A stretch of DNA of 64,000 nt from Pohlia nutans (taxonomy: Eukaryota > Streptophyta > Bryopsida > Bryales > Mniaceae), in the NCBI GenBank assembly GCA_022496805.1, contig CM040092.1, positions 20,416,113 through 20,480,112 of the forward strand, given 5' to 3'. Positions 1-64,000 of this stretch are shown here, in pieces. The translations under genes and the position numbers were made by a program. The notes below the pieces were generated by a model that saw only the letters and a list, made by a program, of their open reading frames with translations, did no database searches and was not told the DNA's origin. Each line of letters opens with the position of its first letter. Position 1 is the first letter of the stretch.

Positions 1-314
1 TATATGGGCAATCATTATTGTCCATCTATCTAGGATACCAAACCATTCCTTAAATTAACTACGGAGGGACACATTCAGATATCAATAGGATCTCCTACTT
101 TCAGTGGTAGGATGAAGATGCTTTTAAATCCAGCCTCTATATACCAACTTGGAGTGCTACTTGGAGTAATGACTCTACAGTCTACACGCTAACCAGAGGA
201 AGCAATGGCTTCCCGAGCACCCAATTATGTGATATCAAAAATTATGTGGCATTGTGGGCGCTTTTGGCAATAAAACTTGCATCATTGCCAAATAAACTAC
301 ATTGAATAGTGGTT
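1..314. other. intergenic, nothing recognised
   Basis: AT-rich DNA with no coding, RNA or repeat signal that I can support. Confidence 0.5.
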
Positions 315-851
315 TTAACCCCTAAATGAGAGAGGGGATAAGGGCAAAACCTAGATGTGTTATAAAATGTTACCTCTACAACTTTAATGAAGTTCGGTCC
401 AAAAGAGAAAATGAGAAGCATGATGTTTAGTAATTATTTGTACAGTCAAACTTCCAAAAAGAGTTTTAGATACCCATTTAATGAATTTAGAAGCATCTAC
501 CATTGAAAATTCAGCAAAATTACAAATTTTATTTTTTAAATTTGAAATTTGGTACGATTGGTTAAAACTAGACATTTTATTCTAAAATTTAAAAAGGAAT
601 TTTTTTCAAATGAGAGAACATCATTAGTTTCCCAAAATAGTAAGTTTTATAATACTAGGACAATATTGAGGTCCTTGTCTTTGAAAAATTCTTTAGTGAA
701 CCTATATATCGCAAATTAAATGTATCAAACAACACTAGAACATGGTCTCTACCGCCAATTTTGACAAAAATCAAAACTTGAAAAATGTCATTTCCTGACC
801 ATAGGCAGTCACTACGACCAAAAAATGGTCAATCGGTCACTTAAGGGTTAA
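315..851 (+). mobile_element. TTAA element A1
   Basis: This is a short non-autonomous DNA transposon. It starts with TTAACCCCTAAATGAG and ends with a diverged inverse (CACTTAAGGGTTAA), and TTAA lies at both edges. The interior matches a second copy at 3164-3721 over nearly its whole length, including the stretch GAGAACATCATTAGTTT and the stretch CAAACAACACTAGAACATGG. No open frame of useful length is present. TTAA edges and CCC/GGG ends indicate the piggyBac type. Confidence 0.8.
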
Positions 852-1002
852 GGGGACCCATACTAATTTATTGACATTTCACATTATATAAATATTCACC
901 ATTATTGTACGAAAACACAGTAAATTTTTTATTTTTTTTTATAATAAAATTGTACAATAGAGGGTTCTTGCATAAGCTTCCACAAATGAACTAGACTGAA
1001 TA

Positions 1003-1316
1003 TACTAATGACTACCATTAGGGGAAATGTGGGGTCCCCAAAAGGCCCTGTAAGGCAGCTCGGGTTAGGTGATTGGTCTGCCCAAACACCCCTCCGATGG
1101 TGGCACCATTGGTCCTCGTCGCTGCCCACTAACAGTGTCGGAAACCGCAGTGCTAGCAGTGCTGGCAGTGTTGGCAGTGCTGGCAGCGTCGTGGCACCAT
1201 TGGTGCCAACGGGGAAAACGTGCAGGCACCACTGAAATTTCACTGCACGTGAGAAAACCAAAGGCCTTTTGGAGACCCCACCTTTCACCTAATGAGTGCA
1301 CTAGAACCACTAATCA
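1003..1316. mobile_element. inverted-repeat MITE, GC-rich
   Basis: The ends are inverted copies: GTGGGGTCCCCAAAAGGCC at about 1029-1047 faces GGCCTTTTGGAGACCCCAC at 1263-1281, and the similarity extends outward through ATTAGG. The middle holds a degenerate short tandem repeat of GGCAGTGCT (about 1150-1190) and two copies of GTGGCACCATTGGT. Long frames exist on both strands, but they follow from the GC-rich inverted structure and look non-coding. The exact termini and target duplication are uncertain. Confidence 0.6.
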
Positions 1317-1611
1317 TGACCGGGCAAGTAATAAATAACTTTAAATCAAATAGTTAGTGTCAAAATGGAACAAGTGTGAGGAACAAGTGTCGGAGGAGCA
1401 TGAGCAAAAAGAGACACCGCATGAGAACAGGGTACCTTCCTACAACAATCCCCCCTTCAATTGTAGCATGGTCATAACAAGGGTAATTTTTACACAGTAA
1501 GTCCCATTAATTATTTGGTCCCTTTAAAATCCCTATTCAGTGTAGTGTATTTTCTCGACAAAGTATGAGGTCATTTTGGATTAAATTCATGGCCATTTAA
1601 ACAAAAATTTG
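1317..1611. other. intergenic, nothing recognised
   Basis: AT-rich sequence without a gene or a clear repeat. Confidence 0.4.
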
Positions 1612-1786
1612 TGGCAATTAGCACACATTTCGTTAAAAATGGACTACTAGATTGGAAAAGTAATGGGGAGTGTTGCCTATAATAAAAATTGTAGAAAAAT
1701 TGAAGACCTATTTCTATTGAGAAGGGCAACACTCCCAATCACTTTTCTAGTCTGGTAGTCCAACTTTAACGAAATGTGTGTTAATT
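1612..1786. mobile_element. hairpin MITE
   Basis: Two arms of about 60 bases are inverted copies: CACACATTTCGTTAAA at the left returns as TTTAACGAAATGTGTG at the right, and GGGAGTGTTGCC returns as GGCAACACTCCC. A short AT-rich loop lies between them. The whole unit is about 170 bases and non-coding, which is typical of a MITE or foldback element. Confidence 0.7.
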
Positions 1787-2670
1787 GTGGATGAGAACAA
1801 CGAGCATTATAGGTTGCCTATTTTGAGGCCCTAGGGATATGTAAAAAAAATTGATAGCACTTTCAATAAATTATATAAATTACATTATTTCATGTCATAA
1901 AACTATAATTCCACTTGCTATAAATTTGTGTTGTAATTTTCCACATTCATCATTTTTTTAAAATTTCATTACATTTTCAAGACGACCCATCTCTTTCAAA
2001 TTGTGATACAAATGGGCGGTTTTAGGTGCCTCCACCATACTTGCTGATCTGGCTACCGATAGCAAATTATTGTAATGGCACATGAGGTGGCGATCCACGT
2101 GTCCCAGCTGAGCAAGTGGATTGCAACAGTTTTTGTTTTTTGTTTTTGATTTTAAAACGAATGATTGCAAGAGTTTTAAGTAGTTGTGCAACGACAATTA
2201 ATAATCCAAGCAAGTATGGAAGACCTAACTTCTCTATTTCCACGTGGCCATTGTCAATAATGCCTCTCAGCCACGTGTCCTCTTCGCATTCATCCTCAAA
2301 AAATCCTGACCCATTGTGATTCACGTTTCTGAAAACAAAGTTGACCTCGTTAATGTCACAGGCTACAGCAAACCAGTTTTTTTATTTTTCCAGTTGGTAG
2401 AGTGTCACACACCTTGAATGTAGCCAGGTAAGCAAAAACAAATAAAATGGACAGAATCATCCATAAATATATACTCATCCATAAAATTATTTAGTATAAA
2501 GCACTTTCATCCAAGATAATGGCGATTTTAATATAAAAGAATTAGAAGACTGGTGAATTCATCCACTTTTTTGCCAGTTCATTCTAGTATAAGAATAGTT
2601 ACTCCCAAAATCATGTAAGATTCTAAAAAAATTGCCAATTTTTTTTTTGGTTGGACTAAATGTACATCAA
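1787..2670. other. intergenic, AT-rich
   Basis: No gene found. The segment 2000-2330 is somewhat GC-richer and carries several CACGTGG/CCACGTG-type motifs, but short frames there do not resemble any protein I know. Confidence 0.4.
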
Positions 2671-2763
2671 CTTATTACCACCATGTTTCGAATTCCACCC
2701 TCATATATTGGTGGTGTACATTCCGAACCAAAAACAAAATTGGAAACGTGGTGGTAATAGGTT
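2671..2763. repeat. small inverted repeat
   Basis: TATTACCACCATGTTTCGAA at the left faces a near-inverse at about 2742-2763, enclosing a spacer that itself holds TTGGTGGTGTACA. It could be the remains of a small hairpin element. Confidence 0.45.
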
Positions 2764-3040
2764 GGTTTACCTTCTCCCCGATCTACTTAACCATCCCAAT
2801 TTGGATGATGTACACAATTGCCGCCACTTTCCTCATGAATGAAAGGAATTTTTTGCAGTGTGGTTGTTTTTACATGAATTTTTCAAGTAGTTACTTATTT
2901 TTAAGTGAAGTTAGATTAGGAAAAAATTGAAATTGAATTACTAGGTCCTCCCATTCTAGGTGAGCTTCCATTTCGACCAAACAAAAATTCCAAAGTTATG
3001 AGCTTTTGAATGCACACTGAATCCATTATTTGACGCTGAC

Positions 3041-3872
3041 CTTGGGGAGGTCACTATGCAAAAAAGTAAAAAACCACATGAGTTAAACTATAGGGTCCTT
3101 TTTCTTCATTACAGGAAAAAATTCTACCTCATTATAAAATTTTATATATAATATAGGATACTCTAACCCCTAAATGAGTAAATGATAGAGGGGTTAAGGG
3201 CAAAACCTAGATGTGTTATAAACTGTTACTTCTGCATCTTTGATGAGGTTTGGTCCAAAAGAGAAAATGAGAAGCATAATGTTTAGTAATTATCCGTACA
3301 ATCAAACTTCTAAAAATAGTTGTAGACACTCATTTAATGAATTTAGATGCATTTACCATTTAAAATTCACCAAAATTACAAATTCTACTTTTAGAATCTA
3401 AAATCTGGTATGATTGGTTAAAACTAGACACTCTATTCTAAAATTTAAAAAGGAAAATTTTTCAAATGAGAGAACATCATTAGTTTCCTGAAATAGTAAG
3501 TTTTACAACACTAGGACAATATTGAGGTCTTTGTCTTTGAAAATTCCTTAGTGAACCTCAATATTGCACATGAAATGTATCAAACAACACTAGAACATGG
3601 TCTCTATCTCCAATTTCGACAAAAATCAAAACTTGAAAAATGTCATTTCTTGACCATGGACAGTCACTGCTGTTTGGGCTATGACCAGAAAATAGTTGAT
3701 CGGTCACTTAGTAGGAGTTAAATTCAAGTAAGGAATAATTCAAGAATATATTTGGAATATATCTATAATAGTCTAGAATATACCGCAAATATTCCATTTA
3801 TATGATAGCCTACATTGAATACCCTCTTAACACACGTGGTTACACTAAATACATGCTAGTGACCTCCCCGGG
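3041..3872. mobile_element. hAT-like element K1 (hosts A2)
   Basis: The ends are CTTGGGGAGGTCACTA and its near-inverse TAGTGACCTCCCCGGG. A perfect 8-base duplication ACGCTGAC lies at 3033-3040 and 3873-3880. Eight-base duplications are characteristic of the hAT superfamily. About 274 bases belong to the element itself; the rest is the nested TTAA element A2. A second copy, K2, lies at 31059-31355 with the same ends and its own 8-base duplication. Non-autonomous. Confidence 0.8.
3164..3721 (+). mobile_element. TTAA element A2, nested in K1
   Basis: Near full-length copy of A1 (315-851). It begins CTAACCCCTAAATGAG, so the left TTAA has decayed to CTAA, and it ends GGAGTTAA. It interrupts the hAT-like element K1, so it inserted after K1 arrived. 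Confidence 0.8.
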
Positions 3873-4416
3873 ACGCTGACATACAAATGAAAGTTGTAAA
3901 TGATGCCATTTCCATGACATCCATATTGTTGAAATAAATAATAGTGTTGAAATATGTTTAAATTTGAATTAAAAAGATATTATTGTTTTGATTATATGAG
4001 AAATAAAAAAATACTCATTATCATACGACTTTTGGAATGATTGGCCAAAAGTGCATAATGTATAACAATGAATCATCTTTTGTATAGTGTGCAATATTTC
4101 AACCTATAAAATTATCTTTTGATTGCTTACAAAGAGATCTCAAGACACTTTTATCCTTGCTTCAATCAAACCATAACAAAACTTATGTGAACAATTTCAC
4201 ACACTATTGAAGCATACTAATTTCAACTAATCACAATGAATTACAAGATGAGAGTAGTAAAATTGTAATTTTAATGATTTTTTGAAAATCATGTATATTC
4301 ATTTAAATAATATCCAGGCATTTCATTTCAAATTCAATTGTACAAATGTCTTCTAATAAGAATGTCTTACATATGCTCTTCAGAGTTGAAACTCAAAAAA
4401 GTTAAGGAACCCTCAT

Positions 4417-5009
4417 TTAACCCCTAACGGACCAGGGTTTTTCATCAATTTCAAGCATTGATTTTACATTTACATTTTCATTTTTTTTGAGAATTTCATT
4501 TTTTTTCTCTTTGTAGCTAACACCAAATTGTGCATGAAGATGTTAAATTTTTCCCAAATTGATCTAGATAATGATTTTTTCCATCATTATAAATAAGATC
4601 ATCAAAAAAACTCACTTCCTACTTCTATTATGTTTTCTTTAAATCACTTCCTACTTCTATTATGTTTTCTTTAAATTTGGATGAAAAAACGAGTGTAAAA
4701 TTAGATTTTTTGAGTTTTTGAATTAGAAATATTCAATTGACACACTTTGGGAAAATAAACTATGATTGGATACAAACTCATTGATTTATGAATGGTCAAA
4801 GTTTTGTTGACTTTCAAATTTCAAATCTTATCATGGGTATATTTCATTTGATATTGGATTTTTTCAAAATCTAACTTTGCCAAAGTAAAGTTTGATGTAT
4901 TTGGGAGGGGTCTCTTTACCAAAAATTCCAGTTTAATTTTTTTTCAATTAAAATTTTCACATCAAAGGGAGTGATATAAGTTTTATATTGTAAAGCCTTT
5001 GGAGGTTAA
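4417..5009 (+). mobile_element. TTAA element B3
   Basis: Left end TTAACCCCTAACGGACCAGG, right end CCTTTGGAGGTTAA, both edged by TTAA. The interior is a diverged relative of B1 (46069-46607) and B2 (53051-53619). An internal 32-base tandem duplication lies at about 4614-4676. No coding potential. Confidence 0.65.
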
Positions 5010-5175
5010 TAATACATTTAAATATTGCCCTCGAAAACGTGTAGACATTTAGGTACTAAGGTGAAGGGCACTAATTTTCAAAATGTCTACAAATATCTTT
5101 AATATATTTCCATCTACTAGTATTACTTACAATATTATATGATTGGTCAAGTCATACAAAATACTTATAGCAAGC

Positions 5176-5987
5176 TTAACCCTTTAGTACCCCATGAGAC
5201 CACATTGTGATAACTATGTGTCGAAAACGCAAATAACGGAAAATTCATGAACAATTGGATTTTGAATTGTGATGTTCAAAGTTGGAGACTTGTAATACAC
5301 ATCTTCTTAAAAAATAAAATTTTAATTTAGAGTTGTGCAACTATCAAAATACCTATGAACACAACGTGAAAATATACCGCAAATACTTGAAAATACCCTA
5401 AATACTTACAAATACAACACATGTAGTACTACTAACTATACAATATTTCTTTTGTTTGATATCTTATTTTTATTTATTTTTGATTGTGTTCTCTTGTTCG
5501 TGTTCCATTATTGTATGTATTCGGATCTTGATCAATGCACCAAATCCTTTCATATTTTAATGTATAGTTTTTTGTCCTAAACCGTATATGGATAAATCAC
5601 TATCACTTATAAAATTCACAATAAGTATGAGTCCGTTCTTAATAAGAAAGATTGCAACGGAGAGGTGTTGACATAGGTCATTGTTGAACCTCTTGACTTT
5701 CATTTTTGAAAATTTAACCCAAATTCTATTTAACTTTGAAATCACACACCATCCAAATGTCATTTCTGAGTGTGCATTACTTTAGTTCAAAGACATACTA
5801 CAATCTTCGAATCCAAAGGTCCAATCTTACCAAGGTTTAACTGGCACTTGTTTGATTAAGCTATGCTTACATTTATAATGTTAAATACTATTAATAATAT
5901 TCATAATTTGAACAGAGAGAGTTTTAAATTAAAAAAATGCCAAAAAATATGGTTTCTCCAAAACCACCCTAGGCACTTAAGGATTAA
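5176..5987 (+). mobile_element. TTAA element C1
   Basis: About 812 bases. Left end TTAACCCTTTAGTACCCC, right end GGCACTTAAGGATTAA. Copies lie at 52823-54074 (opposite orientation, interrupted) and 55272-56070. C1 carries an intact TTAA at 5730-5733 at the place where C2 is split by element B2, so it serves as an empty-site control. The interior holds only short frames. Confidence 0.8.
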
Positions 5988-6487
5988 AGGAAAAAATACC
6001 ATATTTGTTAAACTGAGACAATCTGTAGTCTAATATTATCTTTGACTTTACATTTAGATGATGATTAGTGTTTGATGTTGAATTTTTTTAGTGAATAGAG
6101 ACTTCAGTATGTTATTACATTCACAAACCTTTGATTTTATAAAAGTTGATATGTTAATAAATATTTGATTTGTTAGAATAGATGTCTCAAATAATGGGCT
6201 AAAGTCTCAAAATGTCCATTTTGTCTCATTTTAAACACCCAATTCCCTATTTTTGCAGTTGGCCAAGTGCAATCATTTCCGGACCTAATTGTGCAAAAAA
6301 CAAAAATTCTCAAAAATTGACGAAAAAACATCGATTTCTTTCTTTGTTGAAACTTGTAGTATATTGCAATAAAAGACTGATATTTCGAATTTTTCATAAC
6401 AAAAATTTTAATTTCTTTAATTTTAAAAATTACAAGATTGACTATTTAAATACTTATACAAATTATGAATAGATTAAGACATTATAA

Positions 6488-8650
6488 CACCGTTGCTAGA
6501 GTGTATGGGAGAAGGAATTTATTTATTTTTTCAATTTTTCTTATTTTCTGTTTTCTTATTTCTTTTTTTGTGTGCCAAAAAGTACTTAAGGCTGCGTTTT
6601 TCTCCTTCCTCCATCCTTCAAAACAACATTCGAATGCCACATGCATTGAGCCCCTCGGCCACGCCCAAAAAAAAAAAAAAAAAAATCCCTTTTTTCCGGG
6701 GGCTGAAGGTTCGCGCGCGCGGACACCATTCTATTTTCTTCATGAGAGAACACAAATATGTTCTCCCATACTCCCATGACTGCCTTATATACTCTTAACC
6801 CCTAAGCGTCCCGGCGTCCATATTTTGGACGTTTTTGGGGGTACAGTCACCTTCGAAGTGCTGTAACTTTTGCAAAACGTGTCCGATTTTGCTGAAATTT
6901 TGAAAAAACTCCCCGCATGATGTATGGAATGTGTGGTATAAATTTCAGATCAATCCAAGATGAATTGAATTTTTGGTGATCATTTGAAAGTAGGTATGCT
7001 TTTTTTGGACAGTTCTGTGAATTTTGATGGCAGCAACTTCAGGGGCTTGTATCTCCTTCATCCCAAGTCCGTTTTCAATAAAACTTGTTGGGTTGAATTC
7101 CCCTTGAAGTCTAGTTATCATGGTAAAATTTTCAGGTCAATCCATGTTGTTATGAATGTTTGAGAGTCATTTTAGTGCACGGGTCTAGTTTGGACACTTT
7201 TTGCTTTTTGGTTCAAATGGGTCACTTTTCGGGCTACTTTTTGACATTGCAAGGCCATTTCAGGGCACATTAAATTTTTTCATGAGGATTTTTTGGTACG
7301 AATGTGTTTATATGATGATTTTGAACAACTTTATAGTTCAAAGTTTTTTCATTTGAGTAATTTTGAAAACGAATTTCACCTCTAACTGTGTTGCTAGGAA
7401 AATTTCAGCATCCTTTTTTAGCACTAAAACACTTTGATCTTGCAATCTATATGGCCAAATGACCCCAAAATTGATCCACATGATCTACAACATGTATGTT
7501 ACAAGATTGTACGGTTGAGATTTCTATACCTCACTTACATTTAGACCTATAACACATCAAAAGCAATGATGATTTTAAGCCCAAAAAAGCTAGGGACCTT
7601 TAGGGGTTAAGGTGGCTATGGGAGAGTATGAGAGACCACATTTTTTGTTCTCATGAGGGCTATAGGACAGAGGGTGTGCTGTCGCGCACCCTCGGCCACG
7701 TCCAAAACAAAAAAATTAATTAATTAATTAATTAATTGAAAAATTAAAAATTAATAAATTGAAAATTAATTTTAATTAATTAATTAATTAAAAATTTAAT
7801 ATAAAGAATTAAAATTAAAATTAAAATAACTAAGATTTCTTTTTTCTGGGATTTTCAAGATTTCCGAAATTTCCGGGATTTCGGGGGCGAGGGTCCCTGA
7901 GCGCGGACTCCATTCTATTTTCTCCATGCAAGAACACAAATTTGTTCTTCCATACTCCCATGGCCGCCTTATATACTCTTAAGGCGGCTATGGGAGAGTA
8001 TGAGAGAACACATTTTTGTTCTCATGAGGGCTGTAGGACAGAGGGTGTGCTGCCGCGCACCCTTAGCCCCTCGGACACGTTCAACAGAAAGAAAGAAAGA
8101 AAAAAAAAAAAAAAATCCTTTTTTCCGGGTTTCTCGGGATTTTCGAAATTTCCGGGATTCCAGGGTTGAGAGTCCGCGCGCGCGGACCCCATTCCATTCT
8201 CTCTTCAAGAGAATACAAATAGGTTCTCCTATGCTCCCATGGCCGCCTTATTTACTCTTAAGGTGGCTATGGGAGGGTATGAGAGAACTTATTTTTGTTT
8301 CCATGAGGATTGGAGGACAGAGGAAAGAGGATGCTCTGCCGCGTACCCTCTGCCACGTACCCTCTGTCCAATTTTATTTTTTTAAATTTATTATTTTATT
8401 ATTTCGTTATTTATTTATTTATTTTATTATTTTATACGAGATTTCGGGGGCATAGGGTTCGCGCTTGCGGACCCTCTTTCGTCCTCACCTTAAGCAACTC
8501 CTCAAGAGAACATATTTATGTTCTCCCATTCTCCTATGGCTGCCTTGTATACTCTTGAGGCGGCTATGAAAGGGTATGCAAGAACATACACATGTTTTCT
8601 TACGAACGGAAGAAAACAAAGGAGTGGCTATGTATTATTAGCGACCCGCA
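6488..8650 (+). repeat. tandem array of inverted-end units (M1-M5)
   Basis: Four units and part of a fifth are arranged head to tail: about 6488-6794, 7611-7978, 7983-8257, 8262-8556 and a partial unit from 8560. Each starts with a form of GGCGGCTATGGGAGAGTATG and ends with the near-inverse CATACTCCCATGGCCGCC, so every unit is itself an inverted-end element. Units are separated by a short spacer such as ATATACTCTT. Each unit carries a GC-rich inner block with CCGCGCGCGCGG-like sequence and a variable simple-sequence tract (poly-A, GAAA, or TTAA/AATT). The first junction is split by TTAA element L1. Confidence 0.75.
6795..7610 (+). mobile_element. TTAA element L1
   Basis: An 816-base element with ends TTAACCCCTAAGCGTCCCGG and CTTTAGGGGTTAA. 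It sits in the M1/M2 junction of the tandem array; the same junction is unoccupied at 7979-7982 and 8258-8261, each with a single TTAA. Inverted-orientation copies are L2 (33247-34055) and L3 (57675-58484). No transposase frame. Confidence 0.9.
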
Positions 8651-9079
8651 AAAAGTATATATATATATAGTATATATTTATTTTATTTATTTATTTATAA
8701 ATAGACATATAGATAATTGTTTAATGATTTTTTTGTTTTATTTTTTGTGCAAGTGGTTGAATTTGCATGGTCGCACATTCGTTTTTCCCTTTTCTTAGTG
8801 CATTTGGAAGCCCTGTTGGAGTTGACAACGATGTTGTTCATGTGGAATTTCATGTATTCTGTATAGTGGAGTGAATCGCTCAGCTCGTTGTTCTGACGAG
8901 TTTGTTCGAAGAGGTTGGACAATCTATTTTGACAACATAGTAAAGAAATTTCATGGTGGAGTTGCTATTTGGAGGGAGGAAGCAACAAATGAAACAGTGG
9001 CGCTATATGATTACGTGCGAATGAAGCAAATCACTTCCAAATGAAGCAAAGTTGCACATATAGTTGAATATGTTGCAAT
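8651..9079. other. intergenic; TA microsatellite at the start
   Basis: Begins with TA and TTTA simple repeats (about 8657-8700). The rest shows no supportable gene. Confidence 0.4.
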
Positions 9080-9439
9080 GGAGTTAACCTAGAAGAGAAG
9101 TTGTGTATGAACAAGATACCATGTGTTTTGCTTTAACATACTCTTATTTGTTTACTCTAAATAGCTATAAGGTATGGAAGAACTTAGTGGTCTCTCATTA
9201 TTAGGTGTGTAAGAGCTTGGTGGTTTTTAAACTCATGCACAACAAGTTTAGCCGTCTTTTTTGACGGCTAAACTAGTTGTGCATGAGTTTGAAGACCACC
9301 AAGCTCTTACACACCTAATAATGAGAGGCCACTAAGATCTTCTACATCTTATAACTATTTAGAGTGAACAAATAAGAGTGTATTAAAGCAAAACACATGG
9401 TATCTTGTTCATACACAACTTCTCTTTTAGGATAATTCC
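9080..9439. mobile_element. 360-base near-perfect hairpin
   Basis: Two arms of about 177 bases are inverted copies with few mismatches around a six-T loop at about 9258-9263 (GCCGTC/GACGGC at the centre). Examples are AGAAGTTGTGTATGAACAAG at the left against CTTGTTCATACACAACTTCT at the right, and CTCTTACACACCTAATAATG against its inverse. It is AT-rich with no frame. It is most likely a foldback or MITE insertion; if transcribed, it would make a long double-stranded RNA. Confidence 0.85.
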
Positions 9440-9815
9440 AATGTCCAAATGACGCATTCTTTGGTTCGTTGAAATTTTTTTCATTTGCCAATAAAAAAAT
9501 ATAAAACTTGACAAGTCAAATTATAATTTTACTCAATAGCAAAAAGTGGCAACTTTGTAGTATATGACTTCAACTTTGTGATATTTTAATTTCGGTTACG
9601 TATTTGTTGGCAATGGTCACCTGACATTTTGCAATATTGTGTCCAAAATTTTATTCCATAGTTCTAAACAATTCCAAAGAATGTTGCTTTCCATCCTTAC
9701 CCTCCACACAATACAATTTTTTGAATCTATTATATAATACAAACCGTGCACACACGCATGCAAGAACAATTCCACTACTCGAGCTAATGTGCCAACTTAC
9801 CAACCTAGTCTATTA
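9440..9815. other. intergenic, nothing recognised
   Basis: AT-rich, non-coding as far as I can see. Confidence 0.4.
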
Positions 9816-10189
9816 CTCCCTCCATCCCACAAAAAGACCTTTTCACTGAAATCCATGGATTAAGCTTAATCATGTGATTACAAAGGGAGTATGTTGATTG
9901 TGATCGGCAAATCCATGGATTAAGTGAGTATGGAGGGAGTATTTTGATTGCAACAAAGTGTAAACATGATCAACATCCATAACAATAATCCATCAGCATG
10001 ATTAAAATCCATGATCAATATGATCAAAATCCATGGATTAAGCTGCTAGACAGTATTGTTTGCAATGGCCTGAAGTATCTATCAAGCGCGTGAGAAGTTT
10101 AATTGTGAATGAGTACAATAGGAAATCATGGTTTTATTTTGGAACAAAATTTAAGTCAATCTCATGGTCTTTTTGTAGAACAAAGGGAG
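9816..10189. mobile_element. Stowaway-like MITE G1
   Basis: Left end CTCCCTCCATCCCACAAAAA with AGACC following, right end GGTCTTTTTGTAGAACAAAG then GGAG, flanked by TA on both sides (9814-9815, 10190-10191). The CTCCCTCC terminus and TA duplication are typical of Stowaway-type (Tc1/mariner) plant MITEs. It contains repeated AAATCCATGGATTAAG blocks, one with an intact TTAA at 9860-9863 that is the empty counterpart of H1. Confidence 0.75.
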
Positions 10190-10250
10190 TATATAATACC
10201 TTCCGCACACATAAGGTAGTTCCACCCCTAGAATTATCATGCCGAACTCT

Positions 10251-10553
10251 AGCCCCCGACTTTAAATCCCCCCCCCCCCCCCCCCCCCCTCCTCGACGTT
10301 AATGCAAGAGGACAAAAACTACCCCCTATTTTGTGCAGGTAGGGGCCTACCTTGAAAAATAACCCCCTCTTCCAAGGATTTAATATTCCCGAGGGGATCC
10401 TCCTAGAATAATTTGGGGACGTAGGCTCAAAATTTGAAAAAAAGGAATTGCCAAAAAAAGACCTTAGGGTGCCCAAAATAGAAATTTCAAAAAATGGGGC
10501 CTACATGTGAATAGTGTTTGCATTAACATCAAAGGGGGGATTTAGAGTTAGGG
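10251..10553. mobile_element. inverted-repeat element P1
   Basis: About 303 bases. The left end CCCCCGACTTTAAATCCCCC is inverted at the right as GGGGGATTTAGAGTTAGGG, and GAACTCT flanks both sides (10244-10250, 10553-10559). A second copy P2 lies inverted at 51849-52128. A poly-C run of about 20 lies at the left end. The superfamily is not clear; a 7-9 base duplication would fit hAT or Mutator types. Confidence 0.7.
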
Positions 10554-10567
10554 AACTCTGACATGTA

Positions 10568-11363
10568 TTAACCCCTAAATGCCAACAGCCGTCTCCAGAT
10601 TTGAAGAATTGCAAAGATCATTATGAAATGCAACTGAGAGGAATATTTTGAAATTGATGTGTGAATAAAAGTTGTGCACTATAAATTTTAGATTCTATCC
10701 ATACTGTTAAATCTATGATTCATAACATAATAGAGCAATGTGAGCCAACACCCTTTTGCAATGGGACCACAATCTAGTTACAATTAGAAACTAGGTTTAC
10801 GTGGCATTCACACGGTAGTCCTAGTTTCATGGAATACAAATGGCATTCCTTCATTGCTTAGAAAAGTGAAGATTCTCTTTTGATCTAGTTTTCAAAAGGG
10901 TGCTCTGTTGCACTACTCTATTATGCTATCTTGTTGTCACCAATATTTTGTATAAAATTTGAAACTTAAAATTCAAAATTCTCTTATAATTCAATTATGA
11001 ATAAGATATTGACAATCAATGAATGAAATTTGTTGTGATGGGTTGAAATGTAATACCCAAAGTGTAGTGATTATTGGAGATTTTTTGGTTGCTTAATTTT
11101 ATGAATTGGCTTTTACAAGAGCACTTTTGAACAATTTTGAATTAAGATCGTAGAATCTTTTGGTGAATCACTACAACATGAAATGAGGCATAAAAATTTC
11201 ACAAATCATCCCCTTTCAAATCGGTGTACACATGCATGAAGCTAACTTCCTATAAAATCTATGGTAAAAAAATCACACTGCAAAAAGTGCATGACAGATT
11301 AGGAAATGTGAGTGAAATTTGTACATCGTCCAAAATATGGACGCCTGGGCACTTAAGGGTTAC
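10568..11363 (+). mobile_element. TTAA element F1 with an inserted MITE
   Basis: Left end TTAACCCCTAAATGCC, right end CACTTAAGGGTTAC (right TTAA decayed to TTAC). It shares its interior with six other F copies, for example the blocks GATTCTATCCATA and CATGAAATGAGGCATAAAA. Compared with those copies it is interrupted at about 10728-10927 by a short inverted-end element (see separate entry). Confidence 0.75.
10728..10927. mobile_element. MITE nested in F1
   Basis: CATAATAGAGCAATGTGAG at the left faces an inverse ending CTCTATTATG at the right, and ACACCCTTTTGCAA faces an inverse TTTTCAAAAGGGTG. Other F copies read straight through this point (ATGATTGCTATCACC), which shows that this is an insertion of about 200 bases. 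I could not define the target duplication. Confidence 0.65.
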
Positions 11364-11900
11364 TCCCTTTGTTCCACAAAAAGACCACAATACCGTTGAA
11401 ATCCATGGATTAACCCCTAACGTACTGACCCTTCAAACACAAGTAGATGCTAGCTTCAAAAATAGATATTAGTATGGCTCAAATGTATATGGAGTGTACA
11501 TGAGAGGACCATTGCAAGCATAAAATCTACCCAACAAATTTGACATATTTGCAGTTGGTATTATCTCCAATATTATCAACAACTCCCTATGATTAGAGAT
11601 TTATTGTAATTGGTAAAGAATTTAATAGGCTTACAAAGGTGACTTGGATGAAAGTCATCCGAGGTTGTATGAGAAAGTTGATAGGCTTTGCGTATGTCCG
11701 TGATCCAATTTCTGGATACTGGGACGTTTAGGGATTAAGATTAATTCCATAATTACAGAGGAGTATGTTGGAAAGTTTAGAGGTTAAGATTAATCCCGTA
11801 ATTACAGAGGAGTATGTTGACTGTAATGCAAATCCATGAATTAAGTGAGTATAGAGAGTATTTTGACTACCACAAAGTAATATATTTCATGAAAACATGA
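11362..11900. mobile_element. Stowaway-like MITE G2, interrupted and decayed
   Basis: Starts TACTCCCTTTGTTCCACAAA, matching the left end of G1, then AATCCATGGA, where it is split by TTAA element H1. It continues after H1 with GATTAATTCCATAATTACAG and GTGAGTATAGAGAGTATTTT, both paralleled in G1. The stretch after H1 is partly duplicated (about 11736-11770 and 11790-11822). Its right terminus is lost or unclear. Confidence 0.6.
11410..11738 (+). mobile_element. TTAA element H1, nested in G2
   Basis: A 329-base element with ends TTAACCCCTAACGTACTG and GGGACGTTTAGGGATTAA. It sits precisely at a TTAA that is single in the related MITE G1 (9860-9863). No coding frame. Confidence 0.8.
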
Positions 11901-12014
11901 AAACATGTCTACATTGCATTACACCATCCCACTATATTCCTTCATGTGAACTTGATGGTTAGGTTATTCGTTCCAAATCATTGTATGCTTGGCACCACTC
12001 TAGAAAAACCTCAA

Positions 12015-12602
12015 TTAACCCCTAAACGTCACAACGTCCAGAAACTGGACAACTAACAAATTCAAACCCTTCTCACGTTCTCATCAATGTTTGGATGAAA
12101 GTCATCCATTTTTTTTGGAGAACTTCATGAAGTTGTTGTCTTATCTAATGGTTGGATTTAGTCATGCTTGATTACATATTTTTCTAAAATTACAAATGTA
12201 GAAGTATGTCAAGTCGTTGACCAAGCCAAAATTGCATTGACTGTAGTTCAAAAGTGGCCTTGTGAAAATGAGATCATAGATTTAAGAAACACAAAAATTT
12301 CAAAGACTCACCACATTTAAGAGTATCTCATTTCAAATTCATTCCAACAAATTTTACCCAAAAAATATTCAAATTCTGTTTGTAATCAAATTTAGAAGGA
12401 ATTTTTAATTTTAACTTTCAAATTTTATCATTAAATATTGGTGATAGTATTAGTGAATTGAACCGTACAGATGGAATCTACAATTCAAAATCTAGAACTT
12501 TCATTTGTATATCAATTCCAAAATATTCTTCTAAATAGTACTTTATGATGCTTTTTCTCAAATTGTCAATTCCAGGGACACCCTGGTACGTTTAGGGGTT
12601 AA
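12015..12602 (+). mobile_element. TTAA element I1
   Basis: A 588-base element with ends TTAACCCCTAAACGTCACAA and GGTACGTTTAGGGGTTAA. Its relative I2 (47405 to about 48220) is interrupted by J2 where I1 reads straight through. I1 is the last transposon before the RAPTOR gene and lies about 0.73 kb beyond its stop codon. Confidence 0.85.
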
Positions 12603-13327
12603 AGTCCTGACATTTGCAAGAAAACAGCATGCAACTAGTCCTCACGGTTTCAACTAAGCAGATAGACGCAAAAACCCAACCACAATGGACCTAAGCAAAG
12701 AGCACTCACCCCAGGATGTTTCTAGCAAAATCATAAACTTCACAGGGAAAAGTCTAAGCCATGAGGAGCACAGCATCCATCAACTTACAAGGACATGAAC
12801 ATTACAAGCTGGACAGTGTTAAACTTGTGGATAACCAATACTAATCAAATTACAAGACAAACGGTTATGTCAGTTTGTCATAGAATCCAGTGTAGCAGTT
12901 CCACTGACATGATCACTTCCCACCTACCAGGCTCTGGAAAAAATCTTCAAGTAACAGAAAATACGAAGCAATTGCAGTATAGCCAGAATCAATGGATGTA
13001 CAAAGATACATACGGAGTGGCATGGAGACTCTCCCCCTAGCAAGAATAATCCTCTAAGGAGATGAAATAGAAAGAGATGTATAGACACAGAACTGCACGT
13101 CAAAAAGCCAGGTGCAGTTCCAACTCGAGGGGTAAAACTCCAGCTTAAATATTTTCCTGCGTAAAAAGCAACCCCACTACTCCCAACTTCACCTAAGATT
13201 AGACAGATGACCTTGCCCATGAGTTACTAGACCATATTATGATCGGAGACAGGCAGTCTCCAATCCATACACATGTTCGCTGCTTCTGCTGGTGAACTTG
13301 GAACGCAGATAGCGAAGAGCACAAATA
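12603..13327 (-). other. RAPTOR 3' flank / probable 3' UTR
   Basis: Non-repetitive sequence between the RAPTOR stop codon and element I1, with base composition like the gene and unlike the intergenic DNA. It most likely holds the 3' UTR and polyadenylation site, but I cannot place the cleavage site. A GTGAGT donor-like site on the minus strand at about 12700-12712 leaves open a spliced 3' UTR. Confidence 0.5.
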
Positions 13328-16300
13328 TTATCTTCCCTGAATACTTTCCCCAGCATAGATGGACACCATGGAATCACTTGCTCCCGCAGCCAGAAATACG
13401 TTGTAAGAGTGGAAGCACAAGGAAGTGACAGGACCAATTCTTTGAGCTAAAAAGCTGTTGTGGAATTTCACCATACTCAGCTGCTCCCCACTCGTACTGA
13501 ATGTCTTGATTAGCGGTAACTGCTTCGCAGACCCTGTGGCAATCACAGGAGCATACCGGTGCACGACCATGGAGGTCAAGTTGCCCTTGTGTGCCTCTAC
13601 CTCAAGATAGGGTGCTGAGCTCTTTCTGATGTCTAGCATCTTCAGCACCCCAGCCTGTGATGCTGAGATCATCTGCATAATCCACATGACATTCATTAAC
13701 AGAAAGACACTAGAAAATTATTGAAGGATATGCGAAAAATACACTTCAATGTGCCAAATTAGACTAAAATAATCAACAACCTCACAGGATCTTGATTTTG
13801 ATCCGATCCCTACGCATCTCAATAAAAGTACGGAAGCATCATACAAACACAAGTCGTACATATCTTCACACAGACTCAGTCCAGCCACGATGTATTGTGG
13901 AGTTACATATTTAAACAGGTAGAAACGGTATGCATAGAGCATCATTTGAGTAGAGGATGACCTTGGTATAGTCCGCTCCAGGTTGAAAGTCAAGACCCAC
14001 AACTTTTGTAGTGAAGGGTTTCATCGCACAAACAAGCCTGCATACATGATTAATAAGGAATTAATACTACAAAATAGGTCACAAGAATGCAACACACTGG
14101 ACAAGCCACACCAATTACACCATATAATGTGTGGCAACAAATTAGCGCATATTCGAAGTTACCAAAGAGAGTAAAGATTCTGGAAGCCTGCACAACTTAA
14201 CAGATTTTTAGAAGCCATTGCCCATATTCAGTCACTTGAAGTGAAAATTACTATCCACAATACCCTAAGTCGTGGACAGTTCGTTTTTTGTCAACAAAGT
14301 GCCACAAGTCAACATGTCATTGGTTCAGGGTGACGTGGAGCTCTCAAAATCTGATATGGAAAAACAATTTCAACACTAGGCTGTCTGAATCTGACCTCAC
14401 ATACGATATACATTGTATTAAGTGTATTCAAAAGAACTTGGGTGAAAACAAAGACCTAGTAGAGTACTAGATCTCCCTTCAGGCTCTACTGATATTCAAG
14501 CACTTACGTTTCTCGAGAGCGTATATCATACACCCTGACAGAGCCATCTCCACAGCCAGTAATCACATGAGAATTATGCGTCTGACAAGCAGCCTGCAAT
14601 GCAATCCGGAATAAAAACTTAGTCTGCCGACATAATTTAGAAAGCCAACTCCAGTATATACAATTGCACTTGTAGATAATATTAACAATCCAGATACTCC
14701 AAAGAACAAGTTGAGATACTCGTGTAATGAGAATCCGTTTCATTCAGAAGCACTGAAGAATTCACTTTTGCAATACGTTCAGTCGAACTTACCATAGCAG
14801 ACACAGCGCTATCTGAATGAGTAGGGATGCTAGAGGCTAGCTGCTCCCGATCAAGATCCCACACCATGATACTGGAGATCTGACCTGTTCCATACTGCAA
14901 CACGAAGAATTACAACAGTTATGATTTTATTTTATTTTTTAGGAACTTCACACAATTAAAAGAGATTCACTTGTGATGTTACAAGCAGAAAAAAATGTCA
15001 GTACACAATAATAATCTGGACAAACTAGAGCATAACCAATCCACCAGGAAACATACTCTGTCGTACCTCTAGACTCGTAACTGAAAATTCAACGAAAACG
15101 TATGGAAATAACTCACTGATAGAGGTAGATACATTAGCCACTAAGTGGTGATGGAAGAGTTTATGTGATGTATTACCAAGCAACCCGTCATCTGTTGCCA
15201 ATCTACCACAGCATTGATGCCTCGTGCACCAGGACCGTGACCCTGCACAGCCTGCCATGATGTTGCCAGACGATGTTTGTCTTTCTGAGTGTAGTCTTTC
15301 CAAACCCTTATACTTCCATCATCTGCAAAGAACAGATAGAATCATGATAAACATACCAAAATCCAAAAACTGGGATAAAATCGATGGACATTCGGATCTT
15401 ACATCAATATCCACACACCCAAGAAAGTTGAAAACAGAAAACTACAACAAACACTGAACAGGTGAATCTCAGGGTACATGTTAAAGAAAAATAGGCGCTC
15501 ATATACATCTGTTTACAGGTGCAACGCGACCTTGATTTTCTGAGCTACATCACTTGATTATGTCAAAACCAAAAAAATCATTGATTGATCACAACATCAT
15601 AAGCAGCAAACCACACTGAAAAGGTGATTCAGTCTAGCCTTCAAATTAGCGTGCTACTAAAAGGTACTTCTATGATGTCTGGATAAAACAGCTTTACATC
15701 TATGACGTCCTGGGATTCCAGCATAAATTAGTGGGGAGTTTTGGATTAGTATGCTCCACACAAAATCACCTTTTCCGCATACTCACTACATTGTTGAAGG
15801 ACCACATGCAACAGTGGTCAGTATACATGGCAAGCAGACGAACTTACTTGAAGCAACAAGCAGCAAGCTATCATCCAACTCGTTTAGCAAGCAAAGCTTA
15901 GAAACCCCTTTGTCTGAATTATTGTGATTCTCAAAGGTGTTCACAACTTCGTCTGCATCATAATTCCATATACTGCAAAAGAAATTCCAGCACGCCATCT
16001 TCAGAGGAGCAGGTATCAAAGGGACGAGATTCTAATAGTAATGCAGTAGTCAGAGCTAAATCGTAGAAAAAACACTATTAAACCATACTCTATACATTGC
16101 AGAATCATGTCTTCTTTTAGACCAGGTCTTATCTACTGCGGGGTTAATTGACCTTCCAGACAACAAAGAGTTGAACTCTCCAGACAGCAAAGAGCTACAA
16201 CGTTATTTGACTCTCCAGAGTAAAACAGTACCTAATAGTCTCATTGTCGTCTGCAATACAGACTAGAGGTTTGAATGGATGCATGAGAACTGCTTTGGTT

Positions 16301-19300
16301 CCAAATTCAGATCCAGTATCCCAACTTCCAATCTGAGCAGTAACTTTGCTAACACCTGCACCCAATGTGACAAACGCCAATAAGCCTGGGAACGCCAAAC
16401 TTCACTTTTATAACCATGAACTGGGGCCTAAAGCTAGTCAGACTAGAACAAGGGGAGGTGGGAAGTGCGAGAATGAAGCAGATTAAGAAGTAATATGACT
16501 GTATTTACTGTCAAGTGTAGGTGAGAGATTTTGTAGCTGAACAGATTAGGTTTCTCATCATATTCTACTGTAAGTACTCACCATGTGCTGACACAAAAAC
16601 AATACCAAGGGTATTTGCACTCCAGACAGGGAAAAAAGATGACAATGTGTTGGAAAGGTATTTACTTGAATGTTGACATCTAGCAATGCCATTGAGCGCC
16701 TCTTTCTCTCTCATTTCCCGACGAGCTAGTATCTCTTCTTCATCATCATGGGAGGGCTCCAACAATGGCCGGGAAAAGTGTCCACAACTCCACTTATAAA
16801 TAGTTGATTCTGGCAACTGAGGCCCACTTGAACCTGCCTCCAGAGTGATTGCTGAGAGTCCAGAAGTCAACATCGCAGCTGCATCAGCTAGACCAGATGT
16901 CAGTGTATTAAGACCTGGAGTTGAGGCATGGGCAATAATATCACCAGCTATTCGCACAGCAGGTCTGGAAGCATCCCAAGTTCCGTTCAATGCTGCGGAG
17001 ATATCCATAGATGCCACACGTCTAAGGCTACTGGTAGAACCTGCAAGAAATGCTGGTCGAGTGGGAGGGCTGGGAGGTGGTGTTGTGATTCGCCAAGTGT
17101 TCGCAAGATTTCCTGCCCAAAATGAAACCTCAGGAGTTGTAAGCCTACCGGTATTCCAAATCGTATATCTTCTAAAATCCATAGATTAAAAAGAAAATAA
17201 CAAACATTAAAAGCCCACTCTAAAACCTGGCAATAATATAGGTCAAGCAAACGTTCCGTTCCAAATCAAAACCGAACAGCCTCAACGTGTATTAAATACT
17301 AACCTGAAGAAGATGCCACCCAAGAAGTAGACCGATGCATTACACCAGGCATAGGAGTAGGAGGAAGTGCTGCCACGGGTGGGTTTCGTGGGTAACTGAG
17401 GACGCCACCATTAGACCTTGAGGATACCATTACTTGAGCTGACTCAATTCCACCTATCCTTAAAACTTTCCGGCCCAAACTAGCCACGCGTGGGAAAGGA
17501 TCCCTAGCTAGTGCATAAGCAGCCACAATGCACTGCACATAGATGCTTCCTTCCTCTGATCTTCTCGATAGCCGCGTTCCTCCATTGCTGGAAGCAGTGC
17601 CATTGGAATCTCCAAGCACAGGAGTATCAGACAAAGGGGAGTGCCCTGCAGAACCTGAATTCCAGTAATTAACGAGGAGAAAGTATAAGTTTAGGAGATT
17701 TCAGACACTGCAAAGTCAAAAACCTTGCAATAAAATGAATCTCATAGCACGATCACAATGAAAATTGCAGGCCTACGTGCTTGAATCATGCATGGTATTG
17801 TTCCACATATTCATGAAACTACTATTCTCTGTGATGGCATCCTACTTACCAACACACTATCATGGCGTTTCACTGCACTCAATTTCTGCTATGAAATAGC
17901 CAAGAATCAGCATTGTACGGATTCAGAATATAAAAGATGCTTTTGAGTGGCTTGTACCTGGAGAGCCTGCCAAAGACCCGTTGCTACGGACAATGCGCAT
18001 TATTGGACGGTGGGGTGTCCCTCCATCCAAACTCAGAAGACCCTGATCTGCGTCTGGATGTGAACTAGCATACATGAGTTGCGTTGGGTAAGGGTACCCT
18101 GGGTTCCTGTAACCTGTTCCATAGGCAGGCAAAACTGCTGTATGCGATGGAGGTCTCGTCGCAGCAGCAGCAGCAGCAGCAGCTTGTCGAAACATCCTGT
18201 TGTGACTGGATGCGAAGCGAGTCAATGCTGTAACAATAACATTAGCCAACATCTAGTTATATTAATAAACAGAAATAGCCAATTCAAAAAGCTCCACACA
18301 ACCAATGGATACACTAATACACACAGCAATAGAGATACACTAATAAACACAACAATGCCAAAGTAACACAAAAGTAATTGAGACTCTGTGATTCTATTTT
18401 CAAGATTTATGACCAACAACTCATGTTCCTAAAAAAAGCACAGCCCAAAAAAAGGAATTACTACAAAGAAGGATGTGCTACTGTTTCAACAAGAACAGTG
18501 CTTCAGATGACATAAATTTGATGAATGAAAATTATTCGATTGTTAGAGAGCAATATGCTTAACTTTTGGAGATGAAATCTAAGCAAAGAAAATACGTTTC
18601 AGCTTTCATCTCTTCCTCACACGCACGTACAAAGACAGACATGATACACAGAAAGCAACAAATGACAAAATGTCTTTCGCCGCAGCAAAAAATCCTCCGA
18701 TAACAACGGTAAAACGTATTCTTACCTATGGCAAGCTCAGCTCGAACAAGTGGGCTTCCATCACACAAAACTTTCAGTAGAAAGCTTGCTATCTTATGCT
18801 CTGCAGCAAGGCTCTCTTCGTCCACCTCATCATCAGCTCCTCCCGAAGAAACTCCATCTACTCCAACTTTCACAAGCGTACCCAGTGCATATGTAGCAGC
18901 AGCACGAACCTGAAAGAAACAATAGCACCAGATATTCAAAATCAACAAAAGTCCACAACAGTGAAAGCTCAACTACATGGACTCGTATTAGAACACACAA
19001 ATGGACATGAGAACACACATCTTCGTGAGAAACACCTCAAACAACCAATCCGCATTGCAGATAATCCAGTAGCAAGAGCAATAAAATGACATAGCAAGAC
19101 GAGATTCCCAGAAAAAAGAAATAAAAAGCAAAGTTAAAACATCATCTGCACTCACCTCAGGCTGCGGCTCAGAAAGAACTTTTCCGAGGATTGCTGGAGC
19201 ATCCATATCCAAAGCTCTGGCTATTCCCTCTGGAACTCCATCCCAAAGCTTTCCCAAGCAAAGACAAAGCCACTGAAGAAGCAAGGGTTCAGGCGGTGGA

Positions 19301-22300
19301 GCATTTGGAGCTGCTTGTATGTTTGAGGCTGCTTGTATGTGTGAAAGACAAATGTTAATAAGTCCAGCATCTATACAGGCTTGCTGACCATGTTGGTGGC
19401 CATCAACTATAACTGCCAGAACAAATGCAGCCATAGCGCGCTGCTCTGCATGGATGTCGGGACTCTCCAGAAAATGGATAAAGTACGAGTGACCACCGTC
19501 TTTGACAAGATCAACTTGGCACGACTGCAAAAATGTCCACCGAAGTTGAAAACTACCAAGAGTCAGAAATGTGCTAACGTATTTAACAAGAGATAACCCT
19601 ATTTTTGGAACCAAACTATCCATGGGTGAAGCGTGAAATTTATATCAATGAATTATAGATCAATTTTGAATTAGAATTCTCTAGCCCTGGTAACTCCTTC
19701 CATAGTGGTTCTCAAAAATTGTTCTCATTCATTAAAAATCGAAAATGCATAAACTGCATTCAGATTCCGAAGCTGCAAGACTTGAAATGACGACAAGCCA
19801 TAAATCAGACCTGCGACTGATTAGAGGGGCCACAAGGAGGGAGGCTGCTCTCACTTTTGACCTTTCTTCTATTCTCTTTTCTCTGATACAAGATAGGTGT
19901 ATTTTGGTTTGGAGGTGCTCGTTCAAGGCAACTTGTAAACACTACATATGCATGTAAAACCTTCCAAACGAAATCACCCTCAAGCATTAAAACCTGAACA
20001 AAAAGATACCTTGTCAAGAGCTAAAATCTTTGTCCAAATGAACACAAGAATCTGGCGCAAATCAGTAGCCGTTGTTTGCAGCAGCTTGAGAACATAGGGA
20101 AATATTCCAACAGATAATGCCTGGTCAAACAAGTACATCATGCCACATTAATACGATTTTGAATTGAGAGTAGCAAAATGAACATTGAGAAGTGCCAAAA
20201 TGTATATACCAACTGTAAAACGATTGATTCACGTTTATTAACTTCCTCTTCCTTTAGTATTCACGCTAACTGAGCAGATACGATATGTGGTCAGTAATCA
20301 ATGAGAAATAGAAAGAAGTAATCATTACCAAATCCACAGCCCACGCTCCCATGTCCAAAAACCGGCCCAAGAGTACCAAGGCTCGAAATCTATGGGACTG
20401 GCTCAGCAACACCTACAAAGCCAAAATCAATAGCATCACTTATCGCAGAGAACATAAAAGACATCAACTCCAACATAACACTAGGAAATCAGCAGACATT
20501 TTTGGACAATTGATGGTCGAACTTAATCTGATTCTGCAGCATTCAAAAGATAAATAAAGGCCAAAGAAGTGCTATAATATCCATCCCTAAAAGAATAATG
20601 GGTAATTTTCCAGGTGGTTTAACGCCCATGAATCACAAAAATATCAGATAGATCATGGTCTTAGAAGTCACGCATGGCAACTCTCCGTAAACGTTCATCC
20701 AAGAACACCAAAATCCGAGCACCACCATGATTTGAAGGTACTGTACGATACAATACCTGCAGAACAATAGGAAGCTGCTCTGGTGGCTTCTTCCTTTCAG
20801 ACCCATGCTCCAACCACACCTCAAAAGCTGTCAATTGCTCCGTAAAAAAAGGACTTGGCTGCAACACAGGCAAAAGACTAGCTGAATTAACCTTAATCTT
20901 GCAAATATCTACTGCATAAACAAAACCAAAAAAAAAAAAAAAAAAAAAAAAACATTTACCACATTTCATAAGAATAAGTAAACAAATTTGCATGTACGGA
21001 CACTCCATCTTGAGGTTTATGCATGCCATAACAGATACTAACACAAACCTCAGGACCGCAAGTAATACTACACTTCGTAAATAAGGCCATAACTCTGAAC
21101 CACTAAAGAGCTGCATACCTGAAAGTCAGCACTTGGATCACTCAACAATGTTGGAATCTGTGCAAGACAGATTTCAGCTGCCATATCCCATGCATGCCTG
21201 CACCAAAAATGCACAGGACTTGTTTCATCAAGGCGCAAACAACGATGTACAGCTACTTAACATACCAAACTTAACATATTTCATAGCACTTTCAGATAGA
21301 TTCATAGCAGAAAATCTCCAATTTATTAGAACACGTTCATCTTTCACTCATAGCTTGCAAAGGATGACCACAGGTGGCAAATAAAGATAATTCTTTCGAG
21401 TTCAAAAACCCCCACCATTCACGACATAAACATCAGAAAAAGATTAAAGCGAAAGAAAGAAACTACATACCACATAGGATGCTGATGTGTGGGAGGCAGT
21501 CGAGGATATGACTGTGGACAGCAGTTCGCAGACCTCATAATGCGTTCAGCCAGTAAGAAATTCCGAAACAAGCTGGCAACAAGAAGATCTTGCCGGAACA
21601 ACCGCTGAAACAGCTCTGAATCATTGAATTGCAAATAACGAAGGTTTCAGTTAGAAAAGGATACATGCTAGTGAAGTCTCTATGTCACATCCACTCATGT
21701 CACATCCCAAAAAAACTGCATATCGTAAGCCCTTGCAACTAGATCTAGGAGGATGCGGTATATCCAATAAAGAGAATTTCAGATTAAATTATTTTTAAAA
21801 TCACATTTACTGACTGCTCACCTCGCGGGAGCACATTCCATGCAATTGTATCTGTTATAGCTGTGAATATCCAATTCAGCTCCCCCAGAGGAGTTTTCCG
21901 ATCATTTTGACGTCCAGGGATCTGATCTATGAGCTCGGGATCCAAAGAAAGTAAAGACCGTGGACAGAACCTGAAACAAGAGGAAAACATCACTTGCCAC
22001 CCATTTACAGATTACAGAATCACTAAATAATACAAAGCACTCAAGTGAACCGGAGTGTATAATCGAAGAAGGAGCGATGTTCCGATTAATTAACCCATCT
22101 CAAAGAAAATCACGACTTCCAATGAAAAATAAAAACATTGCTGAGAATCAAAGTACTTCTATCCAGAAGTTCCAGGTATTAAAGGCTACCATCTCAAAGC
22201 GATTTTGATTGGGGTTGTAAGACAGGAAGTAAAGACATCAGCTGGCAGCTCCGTATCTTGAGGAAGTGATTCATTCGCTCCACATGCAGCTAACAGGATG

Positions 22301-24670
22301 CAGTCCTTCATTGCAGCAGTCAAATCTCTCGAGGATGTGCCCCCAGGACCCCACTCAGGCCGCTATTCAAACAAGAGAGTATGCACGAAATCAGTCTCTA
22401 GGATATCACAAGAATTTTGCAAGAAGTCACCTTGCAGTTCTTGCAAAACTGTCAGAAATGATCAGACTGAAATGACAAATACTACTATAGGAAGAACTAC
22501 TAACAAGATATAGTGACCTGAGAGATAACCCTAAGTTGGGAAGTAAAAAATCGATGATACCATTTACATTACCACGTCCAACGGGATTTGCGACTATTCT
22601 CGGCATCACATGTCACCCAAGTTACTTAAATAATCTCTTACGAACTCACGAGTACTGAACGTTACTGACCCAGGGAAAACATACCTCACAGAACGCATTC
22701 ACAATCATGCCAGCTGCTGAGCAATCGAACACATAAATGCATGGATTTCCAAGCCACGACTCCAATTCGTAAACCGAGAGAGGTATGTACTGAGTAAAAT
22801 TCTGCAAGAAATACAACTAACATTTCAGCCTGAGCACATATCACGCATTCCTTTACCCTGTATATTCATACTAGTCAACAATACTTTGACGTCTCCAACC
22901 ACCAACAGATGCATGCACGAGACCTTCAAAATAAATAAAAATGAAAATAACTAGATGAAATAATCTAACCCTATCAAAAAGAAGAGCAATAGTAAGCAAA
23001 ATCTCAACCTTGTTGAACAGCCATATTTCCCCATTGATTGTTGGTCTTGGAACACCATGGCCGTTATAATGAAACAACACTCTTTCGCCCTTTGCATTTT
23101 TCCGGCAACTAAGGCATAACTTTTTGACCTCTTCGACAGTGGGATCTAAAGAGACCTTGTAACGCGCCTGCAAGCATAGTCACATGAAAGGGATGAGTAA
23201 TTAAATTACATAATTACTCAGCAGCAACATCGTCCAGAAACGGCAAGCAAAAAAATCAGCACTGAGCTAAACCTTTACATTAGGGAGCAAAAAAATTCAG
23301 ACATCAAGACACAATGCTTCGTTCCGGGAGCTCAGTCAATTTTCAACAACAGAGGTTTCTTTACACATAAATTCAACTTGCCAAATCCAAAATATTGTAT
23401 CAGAAAACACTACTTACTCTGGGCTGCCACCGCTCATACTGGGCTTGCAGGTTCTTCCCAATTGCTTCCAGCGCTTTCACAGATGCAGTTGAGAATGGGT
23501 CTGCAAACCGGAAAGTATATTAAGAAGAGGTCATCTACAATCAAGGGGCCAGCAATCAAAAAAGTACAGAGATTAATGATTTCATGCGTCTTCAACAAAC
23601 GATTCGTGAGATCTCGATAAATTGAAATCTCCGCGCAGATTCATGTAACAAATTCGCGAATTATAGGTACAACAAGCAATGCAATTAAACCAAAAGTATC
23701 CACCCTAGAACTCGGGTAAAAACATCATGAATGGTTAATAACTGTGATTTCAAAGATGATCTGCATCAGGTATTTGCATAAAAGACAAGAGTCAAAAATG
23801 TATATTACCAATACAGAGCATATTCATTACCTATCCAGCATTCCAGTCGAGCGCACGGCGAGATTTTGATAACATCTGGCGGGTCCACTCCAATATTCAA
23901 GCACAGACACAACGCCACCCACCCTGTTTTCATCTATCATTTAACATAAAGTGTAACGTCAATACCGAGTCAAATTTCGTACATGCCCCAGAACTCCTTC
24001 AAGAAAATTCACAAAAGGATCCTACTTTTTGCATAAAAACGGAGCACAGATCTGTGAGTGAATACTATCCAATAGCTGTCAAAGTGTCATCGACAAAATG
24101 CAACAGTGGTATTAATTGGCCCACAATAACAGAAGATTTCCGCAGTTCAGTGACTAATAATACAGTCGTCCTCATCCAATTAAATTTCTCAACAATCAGG
24201 CACGGCAGGGTAACTCGCTACTCTCTGTATCTCGACAATTTCATCACTATGAAGAATTAGGTCGATGAGCTGATTCAATCCAGTAGCATACAGCTAAAAC
24301 TATAAAAAAAAACCTTCATGAAAGCAAGCAATACAGGCAATGCAATTGGATTGTATTTATAGTCTCTTACTCTGTCCTTCATCCTCCACCTTGAAACAAC
24401 GCTAGGTTCAGCCGCCGGAACAGCGGCTTCATCAGCATCATGACGCAAGTCACAAAGGTACGAAGTGTTAAAAAGGAAAGACACTCCAGGATCGCGCCTC
24501 TCGTCTTCTTGTGCAAGGCCGTGTGCAGCATCCTCAACCAGGTTCCTTCTTGATAAATCATCAACCATATGTAGTGGGAGGCTCGAACCAGCAACATGCG
24601 GAACTATATGTCCTCCCCCCATGCTATCCATGGACCGTTGCCTACAAAGTACTACATCTCCCAACGCCAT
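13328..24670 (-). CDS. RAPTOR: RAPTOR, TORC1 scaffold and substrate-recruiting subunit
   Basis: RAPTOR binds the TOR kinase and presents TOR-signalling-motif substrates such as S6 kinase. I joined 24 coding exons with GT-AG introns that keep frame throughout: 24371-24670, 23831-23933, 23418-23500, 23009-23167, 22685-22801, 22190-22353, 21822-21970, 21471-21615, 21119-21197, 20757-20858, 20329-20412, 20010-20120, 19156-19524, 18726-18909, 17958-18227, 17304-17654, 16666-17112, 16232-16355, 15848-15972, 15177-15322, 14793-14894, 14508-14593, 13962-14037, 13328-13672. The sum is 4221 bases, or 1406 residues, against about 1340 in Arabidopsis. The start at 24670 gives MALGD, as in other plant RAPTORs. 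The caspase-like N-terminal domain (about 80-330) keeps both dyad positions: His199 in FHYNGHGVP and Cys242 in [13 protein letters not shown]-type repeats follow (about 430-720; [37 protein letters not shown]), then a low-complexity linker with an eight-alanine run in exon 15, then WD40 repeats from about 1080 to the end. Exon 6 could start nine bases earlier in frame. The donor of exon 23 (GTCATC) is weak. Confidence 0.95.
18165..18185 (-). repeat. CAG/GCA microsatellite inside RAPTOR
   Basis: A (CAG)n tract on the plus strand encodes a run of about eight alanines in exon 15 of RAPTOR, in the linker between HEAT and WD40 regions. Such triplet tracts often vary in length between individuals. 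Confidence 0.8.
20931..20952. repeat. poly-A/T tract in RAPTOR intron
   Basis: A run of about 22 A on the plus strand (T on the coding strand) lies in the intron between exons 9 and 10. Confidence 0.8.
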
Positions 24671-25930
24671 TTTCTGTTGCTAAAGCCACCATTACCACAC
24701 TTATTATTCCACAACTACGTCGGGGCATCCAAGATTCGCAATGCTATGACTTCTCTTCAAAAAGCACCAAAACGGATGTAGTCGACTCCAGAAAATCCCA
24801 TTCAGTACCTCCATTCACTGAGAAGGCGTGAAATCAGGGGGCCGCCATTGCACGAAAGAACAGGCGACACAAGGCGCCCGTAACTCTCGAGGTTCAAACA
24901 TTTCCACGCTCCAGCATTAAAATAATGCCGTCTCTCACTCTCCTCTCTCCTTTGATTTCACTCCCAGTAATCACTTTCTTACTCCTATTTCAACCAGAAA
25001 GTATCCGAATTGATAAAACGCAGAAGGAAATAGAAAAGCGTTCAAGCTACAACACTAAAACCATAGAGCATTTCACCCATAACGAATTCACACATCTAAA
25101 GGAAGGCTGTCTAAATTTTCTGCAATAACCAATTCCCAGGATGCCGCAACCAGTACTCTCGATCTTCAAACCCCGAAATGCAGGCTCCGAAAAGAAACCT
25201 TGAACCAAGCCACCGTACGAATTCTCTGCAGTTCACACGGACGACGACCTCGGGGTTATCCAAATTCTAGGGCAGACTCGGCATCAAAAGGCGAGTTCGG
25301 CGCGCCACCATTCTTCACGCCACCTCGTCCAAAACCTAACAGAGCGCAGAAAATTAACCTCTACTGAAGCTCAGTCCGCCGCTCAGCCAGACGCAGCCCT
25401 GAGCTGACCCTGTTGCGGCGGTAATATCATCAAAGCAAACGCAGGTTCGGCACAAAGAGCCGAGCAGTAAAGAGTTCAAAAGATGCAACAAACGCGGCCG
25501 TGGGAAACGGAAGGAGGCTCGCGCGGGGACTAGGGAGAGAGAGAGGAGCCAAGCCGCAGTAGTGCGTAAGGGTTTGAAGGCGCAGCTGGAGTTGAGAGCA
25601 CCATAGCCAGACAGAAAGAAAGCGGGCGACGAGGAAAGGAAGGAGACGAGGGGCGGGCTGAGAGAGACGACGGCCCGCCGTCGGACGCCGTCGGACTTAC
25701 GGCGTAAGAACAACGGCGCAGTCAGTCGCTGCACGGCACGGCGGCCCGCCCCGCGCGGCCGCGCGCCGGTCGCTTGGGGCGCGACAGGGCACCAACACCC
25801 GTCGGGGCGGCTGACGGCGGCGGGCCGCTGCGGCGGCTTCTTCGGCGGGAGGGAGCTTTCCGTCTGCCGGCGGCAGTTCCCGGCGTCCTGCGGCTCTCTT
25901 CTGTGTGGAATGTGCAGCATGCCTGCATGG
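24671..25930 (-). promoter_or_regulatory. RAPTOR 5' UTR and CpG-rich promoter region
   Basis: The sequence upstream of the RAPTOR start becomes strongly GC- and CpG-rich between about 25240 and 25920, unlike the AT-rich surroundings. On the minus strand it also holds CT-rich runs typical of plant 5' leaders. I infer that transcription starts in or near this block and that a leader intron may precede the ATG, because TTTAG lies just upstream of it. Overlapping frames on both strands here (for example 25354-25920 minus) are artefacts of high GC: they lack homology I recognise. Confidence 0.6.
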
Positions 25931-26059
25931 GCTGGTTTTGGCTACTCTGGCCATGGCTAATTTGGCTCCATGCACTTGTCTGCCGCCAATTCCAATCACA
26001 AGTCCCGCTCATCCGTACCCCTCATTTTCCCCGCCTGTGAGCACCCGTATAAGAAGCAC

Positions 26060-26165
26060 CGATACCCATACATTTGGATCATACATTCGGGTTTGTCATA
26101 CCTTTGGGTTCAGTTTGTCATACATTCGGGTTTGTCATATATTCAGGTCATACATTCGTGTCCCA
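26060..26165. repeat. short tandem repeat, TCATACATTCGGGTTTG type
   Basis: Several degenerate copies of TCATACATTCGGGTTTG follow one another. Non-coding. Confidence 0.6.
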
Positions 26166-26197
26166 TTCAACAGTGTTGTCAAAATTCAATTTTCAAG

Positions 26198-26545
26198 TCA
26201 CATTTCAGGAGGTTACAACCAACCACAAGATGATACGTGTCACTTTTTGATGAGAAATAATAATTTACCTACACTCAAACAAGGTTGTAAAGTATGATGT
26301 TTTTTTCCAACTTGACGTTGTATTAGATATTTGACATTAACTGTCTAATTAGATAAGTGTCGATTTTTACGTCACATTTCAAGAAGTTACAACCTAACAC
26401 AAGGTGATATGTGACACTTTTTCATGACAAATGATAATTTACTTGCACACAATGATGGTTGTAATGTCTCACACTTTCTCCAACTTGACCTCGTATTAGG
26501 CAATTGATGTCGGTTGTCAAATTAGACAAGTGTCAAATATGTTAA
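26198..26545 (+). repeat. two tandem copies of a ~174-base unit
   Basis: The block TCACATTTCAGGAGGTTACA and what follows is repeated from about 26372 with roughly 80-90 percent identity by eye. A more diverged third fragment lies near 27158. No coding frame runs through it. Confidence 0.7.
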
Positions 26546-27785
26546 ACAACTTGAATGAAATGATCGTGAATGTCAAAGAATATTCTGGAATATATCACAT
26601 ACATTCTAAAAAAATTATTGTGTAGCAGACGAGGAGGTCTACTAAGGTAGAAGTAGCTAAAACCAAAAATTTATGCTATTGAGCCCATGTGTGGCGATTG
26701 TGAAATCTCAGAAATATTTTCCCTCGAAGAGAAAAAGGGATCCCAAAGAATGCATATTGTTTTCATAACTTTATCCCCCACAATGAAATTCTTACAAATT
26801 TTCAAAGTAAAAAGTTTGTTATGACCCTAAACCAATAGGTAGTTAGTCAAAATCTATAACATGTGATCCAATAAATTTATGCTTCTTTAAATAGTTCAAA
26901 CTAAACCAAATGCAAAATGTTGATTGGTCAACAATAGATACCAAAAAACAATTTAGAGTCACATGCTTCGTTGTTTTAGAATAGTCTACATATTGGTTTT
27001 GGGTGCTTTCTACTTTAGACGTCGTGTTCAATACCTTATCTAGCAGTCAAATAAACAACCCTACACCCAATTTTATCTTCATTGTTCCCACCAATATAAA
27101 GACAATAATATCTTATGTTCAAGGTCATATTCAACTCTTTGTTGTTGAAATTCAAGTTTCACATCACACTTGAGGAGGTTAACGTCAACCACTAGATGAC
27201 GCATGTTATAACATTATTTAGCAACTCCATTGTTCACCCTTGGGAATCAGGATTGCAAACCAGATTCATTGCAAGAATCATAATCTTCTAGAGAATAAAG
27301 GCCATCTCTACCTAATGATGGCTTTGTAACTCAACAAACTTTTGTTTTTTAAATAGTTTCTACTTGTTTCACATCATCAATTCCCTATTCATATGTTGAT
27401 TCTCTGCACAAGCAAAAGGGTGTGTTGCAAAGTACTAGCTTAAAAATGTTATGGTTACCTTTGGACAAAAAAATAATTTATGTTGAAACTGACTATGACG
27501 TAGGGTAGCAAGTATGGTGAGTGCATTTATAGGTTTTGTTAGTATGAGGCTTTACTTAAAACTTGGCAAATCCTCTTAGAGCGTGGCCACCTATTGGATG
27601 GTATGCGACACTCTAAAAGGGGGTTTGACGAGTTAATAAATTGGCCCTTGTTCCAGATCAAGATTTGTTCCAATCCACCAATCCATAACCGCCTTCCCAT
27701 CCCCGACCACCTTCTTGGAACCTTCCTCAACTACTTTATCCACTGTTCTGGAATTGGAATGTTCTCTCCCTGTTTCTCTTCATGT
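26546..27785. other. intergenic, AT-rich
   Basis: No supportable gene. A diverged piece of the upstream tandem repeat lies at about 27150-27210. Confidence 0.4.
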
Positions 27786-28935
27786 TTACAACATCTTGGC
27801 TATTGTCGTTGTCAACATCTTAACCCTTTGCTCAACATTTTGACCCTTTGTTGAGCATCTTGACCCTTTGTTGAACATCTTGACCCCTTGTTGAGCGGAT
27901 TGAGGCATTGTACCATTTCATAAACCATCTTTGCTCTGATCATTGTCAACATCTTCGCCCTTCGTTGAGCATCTTGACCCTTTGTTGAGCCGGTTGAGAC
28001 ATGCTATAGCATCTTTGCTATGGTCGTTGTCAACATTTTCACCCTCTGTTGAGCATCTTGACCCATTGTTGAGCCGGTTGAGACACATCGGAGCATCTTT
28101 GCTATGGTCATTGTTAAATGGGCCCTGTGTTGAGCCGGTCGAGACAAGCCAAAGCATTTTTGCTATGGTCATTGTCAACATCTTGATCCTTGCCCATGTA
28201 ATGAGCATCTTGGTCCTTTGTTGAGTCAACTGAGTCACATCGGAGCATCTTTGCTACGATCGTGGTGAACATCTTGACCTTTGCCTTTGTGTTGAGCACC
28301 TTGACCCATTGTTGAGCCGGTTAAGATATACCACAGCATCTTTGCTATAATCGTTGTCAACATCTCGACCCTTTCCTAAACATTTTGACCCTTTGTTGAG
28401 CCAGTTGAGATACGCCATTTTCATAGAGCATTTTTGCTATAGTTGGTACCAACATTTTAACCCTTTGTTAAACATCTTGACCTTTTGTTGAGCCGATCAA
28501 GACATTGTACCATTTCATAGAGCATCTTTTCTATGATCGTTGTCAACATCTTGGCCCTTTGCTGAGCATCTAGACCCTTTGTTGAGTTGTTGAGGCACAC
28601 TAGAGCATCTTTGCAACAGTGATTGTCAACATCTTGACCCTTTACTGAGCATCTTGCCCCTTTATTGAGCATCTTGTCCTTTTATTGAGCATCTTGACCC
28701 TTTACTGAGCATCTTGATCCATTATTAAGCATCTTGACTTTTCATTGAGCTGGTTGAGACATGTTAGAGCATATTTGCTTTTTTGTGGTCGTTGCCAACA
28801 TTTTGACTCTTTGCTGAGCGTTTTGACCCTTTATTGAACCGGTTTAAATTCGCCGTTTCATAGAGCATCATTGCTATGGTCGTTGCAACATCTTGACCCT
28901 TTGATGAACATCTTGACCCTTCGGCAAGTTGAGAC
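27786..28935 (+). repeat. degenerate minisatellite, ~1.15 kb
   Basis: Built from a 20-base motif, CATCTTGACCCTTTGTTGAG, and a longer higher-order unit that also includes AGCATCTTTGCTATGGTCGT and GAGCCGGTTGAGACA. More than twenty copies of the short motif can be counted, with many point changes and indels. The frames through it are interrupted and look non-coding. Confidence 0.85.
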
Positions 28936-30408
28936 ACTACGATTCATACTGAATAAACTCCCATTTGAAAGAACCTTAATCACAAAAGTGGTTGGCTAGT
29001 CTAATCAAGAATGGGGCAACCCTTGGGAGGCTAGTCTAAGACAACATGGCATGTCCATTAGGGCCTAGGATGGTAATGCTCTTAGGCATTCATAATTTGT
29101 ATGTACATTTTTCCACAGAATTGTGACAAATGTAGCATATTTTACGCTTGCTCAATGATATATATATATTGGAATAATCTTCTATCAACGAGCTTAGTTG
29201 ATTTAGTGGTTGAAATTTGGCATTATTTTTGAGCTTGTACAATGCCTAGAAGTTAAGATCTTGGACAATCTTAGCAACATTAAAAAAAAAGTTTGTTCCT
29301 TTACACTAGCCATTCTTGTGAGATAGAATCAGCATTTTAATTTTATGCAATTTCAATCAATAATGTAAAATTTCACTTTTGAAAACTAAAATCTTCATTT
29401 ATTTTGTTCAAATTTTCTCCATTTTTCTTTTTCATTTTTACGTAATAGTCAATTGAAAAAAAAATCATGATGAATTTTTAAAATTCAATTTCACAAATAT
29501 AGAGGAAACATAAATGCAAAAATTATCCTTTGAATTTGTTTTTGAAAAAAGTTGCAAAATTCACTCTATAGACAATTCAATTTCATGTTGTCACCGCCTA
29601 AATTCTGCATAATAGATATTTGTAAATTTTAATTAGCTTTTGGAACTCAACCTTCAAGAGATTAATAATTTTGTGATTTTTAGCATGATGGTGCAATTCG
29701 TTTTTCAAAACCTTATTACAATATAGAGATATCCATTTTACAAAAAAATTAGGTGGTAACACCAAAAAATAGAATTGTCTATAAGAGTTAATTTTGCAAC
29801 TTTTTTCAAATTTATCTTCAAAAAATGATTGTGTATATTGATGTTACCTACATATTTTGCGTAACTCCAGTAATGACTGTAGGTTGGTTGGAGGTGGTGT
29901 AGGAAAATGGTATTGACAACTATAGGTTCCACTTGTAGCTTTCCAATAGTTGTAGGGTTTGTAATGATCCGGCAAGCCACGAGCCGGCAATCAACACTTC
30001 TAGGACAAGGTTTTTTATGATGTAACCTAGCCGTTCACATCCTTTGGATGTTCTTTCTATGACTATTCCATTCTGCCCTCAAAGACCATTAGTGAAGTAA
30101 CCAAGGCTTTTACGTCATATTCAATTCCATGGCCTTTCACTTTGTCACTATTGATGCGGAAAGAAGTAGTAAATTTTTAAAAATTTACCATCTATGCTAT
30201 TTAATCAATTATCACACAAAAAATGAAAAAAATAAAATAGAGAAACAAAACAGATTGTTAATCAAATTTTTGTTGTTAAAAAATCAAATTTGGCATGATT
30301 TATTGAAATTGCATAATGATACATTGTTGATTATGCTTCACAAAGAATGACTATTCTTTAGAGACAAACAAACAATTATTTATTAAGACAAACAACAATG
30401 TTTGTATC
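28936..30408. other. intergenic, AT-rich
   Basis: Long AT-rich stretch. The pieces at about 29490-29600 and 29750-29830 look like a diverged inverted pair (ATAGACAATTCAATTT against AATAGAATTGTCTATAAG), possibly the ends of an old element. No gene found. Confidence 0.4.
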
Positions 30409-30611
30409 TTGACCCATAAAGACCAAGAAGGCCAAATTGAACCTCATTTTTTTTTAGCATTTTTGAGTCGGTCCTGTGTACAGTTTATTTTGCTCAAATT
30501 CATTTATTTCTTAGCCAACACATGCAATGTTTTTCATTGATTTTGTAATAAAATTAAATTTAAAATCCCATCTGAATTTTTTTTTCACAATATGAACAAT
30601 TGTACCATACA

Positions 30612-31487
30612 TTAATCCTTAAAGGACCAACCGTCCAATTTTGGATGATGTGGATTTCATCCACATTTTCTCATCCGTCATGCACTTTTTGCAAAGAAAA
30701 GAAATACAACAAAATTTTATGGCAAGATAGCCTTATGCACTTGTGATCCGATTAGAAAGGGGATGATTTGCGAAAAAAATTATGCTTCATTTCATGTTGT
30801 AGTGACTCACCAAGAAAATTGATGATTTCAGTATAAAAGTGCTCTTAAGGAATTCAACTCATAAAATTAAGAAACCAAAAATTCTCCAAAAATCACTACA
30901 CTTGGAGTATTACATTTCAACCCATCACAAAAAATTCATTCACAAATTGTCAATATCTTATTCATAATGGAATTACAAAATATTTTTGAATTTTAAGTTT
31001 CAAATTTTATACAAAAATATTGGTGATAGCAATTGCAAATCAAACCATATGGATAGAACTCGGGGGGTTCACTGGCGAAAATTTTAGAAACAACGTGCGA
31101 TAAAAAATAGGGTCCAATATATTCATTGTAGATAAATTTTGTAAAAAATGTACATGTAAAATAGGGGATTTTTAAAAAGTGAAACATGTTTACATGTAAA
31201 ATACCATCACATATAATATTCTCAGGCTTTTTACATGTAAATTACCATCACCTAATAATATTTTTTGCTAAATTTTTTTGCTAAAATAACCCCCCAAATA
31301 AATAGGTCATTATCGCACGTGTATACAAAATATACAAGGGAGTGACCTCCCCGAGGGATAGAATTTGAAATTTATGATGTACAACTTTTATTTGAACATC
31401 AACTTCAAAATTCCCTCTTGGTTGCATTTTTTATACGTCTTTGCAAAATTGCCCTATTAGGAGAGGGGTGAGAATGTTTGGGGTTAA
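30612..31487 (-). mobile_element. TTAA element F3 (reverse), hosts hAT-like K2
   Basis: Edges TTAATCCTTAAAGGACC and GTTTGGGGTTAA. Its interior is the reverse complement of the other F copies and is interrupted by K2 at 31059-31355. It lies inside J3. Confidence 0.75.
31059..31355. mobile_element. hAT-like element K2, nested in F3
   Basis: A 297-base element with ends CTCGGGGGGTTCACT and AGTGACCTCCCCGAG and a perfect 8-base duplication GGATAGAA at 31051-31058 and 31356-31363. It has an inner inverted pair around ACGTGCGATAA / TTATCGCACGT. Same family as K1 (3041-3872). Other F copies read straight through the target site. Confidence 0.85.
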
Positions 31488-31727
31488 GGTCTGTTCCAAC
31501 ACTAAAATGTGAAAATGTCAAATTAATATAATTTTAGAATTCACACGAGACGAAATTCCATTTTTAATATTGAAAATTTTGAAAAAGTACTAATTATGGA
31601 ATTTCGAATTTCACAAAGAACTAAAGGCATTCAAATAAAAATTTCTAAGATTTTCATAAATAATTGTATAAATTTTTCATATTTTAAACATACTCTGATT
31701 TTTGTTTAAATATTTTTTTAAATGACC
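31488..31727. other. AT-rich spacer between F3 and F2
   Basis: Contains a weak inverted pair (GACGAAATTCCATTTTT against GGAATTTCGAATTTC). Origin unknown. Confidence 0.35.
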
Positions 31728-32312
31728 TTAGCCCCTAAATGCCTACAACCCTCTCCAAATTGGGCAATTTTGCAAAGATGCATTATAAAATGCAACTAAG
31801 AGGGATATTTTGAGCTTGATGTATGAATAAAAATTGTACATTATGAATTTTAGATTCTATTCATACGGATGAATCTATGATTGCAATCTCTAATATTTTC
31901 TATAAATTTGAAACTCAAAATTCAAAATTCTTTTGTAATTCGATTAAGAATAAGATATTGACAATCTGTGGATGAAATTTGTTGGCATTGGTTGAAATGT
32001 AATTCTCTAAGTGTAGTGATTTTTGGAGATTATTCGGTTGCTTAATTCTATGAGTTGACTTTTTCAAGAGCACTTTTGATTCGTTTTGGACTAAGATCTT
32101 AGAATTTTTTGGTGAATCACTGCAACATGAAATGAGGCTTAAAAATTTCACAAATCATCCCTTTTCTAATTGATTCACACATGCAAGAAGCTTACTTCTT
32201 AGAAAATCTATAGTAAAAAATTCAAATTGCAAAAAGTGCATGACGGATGAGAAATCGTGGATGAAAACTGTACATCGTCCAAAACATGAACGCTTAGGCA
32301 GTTAAGGGTTAA
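31728..32312 (+). mobile_element. TTAA element F2
   Basis: Left end TTAGCCCCTAAATGCC (TTAA decayed to TTAG), right end GGCAGTTAAGGGTTAA. The interior matches F1, F4, F5 and F6. Together with F3 it forms an inverted pair inserted into J3. Confidence 0.75.
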
Positions 32313-32364
32313 TATAGGATCTTTGTCATTTAAAAACCATGAATCCTTGGTCCTTTAGGGTTAA

Positions 32365-33246
32365 TTACAAGTACACAGCACGTAGTCATAGACAGGAAGA
32401 AGAAATGGATGGCATGATTATCCTTGAACAAGCAAGCGCATAAATGTACAATGGTTGGAGAGGATGAAAAACCATAAAATTGGTGGTACATGGTGTTCAT
32501 CCAGTTGACATTTCAGATACTTCCATGTTGGTCCTCTATCAACAACACATGTGCAGTGCTGATGTGCAAAATTAACTATGATGTAATCATTAATTCTATA
32601 GCATGATCACCAATGGTAGTATTACGTTATTGAGACATCATTTATCATAATATATGAAAACATGAAAAGAAAAAAATAGGCCTAAACCGAAAAAAAACCA
32701 AAAAAAAGTTCAAATTGGGCTTCTTTCTTATTCATTTTTTGTATTTTGTATTTTTTAGGATGTCCTATATTGACTTCCTTTTAATTTATTTTTTTACCAA
32801 TATCTGTAATGTTATTCATTAATTCTGGAGTTATAGAATTTGATTCTATCATAATTATATTTTTCACAACATAATAAATTGCATGGATGATTCCTGCATC
32901 TATTAAAGCCATGGATCCTTGTCTTTTAAGAATAAAGGCTTCAATTTTTACACAAATGTTTGGGATCATGAAAAGATGCTTGCTATGTATCCCAAGGTTG
33001 CCGGTATATCATAGAGGGAGCTTTAATTCATCTTTTATTAGTGCGAGAATAAGATTTTCACATAAGATTTCAACCAATGTAGGAATGACATTTGGCAAAA
33101 ATTGGGGAAAAACAAAAAAGTGATTAATTTTTTGTTGGAACAAAAAGCTCTTTAACGGTATATTTCTAGATCCCATGCAACAATAATAAAAATATTCATT
33201 GCCTTGTTTAGCATTGTACGTTGTCATCCTAAATTTAGACCAATTA
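32365..33246 (-). pseudogene. possible broken coding remnant (about 32781-33227)
   Basis: Two minus-strand frames at 33009-33227 and 32781-32969 read as one helical protein-like stretch with an in-frame stop between them (VIPTLVEILCENLILALIKD, then KIEAFILKRQGSMALIDAGI). The alternating leucine/isoleucine pattern resembles an ARM/HEAT-type or nucleoporin scaffold. I do not recognise the protein, so this may be a fragment of a captured gene or chance. The stretch 32365-32780 shows nothing else. Confidence 0.3.
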
Positions 33247-34055
33247 TTAACCCCTAAGCGTCCCTAGCTTATTTGGGCTTAAAATCATCATTGCTTTTGA
33301 TGTGTTATAGGTCTATATGTAAGTGAGGTATAGAAATCTCAACCATACAATCTTGTAATATACATGTTGTAGATCATGTGAACCAAATTTGGAGTCATTT
33401 GGCCATATAGATTGCAAGATCATAGTGTTTTAGTTTAAAAAATGGATGCTGAAATTTTCCTAGCAACACAGTTAGAGGTGAAATTTGTTTTCAAATGAAA
33501 AAACTTTCAACTATAAAGTAGTTCGACATCATCATATAAACACATCGGTACCAAAAAAAACTCATGAATTTTTTTTAATGTGCCCTAAAACGGCCTTGCA
33601 ATGTCAAAAAGTAGCCCAAAAAGTGACCGATTTGACCCAAAAAGCAGAAAATGTCCGAATTGAACCCATGCACTAAAATGACTCCCAAACATTCAGATCA
33701 ACATGGATTGACATGAAAATTTTACCATGATAACTAGACTTCAAGGGGAATCCAACCCAACAATTTTTATTGAAAACGAACATGGGATGAAGGAGATACA
33801 AGCCCCCAAAGTTGCAGCCATAAAAAATGCACAAAAACTGTCCAAAAAAAAGACCCCTACTTTCAAATCATCGCCAAAGATTCAGTACATCTTAGATTGA
33901 TCTGAAATTTTTACCACTCATTCTATACAGCACGCGGTTCGTTTTTCCAAAATTTCATTAAAATCGGACACTTTTTGCAAAAGTTACAGCTCTTCGAAGG
34001 TGAATGTACCCGAAAAAACGTCCAAAATATGGATGCCGGAACGGTTACAGGTTAA
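33247..34055 (-). mobile_element. TTAA element L2
   Basis: An 809-base copy of L1 in the opposite orientation. It has edges TTAACCCCTAAGCGTCCC and GGAACGGTTACAGGTTAA, the latter with a decayed GGGG run. No coding frame. Confidence 0.85.
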
Positions 34056-35126
34056 GCAAATGAGCAACGGAGATTTTTGTGAACAGCTGCGGTCTACCCT
34101 AAATGAACATAGGATTCCAAATGGAAAGAAGATTGACACTTGTCTACATTTATGCGACCACATCATCGAGATACAACATGTGAAAAAAATATAAAAAATC
34201 AGTTGTTAAATTTAAATAGAAATAAATAATGAGAATTCTTCTTGTGACAGAAATAATGAAAATTCAAAGACTCTAATGATTTTTCTGATCATGAACAATT
34301 ATTAGATTTTGTTGTCACAAACTTTGGGCCCTCTTATAAAACTTTGAACCATAAAAACTTATGTTACCAGCTTGCTGAATATGAGAAAAAACTGTAGTAA
34401 TAAATCTGAAAGTAAAGCTCCAGTTGCTTTCTAAAGCCAATGTAAAAGCAAATGTAAATGAAGAGTGTGTATGTTCAAAACCCCACACTAACAAGAAAGT
34501 GAGATAGAAATAGAGTTAACTGAAAAGAGTGTATCAAAGTGGAAACTCATGATGAACTCACCTCACACTCGTTTTGAGTTCAAAAAAACTGCACAACTAG
34601 AGTACGATAAGATGGAGAATAATCTAAAGCAAGGCCTTAACACCACCGTGGGGTATGGAACTCTAGATCTTCCCGATGAAAAAAGAGAGTTCCCACACAT
34701 TCCCCCAAGCCTAAGAGAGCCGACCAAGGGACTATTCATGAACAATGCTTGTCAGAAATTGTGATTACAAAATCCACTTGAACTCCACTCATACTCCTCT
34801 TCTCTTTTCAGATAACTCTAATACATGAACTATCGTACCTAGCCGTCTCGTCGTCAAGATCCGTCAAAAAATAATTATAAAAAGAGAAGCTCCAAACTTT
34901 AGGATTTCTTTTATTTTAAATTCTATTTTCTATGATGAAAAAGAGAATCTTGAAAAATATTGGAAAATATCCAACATTTGGGCAATTTTTAAAATTATTC
35001 GGCATGAATTACCAACCCCAACAGCCGGGTATGATACTTATGAACTTGAAAAACAAAGAAAACTTTGGTCTTTGTCAAAAAAAAAAAAAAAAAACTGAAA
35101 ACAAGCAGCTACGCTACAAGGAGCTC
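34056..35126 (+). other. unassigned stretch with short coding-like pieces
   Basis: Codon-like, less AT-skewed pieces occur at about 34060-34195 (reading NGDFCEQLRSTLNEHRIPNG) and 34549-34764 (reading HTRFEFKKTAQLEYDKMENN and PPSLREPTKGLFMNNACQKL). I do not recognise them, and no donor/acceptor model joins them convincingly. They could be remnants of a gene or retrocopy. Confidence 0.3.
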
Positions 35127-35129
35127 TGA

Positions 35130-35249
35130 CACTAGTAGAAAAGGTGGCACTCCCCAGGGAGATGCCCAGGCAAAACCACTGTGCATGCGTGGAATTGGGC
35201 ACCACTTGCCTGGGCAACTCCCTTAGCAATGCCACCTTTTCTACTAGTG
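35130..35249. mobile_element. CACTA-type hairpin MITE
   Basis: A 120-base element whose ends are the perfect inverse of each other over 20 bases (CACTAGTAGAAAAGGTGGCA); similarity continues with a few changes to about 50 bases per arm. The 3-base duplication TGA flanks it (35127-35129, 35250-35252). A CACTA terminus plus a 3-base duplication fits the CACTA (EnSpm) superfamily. Confidence 0.85.
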
Positions 35250-35252
35250 TGA

Positions 35253-36560
35253 CCAGAAGGACGAGAATGCATTTCAGTGGAATCATGAATGGAATATATT
35301 TGCTACAGTGATATTTAGCCCCAAATAATGGGTGTCCCTGCAATGCCTCTTCCTTACGGTCAGAGCCAAAAAAAGGGTGGCATGAATCAAAATTCCGTTA
35401 GTTCCATGAATCTCAAACTGTAACAAGCAAGTGGCAATTCCCTTGGTTTCAACATGATGGTCCAAAGTACTGTTGCAGAAACCTCGCAGGTATCAAAATG
35501 AGGAGTGTCCGTAACTCCTTTGTAATCAGTGGTCCTGGAAAACGGGACATCAATGTCCCTCAGCAACAAGCAAACCCCAGCTTGTAGCCAGTCCACACAA
35601 TTGAACCAACTGTGGCACAAAGAAATCAACCCCATCATGACATTAGAGTTATCTGTAAAGTCGAGCAAAAAATTCCACAAGAGGAAAGACAAGGAAAAAC
35701 TGGATTTTTAGCTTGAAAAGCGGCAAAAACGAGTTTTGACTCTTTTAATTTCGACGCTCTGCATTGTTAAAGAGATTTGAACCTTGAAACTCCCCAATGC
35801 TAAAGAAGCTTCTCCCATACCTCGCACGAGAGAATCTCCACGTACCCCCACATCAAGGACGTGCTCACCCACACCAAGCAAGCCGGCGCTTCTTGTCAGA
35901 GATGGACATAAAAGTTATTTACAGAACAAAAACTATGGTCAAGAGACAGGCTCTATTGGTTTTAGGGCATTTCTTTTCATTTTTCATGAAGTGCCAAAGT
36001 GGCGATATAAAATGTTATAGCACTTGGTGCTCCATATTTCAACATTCATCCACATATTGAATAGAAAATATCACATATCCATAATTTTTGTATTATTTTC
36101 ATCTATAATTTGGGAATTTCATCCAAGGTATTTCATGGTTTTTGGCCATTTTTTAGTCATTTTTTGGGGTGCAATCTGGCGATAGTTCGTCCCAAAAAAA
36201 CACTGCTCGGTTCCCTCTCTTTCTCTTTGGTTTTTTTAAGGCTTATTTTTATTTATCATTGACAGTTTCAAATTTCATTTTTGGAATTTTCGGTATTTGA
36301 GTGAGAAATGAAATCATTGTGGTTTCTTGAATATGTTCAAAGTATGTCCATTTAAAAAAATGTTCAGAATTGTTTGAGTGATAAATGTAACAGTATTTGA
36401 AAAATAGTTATTTTGAAAGTTTTGAAGGTGGGAAATACATAGTTTGTGAATTGAGTTGTGTGGTTTGAAAATTCACACCCAATGAGAATCCAAAATTCAT
36501 GGCACTTCAACTACTGCTAGCAAATGTGTAACAATTGGTTTTCATACATGTAATTTAAAC
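35253..36560. other. intergenic, nothing firm
   Basis: The part to about 35900 is less AT-rich but carries no gene I can support; 35900-36560 is AT-rich. Confidence 0.35.
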
Positions 36561-36564
36561 TACC

Positions 36565-36770
36565 TTAGGGTTCATTATATATTTTTTCTTTTCTTTTACT
36601 CAATTAGGATTCATTGTACATTTTCTTGCAAATGTTGTGGAGGTTGATATGAGTGATATTTAATTACACACTAGGTCAGAGATATTTTCACATTGTGTTT
36701 TCACATGGATTACAATCTTCTTTTTAGTTTATAGTAAGTGCATATAAGAGTGTACGTGCGGATCTTGTGA
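36565..36770 (+). repeat. direct repeat, copy 1
   Basis: About 200 bases starting near TAGGGTTCATTATA are repeated at 38917-39115 with moderate divergence. Shared blocks are TTTCTTGCAAATGTTG, ATGAGTGATATTT and AGATATTTTCACA. Confidence 0.65.
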
Positions 36771-37127
36771 CTTTTTTTTTTTTGTTTTTTTGTCTTTTAG
36801 AGCATCTCCTACCACCCTATTGTTTACACCCCAACAAAAGAGGTATGAAGGGGAGGCCTCGGAAAATTCACAGGGACTAGCAAAAAAATCCCATTAAATG
36901 CAGAGCTCTGGTCCTAGTATAGGGTTCATCTCACATTAGTAAAGTGGACACATGAAGAGTTCTATAGACTTTGATGCTCTTGGTATTCAATTCTTGAATG
37001 CATTGCAAAGTAGGAGCGGACGCGGTGTGACAGCTGAGGGGTTACGTGGCCACTAAGGGTCAAATTGTAAAATCCAAAGCATTCGTAGAGGTAGGAAACG
37101 ACAGTAGAAATCTGGAGATGTGGTGGG

Positions 37128-37540
37128 TATTGAGAGACATGTCTGATTTTGATGTAGAGTGTTGTTGGAGACAGGTTTGGAGGCTTATCTTTGCAAATTC
37201 AATTGACGTAAAGACCGACGTGAAAATGATTCCTTGATACCTTGCGTATAAATTTGGAGATCTAGACAAGATACATATATTATTATGATGTAGAGTGTTG
37301 TTGGGAACAAGTTTAGAGGCCAGCCGCTGCGAATTAGTTAGTGTAAATAGCGACAAGAGATGCTCTTAGTAGGTGAAAACCTCTTGATACTTTGCGTAAA
37401 AATTTGGAGATCTGTTGCGCAAAAGACGCATCCTATTTTGATGTAGAGTGTTGTTGGAAACATATTTGGAGTCTAGCCGTTGGAGATCCGATAGGCAAGG
37501 GACATATCTTATTTTGATGTAGAGTGTTGTTGGGGACATT
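37128..37540 (+). repeat. degenerate tandem repeat, GATGTAGAGTGTTGTTGG
   Basis: The motif GATGTAGAGTGTTGTTGG recurs at 37151, 37287, 37440 (first base changed context) and 37516. The companion block TTGATACTTTGCGTAAAAAT recurs at about 37228 and 37384, with a further piece near 39147. Units are about 75-150 bases. Confidence 0.65.
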
Positions 37541-37581
37541 TTGCTAGCAAATGTGTAAAAAATAGCTTTAATACATATGAT

Positions 37582-37824
37582 TTAACCCTTAAACGACAAC
37601 GCCAGCCCCATGGGCTTGGTTTTAGTTTGGGAGAATCTTGCTCATAACTTCTACACCATTGCACCAAATGGGGTTTTTAAAATTCCAAACCGAGCACCTT
37701 AGAGAGATCTATACTTCTTTAGAATAAAGCTGAAGCAAATTAAACACAGAATCATGCTTAAAATGGAATTTAAGAGGAGATTTTGGATGTGGTATCAGGA
37801 AAGGAATTGTCGTTTAAGGGTTAA
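37582..37824. mobile_element. TTAA element E1
   Basis: A 243-base element with an 18-base perfect inverted end, TTAACCCTTAAACGACAA, with TTAA at both edges. The interior has no resemblance to the other families seen here. Confidence 0.8.
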
Positions 37825-38014
37825 GCACGAGGAGGACACTTATAGTTATTTTCTATATACACATGCATTAACTGTGCATTTATTGAGGGACTATGGATAT
37901 AAAAGAATATTTTGTAATTTGCCAGCATATCCATTGTATATTCTTGAAAATATTCTATAAATTTTAAAAATGCACCCTATATTATTTGTAATAATTTTTT
38001 TGACATTTGGCATT

Positions 38015-38783
38015 GGGTACAAGCATGCTCGAGGTACCCCATAAAAAATGTCACACTATAAAATCGTAAGTTTTTTTTCCCTTTAATACAGGTTAGATTA
38101 CAAATCTTATTGTGAAAGCATGATTTTAATATTGCTTCACGTGCTTCATGTAAAATAAAATATAGAAATACATTTTAAAAATTATATTAATTGATTAAAG
38201 CTGTTAATATGATTCCTGTACCTCCTCCCACATTCAGGACTATGTTTCCAATGTGAGTTTTTACTTCAGGAATCAAAAAGGAATATAAATACTTAATGAA
38301 AAGTGTTTATAATTGACTATATTGATTTATGATGTTCTAATAATCAATTGTAGTATTTTACAACATAAAATGTAATATGTAGCTATTTTTTTATAATTTT
38401 CACAATCCTTTGAAATATTATAAAGAGGGGCTACATCTAAAAGGACTTTTAAATTTAAGATTTTTTGGATTTCAATTTTGAAACATAGAAAGTGAGTTGT
38501 AAGGTAGAGAACAGATAAGAAATTAACGGTAAAATTCTTATATATACATGTCTATTTTCCATTGATATAATATCATGTACTAAATCCTAATAATTTAAAA
38601 AATTAAAAATTAATGATTTTTTACATTTTAATTAATAAAAATGATACGGTTACATGTGTTCTAATACTAAGTAATGTTTTGAAATATTACTTTTGATTTT
38701 ATTTGCAAAACATGACATTTAAAATTTCTTTCATTTATGATTCCTAGTTCCTGACTAGGGTACTCCAAGCATGCTTGTACCCC
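38015..38783. mobile_element. inverted-repeat element, possibly PIF/Harbinger-like
   Basis: Left end GGGTACAAGCATGCTCGAGG, right end the near-inverse CCAAGCATGCTTGTACCCC, flanked by ATT on both sides (38012-38014, 38784-38786). A three-base duplication and GGG-type ends would fit PIF/Harbinger, but the assignment is weak. The AT-rich interior shows no transposase. Confidence 0.6.
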
Positions 38784-38916
38784 ATTATAACAAACCTATT
38801 TTATTTTCAAAAAGATTCAAAATTCTATGTGAAATGAATAAAACATACCCTATTTTCTATCTCACTTCATTTTGAAAATTTAACGAGTGCCTCCCTCGAG
38901 GATTTGAACTACTGGT

Positions 38917-39115
38917 AACATAGGGTTCATTATAATTTTTTTTACTCAATTAGGTACTCAATTTTCTTGCAAATGTTGAGGAGGTTAACATGAGTGATAT
39001 TTGATTATAGTGTGGGTCAAAGATATTTTCACACCCTATTTTCACATAGACAATCTTTGTATTTGTTGGTCCATAGTAATTACATGGAAGAGTATACATA
39101 TGACATTGGGACTTC
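38917..39115 (+). repeat. direct repeat, copy 2
   Basis: Second copy of the 36565-36770 repeat, in the same orientation and about 2.35 kb downstream. The element at 38015-38783 and the tandem repeat at 37128-37540 lie between the two copies. Confidence 0.65.
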
Positions 39116-39878
39116 TTTTTTGTCTCTTCAGTAGGTGAAAACCTTTTGATACTTTGCGTATGTTTGTTGCACATTTGTTGACGTCTCTATCACACGCTTG
39201 TGTATGTCTTCTTCGCTCTGAGAGCATCTCCAAAAGCTCCTAAAAATATCTTTAAAGGGCTGCGCCATTGACTTCCTTGTGCCCTTTGCTTGTTCCTTTG
39301 ACGTTGACATGGTTTGCAATGTCTCCTCCATTCTAGTGTTGAATTTTTACAAAGACCCTGACTAGTCTTGGAACGTGTTCACTAAAGCAATTTATGTCAT
39401 GTGGACAGGTTCTCCAAACATTTTTGGTTTTTGGATGTGTTAGAATGATTTTGGACATGTTACCAACTTATATTTAAAACCTATTTTATCTAAGAAAAAA
39501 ACAATACAAATTCATGTCACATATGACATATCAATGACAAGCAAAATAAATTAAAATGAAAAATCTCCATTCCAAATCCGAGTCTTCAAGTACTTCAGTC
39601 TCACGAATATAATACCCACAATCTACATGAGTTAGAATCTTTTTAAATATTAATTCAAAAGACACTATTGTACAACCATGATATCAAGTAAAGAATCACA
39701 AATTCTTCAAAGTTGGTACAAACATATTGAAAAAGACACCAAAGTTTTGTGTTACCATTTAAACAAGAGGATGGATTCTTTTGTCTTTCACGTTTCTCCA
39801 AACAACCATCACAACAATCCAATAAATGTTTTCCACTAGACTAAATGCACACAAAATATGCATTACAACATCCAAAGT
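39116..39878. other. intergenic, nothing recognised
   Basis: AT-rich; a minus-strand frame at 39128-39331 has no recognisable features. Confidence 0.35.
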
Positions 39879-40062
39879 CAAGTGTGGATATTTTATAGTT
39901 TATTTATCTTATAATTTTAATCACTTGAAATGGACAAATTCATCAAAATTTGGGAAAACAAATATATGTTCCAAATTTCCAAATTTCCAAATTTCGACAA
40001 ATTTGTCCACTTCAATGAACTAAAATGAATTATTTTTAATTAAATAAATATCCACACCTGGA
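39879..40062. mobile_element. hairpin MITE
   Basis: Arms of about 75 bases: GTGTGGATATTT at the left returns as AAATATCCACAC at the right, and TGGACAAATTCATCAAAATT faces AATTTCGACAAATTTGTCCA. Short AT-rich loop. Target duplication not defined. Confidence 0.65.
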
Positions 40063-40429
40063 TGACATGAAATACTTTAATTTGAGACCAAGATTTCAAC
40101 TGAATAAATTAATTTTCATGTTTTTGTGTTACATGAGAAAAATTGCCAAAAATCAGCATTTGCAGGTATCGTAGTACAAAACAAATAATATTTTTAATCC
40201 TTCAAATTAGTCATTTCATATAACACTAACTTATCTAAATGTACTTCATATCAAAAATTGGTACCAAAACCACGTCATTGGATATTTTTAACAAATGTTT
40301 TGGATATTTTTAAGTAGTTGGGAAAATATCTGATTTTTGTACAAAAAGTCTTTTTTAAATCTTTAAAACTCTTCAATTTTTATGTGATTTTCTTTTGTGT
40401 TCTTCATGAGTGTAGGAAGTCAAAACCAC

Positions 40430-40898
40430 ATCTACATTGTGGATTTTGAATTCTATCCATACGGTAAGATCTGCGATTGCTTTCACCAATATTTTTCTAT
40501 AAAATTTGAAACTTATAATTAAAAATTATTTTGTAGTCTGATTACAAATAAGCTATTGACAATTTGTGGATGAATTTTTTTGTGATGTGTTGAAATGCAA
40601 TACTCCAAATGTAGTGATTTTTGGAGATTTTTTTGGTTTCTTGATTTATGAGTTTACTTTTCAACAACACTTTGAGACTAAAATCTTTGACATTTTTGAT
40701 GAAACATTGCAACATGAAATGAGGCATAAAAGTTTCACAAATCATCCCCATTCTAATCGGATCACACATCCATGAAATTAACTTCCCATAAAAAATTTAG
40801 TAAAAATTCACGCTGCAAAACGTGCATGACAGATGAGAGAACAAAGTTTGCTAATGTACATCATGCAAAATATTAGTGGTTGGGAAAATAGGGGTTAA
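40430..40898 (+). mobile_element. TTAA element F7, left end missing
   Basis: Matches the interior of the F family from GATTTTGAATTCTATCCATA onward and ends ATAGGGGTTAA. The left third and left TTAACCCC end are absent, so this copy is truncated. Confidence 0.7.
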
Positions 40899-42196
40899 GA
40901 CAACAAAGGATTGTGAAGCTTTGAGACCTGTTTGGTTTAGTGAGAATGCAACCTTAGTGAATATGTCAAGAAATTTCTTAAAATATTTTGTACCTCTTAA
41001 TAGGAGACTAATGTGGAAAGTAAAACCATTGCATTGCGGTCACAATGCATAATATGCACTCCAAATTCTAAAAAACAAGGAGAAATAAGGGTTGTGGATG
41101 GAATTTTGAGCTATAAATCTTTTGTGAAATTTTCCAATGTTCAAATATATGAAGAGAAATATTTTCCAACATTTTCAAAAAAATTAATAGATTTAATTTT
41201 TATCTTTAAAATGTGTTATTTTTGGTGGATTTGAATTGTTTCTCTACTTTGAAAAACTTTTCTGATGGATTTTTTTTTTAATGTTTATCATAATGAAATT
41301 TTCCATGTGGGATTATTTTTAAAAATTTGTTCTAGAATCAAACATGAACTATATTTACATTCAAAGTTTGATCACAAATTGATTAAACTATTGTTAGAAT
41401 GGGAGTTTTCATACATAAATCTTCATGATAAAATCATTTTGTCAAATTAAAATTTTATTCTATAGTTAATATGTCTCATAATATGTACATAAATCTAAAT
41501 GTTGGTTCACTTCATTTTTCATTGAATAATTGTTATATATATTTTTAAATTGGTTTGAAAGTTAATTTTTTTGACAAAACGCAAAATGTGCACTAAAAGT
41601 TGGTGGCCCGTACTGTGTAAATGCCTTGTTTGACACAATAAAGTGAATAAAATGTTTTAAGATAGTCTTATTTGTGGTGAAATTTGAGTCAACATGTTAT
41701 AATTTTTTTATATCAAGCCCACCAAAGCATTTTCTATAACTAAATGTAGATGCACTCTTGTACTCCGTTGCTCATGTGATAGAATCCTATATATATATAG
41801 TGATTTGTCATTGATTTATTGATTATTTATATGACACATACAATACGTGGAATTGGGTCTCCAAAATTTAAAACATAGACCGAACCAATGTTAATTAAAT
41901 GGTTTTTGATCCTTGGCTATAATTGCAACATGGGCCTCATGTAAGTTGGAGGAATGGTGAGAAATTCCTAAAATGGTTGAATTTGTTGGCAAATTATCAA
42001 AATAATAATAAGATCCCTCCAATCTACAAAATCTAAACAAAATGTCCATAATCTTCAAAAATTCAAGATTTGCAAAAATTCTTGGCTATTACTTATTTTG
42101 GCGTGGGATTCTTTGTAATATTTGCTAAATCTACATGTGAAAATTTGAGCTAGAATCACTTCAAAAGTTGCTCATATTTCCTTCATTCTTACAAGG
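40899..42196. other. intergenic, very AT-rich
   Basis: Frames such as 41013-41234 are AT-driven and unconvincing. Nothing else recognised. Confidence 0.35.
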
Positions 42197-42575
42197 TTAA
42201 ATGCTCTAAATATAGCAGCTCCTCCAACTCTACATATAGACTTTTTGTGCAACCACTACAACTCGCACTACAATTGCGATTCAAAACCACCAATTTTTCT
42301 ATTCAAGTAAATACACAATTGAATTATACCAAGAATGTGGTTTTTTACAATGAAGAGAACATCATAGTAAATTTTGTAACACTGGACAATGTAGAAGTGT
42401 TTGTCTTTGAAAAATTATCCTTGGTGAGGTTTAATTCGGATCGATACAATTCAAATTGGATTGGAAAGTAGACTTGATTTCCTATTTAGTTTTAAATCTT
42501 ATATTCTCCATCCTGGGAAGCTTGTAAAAAAAGGGCAACAACCATAAAATGGTCGTTTAGACACTTAGGGGTTAA
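42197..42575 (+). mobile_element. TTAA element A3 (diverged A-like)
   Basis: Clear right end CACTTAGGGGTTAA. The interior shares GAGAACATCAT, ACACTGGACAAT and TTGTCTTTGAAAAATT with A1/A2. The left edge (near GGTTAAATGCTC) is uncertain. Confidence 0.6.
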
Positions 42576-43240
42576 TATTGTTGTTAGCAGATTGAAGGAA
42601 TAAAACATGAGCCAAAATTCAATTGAACAAAGACAAAACGAACTAGAAAGGGCCAAGTGGTTGTTTAGTAAATCAACAAGGGCAAGGACGGAGATTCATG
42701 CAATAAAACATGAATAATTGAAGTACATGCGACAAAAAACATGATAGCTATGGAATAGACTCACACTTGGAATGTCGTACGTACACCAAAATCAAATCAC
42801 ACAAAACCAAGGTAATTAGCCAAAATTCTCAATCATTCATGTCATTGCAATGAAAAAATGCATATTTTCATTCATTTCATTTTCCCCATTGGCTTTTTTG
42901 TCATTTTATAATTTTTATAATTTTCTACATTTTTTATTTACTTCTAATTTTAAACTTTTTTTAAAAACATCCTTTATACACGCACCTCAATTTTTATATA
43001 AGAGAGATTTGACCATTTCCATGCCCCTAATTTCTTTCTAGAAGTTTTCAACTTTTCTTCCATAGAATAAATGAGACCCCGTTTTTTAACTCACGTCCAT
43101 TTGAAATGAACGTTGATTGCACCCCGGGACAAAGGTGTTAATTCGCCCTTAGTCTCAACTGCAAATTGATCTACATTTATTTATTTTTGGTATATTCTCC
43201 AACATCAGCACAATTAGCTAACAATCCATCTTTTCTCCTT
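42576..43240. other. intergenic, nothing recognised
   Basis: AT-rich sequence without a supportable gene. Confidence 0.35.
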
Positions 43241-43600
43241 GGTGGGTGTGCCGAGTGAAGGGTGAGGCATTTGTAACCCCCGAGGTCTCAAATTCAAATC
43301 CTCATAGGTTGAATAGTGGACCATTTTTTGCTCTCAAGGTCTTGATATTTGCGGTCTATAGCTAAATAGGACCCATACAATGCTTCATGTCTAAAGTTAG
43401 AGTGTTGTCACTGGTTGAATTATAAATATCCAAACTCATAGAGAAACTCTAATATACTGCTTTTTTATGGTCTTTTGAGTTTCTCCCTCATGTGCTATTT
43501 TTTTATGGTTTTTTTTTAAATTTCACCCTCACCTCCTCTTTTTCTTTCCTCTTTGGATAGCCTTTGACGAATAACTCTAATCTCAAAAAGAGTTCTCATT
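43241..43600 (+). mobile_element. candidate tRNA-derived SINE
   Basis: The head has a tRNA-like layout: GTGTGCCGAGTGAAGGGTGA resembles an A box, and AGGTCTCAAATTCAAATCCT at about 43283-43302 resembles a decayed B box, with spacing as in a tRNA. The downstream body and tail are not well defined, and the site has decayed too far to be a working tRNA gene. Confidence 0.4.
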
Positions 43601-44149
43601 CCTTTAGTACAGGGCATTCCATTTCAACAAAGGCTTTCTAAGTGTAAAAGGTGCAGGCAAATTCATGAGAGAGCCCAATGTTGAAATGGATTGACAAGCG
43701 TAAAACACTCTCAGAAAATTTATGAGGCTAGATTATGACAAGTTTCCCAAACCCTAATAACTCATTATAAGGTAACTATATCTAAAGGCGACCTTTACTT
43801 TAAATCGTTCATAGCTCAATCTTCCATAACAAGTAGATTTTGACACCCTACTATTGATGAGAATGTGCACAATCTGAATCAAAGTTTAGGGTCGCTTTAT
43901 AGTCAACTTATAGTCAAGACTTTGGAAATTCATAACTTATTCATAGGGTGTCCAAATAATGCATGCTAAAGTGCGTTGGAATCCTCTTGAACTTGCTATT
44001 AGGATGCACTAAAAATATTTTCTGTTTGATGTGTTTAAATAGGCTCAGTTGGTAATTTAAGGTATAGTTATCTTGACGCCATGTGAAACGTATTCTAAAT
44101 TCACGATTCAGTTGGTACGTAAAAGTCAATAAGTAACATACTTGGACTT

Positions 44150-44510
44150 AGGACCAAGCAGCAGAAGGCAAGTGACAGAAAATGCCATTTCAGGAGGAGT
44201 TACTGAAGGTGGTTGAAACGCAAGAGCCAGTGAAGCAGCGAGCGAGCGGTGCCAGTGTAGAAGCTGCTGCAGTTCCACAGCTCACGTCCAGCTGGGCGGG
44301 CGGGGCGCTGGGGCACTCTTGACAAGGAGAGCAAGGTGACAATCTTTGTGGGAATGATGGTACCCAGTTGTGTTAACTTATCGTAACTGACGTCGACTCT
44401 GATGTGGCTATCACCATAAACCCTGCCAACGTTTGCGCGCTCAGTCCTTACTCCTGCATTCACTCCCCACTCCCATGGTACATGAACCCACCCATGGCAA
44501 CTGAGAATTA
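44150..44510 (-). other. GC-rich island, possible coding exon
   Basis: This block is much GC- and CpG-richer than its surroundings. A minus-strand frame (44200-44514) contains RTERANVGRVYGDSHIRVDV followed by SYDKLTQLGTIIPTKI, which reads like a structured protein segment. I do not recognise the family and find no matching exons beside it. It may be a gene fragment or an isolated exon. Confidence 0.3.
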
Positions 44511-44597
44511 ACAACCTCCCAATTAATTAACACAGAATTAACAACCTCGTAATTAACAGAGAATTAACCACTTTGAAATAACAGCATCTGGACTCTG

Positions 44598-45258
44598 TTA
44601 ACCCTTAAGCAACCACACTACAGTTAACTGGTCAAGCCTCATCAATTTCTCGAATTTGAAAATACATTATACTAGCAAACGCCCTGTCGCAATGCACCAA
44701 CACTGCATTGGGAATCAATTGGGAACAAAAAACAGAACGTCTGAACTTCGGGAACGTAAAAAGAACTTGGGAACATTAAGGAACATGATGGGAACGCTAG
44801 GGAATGTGATGTGCAGCTTTGGGGAACAACATGGGAACTGTGGAGAACGATTTGAGAACATGATGAAAAATTGGATGAACGGTATGGATGTGGAATGTGG
44901 ATGATTTTGTGAGTGACGAATATCAAGTAGGGTAGTGATATGGTATCATGACATTGTGTACTTAATATGAGAGATTTTTCTTGTATTCTTCTCCTATAAT
45001 TTATTGTTATATTGATTTACCCTGATTTTTTCATAACAAAAATGAGTTTTATAAAAAAAATCAAAGTTGTTTTCTTGTAAAAATCATAGTAATTACAAAA
45101 ATGTTTACAATAGTATGAAAATTTAAGGAAAAATGTAAATATTAGTGATGAACAACAAGGTGTAGGTGGCATGCTTCTTGAGCTCACATAGAAAGAAATT
45201 CGGTAATTTTTTTTCTCTCTGTAGTGTATATTGGAATTTTCAGGTTTTTGAGCTTTAA
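44598..45258 (+). mobile_element. TTAA element N1
   Basis: Left end TTAACCCTTAAGCAACCACA. Much of it is the reverse complement of N2 (50031-50390), for example CAAGGTGTAGGTGGCATGCT and CATGCTTCTTGAGCT. The right side meets the TTAA of F4. The middle (about 44690-44930) is a degenerate GGGAAC-rich repeat absent from N2. Confidence 0.6.
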
Positions 45259-45829
45259 CCCCTAAACGTCCTCACCCCTCTCCAAATTCGGTAGTTTTGC
45301 AAAGATGCATCATAAAATGCAACGCAGGGGGATATTCTGAACTTGATGTATGAATAAAATTTGTACATTATGAATTTTAGATTCTATCCATATGGTTAGA
45401 TCTATGATTGCTATCACCAATATTTTGAATAAATTTTGAAACTCAAAACTCAAAATTCTTTTGTAATTTGATACGAATAAGATATTGACAATTTGTGGAT
45501 GAAATTTGTTGTGATTGGTTGAAATGTAATACTTTAAGTATAGTGATTTTTGGAGTTTTTTTGGTTGCTTGATTATATGAGTTGACTTTTTTAACAACAC
45601 TTTTAGATTGAAATCTTTGAAATTTTAGGTGAATCACTTTAACATGAAATGAGGCATAGAAATTTCAAAAATCATCCCCTTTTTAATCGGATCACACATG
45701 CATGAAGCTAACTTTCCATAAAATATAAAGTAAAAAATCCACACTACAAAAAGTCAATGATGGATGAAAAAATTGTGTTTGATTCTGTCCATTGTCCACA
45801 TTCTGGACGGTTGGACGTTTAGGGGTGAA
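45255..45829 (+). mobile_element. TTAA element F4
   Basis: Ends TTAACCCCTAAACGTCCTC and GGACGTTTAGGGGTGAA (right TTAA decayed to TGAA). The interior is collinear with F1, F2, F5 and F6. Confidence 0.85.
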
Positions 45830-46068
45830 AGTGTTGTAAAAAAATGCAATTTTAACAATTTTGAAGAATGATAAACTGGACTAGTAAGTAGAAGATAGTC
45901 CCAACACTTTCTTAGTTGGAACCATTCTCATTTGAAATTAGGAACTAGGTGAAAATCAACGTTTGATTGAAATCAAAAAACAAAAAAAACAAACTAAACA
46001 TGGCCCCACCGGGCTCCTTGCATGCTTAGGAGTTAAACTATTGGTTACCATAAACTTTCTTCTTCTGT

Positions 46069-46607
46069 TTAACCCCTAAAGGACTGTGATTTTTTTCTTG
46101 TTTTTGAGCATCGATTTCTTCTCTTTCTATTCATTTTTTTGATGACTAATACCAATCTTAACATTACAAAAAAAATTAAAGATTTTTCTGGACTAATTTA
46201 ACAATTCTTCCCAAGTCTCCAAAGACAATCAGAAAATGTCATAAAAGATTGACATTTCATTTTTTCACTTCAAACGCTATAAACTTGCAATTTGTATAGT
46301 CAAATTCTATGAAAGATTTACCATGCATTCTTTGGGTAGTCTACAGCAAGATCCTACAATTAGAGATGCAAAAATCATGTTTAAGGTTAATTTTAAGTCC
46401 TGCCCAGATTGCCCATTCTCCCAAAGAAACCTCTTTCTGTCCATAACTTTCACTTATGAAGTCGGAATCAAAAATAAAATCGAATCCCCATATTTGTATG
46501 GACTTACCGAATTCACATAATGTTTTTCAAAAAACCAGTATAAAATTTGACACCTTGGAAACCTATCGAAATGTTCTATTTAGGACACTTGGTCCTTTAG
46601 GGGTTCA
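46069..46607 (+). mobile_element. TTAA element B1
   Basis: Ends TTAACCCCTAAAGGACTG and GGTCCTTTAGGGGTTCA. Its reverse-oriented copy B2 is nested in C2 at 53051-53619. Confidence 0.8.
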
Positions 46608-46816
46608 AAAGTTAGTAAATTTGTCGCAGTACACCGAAGGAAGCCACAATGGTATACCAAAAAAAAATTTATAAAGCCAACGGCTTTAATATTTTTTATA
46701 TGCTACTTTCCGATTTTAGTATATTATTTTTTGCACTAACTGCTTTTTTTGCTTTTATTAATTATAATTATAAAGTTGTCCTAGCTGCTAGGAAGCTACA
46801 AGTATTAACCCCCCAA

Positions 46817-47408
46817 TTAACCCTTAAACTCCTAAGAGACCATTTTTTAGTTGCTACCTGTTTTTTTATGGGCTGCCTGGAACAAAAAAAGTTTTTGAAA
46901 AAAGAAAATATGTTATAAAATATTACATCAAATGTACTTTCCAACGCAATTTGAATTATGTCAATCCAACTTAAACTCTAGCAAGGAGATTTTTTCAAAT
47001 TGAATCACCTCAACATTGTCATAGTGTTGTAAAATTTTCTATTTGGAGAAAGTAATGACAATCCTTCCATCATTTCTTTTGATTTATTAAAATTTACAAT
47101 AAATAAATAAACCAATTTTAACCAATCACGCTAAATTTTAAACCCTAAAAGTGAAAATTATAATTTATACAATTTTTCAAAGGTCAATGCTTTTATATTC
47201 ATTCAAAAAAAATCTAAAGTCTTTTTTGTAAGTTTGACCGCATGGATAATTTGTAGAGATGATGCCCTATAGTTTTTTCTATCGAACCAAACTTCATTAA
47301 ACATATGGAAGGCCTTTATAGCACATTTATGTTTGTCCAAATCATCTTTGAAAAAATATTATAGCACATTTATGTTTGTCCAATATCCCTGAGGCTTTTA
47401 GGGGTTTA
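46817..47408 (-). mobile_element. TTAA element A4 (diverged)
   Basis: Edges TTAACCCTTAAACTCC and GGCTTTTAGGGGTTTA. Resembles A3 in reverse (for example GTTGTAAAATTTTCTATTTG). A near-duplicated piece, TAGCACATTTATGTTTGTCC, appears twice close to the right end. Its right edge is shared with I2. Confidence 0.6.
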
Positions 47409-48220
47409 CCCCTAAACGTCACAGCGTCCAATTTCTAAACAACTAACAGATTTGAGCTCGCCCTACGTTCTCATCAATGCTTGGATGAAGTCATTCAATT
47501 TTTTGGAGATACTTCAGCAACTGAAGTCGTTGTCCTATCTTATGGTTGGATTTAGTGATACTTGAGTACGTATTTTTTTTAACCCTTTTAGGACCAAGAG
47601 GCCAAATATGGCTTCATGTTTTTCTTAGCAGTTTTGAGTGGGTTCTATGTGAAGTTTCTATTGTTCAAATTTATTTATGTTTTTGGTCAACACATGCAAT
47701 GTTCTTTACTAATTCTGGTGATATAAAATTTGGTCCTATCTGGATCATACTTTTCATTATATGAATGATTGAATTTGTCATTTTTAAACGATGAATTCTT
47801 GGTCCTGAAAGGGTTAAATTACAAATGTAGAAGTATGTCAAGTTTGTTGATTAAGCCAAAATTGCATTGACTGTAGTTCAAAAGTGGCCTCGCCAAAATG
47901 AGGTCATAAATTTAAGGAACACAAAAATTTCAAAAAATCACTACGTTTAAGAGTATCTCATTTCAAATTCATTCGAACAAAATTCATTAAAAATAAATAA
48001 AATTTTGTTTGTATTCAAATTCAAAAGGTATTTTTTAATTTTAACTTAAATTTTTTATAATAAAATATTGGTGATAGTATTGATGAATCCAACTGTATAG
48101 ATGGAATCCAAAATTCAAAATCTAGAACTTTCATTTGTATATCAATTCCAAAATATTTTTCTAAATAGTAATTTATGATGATTTTTCTCAAATTGTCAAT
48201 TCTATGGACACCCTGCTACT
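47405..48220 (+). mobile_element. TTAA element I2, interrupted by J2, right end lost
   Basis: Starts TTTACCCCTAAACGTCACAG (TTAA decayed to TTTA) and matches I1 on both sides of the nested J2 element. After GGACACCCTG the similarity stops, so the right terminus is missing. Confidence 0.8.
47579..47817 (+). mobile_element. TTAA element J2, nested in I2
   Basis: A 239-base element with ends TTAACCCTTTTAGGACCAAG and CTTGGTCCTGAAAGGGTTAA, TTAA on both sides. Copies: J1 56067-56280, J3 30409-32364, J4 about 51649-51852. Confidence 0.85.
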
Positions 48221-48394
48221 CTGGCTTTTATTGCAAAGATATTTTAGTCGGTCCACTTTGTAGAAAATTAATTGAATAACTTTATGTTTTACCAGTTTGG
48301 AGAGAAATGATAATGCCACGCTGTTGTCAGGTACCCAATATTTATTTGAATTTCAACTGAGCATGTGCAAACATTCTCTCACTGGTCTCTTGGT

Positions 48395-48435
48395 TTTTTT
48401 TTTTTTTTTTTTCTTTTCTTTCTTTCTTTCTTTGA
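48395..48435. repeat. poly-T / TTTC microsatellite
   Basis: About 18 T followed by TTTC repeats. Confidence 0.85.
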
Positions 48436-48848
48436 GACAAATGGTGAAACCCATTGCGGTCTCTTGGTTTTATTGTCTCTAAGGCAGCCATTCATTTTTG
48501 GTTTTTCCGTAGGTTGAGCGATACCAGGGATTTTTCTACAATTTTTTGTTGGATCTGACCGTAGGGAAGAGGCATTGTTGGGACACTCATTTTTTTGGGT
48601 TAAATATCACTATAGCAAATATATTCCATCCATGATTCCACTAAAATGCATTCTCGTCCTTCACCTGTTCTATTCCGGTCAGAGCTCCTTGTAGCATAGC
48701 TGCTTGTTTTTCAAATTGGTTGCACTAGTGAAACAAACATTTAGGGGCGCTTTACACTTAGAAGTCCGGTCCGTTGTTCTTGGGCCCAATGCAACAAAAA
48801 ATTAGCCCATATTAGGTTTAGGCCCAACCTCAAGCACTCAATATAATA

Positions 48849-48990
48849 AGGGCCTCTTTACACTAGAGGCGAGAAGCCACGAGGAGAGAAATTTCAGCCC
48901 ATGGGAGGCCTAGAAACCGAGAAGACCAATTTCTCATTGGCTGAAATTTCTCTCCTCACGGCTTCTCGCCTCTATTATAAAGAGGCCTTG
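48849..48990. mobile_element. hairpin MITE (GGCCTCTTTA ends)
   Basis: Arms of about 50 bases: AGAGGCGAGAAGCC at the left faces GGCTTCTCGCCTCT at the right, and GGAGAGAAATTTCAGCC faces its inverse, with GGCCTCTTTA/TAAAGAGGCC at the ends. Short loop. The surrounding segments 48740-48800 and 49690-49745 are also diverged inverted copies of each other (CACTTAGAAGTC / GACTCTTAGTG, TTGGGCCCAA), so this may sit inside a larger element. Confidence 0.7.
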
Positions 48991-49101
48991 AGATTACAGT
49001 CTTTATTGAAAATGTGCACTCGAGTCCAAGGCCAAAGATCGGGATTCCATATTTGGTGCACCCAATGAATTGAATCAGGCCCGTGTAAGAGCTTGTCGGT
49101 T

Positions 49102-49678
49102 TTAACCCCTTAACGTCCTCACCCTGTCCAAATTGGGCAGTTTTGCAAAGATGCATTATAAAATGTAACTAAGAAGGATATTTTGAACTTGACATATGAA
49201 TAAAAGTTGTACATTATGAATTTTAGATTCTATCCATACGGTTAGATATGCGATTGCTATCACCAATATTTTCTATAAAATTTGAAACATAAAATTCAAA
49301 TATATTTTGTAATTTGATTACGAATAAGATATTGACAATTTGTGGATGAAATTTGTTATGATGGGTTGAAACGCAATACTCTAAGTGTAGTGATTTTTTT
49401 GAGATTTTTGGTTGCTTGATTTTATGAGTTGACATTTTCAAGAGCACTTGTAGACTAAAATCTTTGAAATTTTTGATGAAACACTGCAACATGAAACGAG
49501 GCATAAAAGTTTTACAAATCATCAACTTTCTAATTGGATCACATGTGCATGAAGCTAACTTCCCATAGAAAATTCAGTAAAAAATTCACACTACAAAAAG
49601 TGCATGACGGATGAGAAATTTTATAGTTTGCTTTTGTATATCATGTAAAATATGCATGGTTGGGTAGTTAGGGGTTAA
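49102..49678 (+). mobile_element. TTAA element F6
   Basis: Ends TTAACCCCTTAACGTCCTC and GGGTAGTTAGGGGTTAA with TTAA on both sides; 577 bases, collinear with F2 and F4. Confidence 0.85.
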
Positions 49679-49679
49679 T

Positions 49680-50030
49680 GTAAAAAATGTTTTGGTTGCA
49701 TTAGGCTCGACTCTTAGTGTAAAGGGATTGGGCCCAAAGAATGGTTTTCGACCAATGAGAAGCGAGGATTTTAGCGTGTTTGCACATCAATTTAGGTCCT
49801 CAATTGTGATACTTTCATCTAGATTGTAGATGAAGTCATCATAATTGAACGATAATTTGCTCAAATGGATGAATATTTTGTCGATAAAAAAGTATGTTTT
49901 GTCAACCGAAAAAGGTTGAGCAACATGCAACTTGAAATGTACCCTGGTAAGGAATGTATAATTGCCCTAGTAACTTAACACTAATGACCACCAAAATTGT
50001 TAAAATTGTGTTATTTGATAGCACTTTAAA
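49680..50030. other. intergenic, nothing firm
   Basis: Only the decayed inverted segment mentioned for the 48849 hairpin is visible. Confidence 0.35.
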
Positions 50031-50390
50031 GCTTAGATCCTTAAAATTCCAATGTACACTGCAGTAAATGCTTTTCTACATAATTTCTTTTTATGTAAGC
50101 TCAAGAAGCATGCCACTTACACTTTGTTGTTCATCACTATTATTTACATTCTCCCTCAAAAAAAATATACTATTTTAAACATGTTTGTAATTATTGTGAT
50201 TTTTACAAGAAAAAAAAATTGAAAAATCTTATAAAATTCATTTTTATTAACATAATTGTGAAAAAACCAGGAGAATCGGTTCAACAATAAATTATATGTG
50301 AAAAATATCAAAAAATTATAATGTATTTTATAATGTGAGAGATTGATAAGGTTTGACTGGGTAACTGTAGTGTGGACGCTTAAGGATTAA
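50031..50390 (-). mobile_element. TTAA element N2
   Basis: Right edge GTGGACGCTTAAGGATTAA. Reverse-oriented relative of N1, lacking its GGGAAC-rich middle. The left edge is approximate. Confidence 0.6.
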
Positions 50391-51648
50391 TGATCCTCTC
50401 CAGCTGGGTGACCATTCATTATTATGGAATGAACTATCATAGGTGGAGGGCCAGGTAGGTAGAATTTTTTCTAATAATAAATGCCTAAAGTTTTTGGAAA
50501 GTTATTTTCTCAAAAACACTTTTTTTATTATAAAAAAAGAATGTTTAAAAAATATTCTGAGTTATTCCATCTGCCAAACCTTACTTTTCCCCCAAAAAAT
50601 ATCCTGCATAACCTTACCCTCCACCAACAGAAATTGACTGTGATAAATTGGTGATATAAAAGATGATGAATGTATAAATGTATACCCTACAGTGATGTTG
50701 CCATTTATGAAGTCCACCAAAGGTGATGTCAGTTTTGGACATAATGAGTTCAAAACGGGCATATGTGACATGAACAGCACGTTCTTGTTATTGAATCTCG
50801 TTCACAAAGAAAGCAATTTTTTTTAAAGAAATCAAACTGCTCTCCACTGTTAGAACATTGCGTAGACCACAGAAACGTGCTAGAAAAAGACTCACAACTG
50901 GTCTAACCCGTCGTGGGGATCTTCTCATGGATCTTTTCTTTGGTCTATGCGGTCAATATTTCTACTAGTGCACATGCTGAGAGGACTTTCACAAAATGTA
51001 TATAGCAGGGTTGTTTTTTTGTCAGGAGACAAGTTAGCATTTTTGCTACTTTTCCATGGCTTGAAGAGCAATCCAGGCTCCTTGGTTACTCCTTTCATAT
51101 TAATATCTAGGTAATATCAAGGTAATATACATGTGCTACCTAGGTGTTACTTAGGCAATATTTGGGTGATTCCTTGGATTAAAGAGGCTATACATCTTGA
51201 CTCTATATAGGGAATCTAGCTGATGTTCCTTTTTTATTTTCAAAAATCCTTTGTATCAATTGGCCAACCCAAATTTTATGTAGCGATTTGGCAATAATTA
51301 GCCCAAAACATTTTCACTGGCATGTAGTACCCTATGTTGTGGTCAATTTTCACATAAATAAACAAATGATTGTTAAAATGTGCTATATGTCATCCTGTGA
51401 TTGGTTTAAGGTGACGTGGACATTTCAAAATCTGATGTGGAAATTCAATTTTGACAAGGCCCTCACGTATATTACTATGGCCCTCATGTATGCAAAGCTA
51501 TGTATGGTTCAACAATTCATTGGTGGTCAATGAAAATTTGAGCAAAAAACTATTAGAAAATAAATGAATTCCTTACTGCCCAATGTCAACATCATATCCA
51601 TAAGTTCGTTCCAGATGTGACGAATAATAATATTTTTTCAAAGATGAT
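50391..51648. other. intergenic, nothing recognised
   Basis: AT-rich to mixed; a short tandem of GGTAATAT-like words occurs at about 51105-51160. No supportable gene. Confidence 0.35.
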
Positions 51649-51852
51649 TTGACCCCTTCAGGATCAAGGATTCATGGATCTAAAATGAAAACTATAATTC
51701 ACTCATGGGACCGAATTTTTTATCACCGTAATCAGTGACGAACATTATATGTGTTGGTCAAAAAACAGACGAATTTTGAACAAATGGATCTTTACAGAGG
51801 ACGTACTAAAAATACATGAGGCACATTTTGGTCTTCTTGGTCTTTTGGCCCC
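51649..51852 (-). mobile_element. TTAA element J4 (reverse, decayed)
   Basis: Starts TTGACCCCTTCAGGATCAAG (TTAA decayed to TTGA) and continues as the reverse complement of J1/J2. The far end (CTTCTTGGTCTTTTGGCC) runs into P2 without a TTAA. Confidence 0.65.
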
Positions 51853-52128
51853 GACTCTAAATCCCCCTCTCGACGTTAATGCAAGCACTGTTCACCCATG
51901 GGCCCCATTTTCTGAAATTTTCATTTTGGGCATCCTAAGGTCTTTTTTTGGCAATCTTTTTGCAAATTTGGAGCCTTCAGCTCCAAATTGGTCTAGGAGG
52001 AACCACCTTCGGAATTTTAAACCCTTGGAAGAGGGGGTTAAATTTTAAGGTGGGCCCCTACATGCACAAAATAGGGGGCAGTTTTTGTCCTCTTGCATTA
52101 ATATCGAGGGGGGATTTAGAGTCGGGGG
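51849..52128. mobile_element. inverted-repeat element P2
   Basis: About 280 bases, ends CCCCGACTCTAAATCCCCC and GGGGGATTTAGAGTCGGGG; opposite orientation to P1 (10251-10553). The inner words GACGTTAATGCAAG and CTTGCATTAATATCGA are also inverted. It lies directly against J4. Confidence 0.75.
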
Positions 52129-52822
52129 TTAATTCTTTATACACCATAAAATAAATTGAAAAATAATCTCCAAACATGTTTTTATAGAAGTATTTTTGTA
52201 CACACATCACGTCAAGCAATCACATGTTGGATGTACGTTCCAAAAAATTCCGACACTTACAAGTTATGAAGGACCATTGCAGTGAGGCCACAAGACTTCA
52301 TTTGGAGTGATAAGGAAGGAAAAAAAACAAAAAACGGATGTATGTTGGTTGACGACGTCGGTGGTGAATGTTGATGAGCTTGGGAGTCACCTTCAATTAA
52401 AGACGACAAAACACGCGACCTGCGGGCTGATGGCAGACATGATGGAGCCACGAAGCCTGTCAAACAAAATTTATCAGACGGTGGTGCCCGGGACCCCGGG
52501 TGAGGTCAAAATCTATCTGGTCGGTATTGATCATCAATACCGCGAGTTATTTTTTTTCCTTTTCTTTCTGTTGTGATGCAGGGCGACAGTTGCCGTGATC
52601 TGATAACATCACAGCGATGCGGCGGAAAGCCAGTTTGGATGTTTGCGTGGCAGTATGTCTGTGGCCCCAAAAGCCGGTTCAACATTCCCCCTTGTCGCAT
52701 TCGACCTATATTAGGAATTGCGTAACGTAAAGAAATGAATAAAATTGTCCACGAATAAATGGCTAATTTGAATAAACTGGCTTTGAATCCATCAAGTTTT
52801 CGGACTTTAGCAAACTCCAATT
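52129..52822. other. GC-richer stretch, unassigned
   Basis: Between about 52330 and 52700 the sequence is CpG-containing and codon-like on both strands (one plus-strand frame reads NKIYQTVVPGTPGEVKIYLV), but it carries no family I recognise. It may be a gene fragment or an island-like remnant. Confidence 0.3.
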
Positions 52823-54074
52823 TTAACCCTGAAGTGCCCAGGGTGGTTTTAGGGAAACCAGAGTTTTTTGGTGCTTCTTTTTCTTAAATTATGGACACTA
52901 TTAATAGTAAATTGTAAGCATAGCTTAATCAAACAAGTGCAGGGTAAACCATGATAAAATCAGACTGTTGGATTGGAAGATTTTAGTATGTCTTTGAACT
53001 GTATAATGCACACTCAAAAATGAGATTTTGGAGGGTGTGTGACTTTGAAGTTAATCCCTAAAGGACCAAGTGTCCTAACTAGGACATTTCAGTGTTTGGG
53101 TAGGTTCCCACGGTGTTAATTTCTAATTTTATTTTTTGAAATAAATTATGTGAATTTGGTATATCAATAAAAAAAATGGGGATCTAATTTTCTTTTGATT
53201 CCGACTTTTTAAGTAGAAGTTATGGAGCAAAAGGGGTTTTTTTTGGGGGAGAATGGGCAGTGCGGGCATGACTCAAAATAAACCTTAGAAATTACTATTT
53301 TTGATCTTTAACCGTAGGATGGTGATATAGATTACCAAGAGAGTGCATGGTAAAATTTTCATAGAATTTGACTATACAGATTGCAAGATTATAGCGTTTG
53401 AAGTGAAAAGATGAAATTGCAGTTTTTTTCGATATTTTTTGAACGTCTTTGAAGACATAGGAAAAACTGTTAAATTGGTCAAAAATATTCTTAAATTTTA
53501 TTTAAATGTTTCATTTGGTATTTCTATCAAGAGGGAAAGAAACATTCCCAAAACAATGGATAGAAAGATGTGAAAATGATGCTCAAAAACAAGAAAAATT
53601 GCGGTCCTTTAGGAGTTAAATAGAATTTGGGTTAAATTTTCTAAAATGAAAGTGACGCAGTTCAACAATGACCTTTGTTAACACCTCTCCCTTGTAATCT
53701 TTCATATAAAGAATGGACTCACACATAATTACTATGAATTTTATAAGTGAGATTGACTTATCCATGTACAATTTAGGACAAAAAATTATAAGTTGAAATA
53801 TGAAAGGAGTTGGTACATTGATCAAGATCGGAATACATACACTAATGGAACATGAACATGTGTATTTGTAAGTATTTATAGTATTTTCACATTTTGTTCA
53901 TAGGTATTTTCATACATCTGCAAATTGAAAATTTACTTTTCTACAAGTTGTATATTACAAGTCTTGAACCCTGAAAATCACAATTCAAAATCCAATTGTT
54001 CATGGATTTTCCGATATTTGCATTTTCGACACATCAGTGACCACAATGTGGTCTCCTGAGCACTAAAGGGTTAA
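52823..54074 (-). mobile_element. TTAA element C2, interrupted by B2
   Basis: Edges TTAACCCTGAAGTGCCC and GAGCACTAAAGGGTTAA. Reverse-oriented copy of C1 and C3. Split at TTAA 53051-53054 / 53616-53619 by element B2. Its right TTAA (54071-54074) is also the left TTAA of D1. Confidence 0.9.
53051..53619 (-). mobile_element. TTAA element B2, nested in C2
   Basis: Ends TTAATCCCTAAAGGACC and GGTCCTTTAGGAGTTAA. Reverse copy of B1. C1 and C3 show the empty site with a single TTAA, so both the boundaries and the duplication are proven within the window. Confidence 0.92.
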
Positions 54075-54500
54075 CCCTTAAGTGCGCAGGTGGACTATAG
54101 TGGTCCATGGTTCAGCTCATATTGTGAAAAACTTGTGGCTAATGGTTGAATTGAACTGGATGTTGAACATCAAAGTTCTGTGCATTGTAATGTAGAGAAT
54201 TGTGGACTTTTAAAAAAAAAAATAGAATATTTTTGTAGATTTTGTGGCCTGATGAATGGTTGTATAAATACGAGTGTAGATATTCCTCTAGAATGCACGC
54301 ATATAAGTAATTCTTTGGTGAACTAAATCATCTCACAAAATTCTACCAAAATTCCCACATCTCATTGTTCCATACGCATGTGTGGCGAAAAAATTTCAGG
54401 TTCAAAAAGTCATTGTTGGGGCATTAACTTATTGGCATTACCAAAAAGACCTCCTTGTATTCACTTCCTTCAAACGTACATCTGTGCATTTAAGGGTTAA
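54071..54500 (+). mobile_element. TTAA element D1
   Basis: A 430-base element with ends TTAACCCTTAAGTGCGCAG and TGTGCATTTAAGGGTTAA. Single copy of its family here. Joined to C2 through one shared TTAA. Confidence 0.8.
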
Positions 54501-54546
54501 GGGGCTTTAGCAAACTCTGATTTTTGATCCTCATAGAACTTGAGAG

Positions 54547-55275
54547 TTTTACCCCTAAATGCCCACAACCCTCTCCGGATTAGGTAGTTTTGCAAAGACG
54601 CATTATAAAATGCAACTACCAGGGATATTTTGAACTTGATGTATAAATAAAAGTTGTACACTATAAATGTTAGATTCTATCCATATAGCTAGATCTATGA
54701 TTGCTATCACCAATATTTTTCTATAAATTTTGAAACTTAAAATTCCAAATTATTTTGTAATTCAATTACGAACAAGATATTGACAATTTGCAAATGAAAT
54801 TTGTTATGATTGGTTGAAATGTAATAATCTAAATGTAGTGATTTTTGGAGATTTTTGGTTGCTCAATTCTACGAGTTGACATTTTCAAGAGCACTTTTGA
54901 ACTATTTTGAACTAAGATTTTAGAAATTTCTAGTGAATCAATGCAACATGAAATGAATAATAAAAATTTCACAAATCATCCCCTTTCTAATTGGATAACA
55001 CATGTAGGTAGCTAACTTCCATAACACTAGTAGGATTTTGGTCCTTTAGAACTGGTCTTTTGTTACTTGAATGGTCCAAAACGAATTTCTTTTTAAAGAA
55101 TTGAGTCACAAAGGGCCATTTGAGTCACAAAGGACCAGTTATAAAGGACCAAAATCCTACTAGTGTAAATCTATATTAAAAAATCCACACTACAAAAAGT
55201 GCATGACGGATGAGAGAACATGGATGAAATCTGTACAATGTTCAAAAAATGAACGCATGGGCAGGTAGGGGTTAA
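54547..55275 (+). mobile_element. TTAA element F5, hosts a CACTA MITE
   Basis: Left end TTTACCCCTAAATGCCC (TTAA decayed to TTTA), right end GGGCAGGTAGGGGTTAA. Interrupted by the CACTA-type hairpin at 55025-55165. Its right TTAA is shared with C3. Confidence 0.85.
55025..55165. mobile_element. CACTA-type hairpin MITE, nested in F5
   Basis: A 141-base element, ends CACTAGTAGGATTTTGGTCC and its inverse, flanked by the 3-base duplication TAA (55022-55024, 55166-55168). Same terminal CACTAGTAG as the element at 35130 but a different interior. Confidence 0.88.
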
Positions 55276-56070
55276 CCCTTTAGTGCTCAACAAACCAGAT
55301 TATGGTCACTGTTGTGTCAAAAATACAAATAAAAAAAGTCCGTGAAGAATTGGAGTTCGAATTTTGAAGTTCAGATTTGGAGACTTATAATACACATCAT
55401 CTAGAAAATGAAAATGAAAATTCGAGTTGTGCAACTTTCAAAACACCTAAGAACACAAGGCGAAAATATTGCAAATATTTGAAAATACTGTAAATACTTA
55501 CAAATACAACACATGTGCTATGTGGTATTCTTTGTGTTTGGAAGTTTGATGTCTTGTTTTATTTTTTTGGATTGTGTTCTCTTCATGTTCCATTAGTGTA
55601 TGTTTTCGGATCTTCATCAATGTACCAACTCCTTTCATATTTTAATGTATAATTTAGTTCTAAACCGTACATGGATAAGTCACTCTCACTTATAAAACTC
55701 ACAAGAATTATGTGTGAGTTTGTTCTTGACATGCAAAATTGCAACGGAGAGTTGTTGACAGGTCATTGCTGAAATGCGTCACTTTCATTTTAGAAAATTT
55801 AACCCAAATTCTATTTAACTTTGAAGTCACACACTTTCCAAAATCTCATTTTTGGGTGTACATAATACAGTTCAAAGACATTCTATAATCTTGTAATCTG
55901 ACCATTGTATGACTCTAAGTTTAGCAAAATGTCTCCACTCCAGTTGAATATACAATTGTACGGTTACTTTCTTTTTTAACCCACTCTTTTCTGGCAGTAT
56001 CAATAATGATGGAAAATCCTACTGTAATTTAGTGCACCCAACTACCGTACCATGGGCACTAAAGGATTAA
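55272..56070 (+). mobile_element. TTAA element C3
   Basis: Ends TTAACCCTTTAGTGCTC and GGGCACTAAAGGATTAA. Same orientation as C1. Carries an intact TTAA at 55815-55818, the empty counterpart of the B2 insertion. It shares its left TTAA with F5 and its right TTAA with J1. Confidence 0.88.
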
Positions 56071-56280
56071 CCCCTCAAGAACCAAGAAACCGAAATTGGA
56101 CCTTATGTTTTTTAAAGCAGTTTTGAGTAGGTCCTGTGTGAACTTTGGACCAAGGCATGCAATATTCATCATTCATTTAGATCATGTAAAATATGGATCC
56201 TTGTGAACTATATTTACCATAATATGATTGATTGAATTTGTCATTTTTGAACTATGAATCTTTGGTCGTTTAGGGGTTAA
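56067..56280 (+). mobile_element. TTAA element J1
   Basis: A 214-base element with ends TTAACCCCTCAAGAACCAAG and CTTTGGTCGTTTAGGGGTTAA-type right end (written here across two words: CTTTGGTCG, TTTAGGGGTTAA). The most compact J copy. Confidence 0.85.
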
Positions 56281-57461
56281 TTACATTATTGATATTGAAG
56301 TTGTTTGTATTGTCTCAATATTGACTAATCTTAAAAATTGAAATCCACTTTTAAGGCTTAAATTAATTATGAAATGAAATGAATTCTTAACGTCCACTGA
56401 GAGGCCCATGGCCCAAGGAACTAGCAAACACAAAGTTGAACCCCTTGTGATCGGTGCTCAATGACATGCTTTAAAAATTTACTTAGAAAATTTACTGCTT
56501 TTCCATTGTTTTAGGTGTGAAAAGATCAAGATGTTTCGCTTTAATGTTATCATAGTAGGGGCAATGAAAGATGAAATGGGATTCGGTTTCGACACCGGAA
56601 GTGTACATTTTGCAATCTTGGTTATCTTGGTTTGTCCAAGTTCTAGCTCCAAGTTGTCGATTGATGTCCTACATGATGCGATAGTATGACATTGAAGCAT
56701 ACAATGGATTTCACAGAGGTACAGTTCTAGTTTATTGGTAGGTGAATGGTTACATTCCATGCTTGTATCCATAAGTGACATTTGACATCCCACAATTCAT
56801 AGCCTTTACGTCGTAATATAGAAGACAATTTTGGTAACTTCTTAAAAAAAATCCTATCATTCAAAAATGTAGAATATGATTATTGTACCCAAAAGATTGG
56901 CTCAATAGTCCCTGCCGAATATTAAATTTTCTTGCTGAATTGGTGCAAATATTCTCTGAATTCTACGAATATTCTCTAATCTTTCTAAGAAAATAATTTC
57001 TTAAAAGTTTTGACATCTCTTTGTGTAATTAGTTTTTGTTCACCCTGCCTTGCCTTCCACATATGGTATTGCCTTTTATTGGTATATTCTGTTACCATCT
57101 TTGAAGTTTTCTATGAAACATCAAAGAAGTACCAAAATACACTAACAGAAATAAGAAACTATGCGACTGTTGGAATGGGCATGCAAGAAATTGTGGAGAG
57201 GGATTTCATAAGCGTTCAATTAATCATAAATTGTTGCAATCAATTAAAACATTAAACATTAGGGGCTTTGGAATTCACGATTTCTGTCCGACAAGAAGAG
57301 GCAATTTACAAATCTCACGGCTGGGGCTCTAGTTTTGCACGCAGTGGTTCATGGTCGGTTTCAAAATTTGCTTTGGGCCTGATTTAGAAAGTAACACTGA
57401 AATCTCAATCTCAAACTGGTACCCCACTTGATCAGAACTGTACCCTAAATGTATAAGGTAG
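56281..57461. other. intergenic, nothing recognised
   Basis: AT-rich. A minus-strand frame at 56479-56793 and a plus-strand frame at 57010-57255 have no features that I recognise. Confidence 0.35.
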
Positions 57462-57669
57462 GAGCACCCAATTCCAACAATGTACCCAATGCCAATAATT
57501 TCAACACATAGCATTCATTTTAGAACGCAAATCTTTGCACATCATATAGCCTTAATTGTTTGTTGACCAAAATGATAAGCTATCAATGGTCTACTTAGAT
57601 TTGCATTCTAAAATGAATGCCATGTCTAGAAATTATCGACATTGGGTACATTATTGGAATTGGGTGCTC
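57462..57669. mobile_element. hairpin MITE
   Basis: Arms of about 75 bases: GAGCACCCAATTCCAACAAT at the left faces ATTATTGGAATTGGGTGCTC at the right, and CATTCATTTTAGAACGCAAA faces TTTGCATTCTAAAATGAATG. TA-containing flanks suggest a Stowaway-type duplication, not proven. It ends 5 bases before L3. Confidence 0.8.
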
Positions 57670-57674
57670 TAACC

Positions 57675-58484
57675 TTAACCCCTAAGCGTCCCTAGCTTTT
57701 TTGGACTTAAAATCATCATTGCTTTTAATGTGTTATAAGTCTAAATGTTAGTGAGGTATAGGAATCTCAACCGTACAATCTTGTAATATACATGTGAATC
57801 ATATTTGGAGTCATTTGGCCATATAAATTGCAAGATCATAGTGTTTTAGTGTTAAAAAAGAATGCTAAAATTTTCCTAGCAACACAGTTAGAGGTGAAAT
57901 TCGTTTTCAAAATTACTCAAATGGAAAAACCTTGAACTATAAAGTAGTTCAAAATCATCATATAAATACATTGGTACCAAAAAAAAACTCATGAAAAAAT
58001 TTAATGTGCCCTAAAATGGCCTTGCAATGCCAAAAAATAGCCCAAAAAGTGACCAATTTAACCCAAAAAGCAAAAAGTGTCCAAATTGGACCCGTGCACT
58101 AAAATGACTCCGACCAAACATTCAGAACAACATGGATTGACATGAAAATTTTACCATGATAACTAGACTTCAAGGGGAATCCAACCCAACAATTTTTATT
58201 GAAAACAAACATGGGATGAAGGAGATACAAGCCCCCAAAGTTGCAGCCATAAAAATGCACAAAAACTATCCAAAAAAAAAGACCCCTACTTTCAAATGAT
58301 CACCAAAAATTCAATGCGTCTTGGATTGATCTGAAAATTTTACCACTCATTCCATACAGCACGCGGTTCGTTTTTCCAAAATTTCATTAAAATCGGACAC
58401 TTTTGCCAAAAGTTACAGCTCTTCGAAGGTGAATGTACCCCAAAAAACGTCCAAAATATGGACGTCGGGGCGGTTAGGGGTTAA
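57675..58484 (-). mobile_element. TTAA element L3
   Basis: An 810-base reverse copy of L1 with edges TTAACCCCTAAGCGTCCC and GGGCGGTTAGGGGTTAA. Highly similar to L2 throughout. Confidence 0.9.
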
Positions 58485-59520
58485 TTGGCTTTGCCTTTGA
58501 GGTTCCAACTTCCAAGGTAAACTTTCTGTTCCTAATTAAGGCACTAATTCTGTTGACCAATTATAATTATTGTAAAGCAACAGTTTAAAGTAACCAACCA
58601 TTTAGAAACCAAGATCCATTCGTTTGATCACAACATGTATGTTATTTCTATGCTATTAGATTTTCTATCGCTGGATATTTCAAAGCTACAAGATTACACA
58701 ATCCAAAGTTGCAATTTCGGTTTCTGAAGGTTTATGGACTCCCCAAAATTATTACAGCATTTCTCTTCAAAACATCTATCAATTGTGTACCCAACTTCTC
58801 ACGTTACAAATGGCAACCCACGCAAATATGGAGACATGGATGAAACTTACTCTCTCGAAGTGTGATGAAGTTTAGCAGAGGTACTTGTCCTAGAATCAAT
58901 AAAAGGGCATCATCCTACTTGCACACCAAACCGAAGCTTTCTTAGTGCAACTGAGCTTTCCTTACACTAATAGAAACAACTGTAAAAAGAGATTCAGAGA
59001 GGCAAGACACCTCTTCCAGATCCTTCATTCCAAAACCTGCATCTAACAAATGTGAAATCTTTGCTAAGCACCCTGCCAACCTGGCAATAAAAGGTTGCAA
59101 TTTCACAATCCCGCTAGTTCATGATAGCAAAAAAATGTCTGTTGTCGTTGACTACTTACATTGTCAACTTGTGGTATCGAATAAGCTCGAAATATAAAGC
59201 AAGATTTGAGCAAACATAAGGAGGGCCTTACCTCACTTCTGCTGCACTTTCCAGAAAGTTGTAGAGTTGTCTTTCACTATGTTACACATGAATTGATTAC
59301 AAGCTCATTTCTACCCTGTAACGATCAGGAAAAAATACCCAGATTTACTAGGTGCGTTGCCGTCGATCTGTTCAGTAGTGGGTAAAGAGGAGCAAGAGAT
59401 TCCATGTATGACACGCATCCAGCATTCTGAAAAGGCCAATAACAGTCTATCGTCAGACTCAAAACCAAAGAAAACGAATATGTTGGAATTGCATTATACA
59501 TCAGTTTCCAGGGTCAACTT
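58485..59520 (-). other. 3' flank of the SUMO protease gene
   Basis: Sequence between L3 and the last coding exon. At 59426 a minus-strand acceptor (TTTTCAG) begins a likely 3'-terminal exon. I infer 3' UTR from there toward 59000, but no cleavage site can be placed. Confidence 0.45.
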
Positions 59521-62500
59521 TTACAAGAGGAACAGCATGGCTGCACGCATATATGAAGTGACAGACTTACATGCAGCCTCTCTGTCCAGAGGAATAACAA
59601 CTTCACAGACTCCTTCAGTGCCACCATTTGATACGGCCCCCTTGTTCACTTGTCCAAGGGCACCCAGGTTTTGATCCAGAATCTCTTGATCAAATAGTCG
59701 GGTAAGTTGCTCCTGAATTGATGTCCTCAGACTCGATGCTTCAGTCGAAAGAAACCAGTCCCGACCAAACTGCAAATCGAGACAAGACGAGTCAGCCGAT
59801 CCTCGCATCTTGTTGGAACAAAAAAAGGAGAGAAAGATCTCTATCTGGGAACGGACCTCAACAATCTACAAGTCTAAAGTTGTTACTGAATATGCTGAAA
59901 AAGATGAATGTCAGAAACAGCACGTGATTACAAACTGGATAGAAGTCCATTATGTTGTACTAACAAGAAAGGATCAATGGTTCACGAAAAGATGGAAGAC
60001 ACATCTTCATGAATGCAGGAGAATATTGCTGACAGTTTGAAGACATAAGGTTGAGAGCTTACCACGCCTAGAGCATTGTAGTTTCCGTCTAGATCACTTA
60101 ATTTCATGTTTTTGGGAGCGTATTCTACAAACTTTCGGATGTAATGTAGTAGAAAGAGGCCGCAGTCTGATTCATTCTCTTGCAATGGAACCTGATATAA
60201 TAAAGTACCGGTTAGAATTACCGTGTCATGTACTTCTTGCATTTAGGAAGAAGTACAATAGCCTTTAATGACAGGACAGTCGACAGGAAAAAAAAAAAAA
60301 AACTAGCTGTAGCTAAGTTTGAAAAACAAGGTGCTTTGCATCTTAGAAATGGGAGTTTGATCAAGGACTTATTTTTCCTAAATGAAGAAGAAGAAATCAA
60401 GCTACAAACAATCCAACATAAGCAGAGGCAGAAGACAATCGTCCTCATATTTGGGCGCCAATGCAGTAAAATTAACAGTTTAAAATTTCAACAAGCTGAC
60501 CGCTTACAGAAACCAAGGGATGCCGGGGTGAGTTGGAAACCAAAACCATTATCCAATGAAAGTGGCATGAACTAGACCAGAATTTATCTAGAAAATAAGA
60601 GTTCCGATAAACAAAAGTTCTCTAAATGAAGCTGAAATGGACCAACAAAATGCTGAACTAATGTAGAAGACATACCGGGACCTTTTTACAAGGAATGTTA
60701 TCAGCTTTCAAGTTCGGCACTGTTTGGATGCATTCATCAGCCTGGTTTTCGCATGCATCAACACTGTGCTTCCACTCTGCCACTAGGTAACTACGAGCCA
60801 CAGACAAAATCCAGAAGTGAATTAAAAAACATAAATTCAAGGTGTTCTAATCAAATAGAGAATCATATAAAATTCAGTAGGTGAATGAAATAATCTCAAA
60901 TCCAAAAATCTCCCAGCAAGTTTCACTTTTCTGCACATTCACACAAGCGAAATGATGCAGACAGAAAAAAACAGCATACATCGACCTGAACCTGATTGCA
61001 AGACATGTCCTGAAAGTAAAGATGAGCACAATCGTTTACTATGCAAGACCATTTTACAGGTTCAAGAGCCTCACCTTCTTAGCAATCGAAATACCCGTTG
61101 GCTATCGTGTCCATGGGTCATAGAATCAAGATGGATGATGCACCGCTCACTTTTGCCCCCCTTGTCGGAGCCAGGAAAGCAGATGATTCCAAGACTCCAA
61201 TGCAACCTGCAATCGGCATGCATGAGACACGGATGGTGACCATAACTTGATAGTGCTGCACCTAAGAGGATGAACAAAGACACAATTTAAGAGCTTGGAT
61301 ATTCGTTATTGCTTACTTGTCATGAATAGGTACGAAAAGGTAGTCCTTGTCGAATATATTCGTCCCTTTTGTCCACTTCCGTAATTTGGAAAAGTCAGCC
61401 CCGCCCTTCTTTTTCTGATCATGAATACCAGATTTGTCAGTACCTGGAAACTAAAGCATACCTACCCTTCCTCCCTTGCAGGAAAGACCTCAAACATACA
61501 TAAATTAATAGCTGCCTTATCCTCAATGACCACAAACTGCTGCGACTATCGAATCGTTGATTACAACTGAAACGAAGTTGGGTGCTGAACATCTTGCTAA
61601 CTGCACCGAGCTTCTGCCGAAGTTTCTGCATACCTGTGCACTAACTACTTCACTTAGCTTCTTGTAAAAGAAACTGTTAAAGAAGTGAAAGCGTTGCCTT
61701 CCATCTGAACCAAGAAATTCTTCTCTTTGAATGTACCTGAACAGAAAGTAATATCTATTAATGATGAACCTTGGACCTCATACTCAGATATAGATTTGAT
61801 TATGGCCGTCATTGTAGCTCGATATTGCTGACGCAAAAGGTTTTTTTTAGATTATAATAATAATTAAAGGATTACGCACTTGCAAGTACAAATTCTTCCA
61901 CTATCTCATTGTATTGTAAACGAATGTTGGAACTAAGACACAGAAACATGAAACGATTTTATGTAAAAACACGAATTGACTTACTTGATGTAAAAATCTA
62001 TAATAGTATCATTGAGAAACTCCATAGGATCAAGCCTTTGCAGATCGGTCGGCAGTATCTCCACTGCGTCGGGATCAGTCCTGTATTGCTTAAGCATATA
62101 TCATGTTAGGAATAACATAATAAAAGATGACAAGTTTCTTTGCGAGCCATCATAAATTCATCATTAATTCTTCTATAGCATGCAAACCCCAAAAACCATT
62201 CAGAAATCTAGCCTCTGTTCCAATACCTTGAAGGATAAGCAATTCTGTAGCCATCCAGTCTGCAAAAAGGAAAACACAGTCCAACTGGTTGTTATGATCA
62301 AAAACTCAACACGACTTCATAACATGTCTTACCCTAATCATTGGAAAACATTCATTACATGTCTCCTTTCTCATCTCATCTGTCAACTACAAAATGAGAC
62401 GTTGTACCTTGAATACATAGTAACAAACTGAGAATTTTACTGGCCACAACAAAAATCACTGCCACTATTGGATCCAAAATTCATGAATTTTACTCTACAA

Positions 62501-63752
62501 ATCAGACTTAAAAGTTTTCTGCTTTAATGTCAGACTCGAGAACTTCTAATCCACGTTTTCAAATACTTGTAATATGAAAATTAAGTTCAAAATCAATAGC
62601 AAAAATCTCTAGTACATAAAAATTCCAATAGTATAGATTATCATCTCACAAATCGAACTTTTGAACACACAATTTTTATTGAATTTGTATTAATAATAGA
62701 GACTCCAAATGCTGAAATCAAGAAATATTACAAGTATTTTGAACATTACCTTCTTCTGTAAGTGCTCCGGAGACCCATGCGGCGAGGCATCTCGTTACTT
62801 GAACCTTTAAGGGCAGATCCACTGCCTGCCTTTTCATCCTCGTCAGAAGAATCGATCTCCATAGCTGTATCCTGGTTAGAACAGAGATTAGAACTTTGCT
62901 GTCGGAGAATAATCATTGAAAATCTCTCAAAAGAATCCTCTCTGACTGCGATTCACACTCAAGCACGCACGGCAACCCAGATATGATAAAGGACTACTTT
63001 TCCCAAGGTTTGGTAGAATGTTGTAAGTGCGTTCTTTCACCTATCCCAAATATTGACCTAGGTTACCATGACTTCACTTTTCTATACCAAAAAGTATACA
63101 AGTATGTTAAGAATTCATGCCTATCACCGTTCATAGTGAATGAAAGTTGTTTATTCTTGTAGAGACAAACCCCTACTTAAATGCAAGTTGTTTCTACCAA
63201 TATATAAGCTGGTCAGACACATGTTTCGCTCGCAATTTTGGGCCACATAAATAAGAGCATGAGCACTTGTGTTTGAAAACAAAAAAGACGAGAAAATACG
63301 CTATAGCATGCAACAGATCACTGTAGTGGAATATAGTCTTACAGGTGTTCCGCCAATAATATCTGCCTGCCGTGCTCGTTTCCGACTACCCCTCGCTGTA
63401 CCCTTCGCATCTGGCGTCTACAATTTGCCGGGATAGGAAAACATGTTAATCAGAAGTAGTTGTTAAAGAGTCTGACCAGAACCTAGATCGTGATTGGGAA
63501 GGAGGAGAGCCATCAAAGAGAAAAACGAGCAAGCAGACTTTAGTACCTCTAAAACCTTGACAGTGAACACTGGCGGTTCAACAACCCATACACATTTGTT
63601 ATGTAGAGACATATGCAGAAGGAAAGACCTCAAAAAGATAAGAGTAAAGCGAATAAAGATAATCAAGCCCACCAGAGTAAATATCTAAGATGAAACACAC
63701 CTTCAGATCACTGTCTAAATGAAAAGAAGGATCAGGTGTCTTTGCCTTTCTC
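59521..63752 (-). CDS. ULP2/SENP-type SUMO protease (peptidase C48), 5' incomplete
   Basis: This enzyme cleaves SUMO from targets or trims SUMO chains. Exons on the minus strand in order: 63701-63752, one uncertain exon ending at 63547, 63343-63417, 62750-62871, 62227-62259, 61985-62080, 61634-61736, 61317-61414, 61075-61206, 60676-60790, 60063-60191, 59571-59769. Phases agree at every junction from 63417 to 59769. The catalytic domain is complete: DPDAVEILPTDLQRL and NDTIIDFYIK open it, FHFFNSFFYKKL follows, the catalytic His is in LHWSLGIICFP, the Asp in IIHLDSM, the oxyanion Gln in VPLQ, and the nucleophile Cys in NESDCGLFLLHYI. The HWSL..I and IIHLDS wording is closer to the ULP2/SENP6-7 class than to ULP1. 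Upstream lie a basic cluster (GSRKRARQ, possible nuclear signal) and an acidic DSSDEDEK stretch. The protein ends soon after WFLSTEASSLRTSIQEQL. The true start is not in view. Confidence 0.9.
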
Positions 63753-64000
63753 CTGCATCCACAAACAAAAACAATTAAAGCAGAAGCATACGACAGAAAA
63801 CCAATCTCGCACAATGTAAATCTCGCACAAGATAAAGATCCACTATATCAACAGTCTCAGTTCGTGCGATTTACATGATTAGCAACAATATCCTGTAACA
63901 CTTCAATTAACTTGATAGATAGAAATGATTTGTCATTACACAACCCATGACAAAGAAATTATTAAATAATCTTGATCGTACATTCCTAGAAAGAAACCAT
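63753..64000 (-). other. probable upstream intron or exon of the SUMO protease gene
   Basis: The exon at 63701-63752 begins with an acceptor (TGCAG), so the transcript continues toward the right edge. I cannot define a further exon in the remaining 250 bases. Confidence 0.4.

What the first reader, a model, noticed from the sequence alone, without database searches (positions are those of the whole stretch)
315..58484. About 31 TTAA-flanked, piggyBac-type non-autonomous elements in a plant-like genome
Short elements with TTAACCCCTAA...TTAGGGGTTAA ends and TTAA edges cover roughly a quarter of the window. At least ten internally unrelated families (A, B, C, D, E, F, H, I, J, L, N) share the same ends. 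TTAA duplication with CCC-type ends is the hallmark of piggyBac transposases, a superfamily well known from animals, fungi and some protists but, to my knowledge, seldom reported in land plants. A single active transposase acting on many unrelated interiors is the simplest explanation.
Basis: partly seen in the sequence, partly recalled or inferred. Interest (0 to 1): 0.9.

Follow-up and report, generated by a model that had tools for sequence, protein, structure and literature searches.

The report
TTAA-inserted piggyBac-type elements in moss
A stretch of what is most likely a moss genome is about one quarter made of short, gene-less jumping elements that insert at TTAA and carry piggyBac-type ends, a kind of transposon known best from animals.

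Summary
I mapped 29 elements (16,549 bp, 25.9% of the window). Twenty-three have both ends recognisable, 16 of these with intact TTAA on both sides. TTAACCCYTAA occurs exactly 24 times, against 0 in the reversed sequence. The ends form a 14-bp inverted repeat, CCCYTAARYGNCCA; bases not used to pick the ends still match left to right in 65-78% of elements (control 25-28%). Four insertions have an uninterrupted relative in the window. Three show one exact TTAA, the fourth TAAA, so TTAA is a real 4-bp target duplication. The host is a land plant, most likely a moss: a hand-spliced RAPTOR gene matches Ceratodon purpureus at 88%. TTAA plus CCY ends of this length is the published piggyBac signature; Kolobok, which also uses TTAA, has RR/YY ends. 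The open gap is the transposase: none was detected in the window, and the own-genome search did not complete. Sampled copies differ by 7% or more, so current activity is not shown. Likely a piggyBac-type family set in a lineage where I found no report of it.

The parts
315..851 (+). element A1
   Evidence: TTAA both ends; 87% to A2
3163..3721 (+). element A2 (left edge CTAA)
46817..47408 (-). element A3, about 69% to A1/A2
4417..5009 (.). element B: clear left end only, right end uncertain
5176..5987 (+). element C1; carries an empty site (about 5730-5735) for element I2
52823..54074 (-). element C2, interrupted by element I2
55272..56070 (+). element C3; second empty site (about 55815-55820) for I2
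6795..7610 (-). element D1, inserted in a tandem repeat
7979..7982 (.). empty site (single TTAA) for D1; a second one at 8258-8261
33247..34055 (+). element D2
57675..58484 (+). element D3
10568..11363 (+). element J1 (with a 211-bp non-TTAA insertion)
31728..32312 (+). element J2
45255..45829 (+). element J3, shares TTAA 45255-45258 with H1
49102..49678 (+). element J4
54548..55275 (+). element J5, carries a CACTA-like 143-bp insertion; shares TTAA with C3
30612..31487 (-). element J6
40433..40898 (+). element J7, left end missing
11410..11738 (.). element E; empty site at 9860-9863. A 49-bp tandem unit follows, so the right edge may instead be 11787
12015..12602 (+). element F1; empty site (TAAA, about 12184-12187) for K1
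47405..48219 (+). element F2, interrupted by K1; right end not typical
37582..37824 (.). element G
44598..45258 (+). element H1, one CCC end only
50026..50390 (-). element H2, one CCY-type end only
46069..46607 (+). element I1
53051..53619 (-). element I2, nested in C2
47579..47817 (+). element K1, nested in F2
56067..56280 (+). element K2, shares TTAA with C3
30409..30615 (+). element K3, partial, abuts J6; right edge uncertain
54071..54500 (.). element L, shares TTAA with C2
12900..24679 (-). host RAPTOR gene with introns (3' limit approximate); free of the elements
59524..62100 (-). host Ulp1-type SUMO protease gene (limits approximate)

Best explanation
These are non-autonomous cut-and-paste DNA elements (MITE-like, about 0.2-0.9 kb) of a land plant, most likely a moss, moved in trans by a piggyBac-type DDD transposase encoded elsewhere in the genome. 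Shown: a shared 14-bp TIR (CCCYTAARYGNCCA), insertion at TTAA with TTAA duplicated, several interior families with the same ends, and insertion into each other and at each other's edge TTAA. Inferred: the transposase recognises the TIR, cuts next to CCC, excises the element through a TTAA-overhang intermediate and joins it to a new TTAA, as for known piggyBac. Unrelated interiors are kept because only the ends matter for mobility. Present activity is not shown.
For: Empty sites for D1, I2 and E with a single exact TTAA, and for K1 with TAAA (flanks of E re-aligned, 54 bp on the left). Motif excess 24 to 0. TIR matching at positions 13-18, not used for selection: 15-18 of 23 elements against a 25-28% control, near background from about position 19-20; with one copy per family, to remove kinship, 4-9 of 10. 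PiggyBac TIRs of 12-19 bp with CC[C/T]T ends and TTAA TSD (PMC2872659, passages); that paper's coral MITE family III TIR CCCCTCAGTGTCCG agrees at 11 of 14 bases with the lone end at 42575, and its MITEs also form tandem arrays. Six junctions here share or abut one such tetramer (45255, 54071, 55272, 56067; 47405 reads TTTA; 30612 uncertain). Host: RAPTOR 88% to the moss Ceratodon purpureus, next by score 74%.
Against: No transposase or remnant detected in the window: an HMM built from 107 of the 120 fetched piggyBac proteins (those over 500 aa; the organism-named ones are insects) gave best E 1.2, tblastn best E 0.37; an insect-based model could miss a divergent plant one. No element exceeds about 0.9 kb once nested insertions are discounted. 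The piggyBac protein search listed only the best 120 of 1186 hits, so plant relatives could not be seen. Superfamily assignment rests on ends and target site alone.
Confidence: 0.73

Rival explanations
1. A different or undescribed DDE/D superfamily with TTAA targeting and CCY ends, for instance a Sola-type transposase, moves them.
For: Sola has 4-bp TSDs and is reported from the moss Physcomitrella (PMC10741241, passages; PMC9033089 table passage). No transposase was detected here.
Against: Termini and TIR length fit the published piggyBac description. The passages read gave no TTAA+CCC signature for Sola, but the founding Sola paper was not held, so this was not tested properly.
Confidence: 0.15
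2. Kolobok-type elements, which also duplicate TTAA.
For: Same TSD; Kolobok is known from some algae (PMC9587614, passages).
Against: Kolobok termini are 5'-RR...YY-3' (same passages), the opposite of the YY...RR ends here: C or T at both first element positions in 55 of 55 ends tabulated (most ends had been chosen by motif).
Confidence: 0.03
3. The stretch is animal DNA or a chimeric assembly, so the elements are not in a plant.
For: piggyBac is best known from animals; the window's source is not named.
Against: Elements lie on both sides of a RAPTOR gene that is moss-like, one ending at 12602 just beyond it. A Ulp1 gene at about 59.5-62.1 kb bounds them on the right; among its 11 hits the only named land plants were a lycophyte and a clover, and no named moss was seen, so that bracket is weaker. 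CACTA-like insertions also fit a plant.
Confidence: 0.04
4. Not mobile elements: interstitial telomere-like CCCTAAA repeats or other chance AT-rich motifs.
For: The end motif contains CCCTAAA, the plant-type telomere unit (recalled).
Against: Paired inverted ends, family copies ending at TTAA, and four empty sites.
Confidence: 0.01

Closest known systems
piggyBac/TTAA MITEs, e.g. coral CMITE families (PMC2872659, passages)
   Same: TTAA TSD, CC[C/T]T-type ends, 13-14-bp TIR, several families, tandem arrays; CMITE III TIR CCCCTCAGTGTCCG matches the lone end at 42575 at 11 of 14 bases
   Different: CMITEs are about 100 bp with a conserved interior, and one family matches a found autonomous element; here interiors differ between families, sizes are 0.2-0.9 kb and no autonomous partner was found; host is a land plant
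piggyBac of Trichoplusia ni (IFP2)
   Same: TTAA target, 14-bp TIR (PMC10140906, passages), CCC ends (recalled)
   Different: IFP2 is 2,472 bp and encodes a 594-aa transposase (same passages); no coding sequence detected here
Kolobok superfamily
   Same: TTAA TSD
   Different: RR/YY termini instead of CCY/RGG
Sola superfamily
   Same: 4-bp TSD; reported from a moss
   Different: target sequence and end signature of Sola not tested here

Membership tests
piggyBac superfamily | 4-bp TTAA target site duplication | tested here: met
   empty sites for D1, I2, E exact; K1 TAAA
piggyBac superfamily | CC[C/T]T-type termini | tested here: met
   55 ends, positions 5-9: C49/T6, C52/T3, C54/T1, C33/T20/G1/A1, T52/A2/G1; most ends were selected by this motif, so the stronger support is 24 exact against 0. 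One paper notes many bee piggyBacs starting CAC instead (PMC10140906), so this feature is usual, not universal
piggyBac superfamily | TIR of about 12-19 bp | tested here: met
   left-right agreement through position 18 counted from TTAA, i.e. 14 bp of TIR
piggyBac superfamily | DDD transposase (DDE_Tnp_1_7, PF13843) in an element with the same ends | tested here: inconclusive
   none detected in the window; own genome search unanswered 11 times
piggyBac superfamily | footprint-free excision | not testable with these tools
   needs population or bench data
Kolobok superfamily | 5'-RR and YY-3' termini | tested here: not met
   pyrimidine at the first two element positions in 55 of 55 tabulated ends, most of them motif-chosen
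Sola superfamily | 4-bp TSD | tested here: met
   TTAA
Sola superfamily | Sola transposase and its target preference | not tested
   founding paper not held; no sequence at hand

The most novel reading that the evidence does not exclude
A bona fide piggyBac transposon lineage has lived and diversified in a moss genome, amplifying many families to about a quarter of this stretch while sparing the RAPTOR gene in it. It would be a well-evidenced natural piggyBac in a land plant, either ancestral or acquired by horizontal transfer.
Probability: 0.6. Interest if true: 0.72.

Novelty: new member of a known kind. Interest (0 to 1): 0.55.

Why it matters
The standing of piggyBac in land plants is unsettled in what I read. 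Two plant TE reviews list plant TIR superfamilies without it (PMC9033089, PMC10741241; passages; the word does not occur in either main text). A third plant review does name PiggyBac in a list of superfamilies taken from a general classification (PMC10794571, passage). Two insect or animal papers say in passing that it occurs in plants (PMC10813416, PMC10140906). A fern paper's table counts 1,230 PiggyBac matches covering only 122 kb (PMC6890710, passage). A dense, multi-family set with proven TTAA duplication in a moss would put the question on firm ground, open the question of horizontal transfer, and point to a plant-adapted transposase for footprint-free engineering.

Tried and rejected
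Own-genome search for PF13843: requested 11 times, never answered. A generic scan for 20-bp inverted repeats at TTAA pairs gave little (10 pairs; the control tetramer AATT gave 20, the other twelve controls 0-8) because the TIR is only 14 bp. Pfam on 20 open frames (80 of at least 85 aa are listed) gave two HEAT-type hits below their curated cut-offs in one RAPTOR exon, and Peptidase_C48 in another frame. The T. ni piggyBac query found 1186 proteins; only the best 120 are shown and those with an organism name are insects, so it could not reveal plant members. A D-family end scanned in viral contigs and a shared end pattern in genome contigs: no match, one scan each. tRNA and Rfam: nothing. Kolobok rejected on its termini; telomere-like repeat reading rejected on empty sites. 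Ten paper searches (listings capped, so not every paper was seen) showed me no report of piggyBac MITEs in a moss; only open-licence papers are held. Term look-ups in three moss papers (PMC13120521, PMC9946827, PMC10619864) gave no DNA-transposon breakdown.

Full report
What is there. The motif TTAACCCCTAA with at most one mismatch occurs 42 times against 1.77 expected. TTAACCCYTAA occurs exactly 24 times against 0 in the reversed sequence; at two mismatches there is no excess, 50 against 82, so weak ends were accepted only with alignment support. Self-alignment shows repeated families, most of whose full copies end at TTAA. I list 29 elements, 16,549 bp or 25.9% of the window, none in the 13.5 kb of the RAPTOR region; 19 of 29 have TTAA at both mapped edges, three of them (B, H1, H2) with one edge lacking the CCY motif. 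Twenty-three have both ends recognisable, 16 of these with TTAA intact on both sides. Six are one-ended or uncertain (B, F2, J7, H1, H2, K3).

The inverted repeat. Comparing left and right ends of the 23 two-ended elements, agreement stays high through position 18 counted from the first T of TTAA (positions 13-18: 15 to 18 of 23; control from random TTAA pairs 25-28%; position 12 is lower, 11 of 23) and falls near background from about positions 19-20. Positions 13-18 were not part of the motif used to find ends. Family copies are not independent; with one copy for each of ten families the same positions match in 8, 8, 9, 7, 4 and 7 of 10. The TIR is thus about 14 bp, CCCYTAARYGNCCA. A weaker GCGTCC-like block follows at positions 20-25 in several families.

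Target duplication shown directly. D1 (6795-7610) sits in one unit of a tandem repeat; two neighbouring units carry the same flanks with one TTAA at 7979-7982 and 8258-8261. I2 (53051-53619) interrupts C2, and the other C copies, C1 and C3, read straight through with one TTAA. E (11410-11738) has both its flanks, 54 bp on the left including TTAA and about 45 bp on the right, meeting at one TTAA at 9860-9863; its right flank is itself a 49-bp tandem pair, so the exact right edge is ambiguous between two TTAAs. K1 (47579-47817) interrupts F2; F1 reads TAAA there, one base off. Six junctions between neighbouring elements share or abut a single tetramer, as expected if an element's own edge remains a target: four read TTAA, one TTTA, and one (K3/J6) is uncertain.

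Host. Minus-strand exons between about 24.7 and 13 kb form a RAPTOR gene: 1070 bits to the RAPTOR1 chain 5wbi (Arabidopsis, recalled) against 852 to the best mTOR-RAPTOR chain (human, recalled). Against 5.8 billion proteins the hand-spliced 719-aa model is 88% identical over its full length to Ceratodon purpureus (1456 bits); the next by score, Closterium, is 74% over half the length (1102 bits), and listed flowering plants range from about 57% to 78% over varying coverage (120 of 1877 hits listed). Only proteins within a length range are candidates, so other mosses may be missing; the moss reading rests on this one gene. A Ulp1 protease gene lies at about 59.5-62.1 kb; the named ones among its 11 hits are a lycophyte, a clover and green algae, no named moss.

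Mechanism and membership. TTAA duplication, CCY ends and a TIR of this length are the hallmarks given for piggyBac (PMC2872659, passages). Kolobok shares TTAA but has RR/YY ends (PMC9587614, passages). The abstract of PMC7351741 (start seen in the listing) describes TTAA-specific integration and footprint-free excision by piggyBac. I infer trans-mobilisation by a piggyBac-type transposase. The transposase itself is missing: 2101 six-frame pieces of at least 20 aa against an HMM made from 107 fetched piggyBac proteins gave best E 1.2, and tblastn best E 0.37. Membership is therefore by signature, not by gene.

Age. Pairwise identity between copies is 0.74-0.93, K2P 0.08-0.32 (17 pairs in six families; other families or copies not compared there). 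The set is the product of past, probably repeated, rounds; present activity is unsupported.

Novelty. Two plant reviews omit piggyBac and a third names it in a general list. Two animal papers mention plants in passing. The C-fern table has small PiggyBac counts. I saw no paper on piggyBac-type MITEs in mosses in ten searches of open-licence papers with capped listings; that is limited evidence of absence.

Noticed in passing
55024-55166 and 35129-35250: Two near-palindromic insertions with ACACTAGTAGG/ACACTAGTAGAAAA ends, CACTA-like; the first interrupts element J5 with a probable 3-bp TAA duplication.
   Followed up: partly
57454-57677: A 224-bp fold-back repeat abutting D3 with ends TAAGGT..., i.e. 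a purine after a TAA edge; possibly a separate (Kolobok-like?) MITE.
   Followed up: no
9076-9443, 29495-29857, 1615-1787, 48851-48987: Further fold-back elements (137-368 bp) of unassigned type.
   Followed up: no
10721-10931: A 211-bp insertion in J1 with CATAACATAATAGAG-like ends and no TTAA, a different transposon type.
   Followed up: partly
27788-28937: Degenerate tandem array with a 20-bp core (AACATCTTGACCCTTTGTTG) and 84-92-bp higher units.
   Followed up: no
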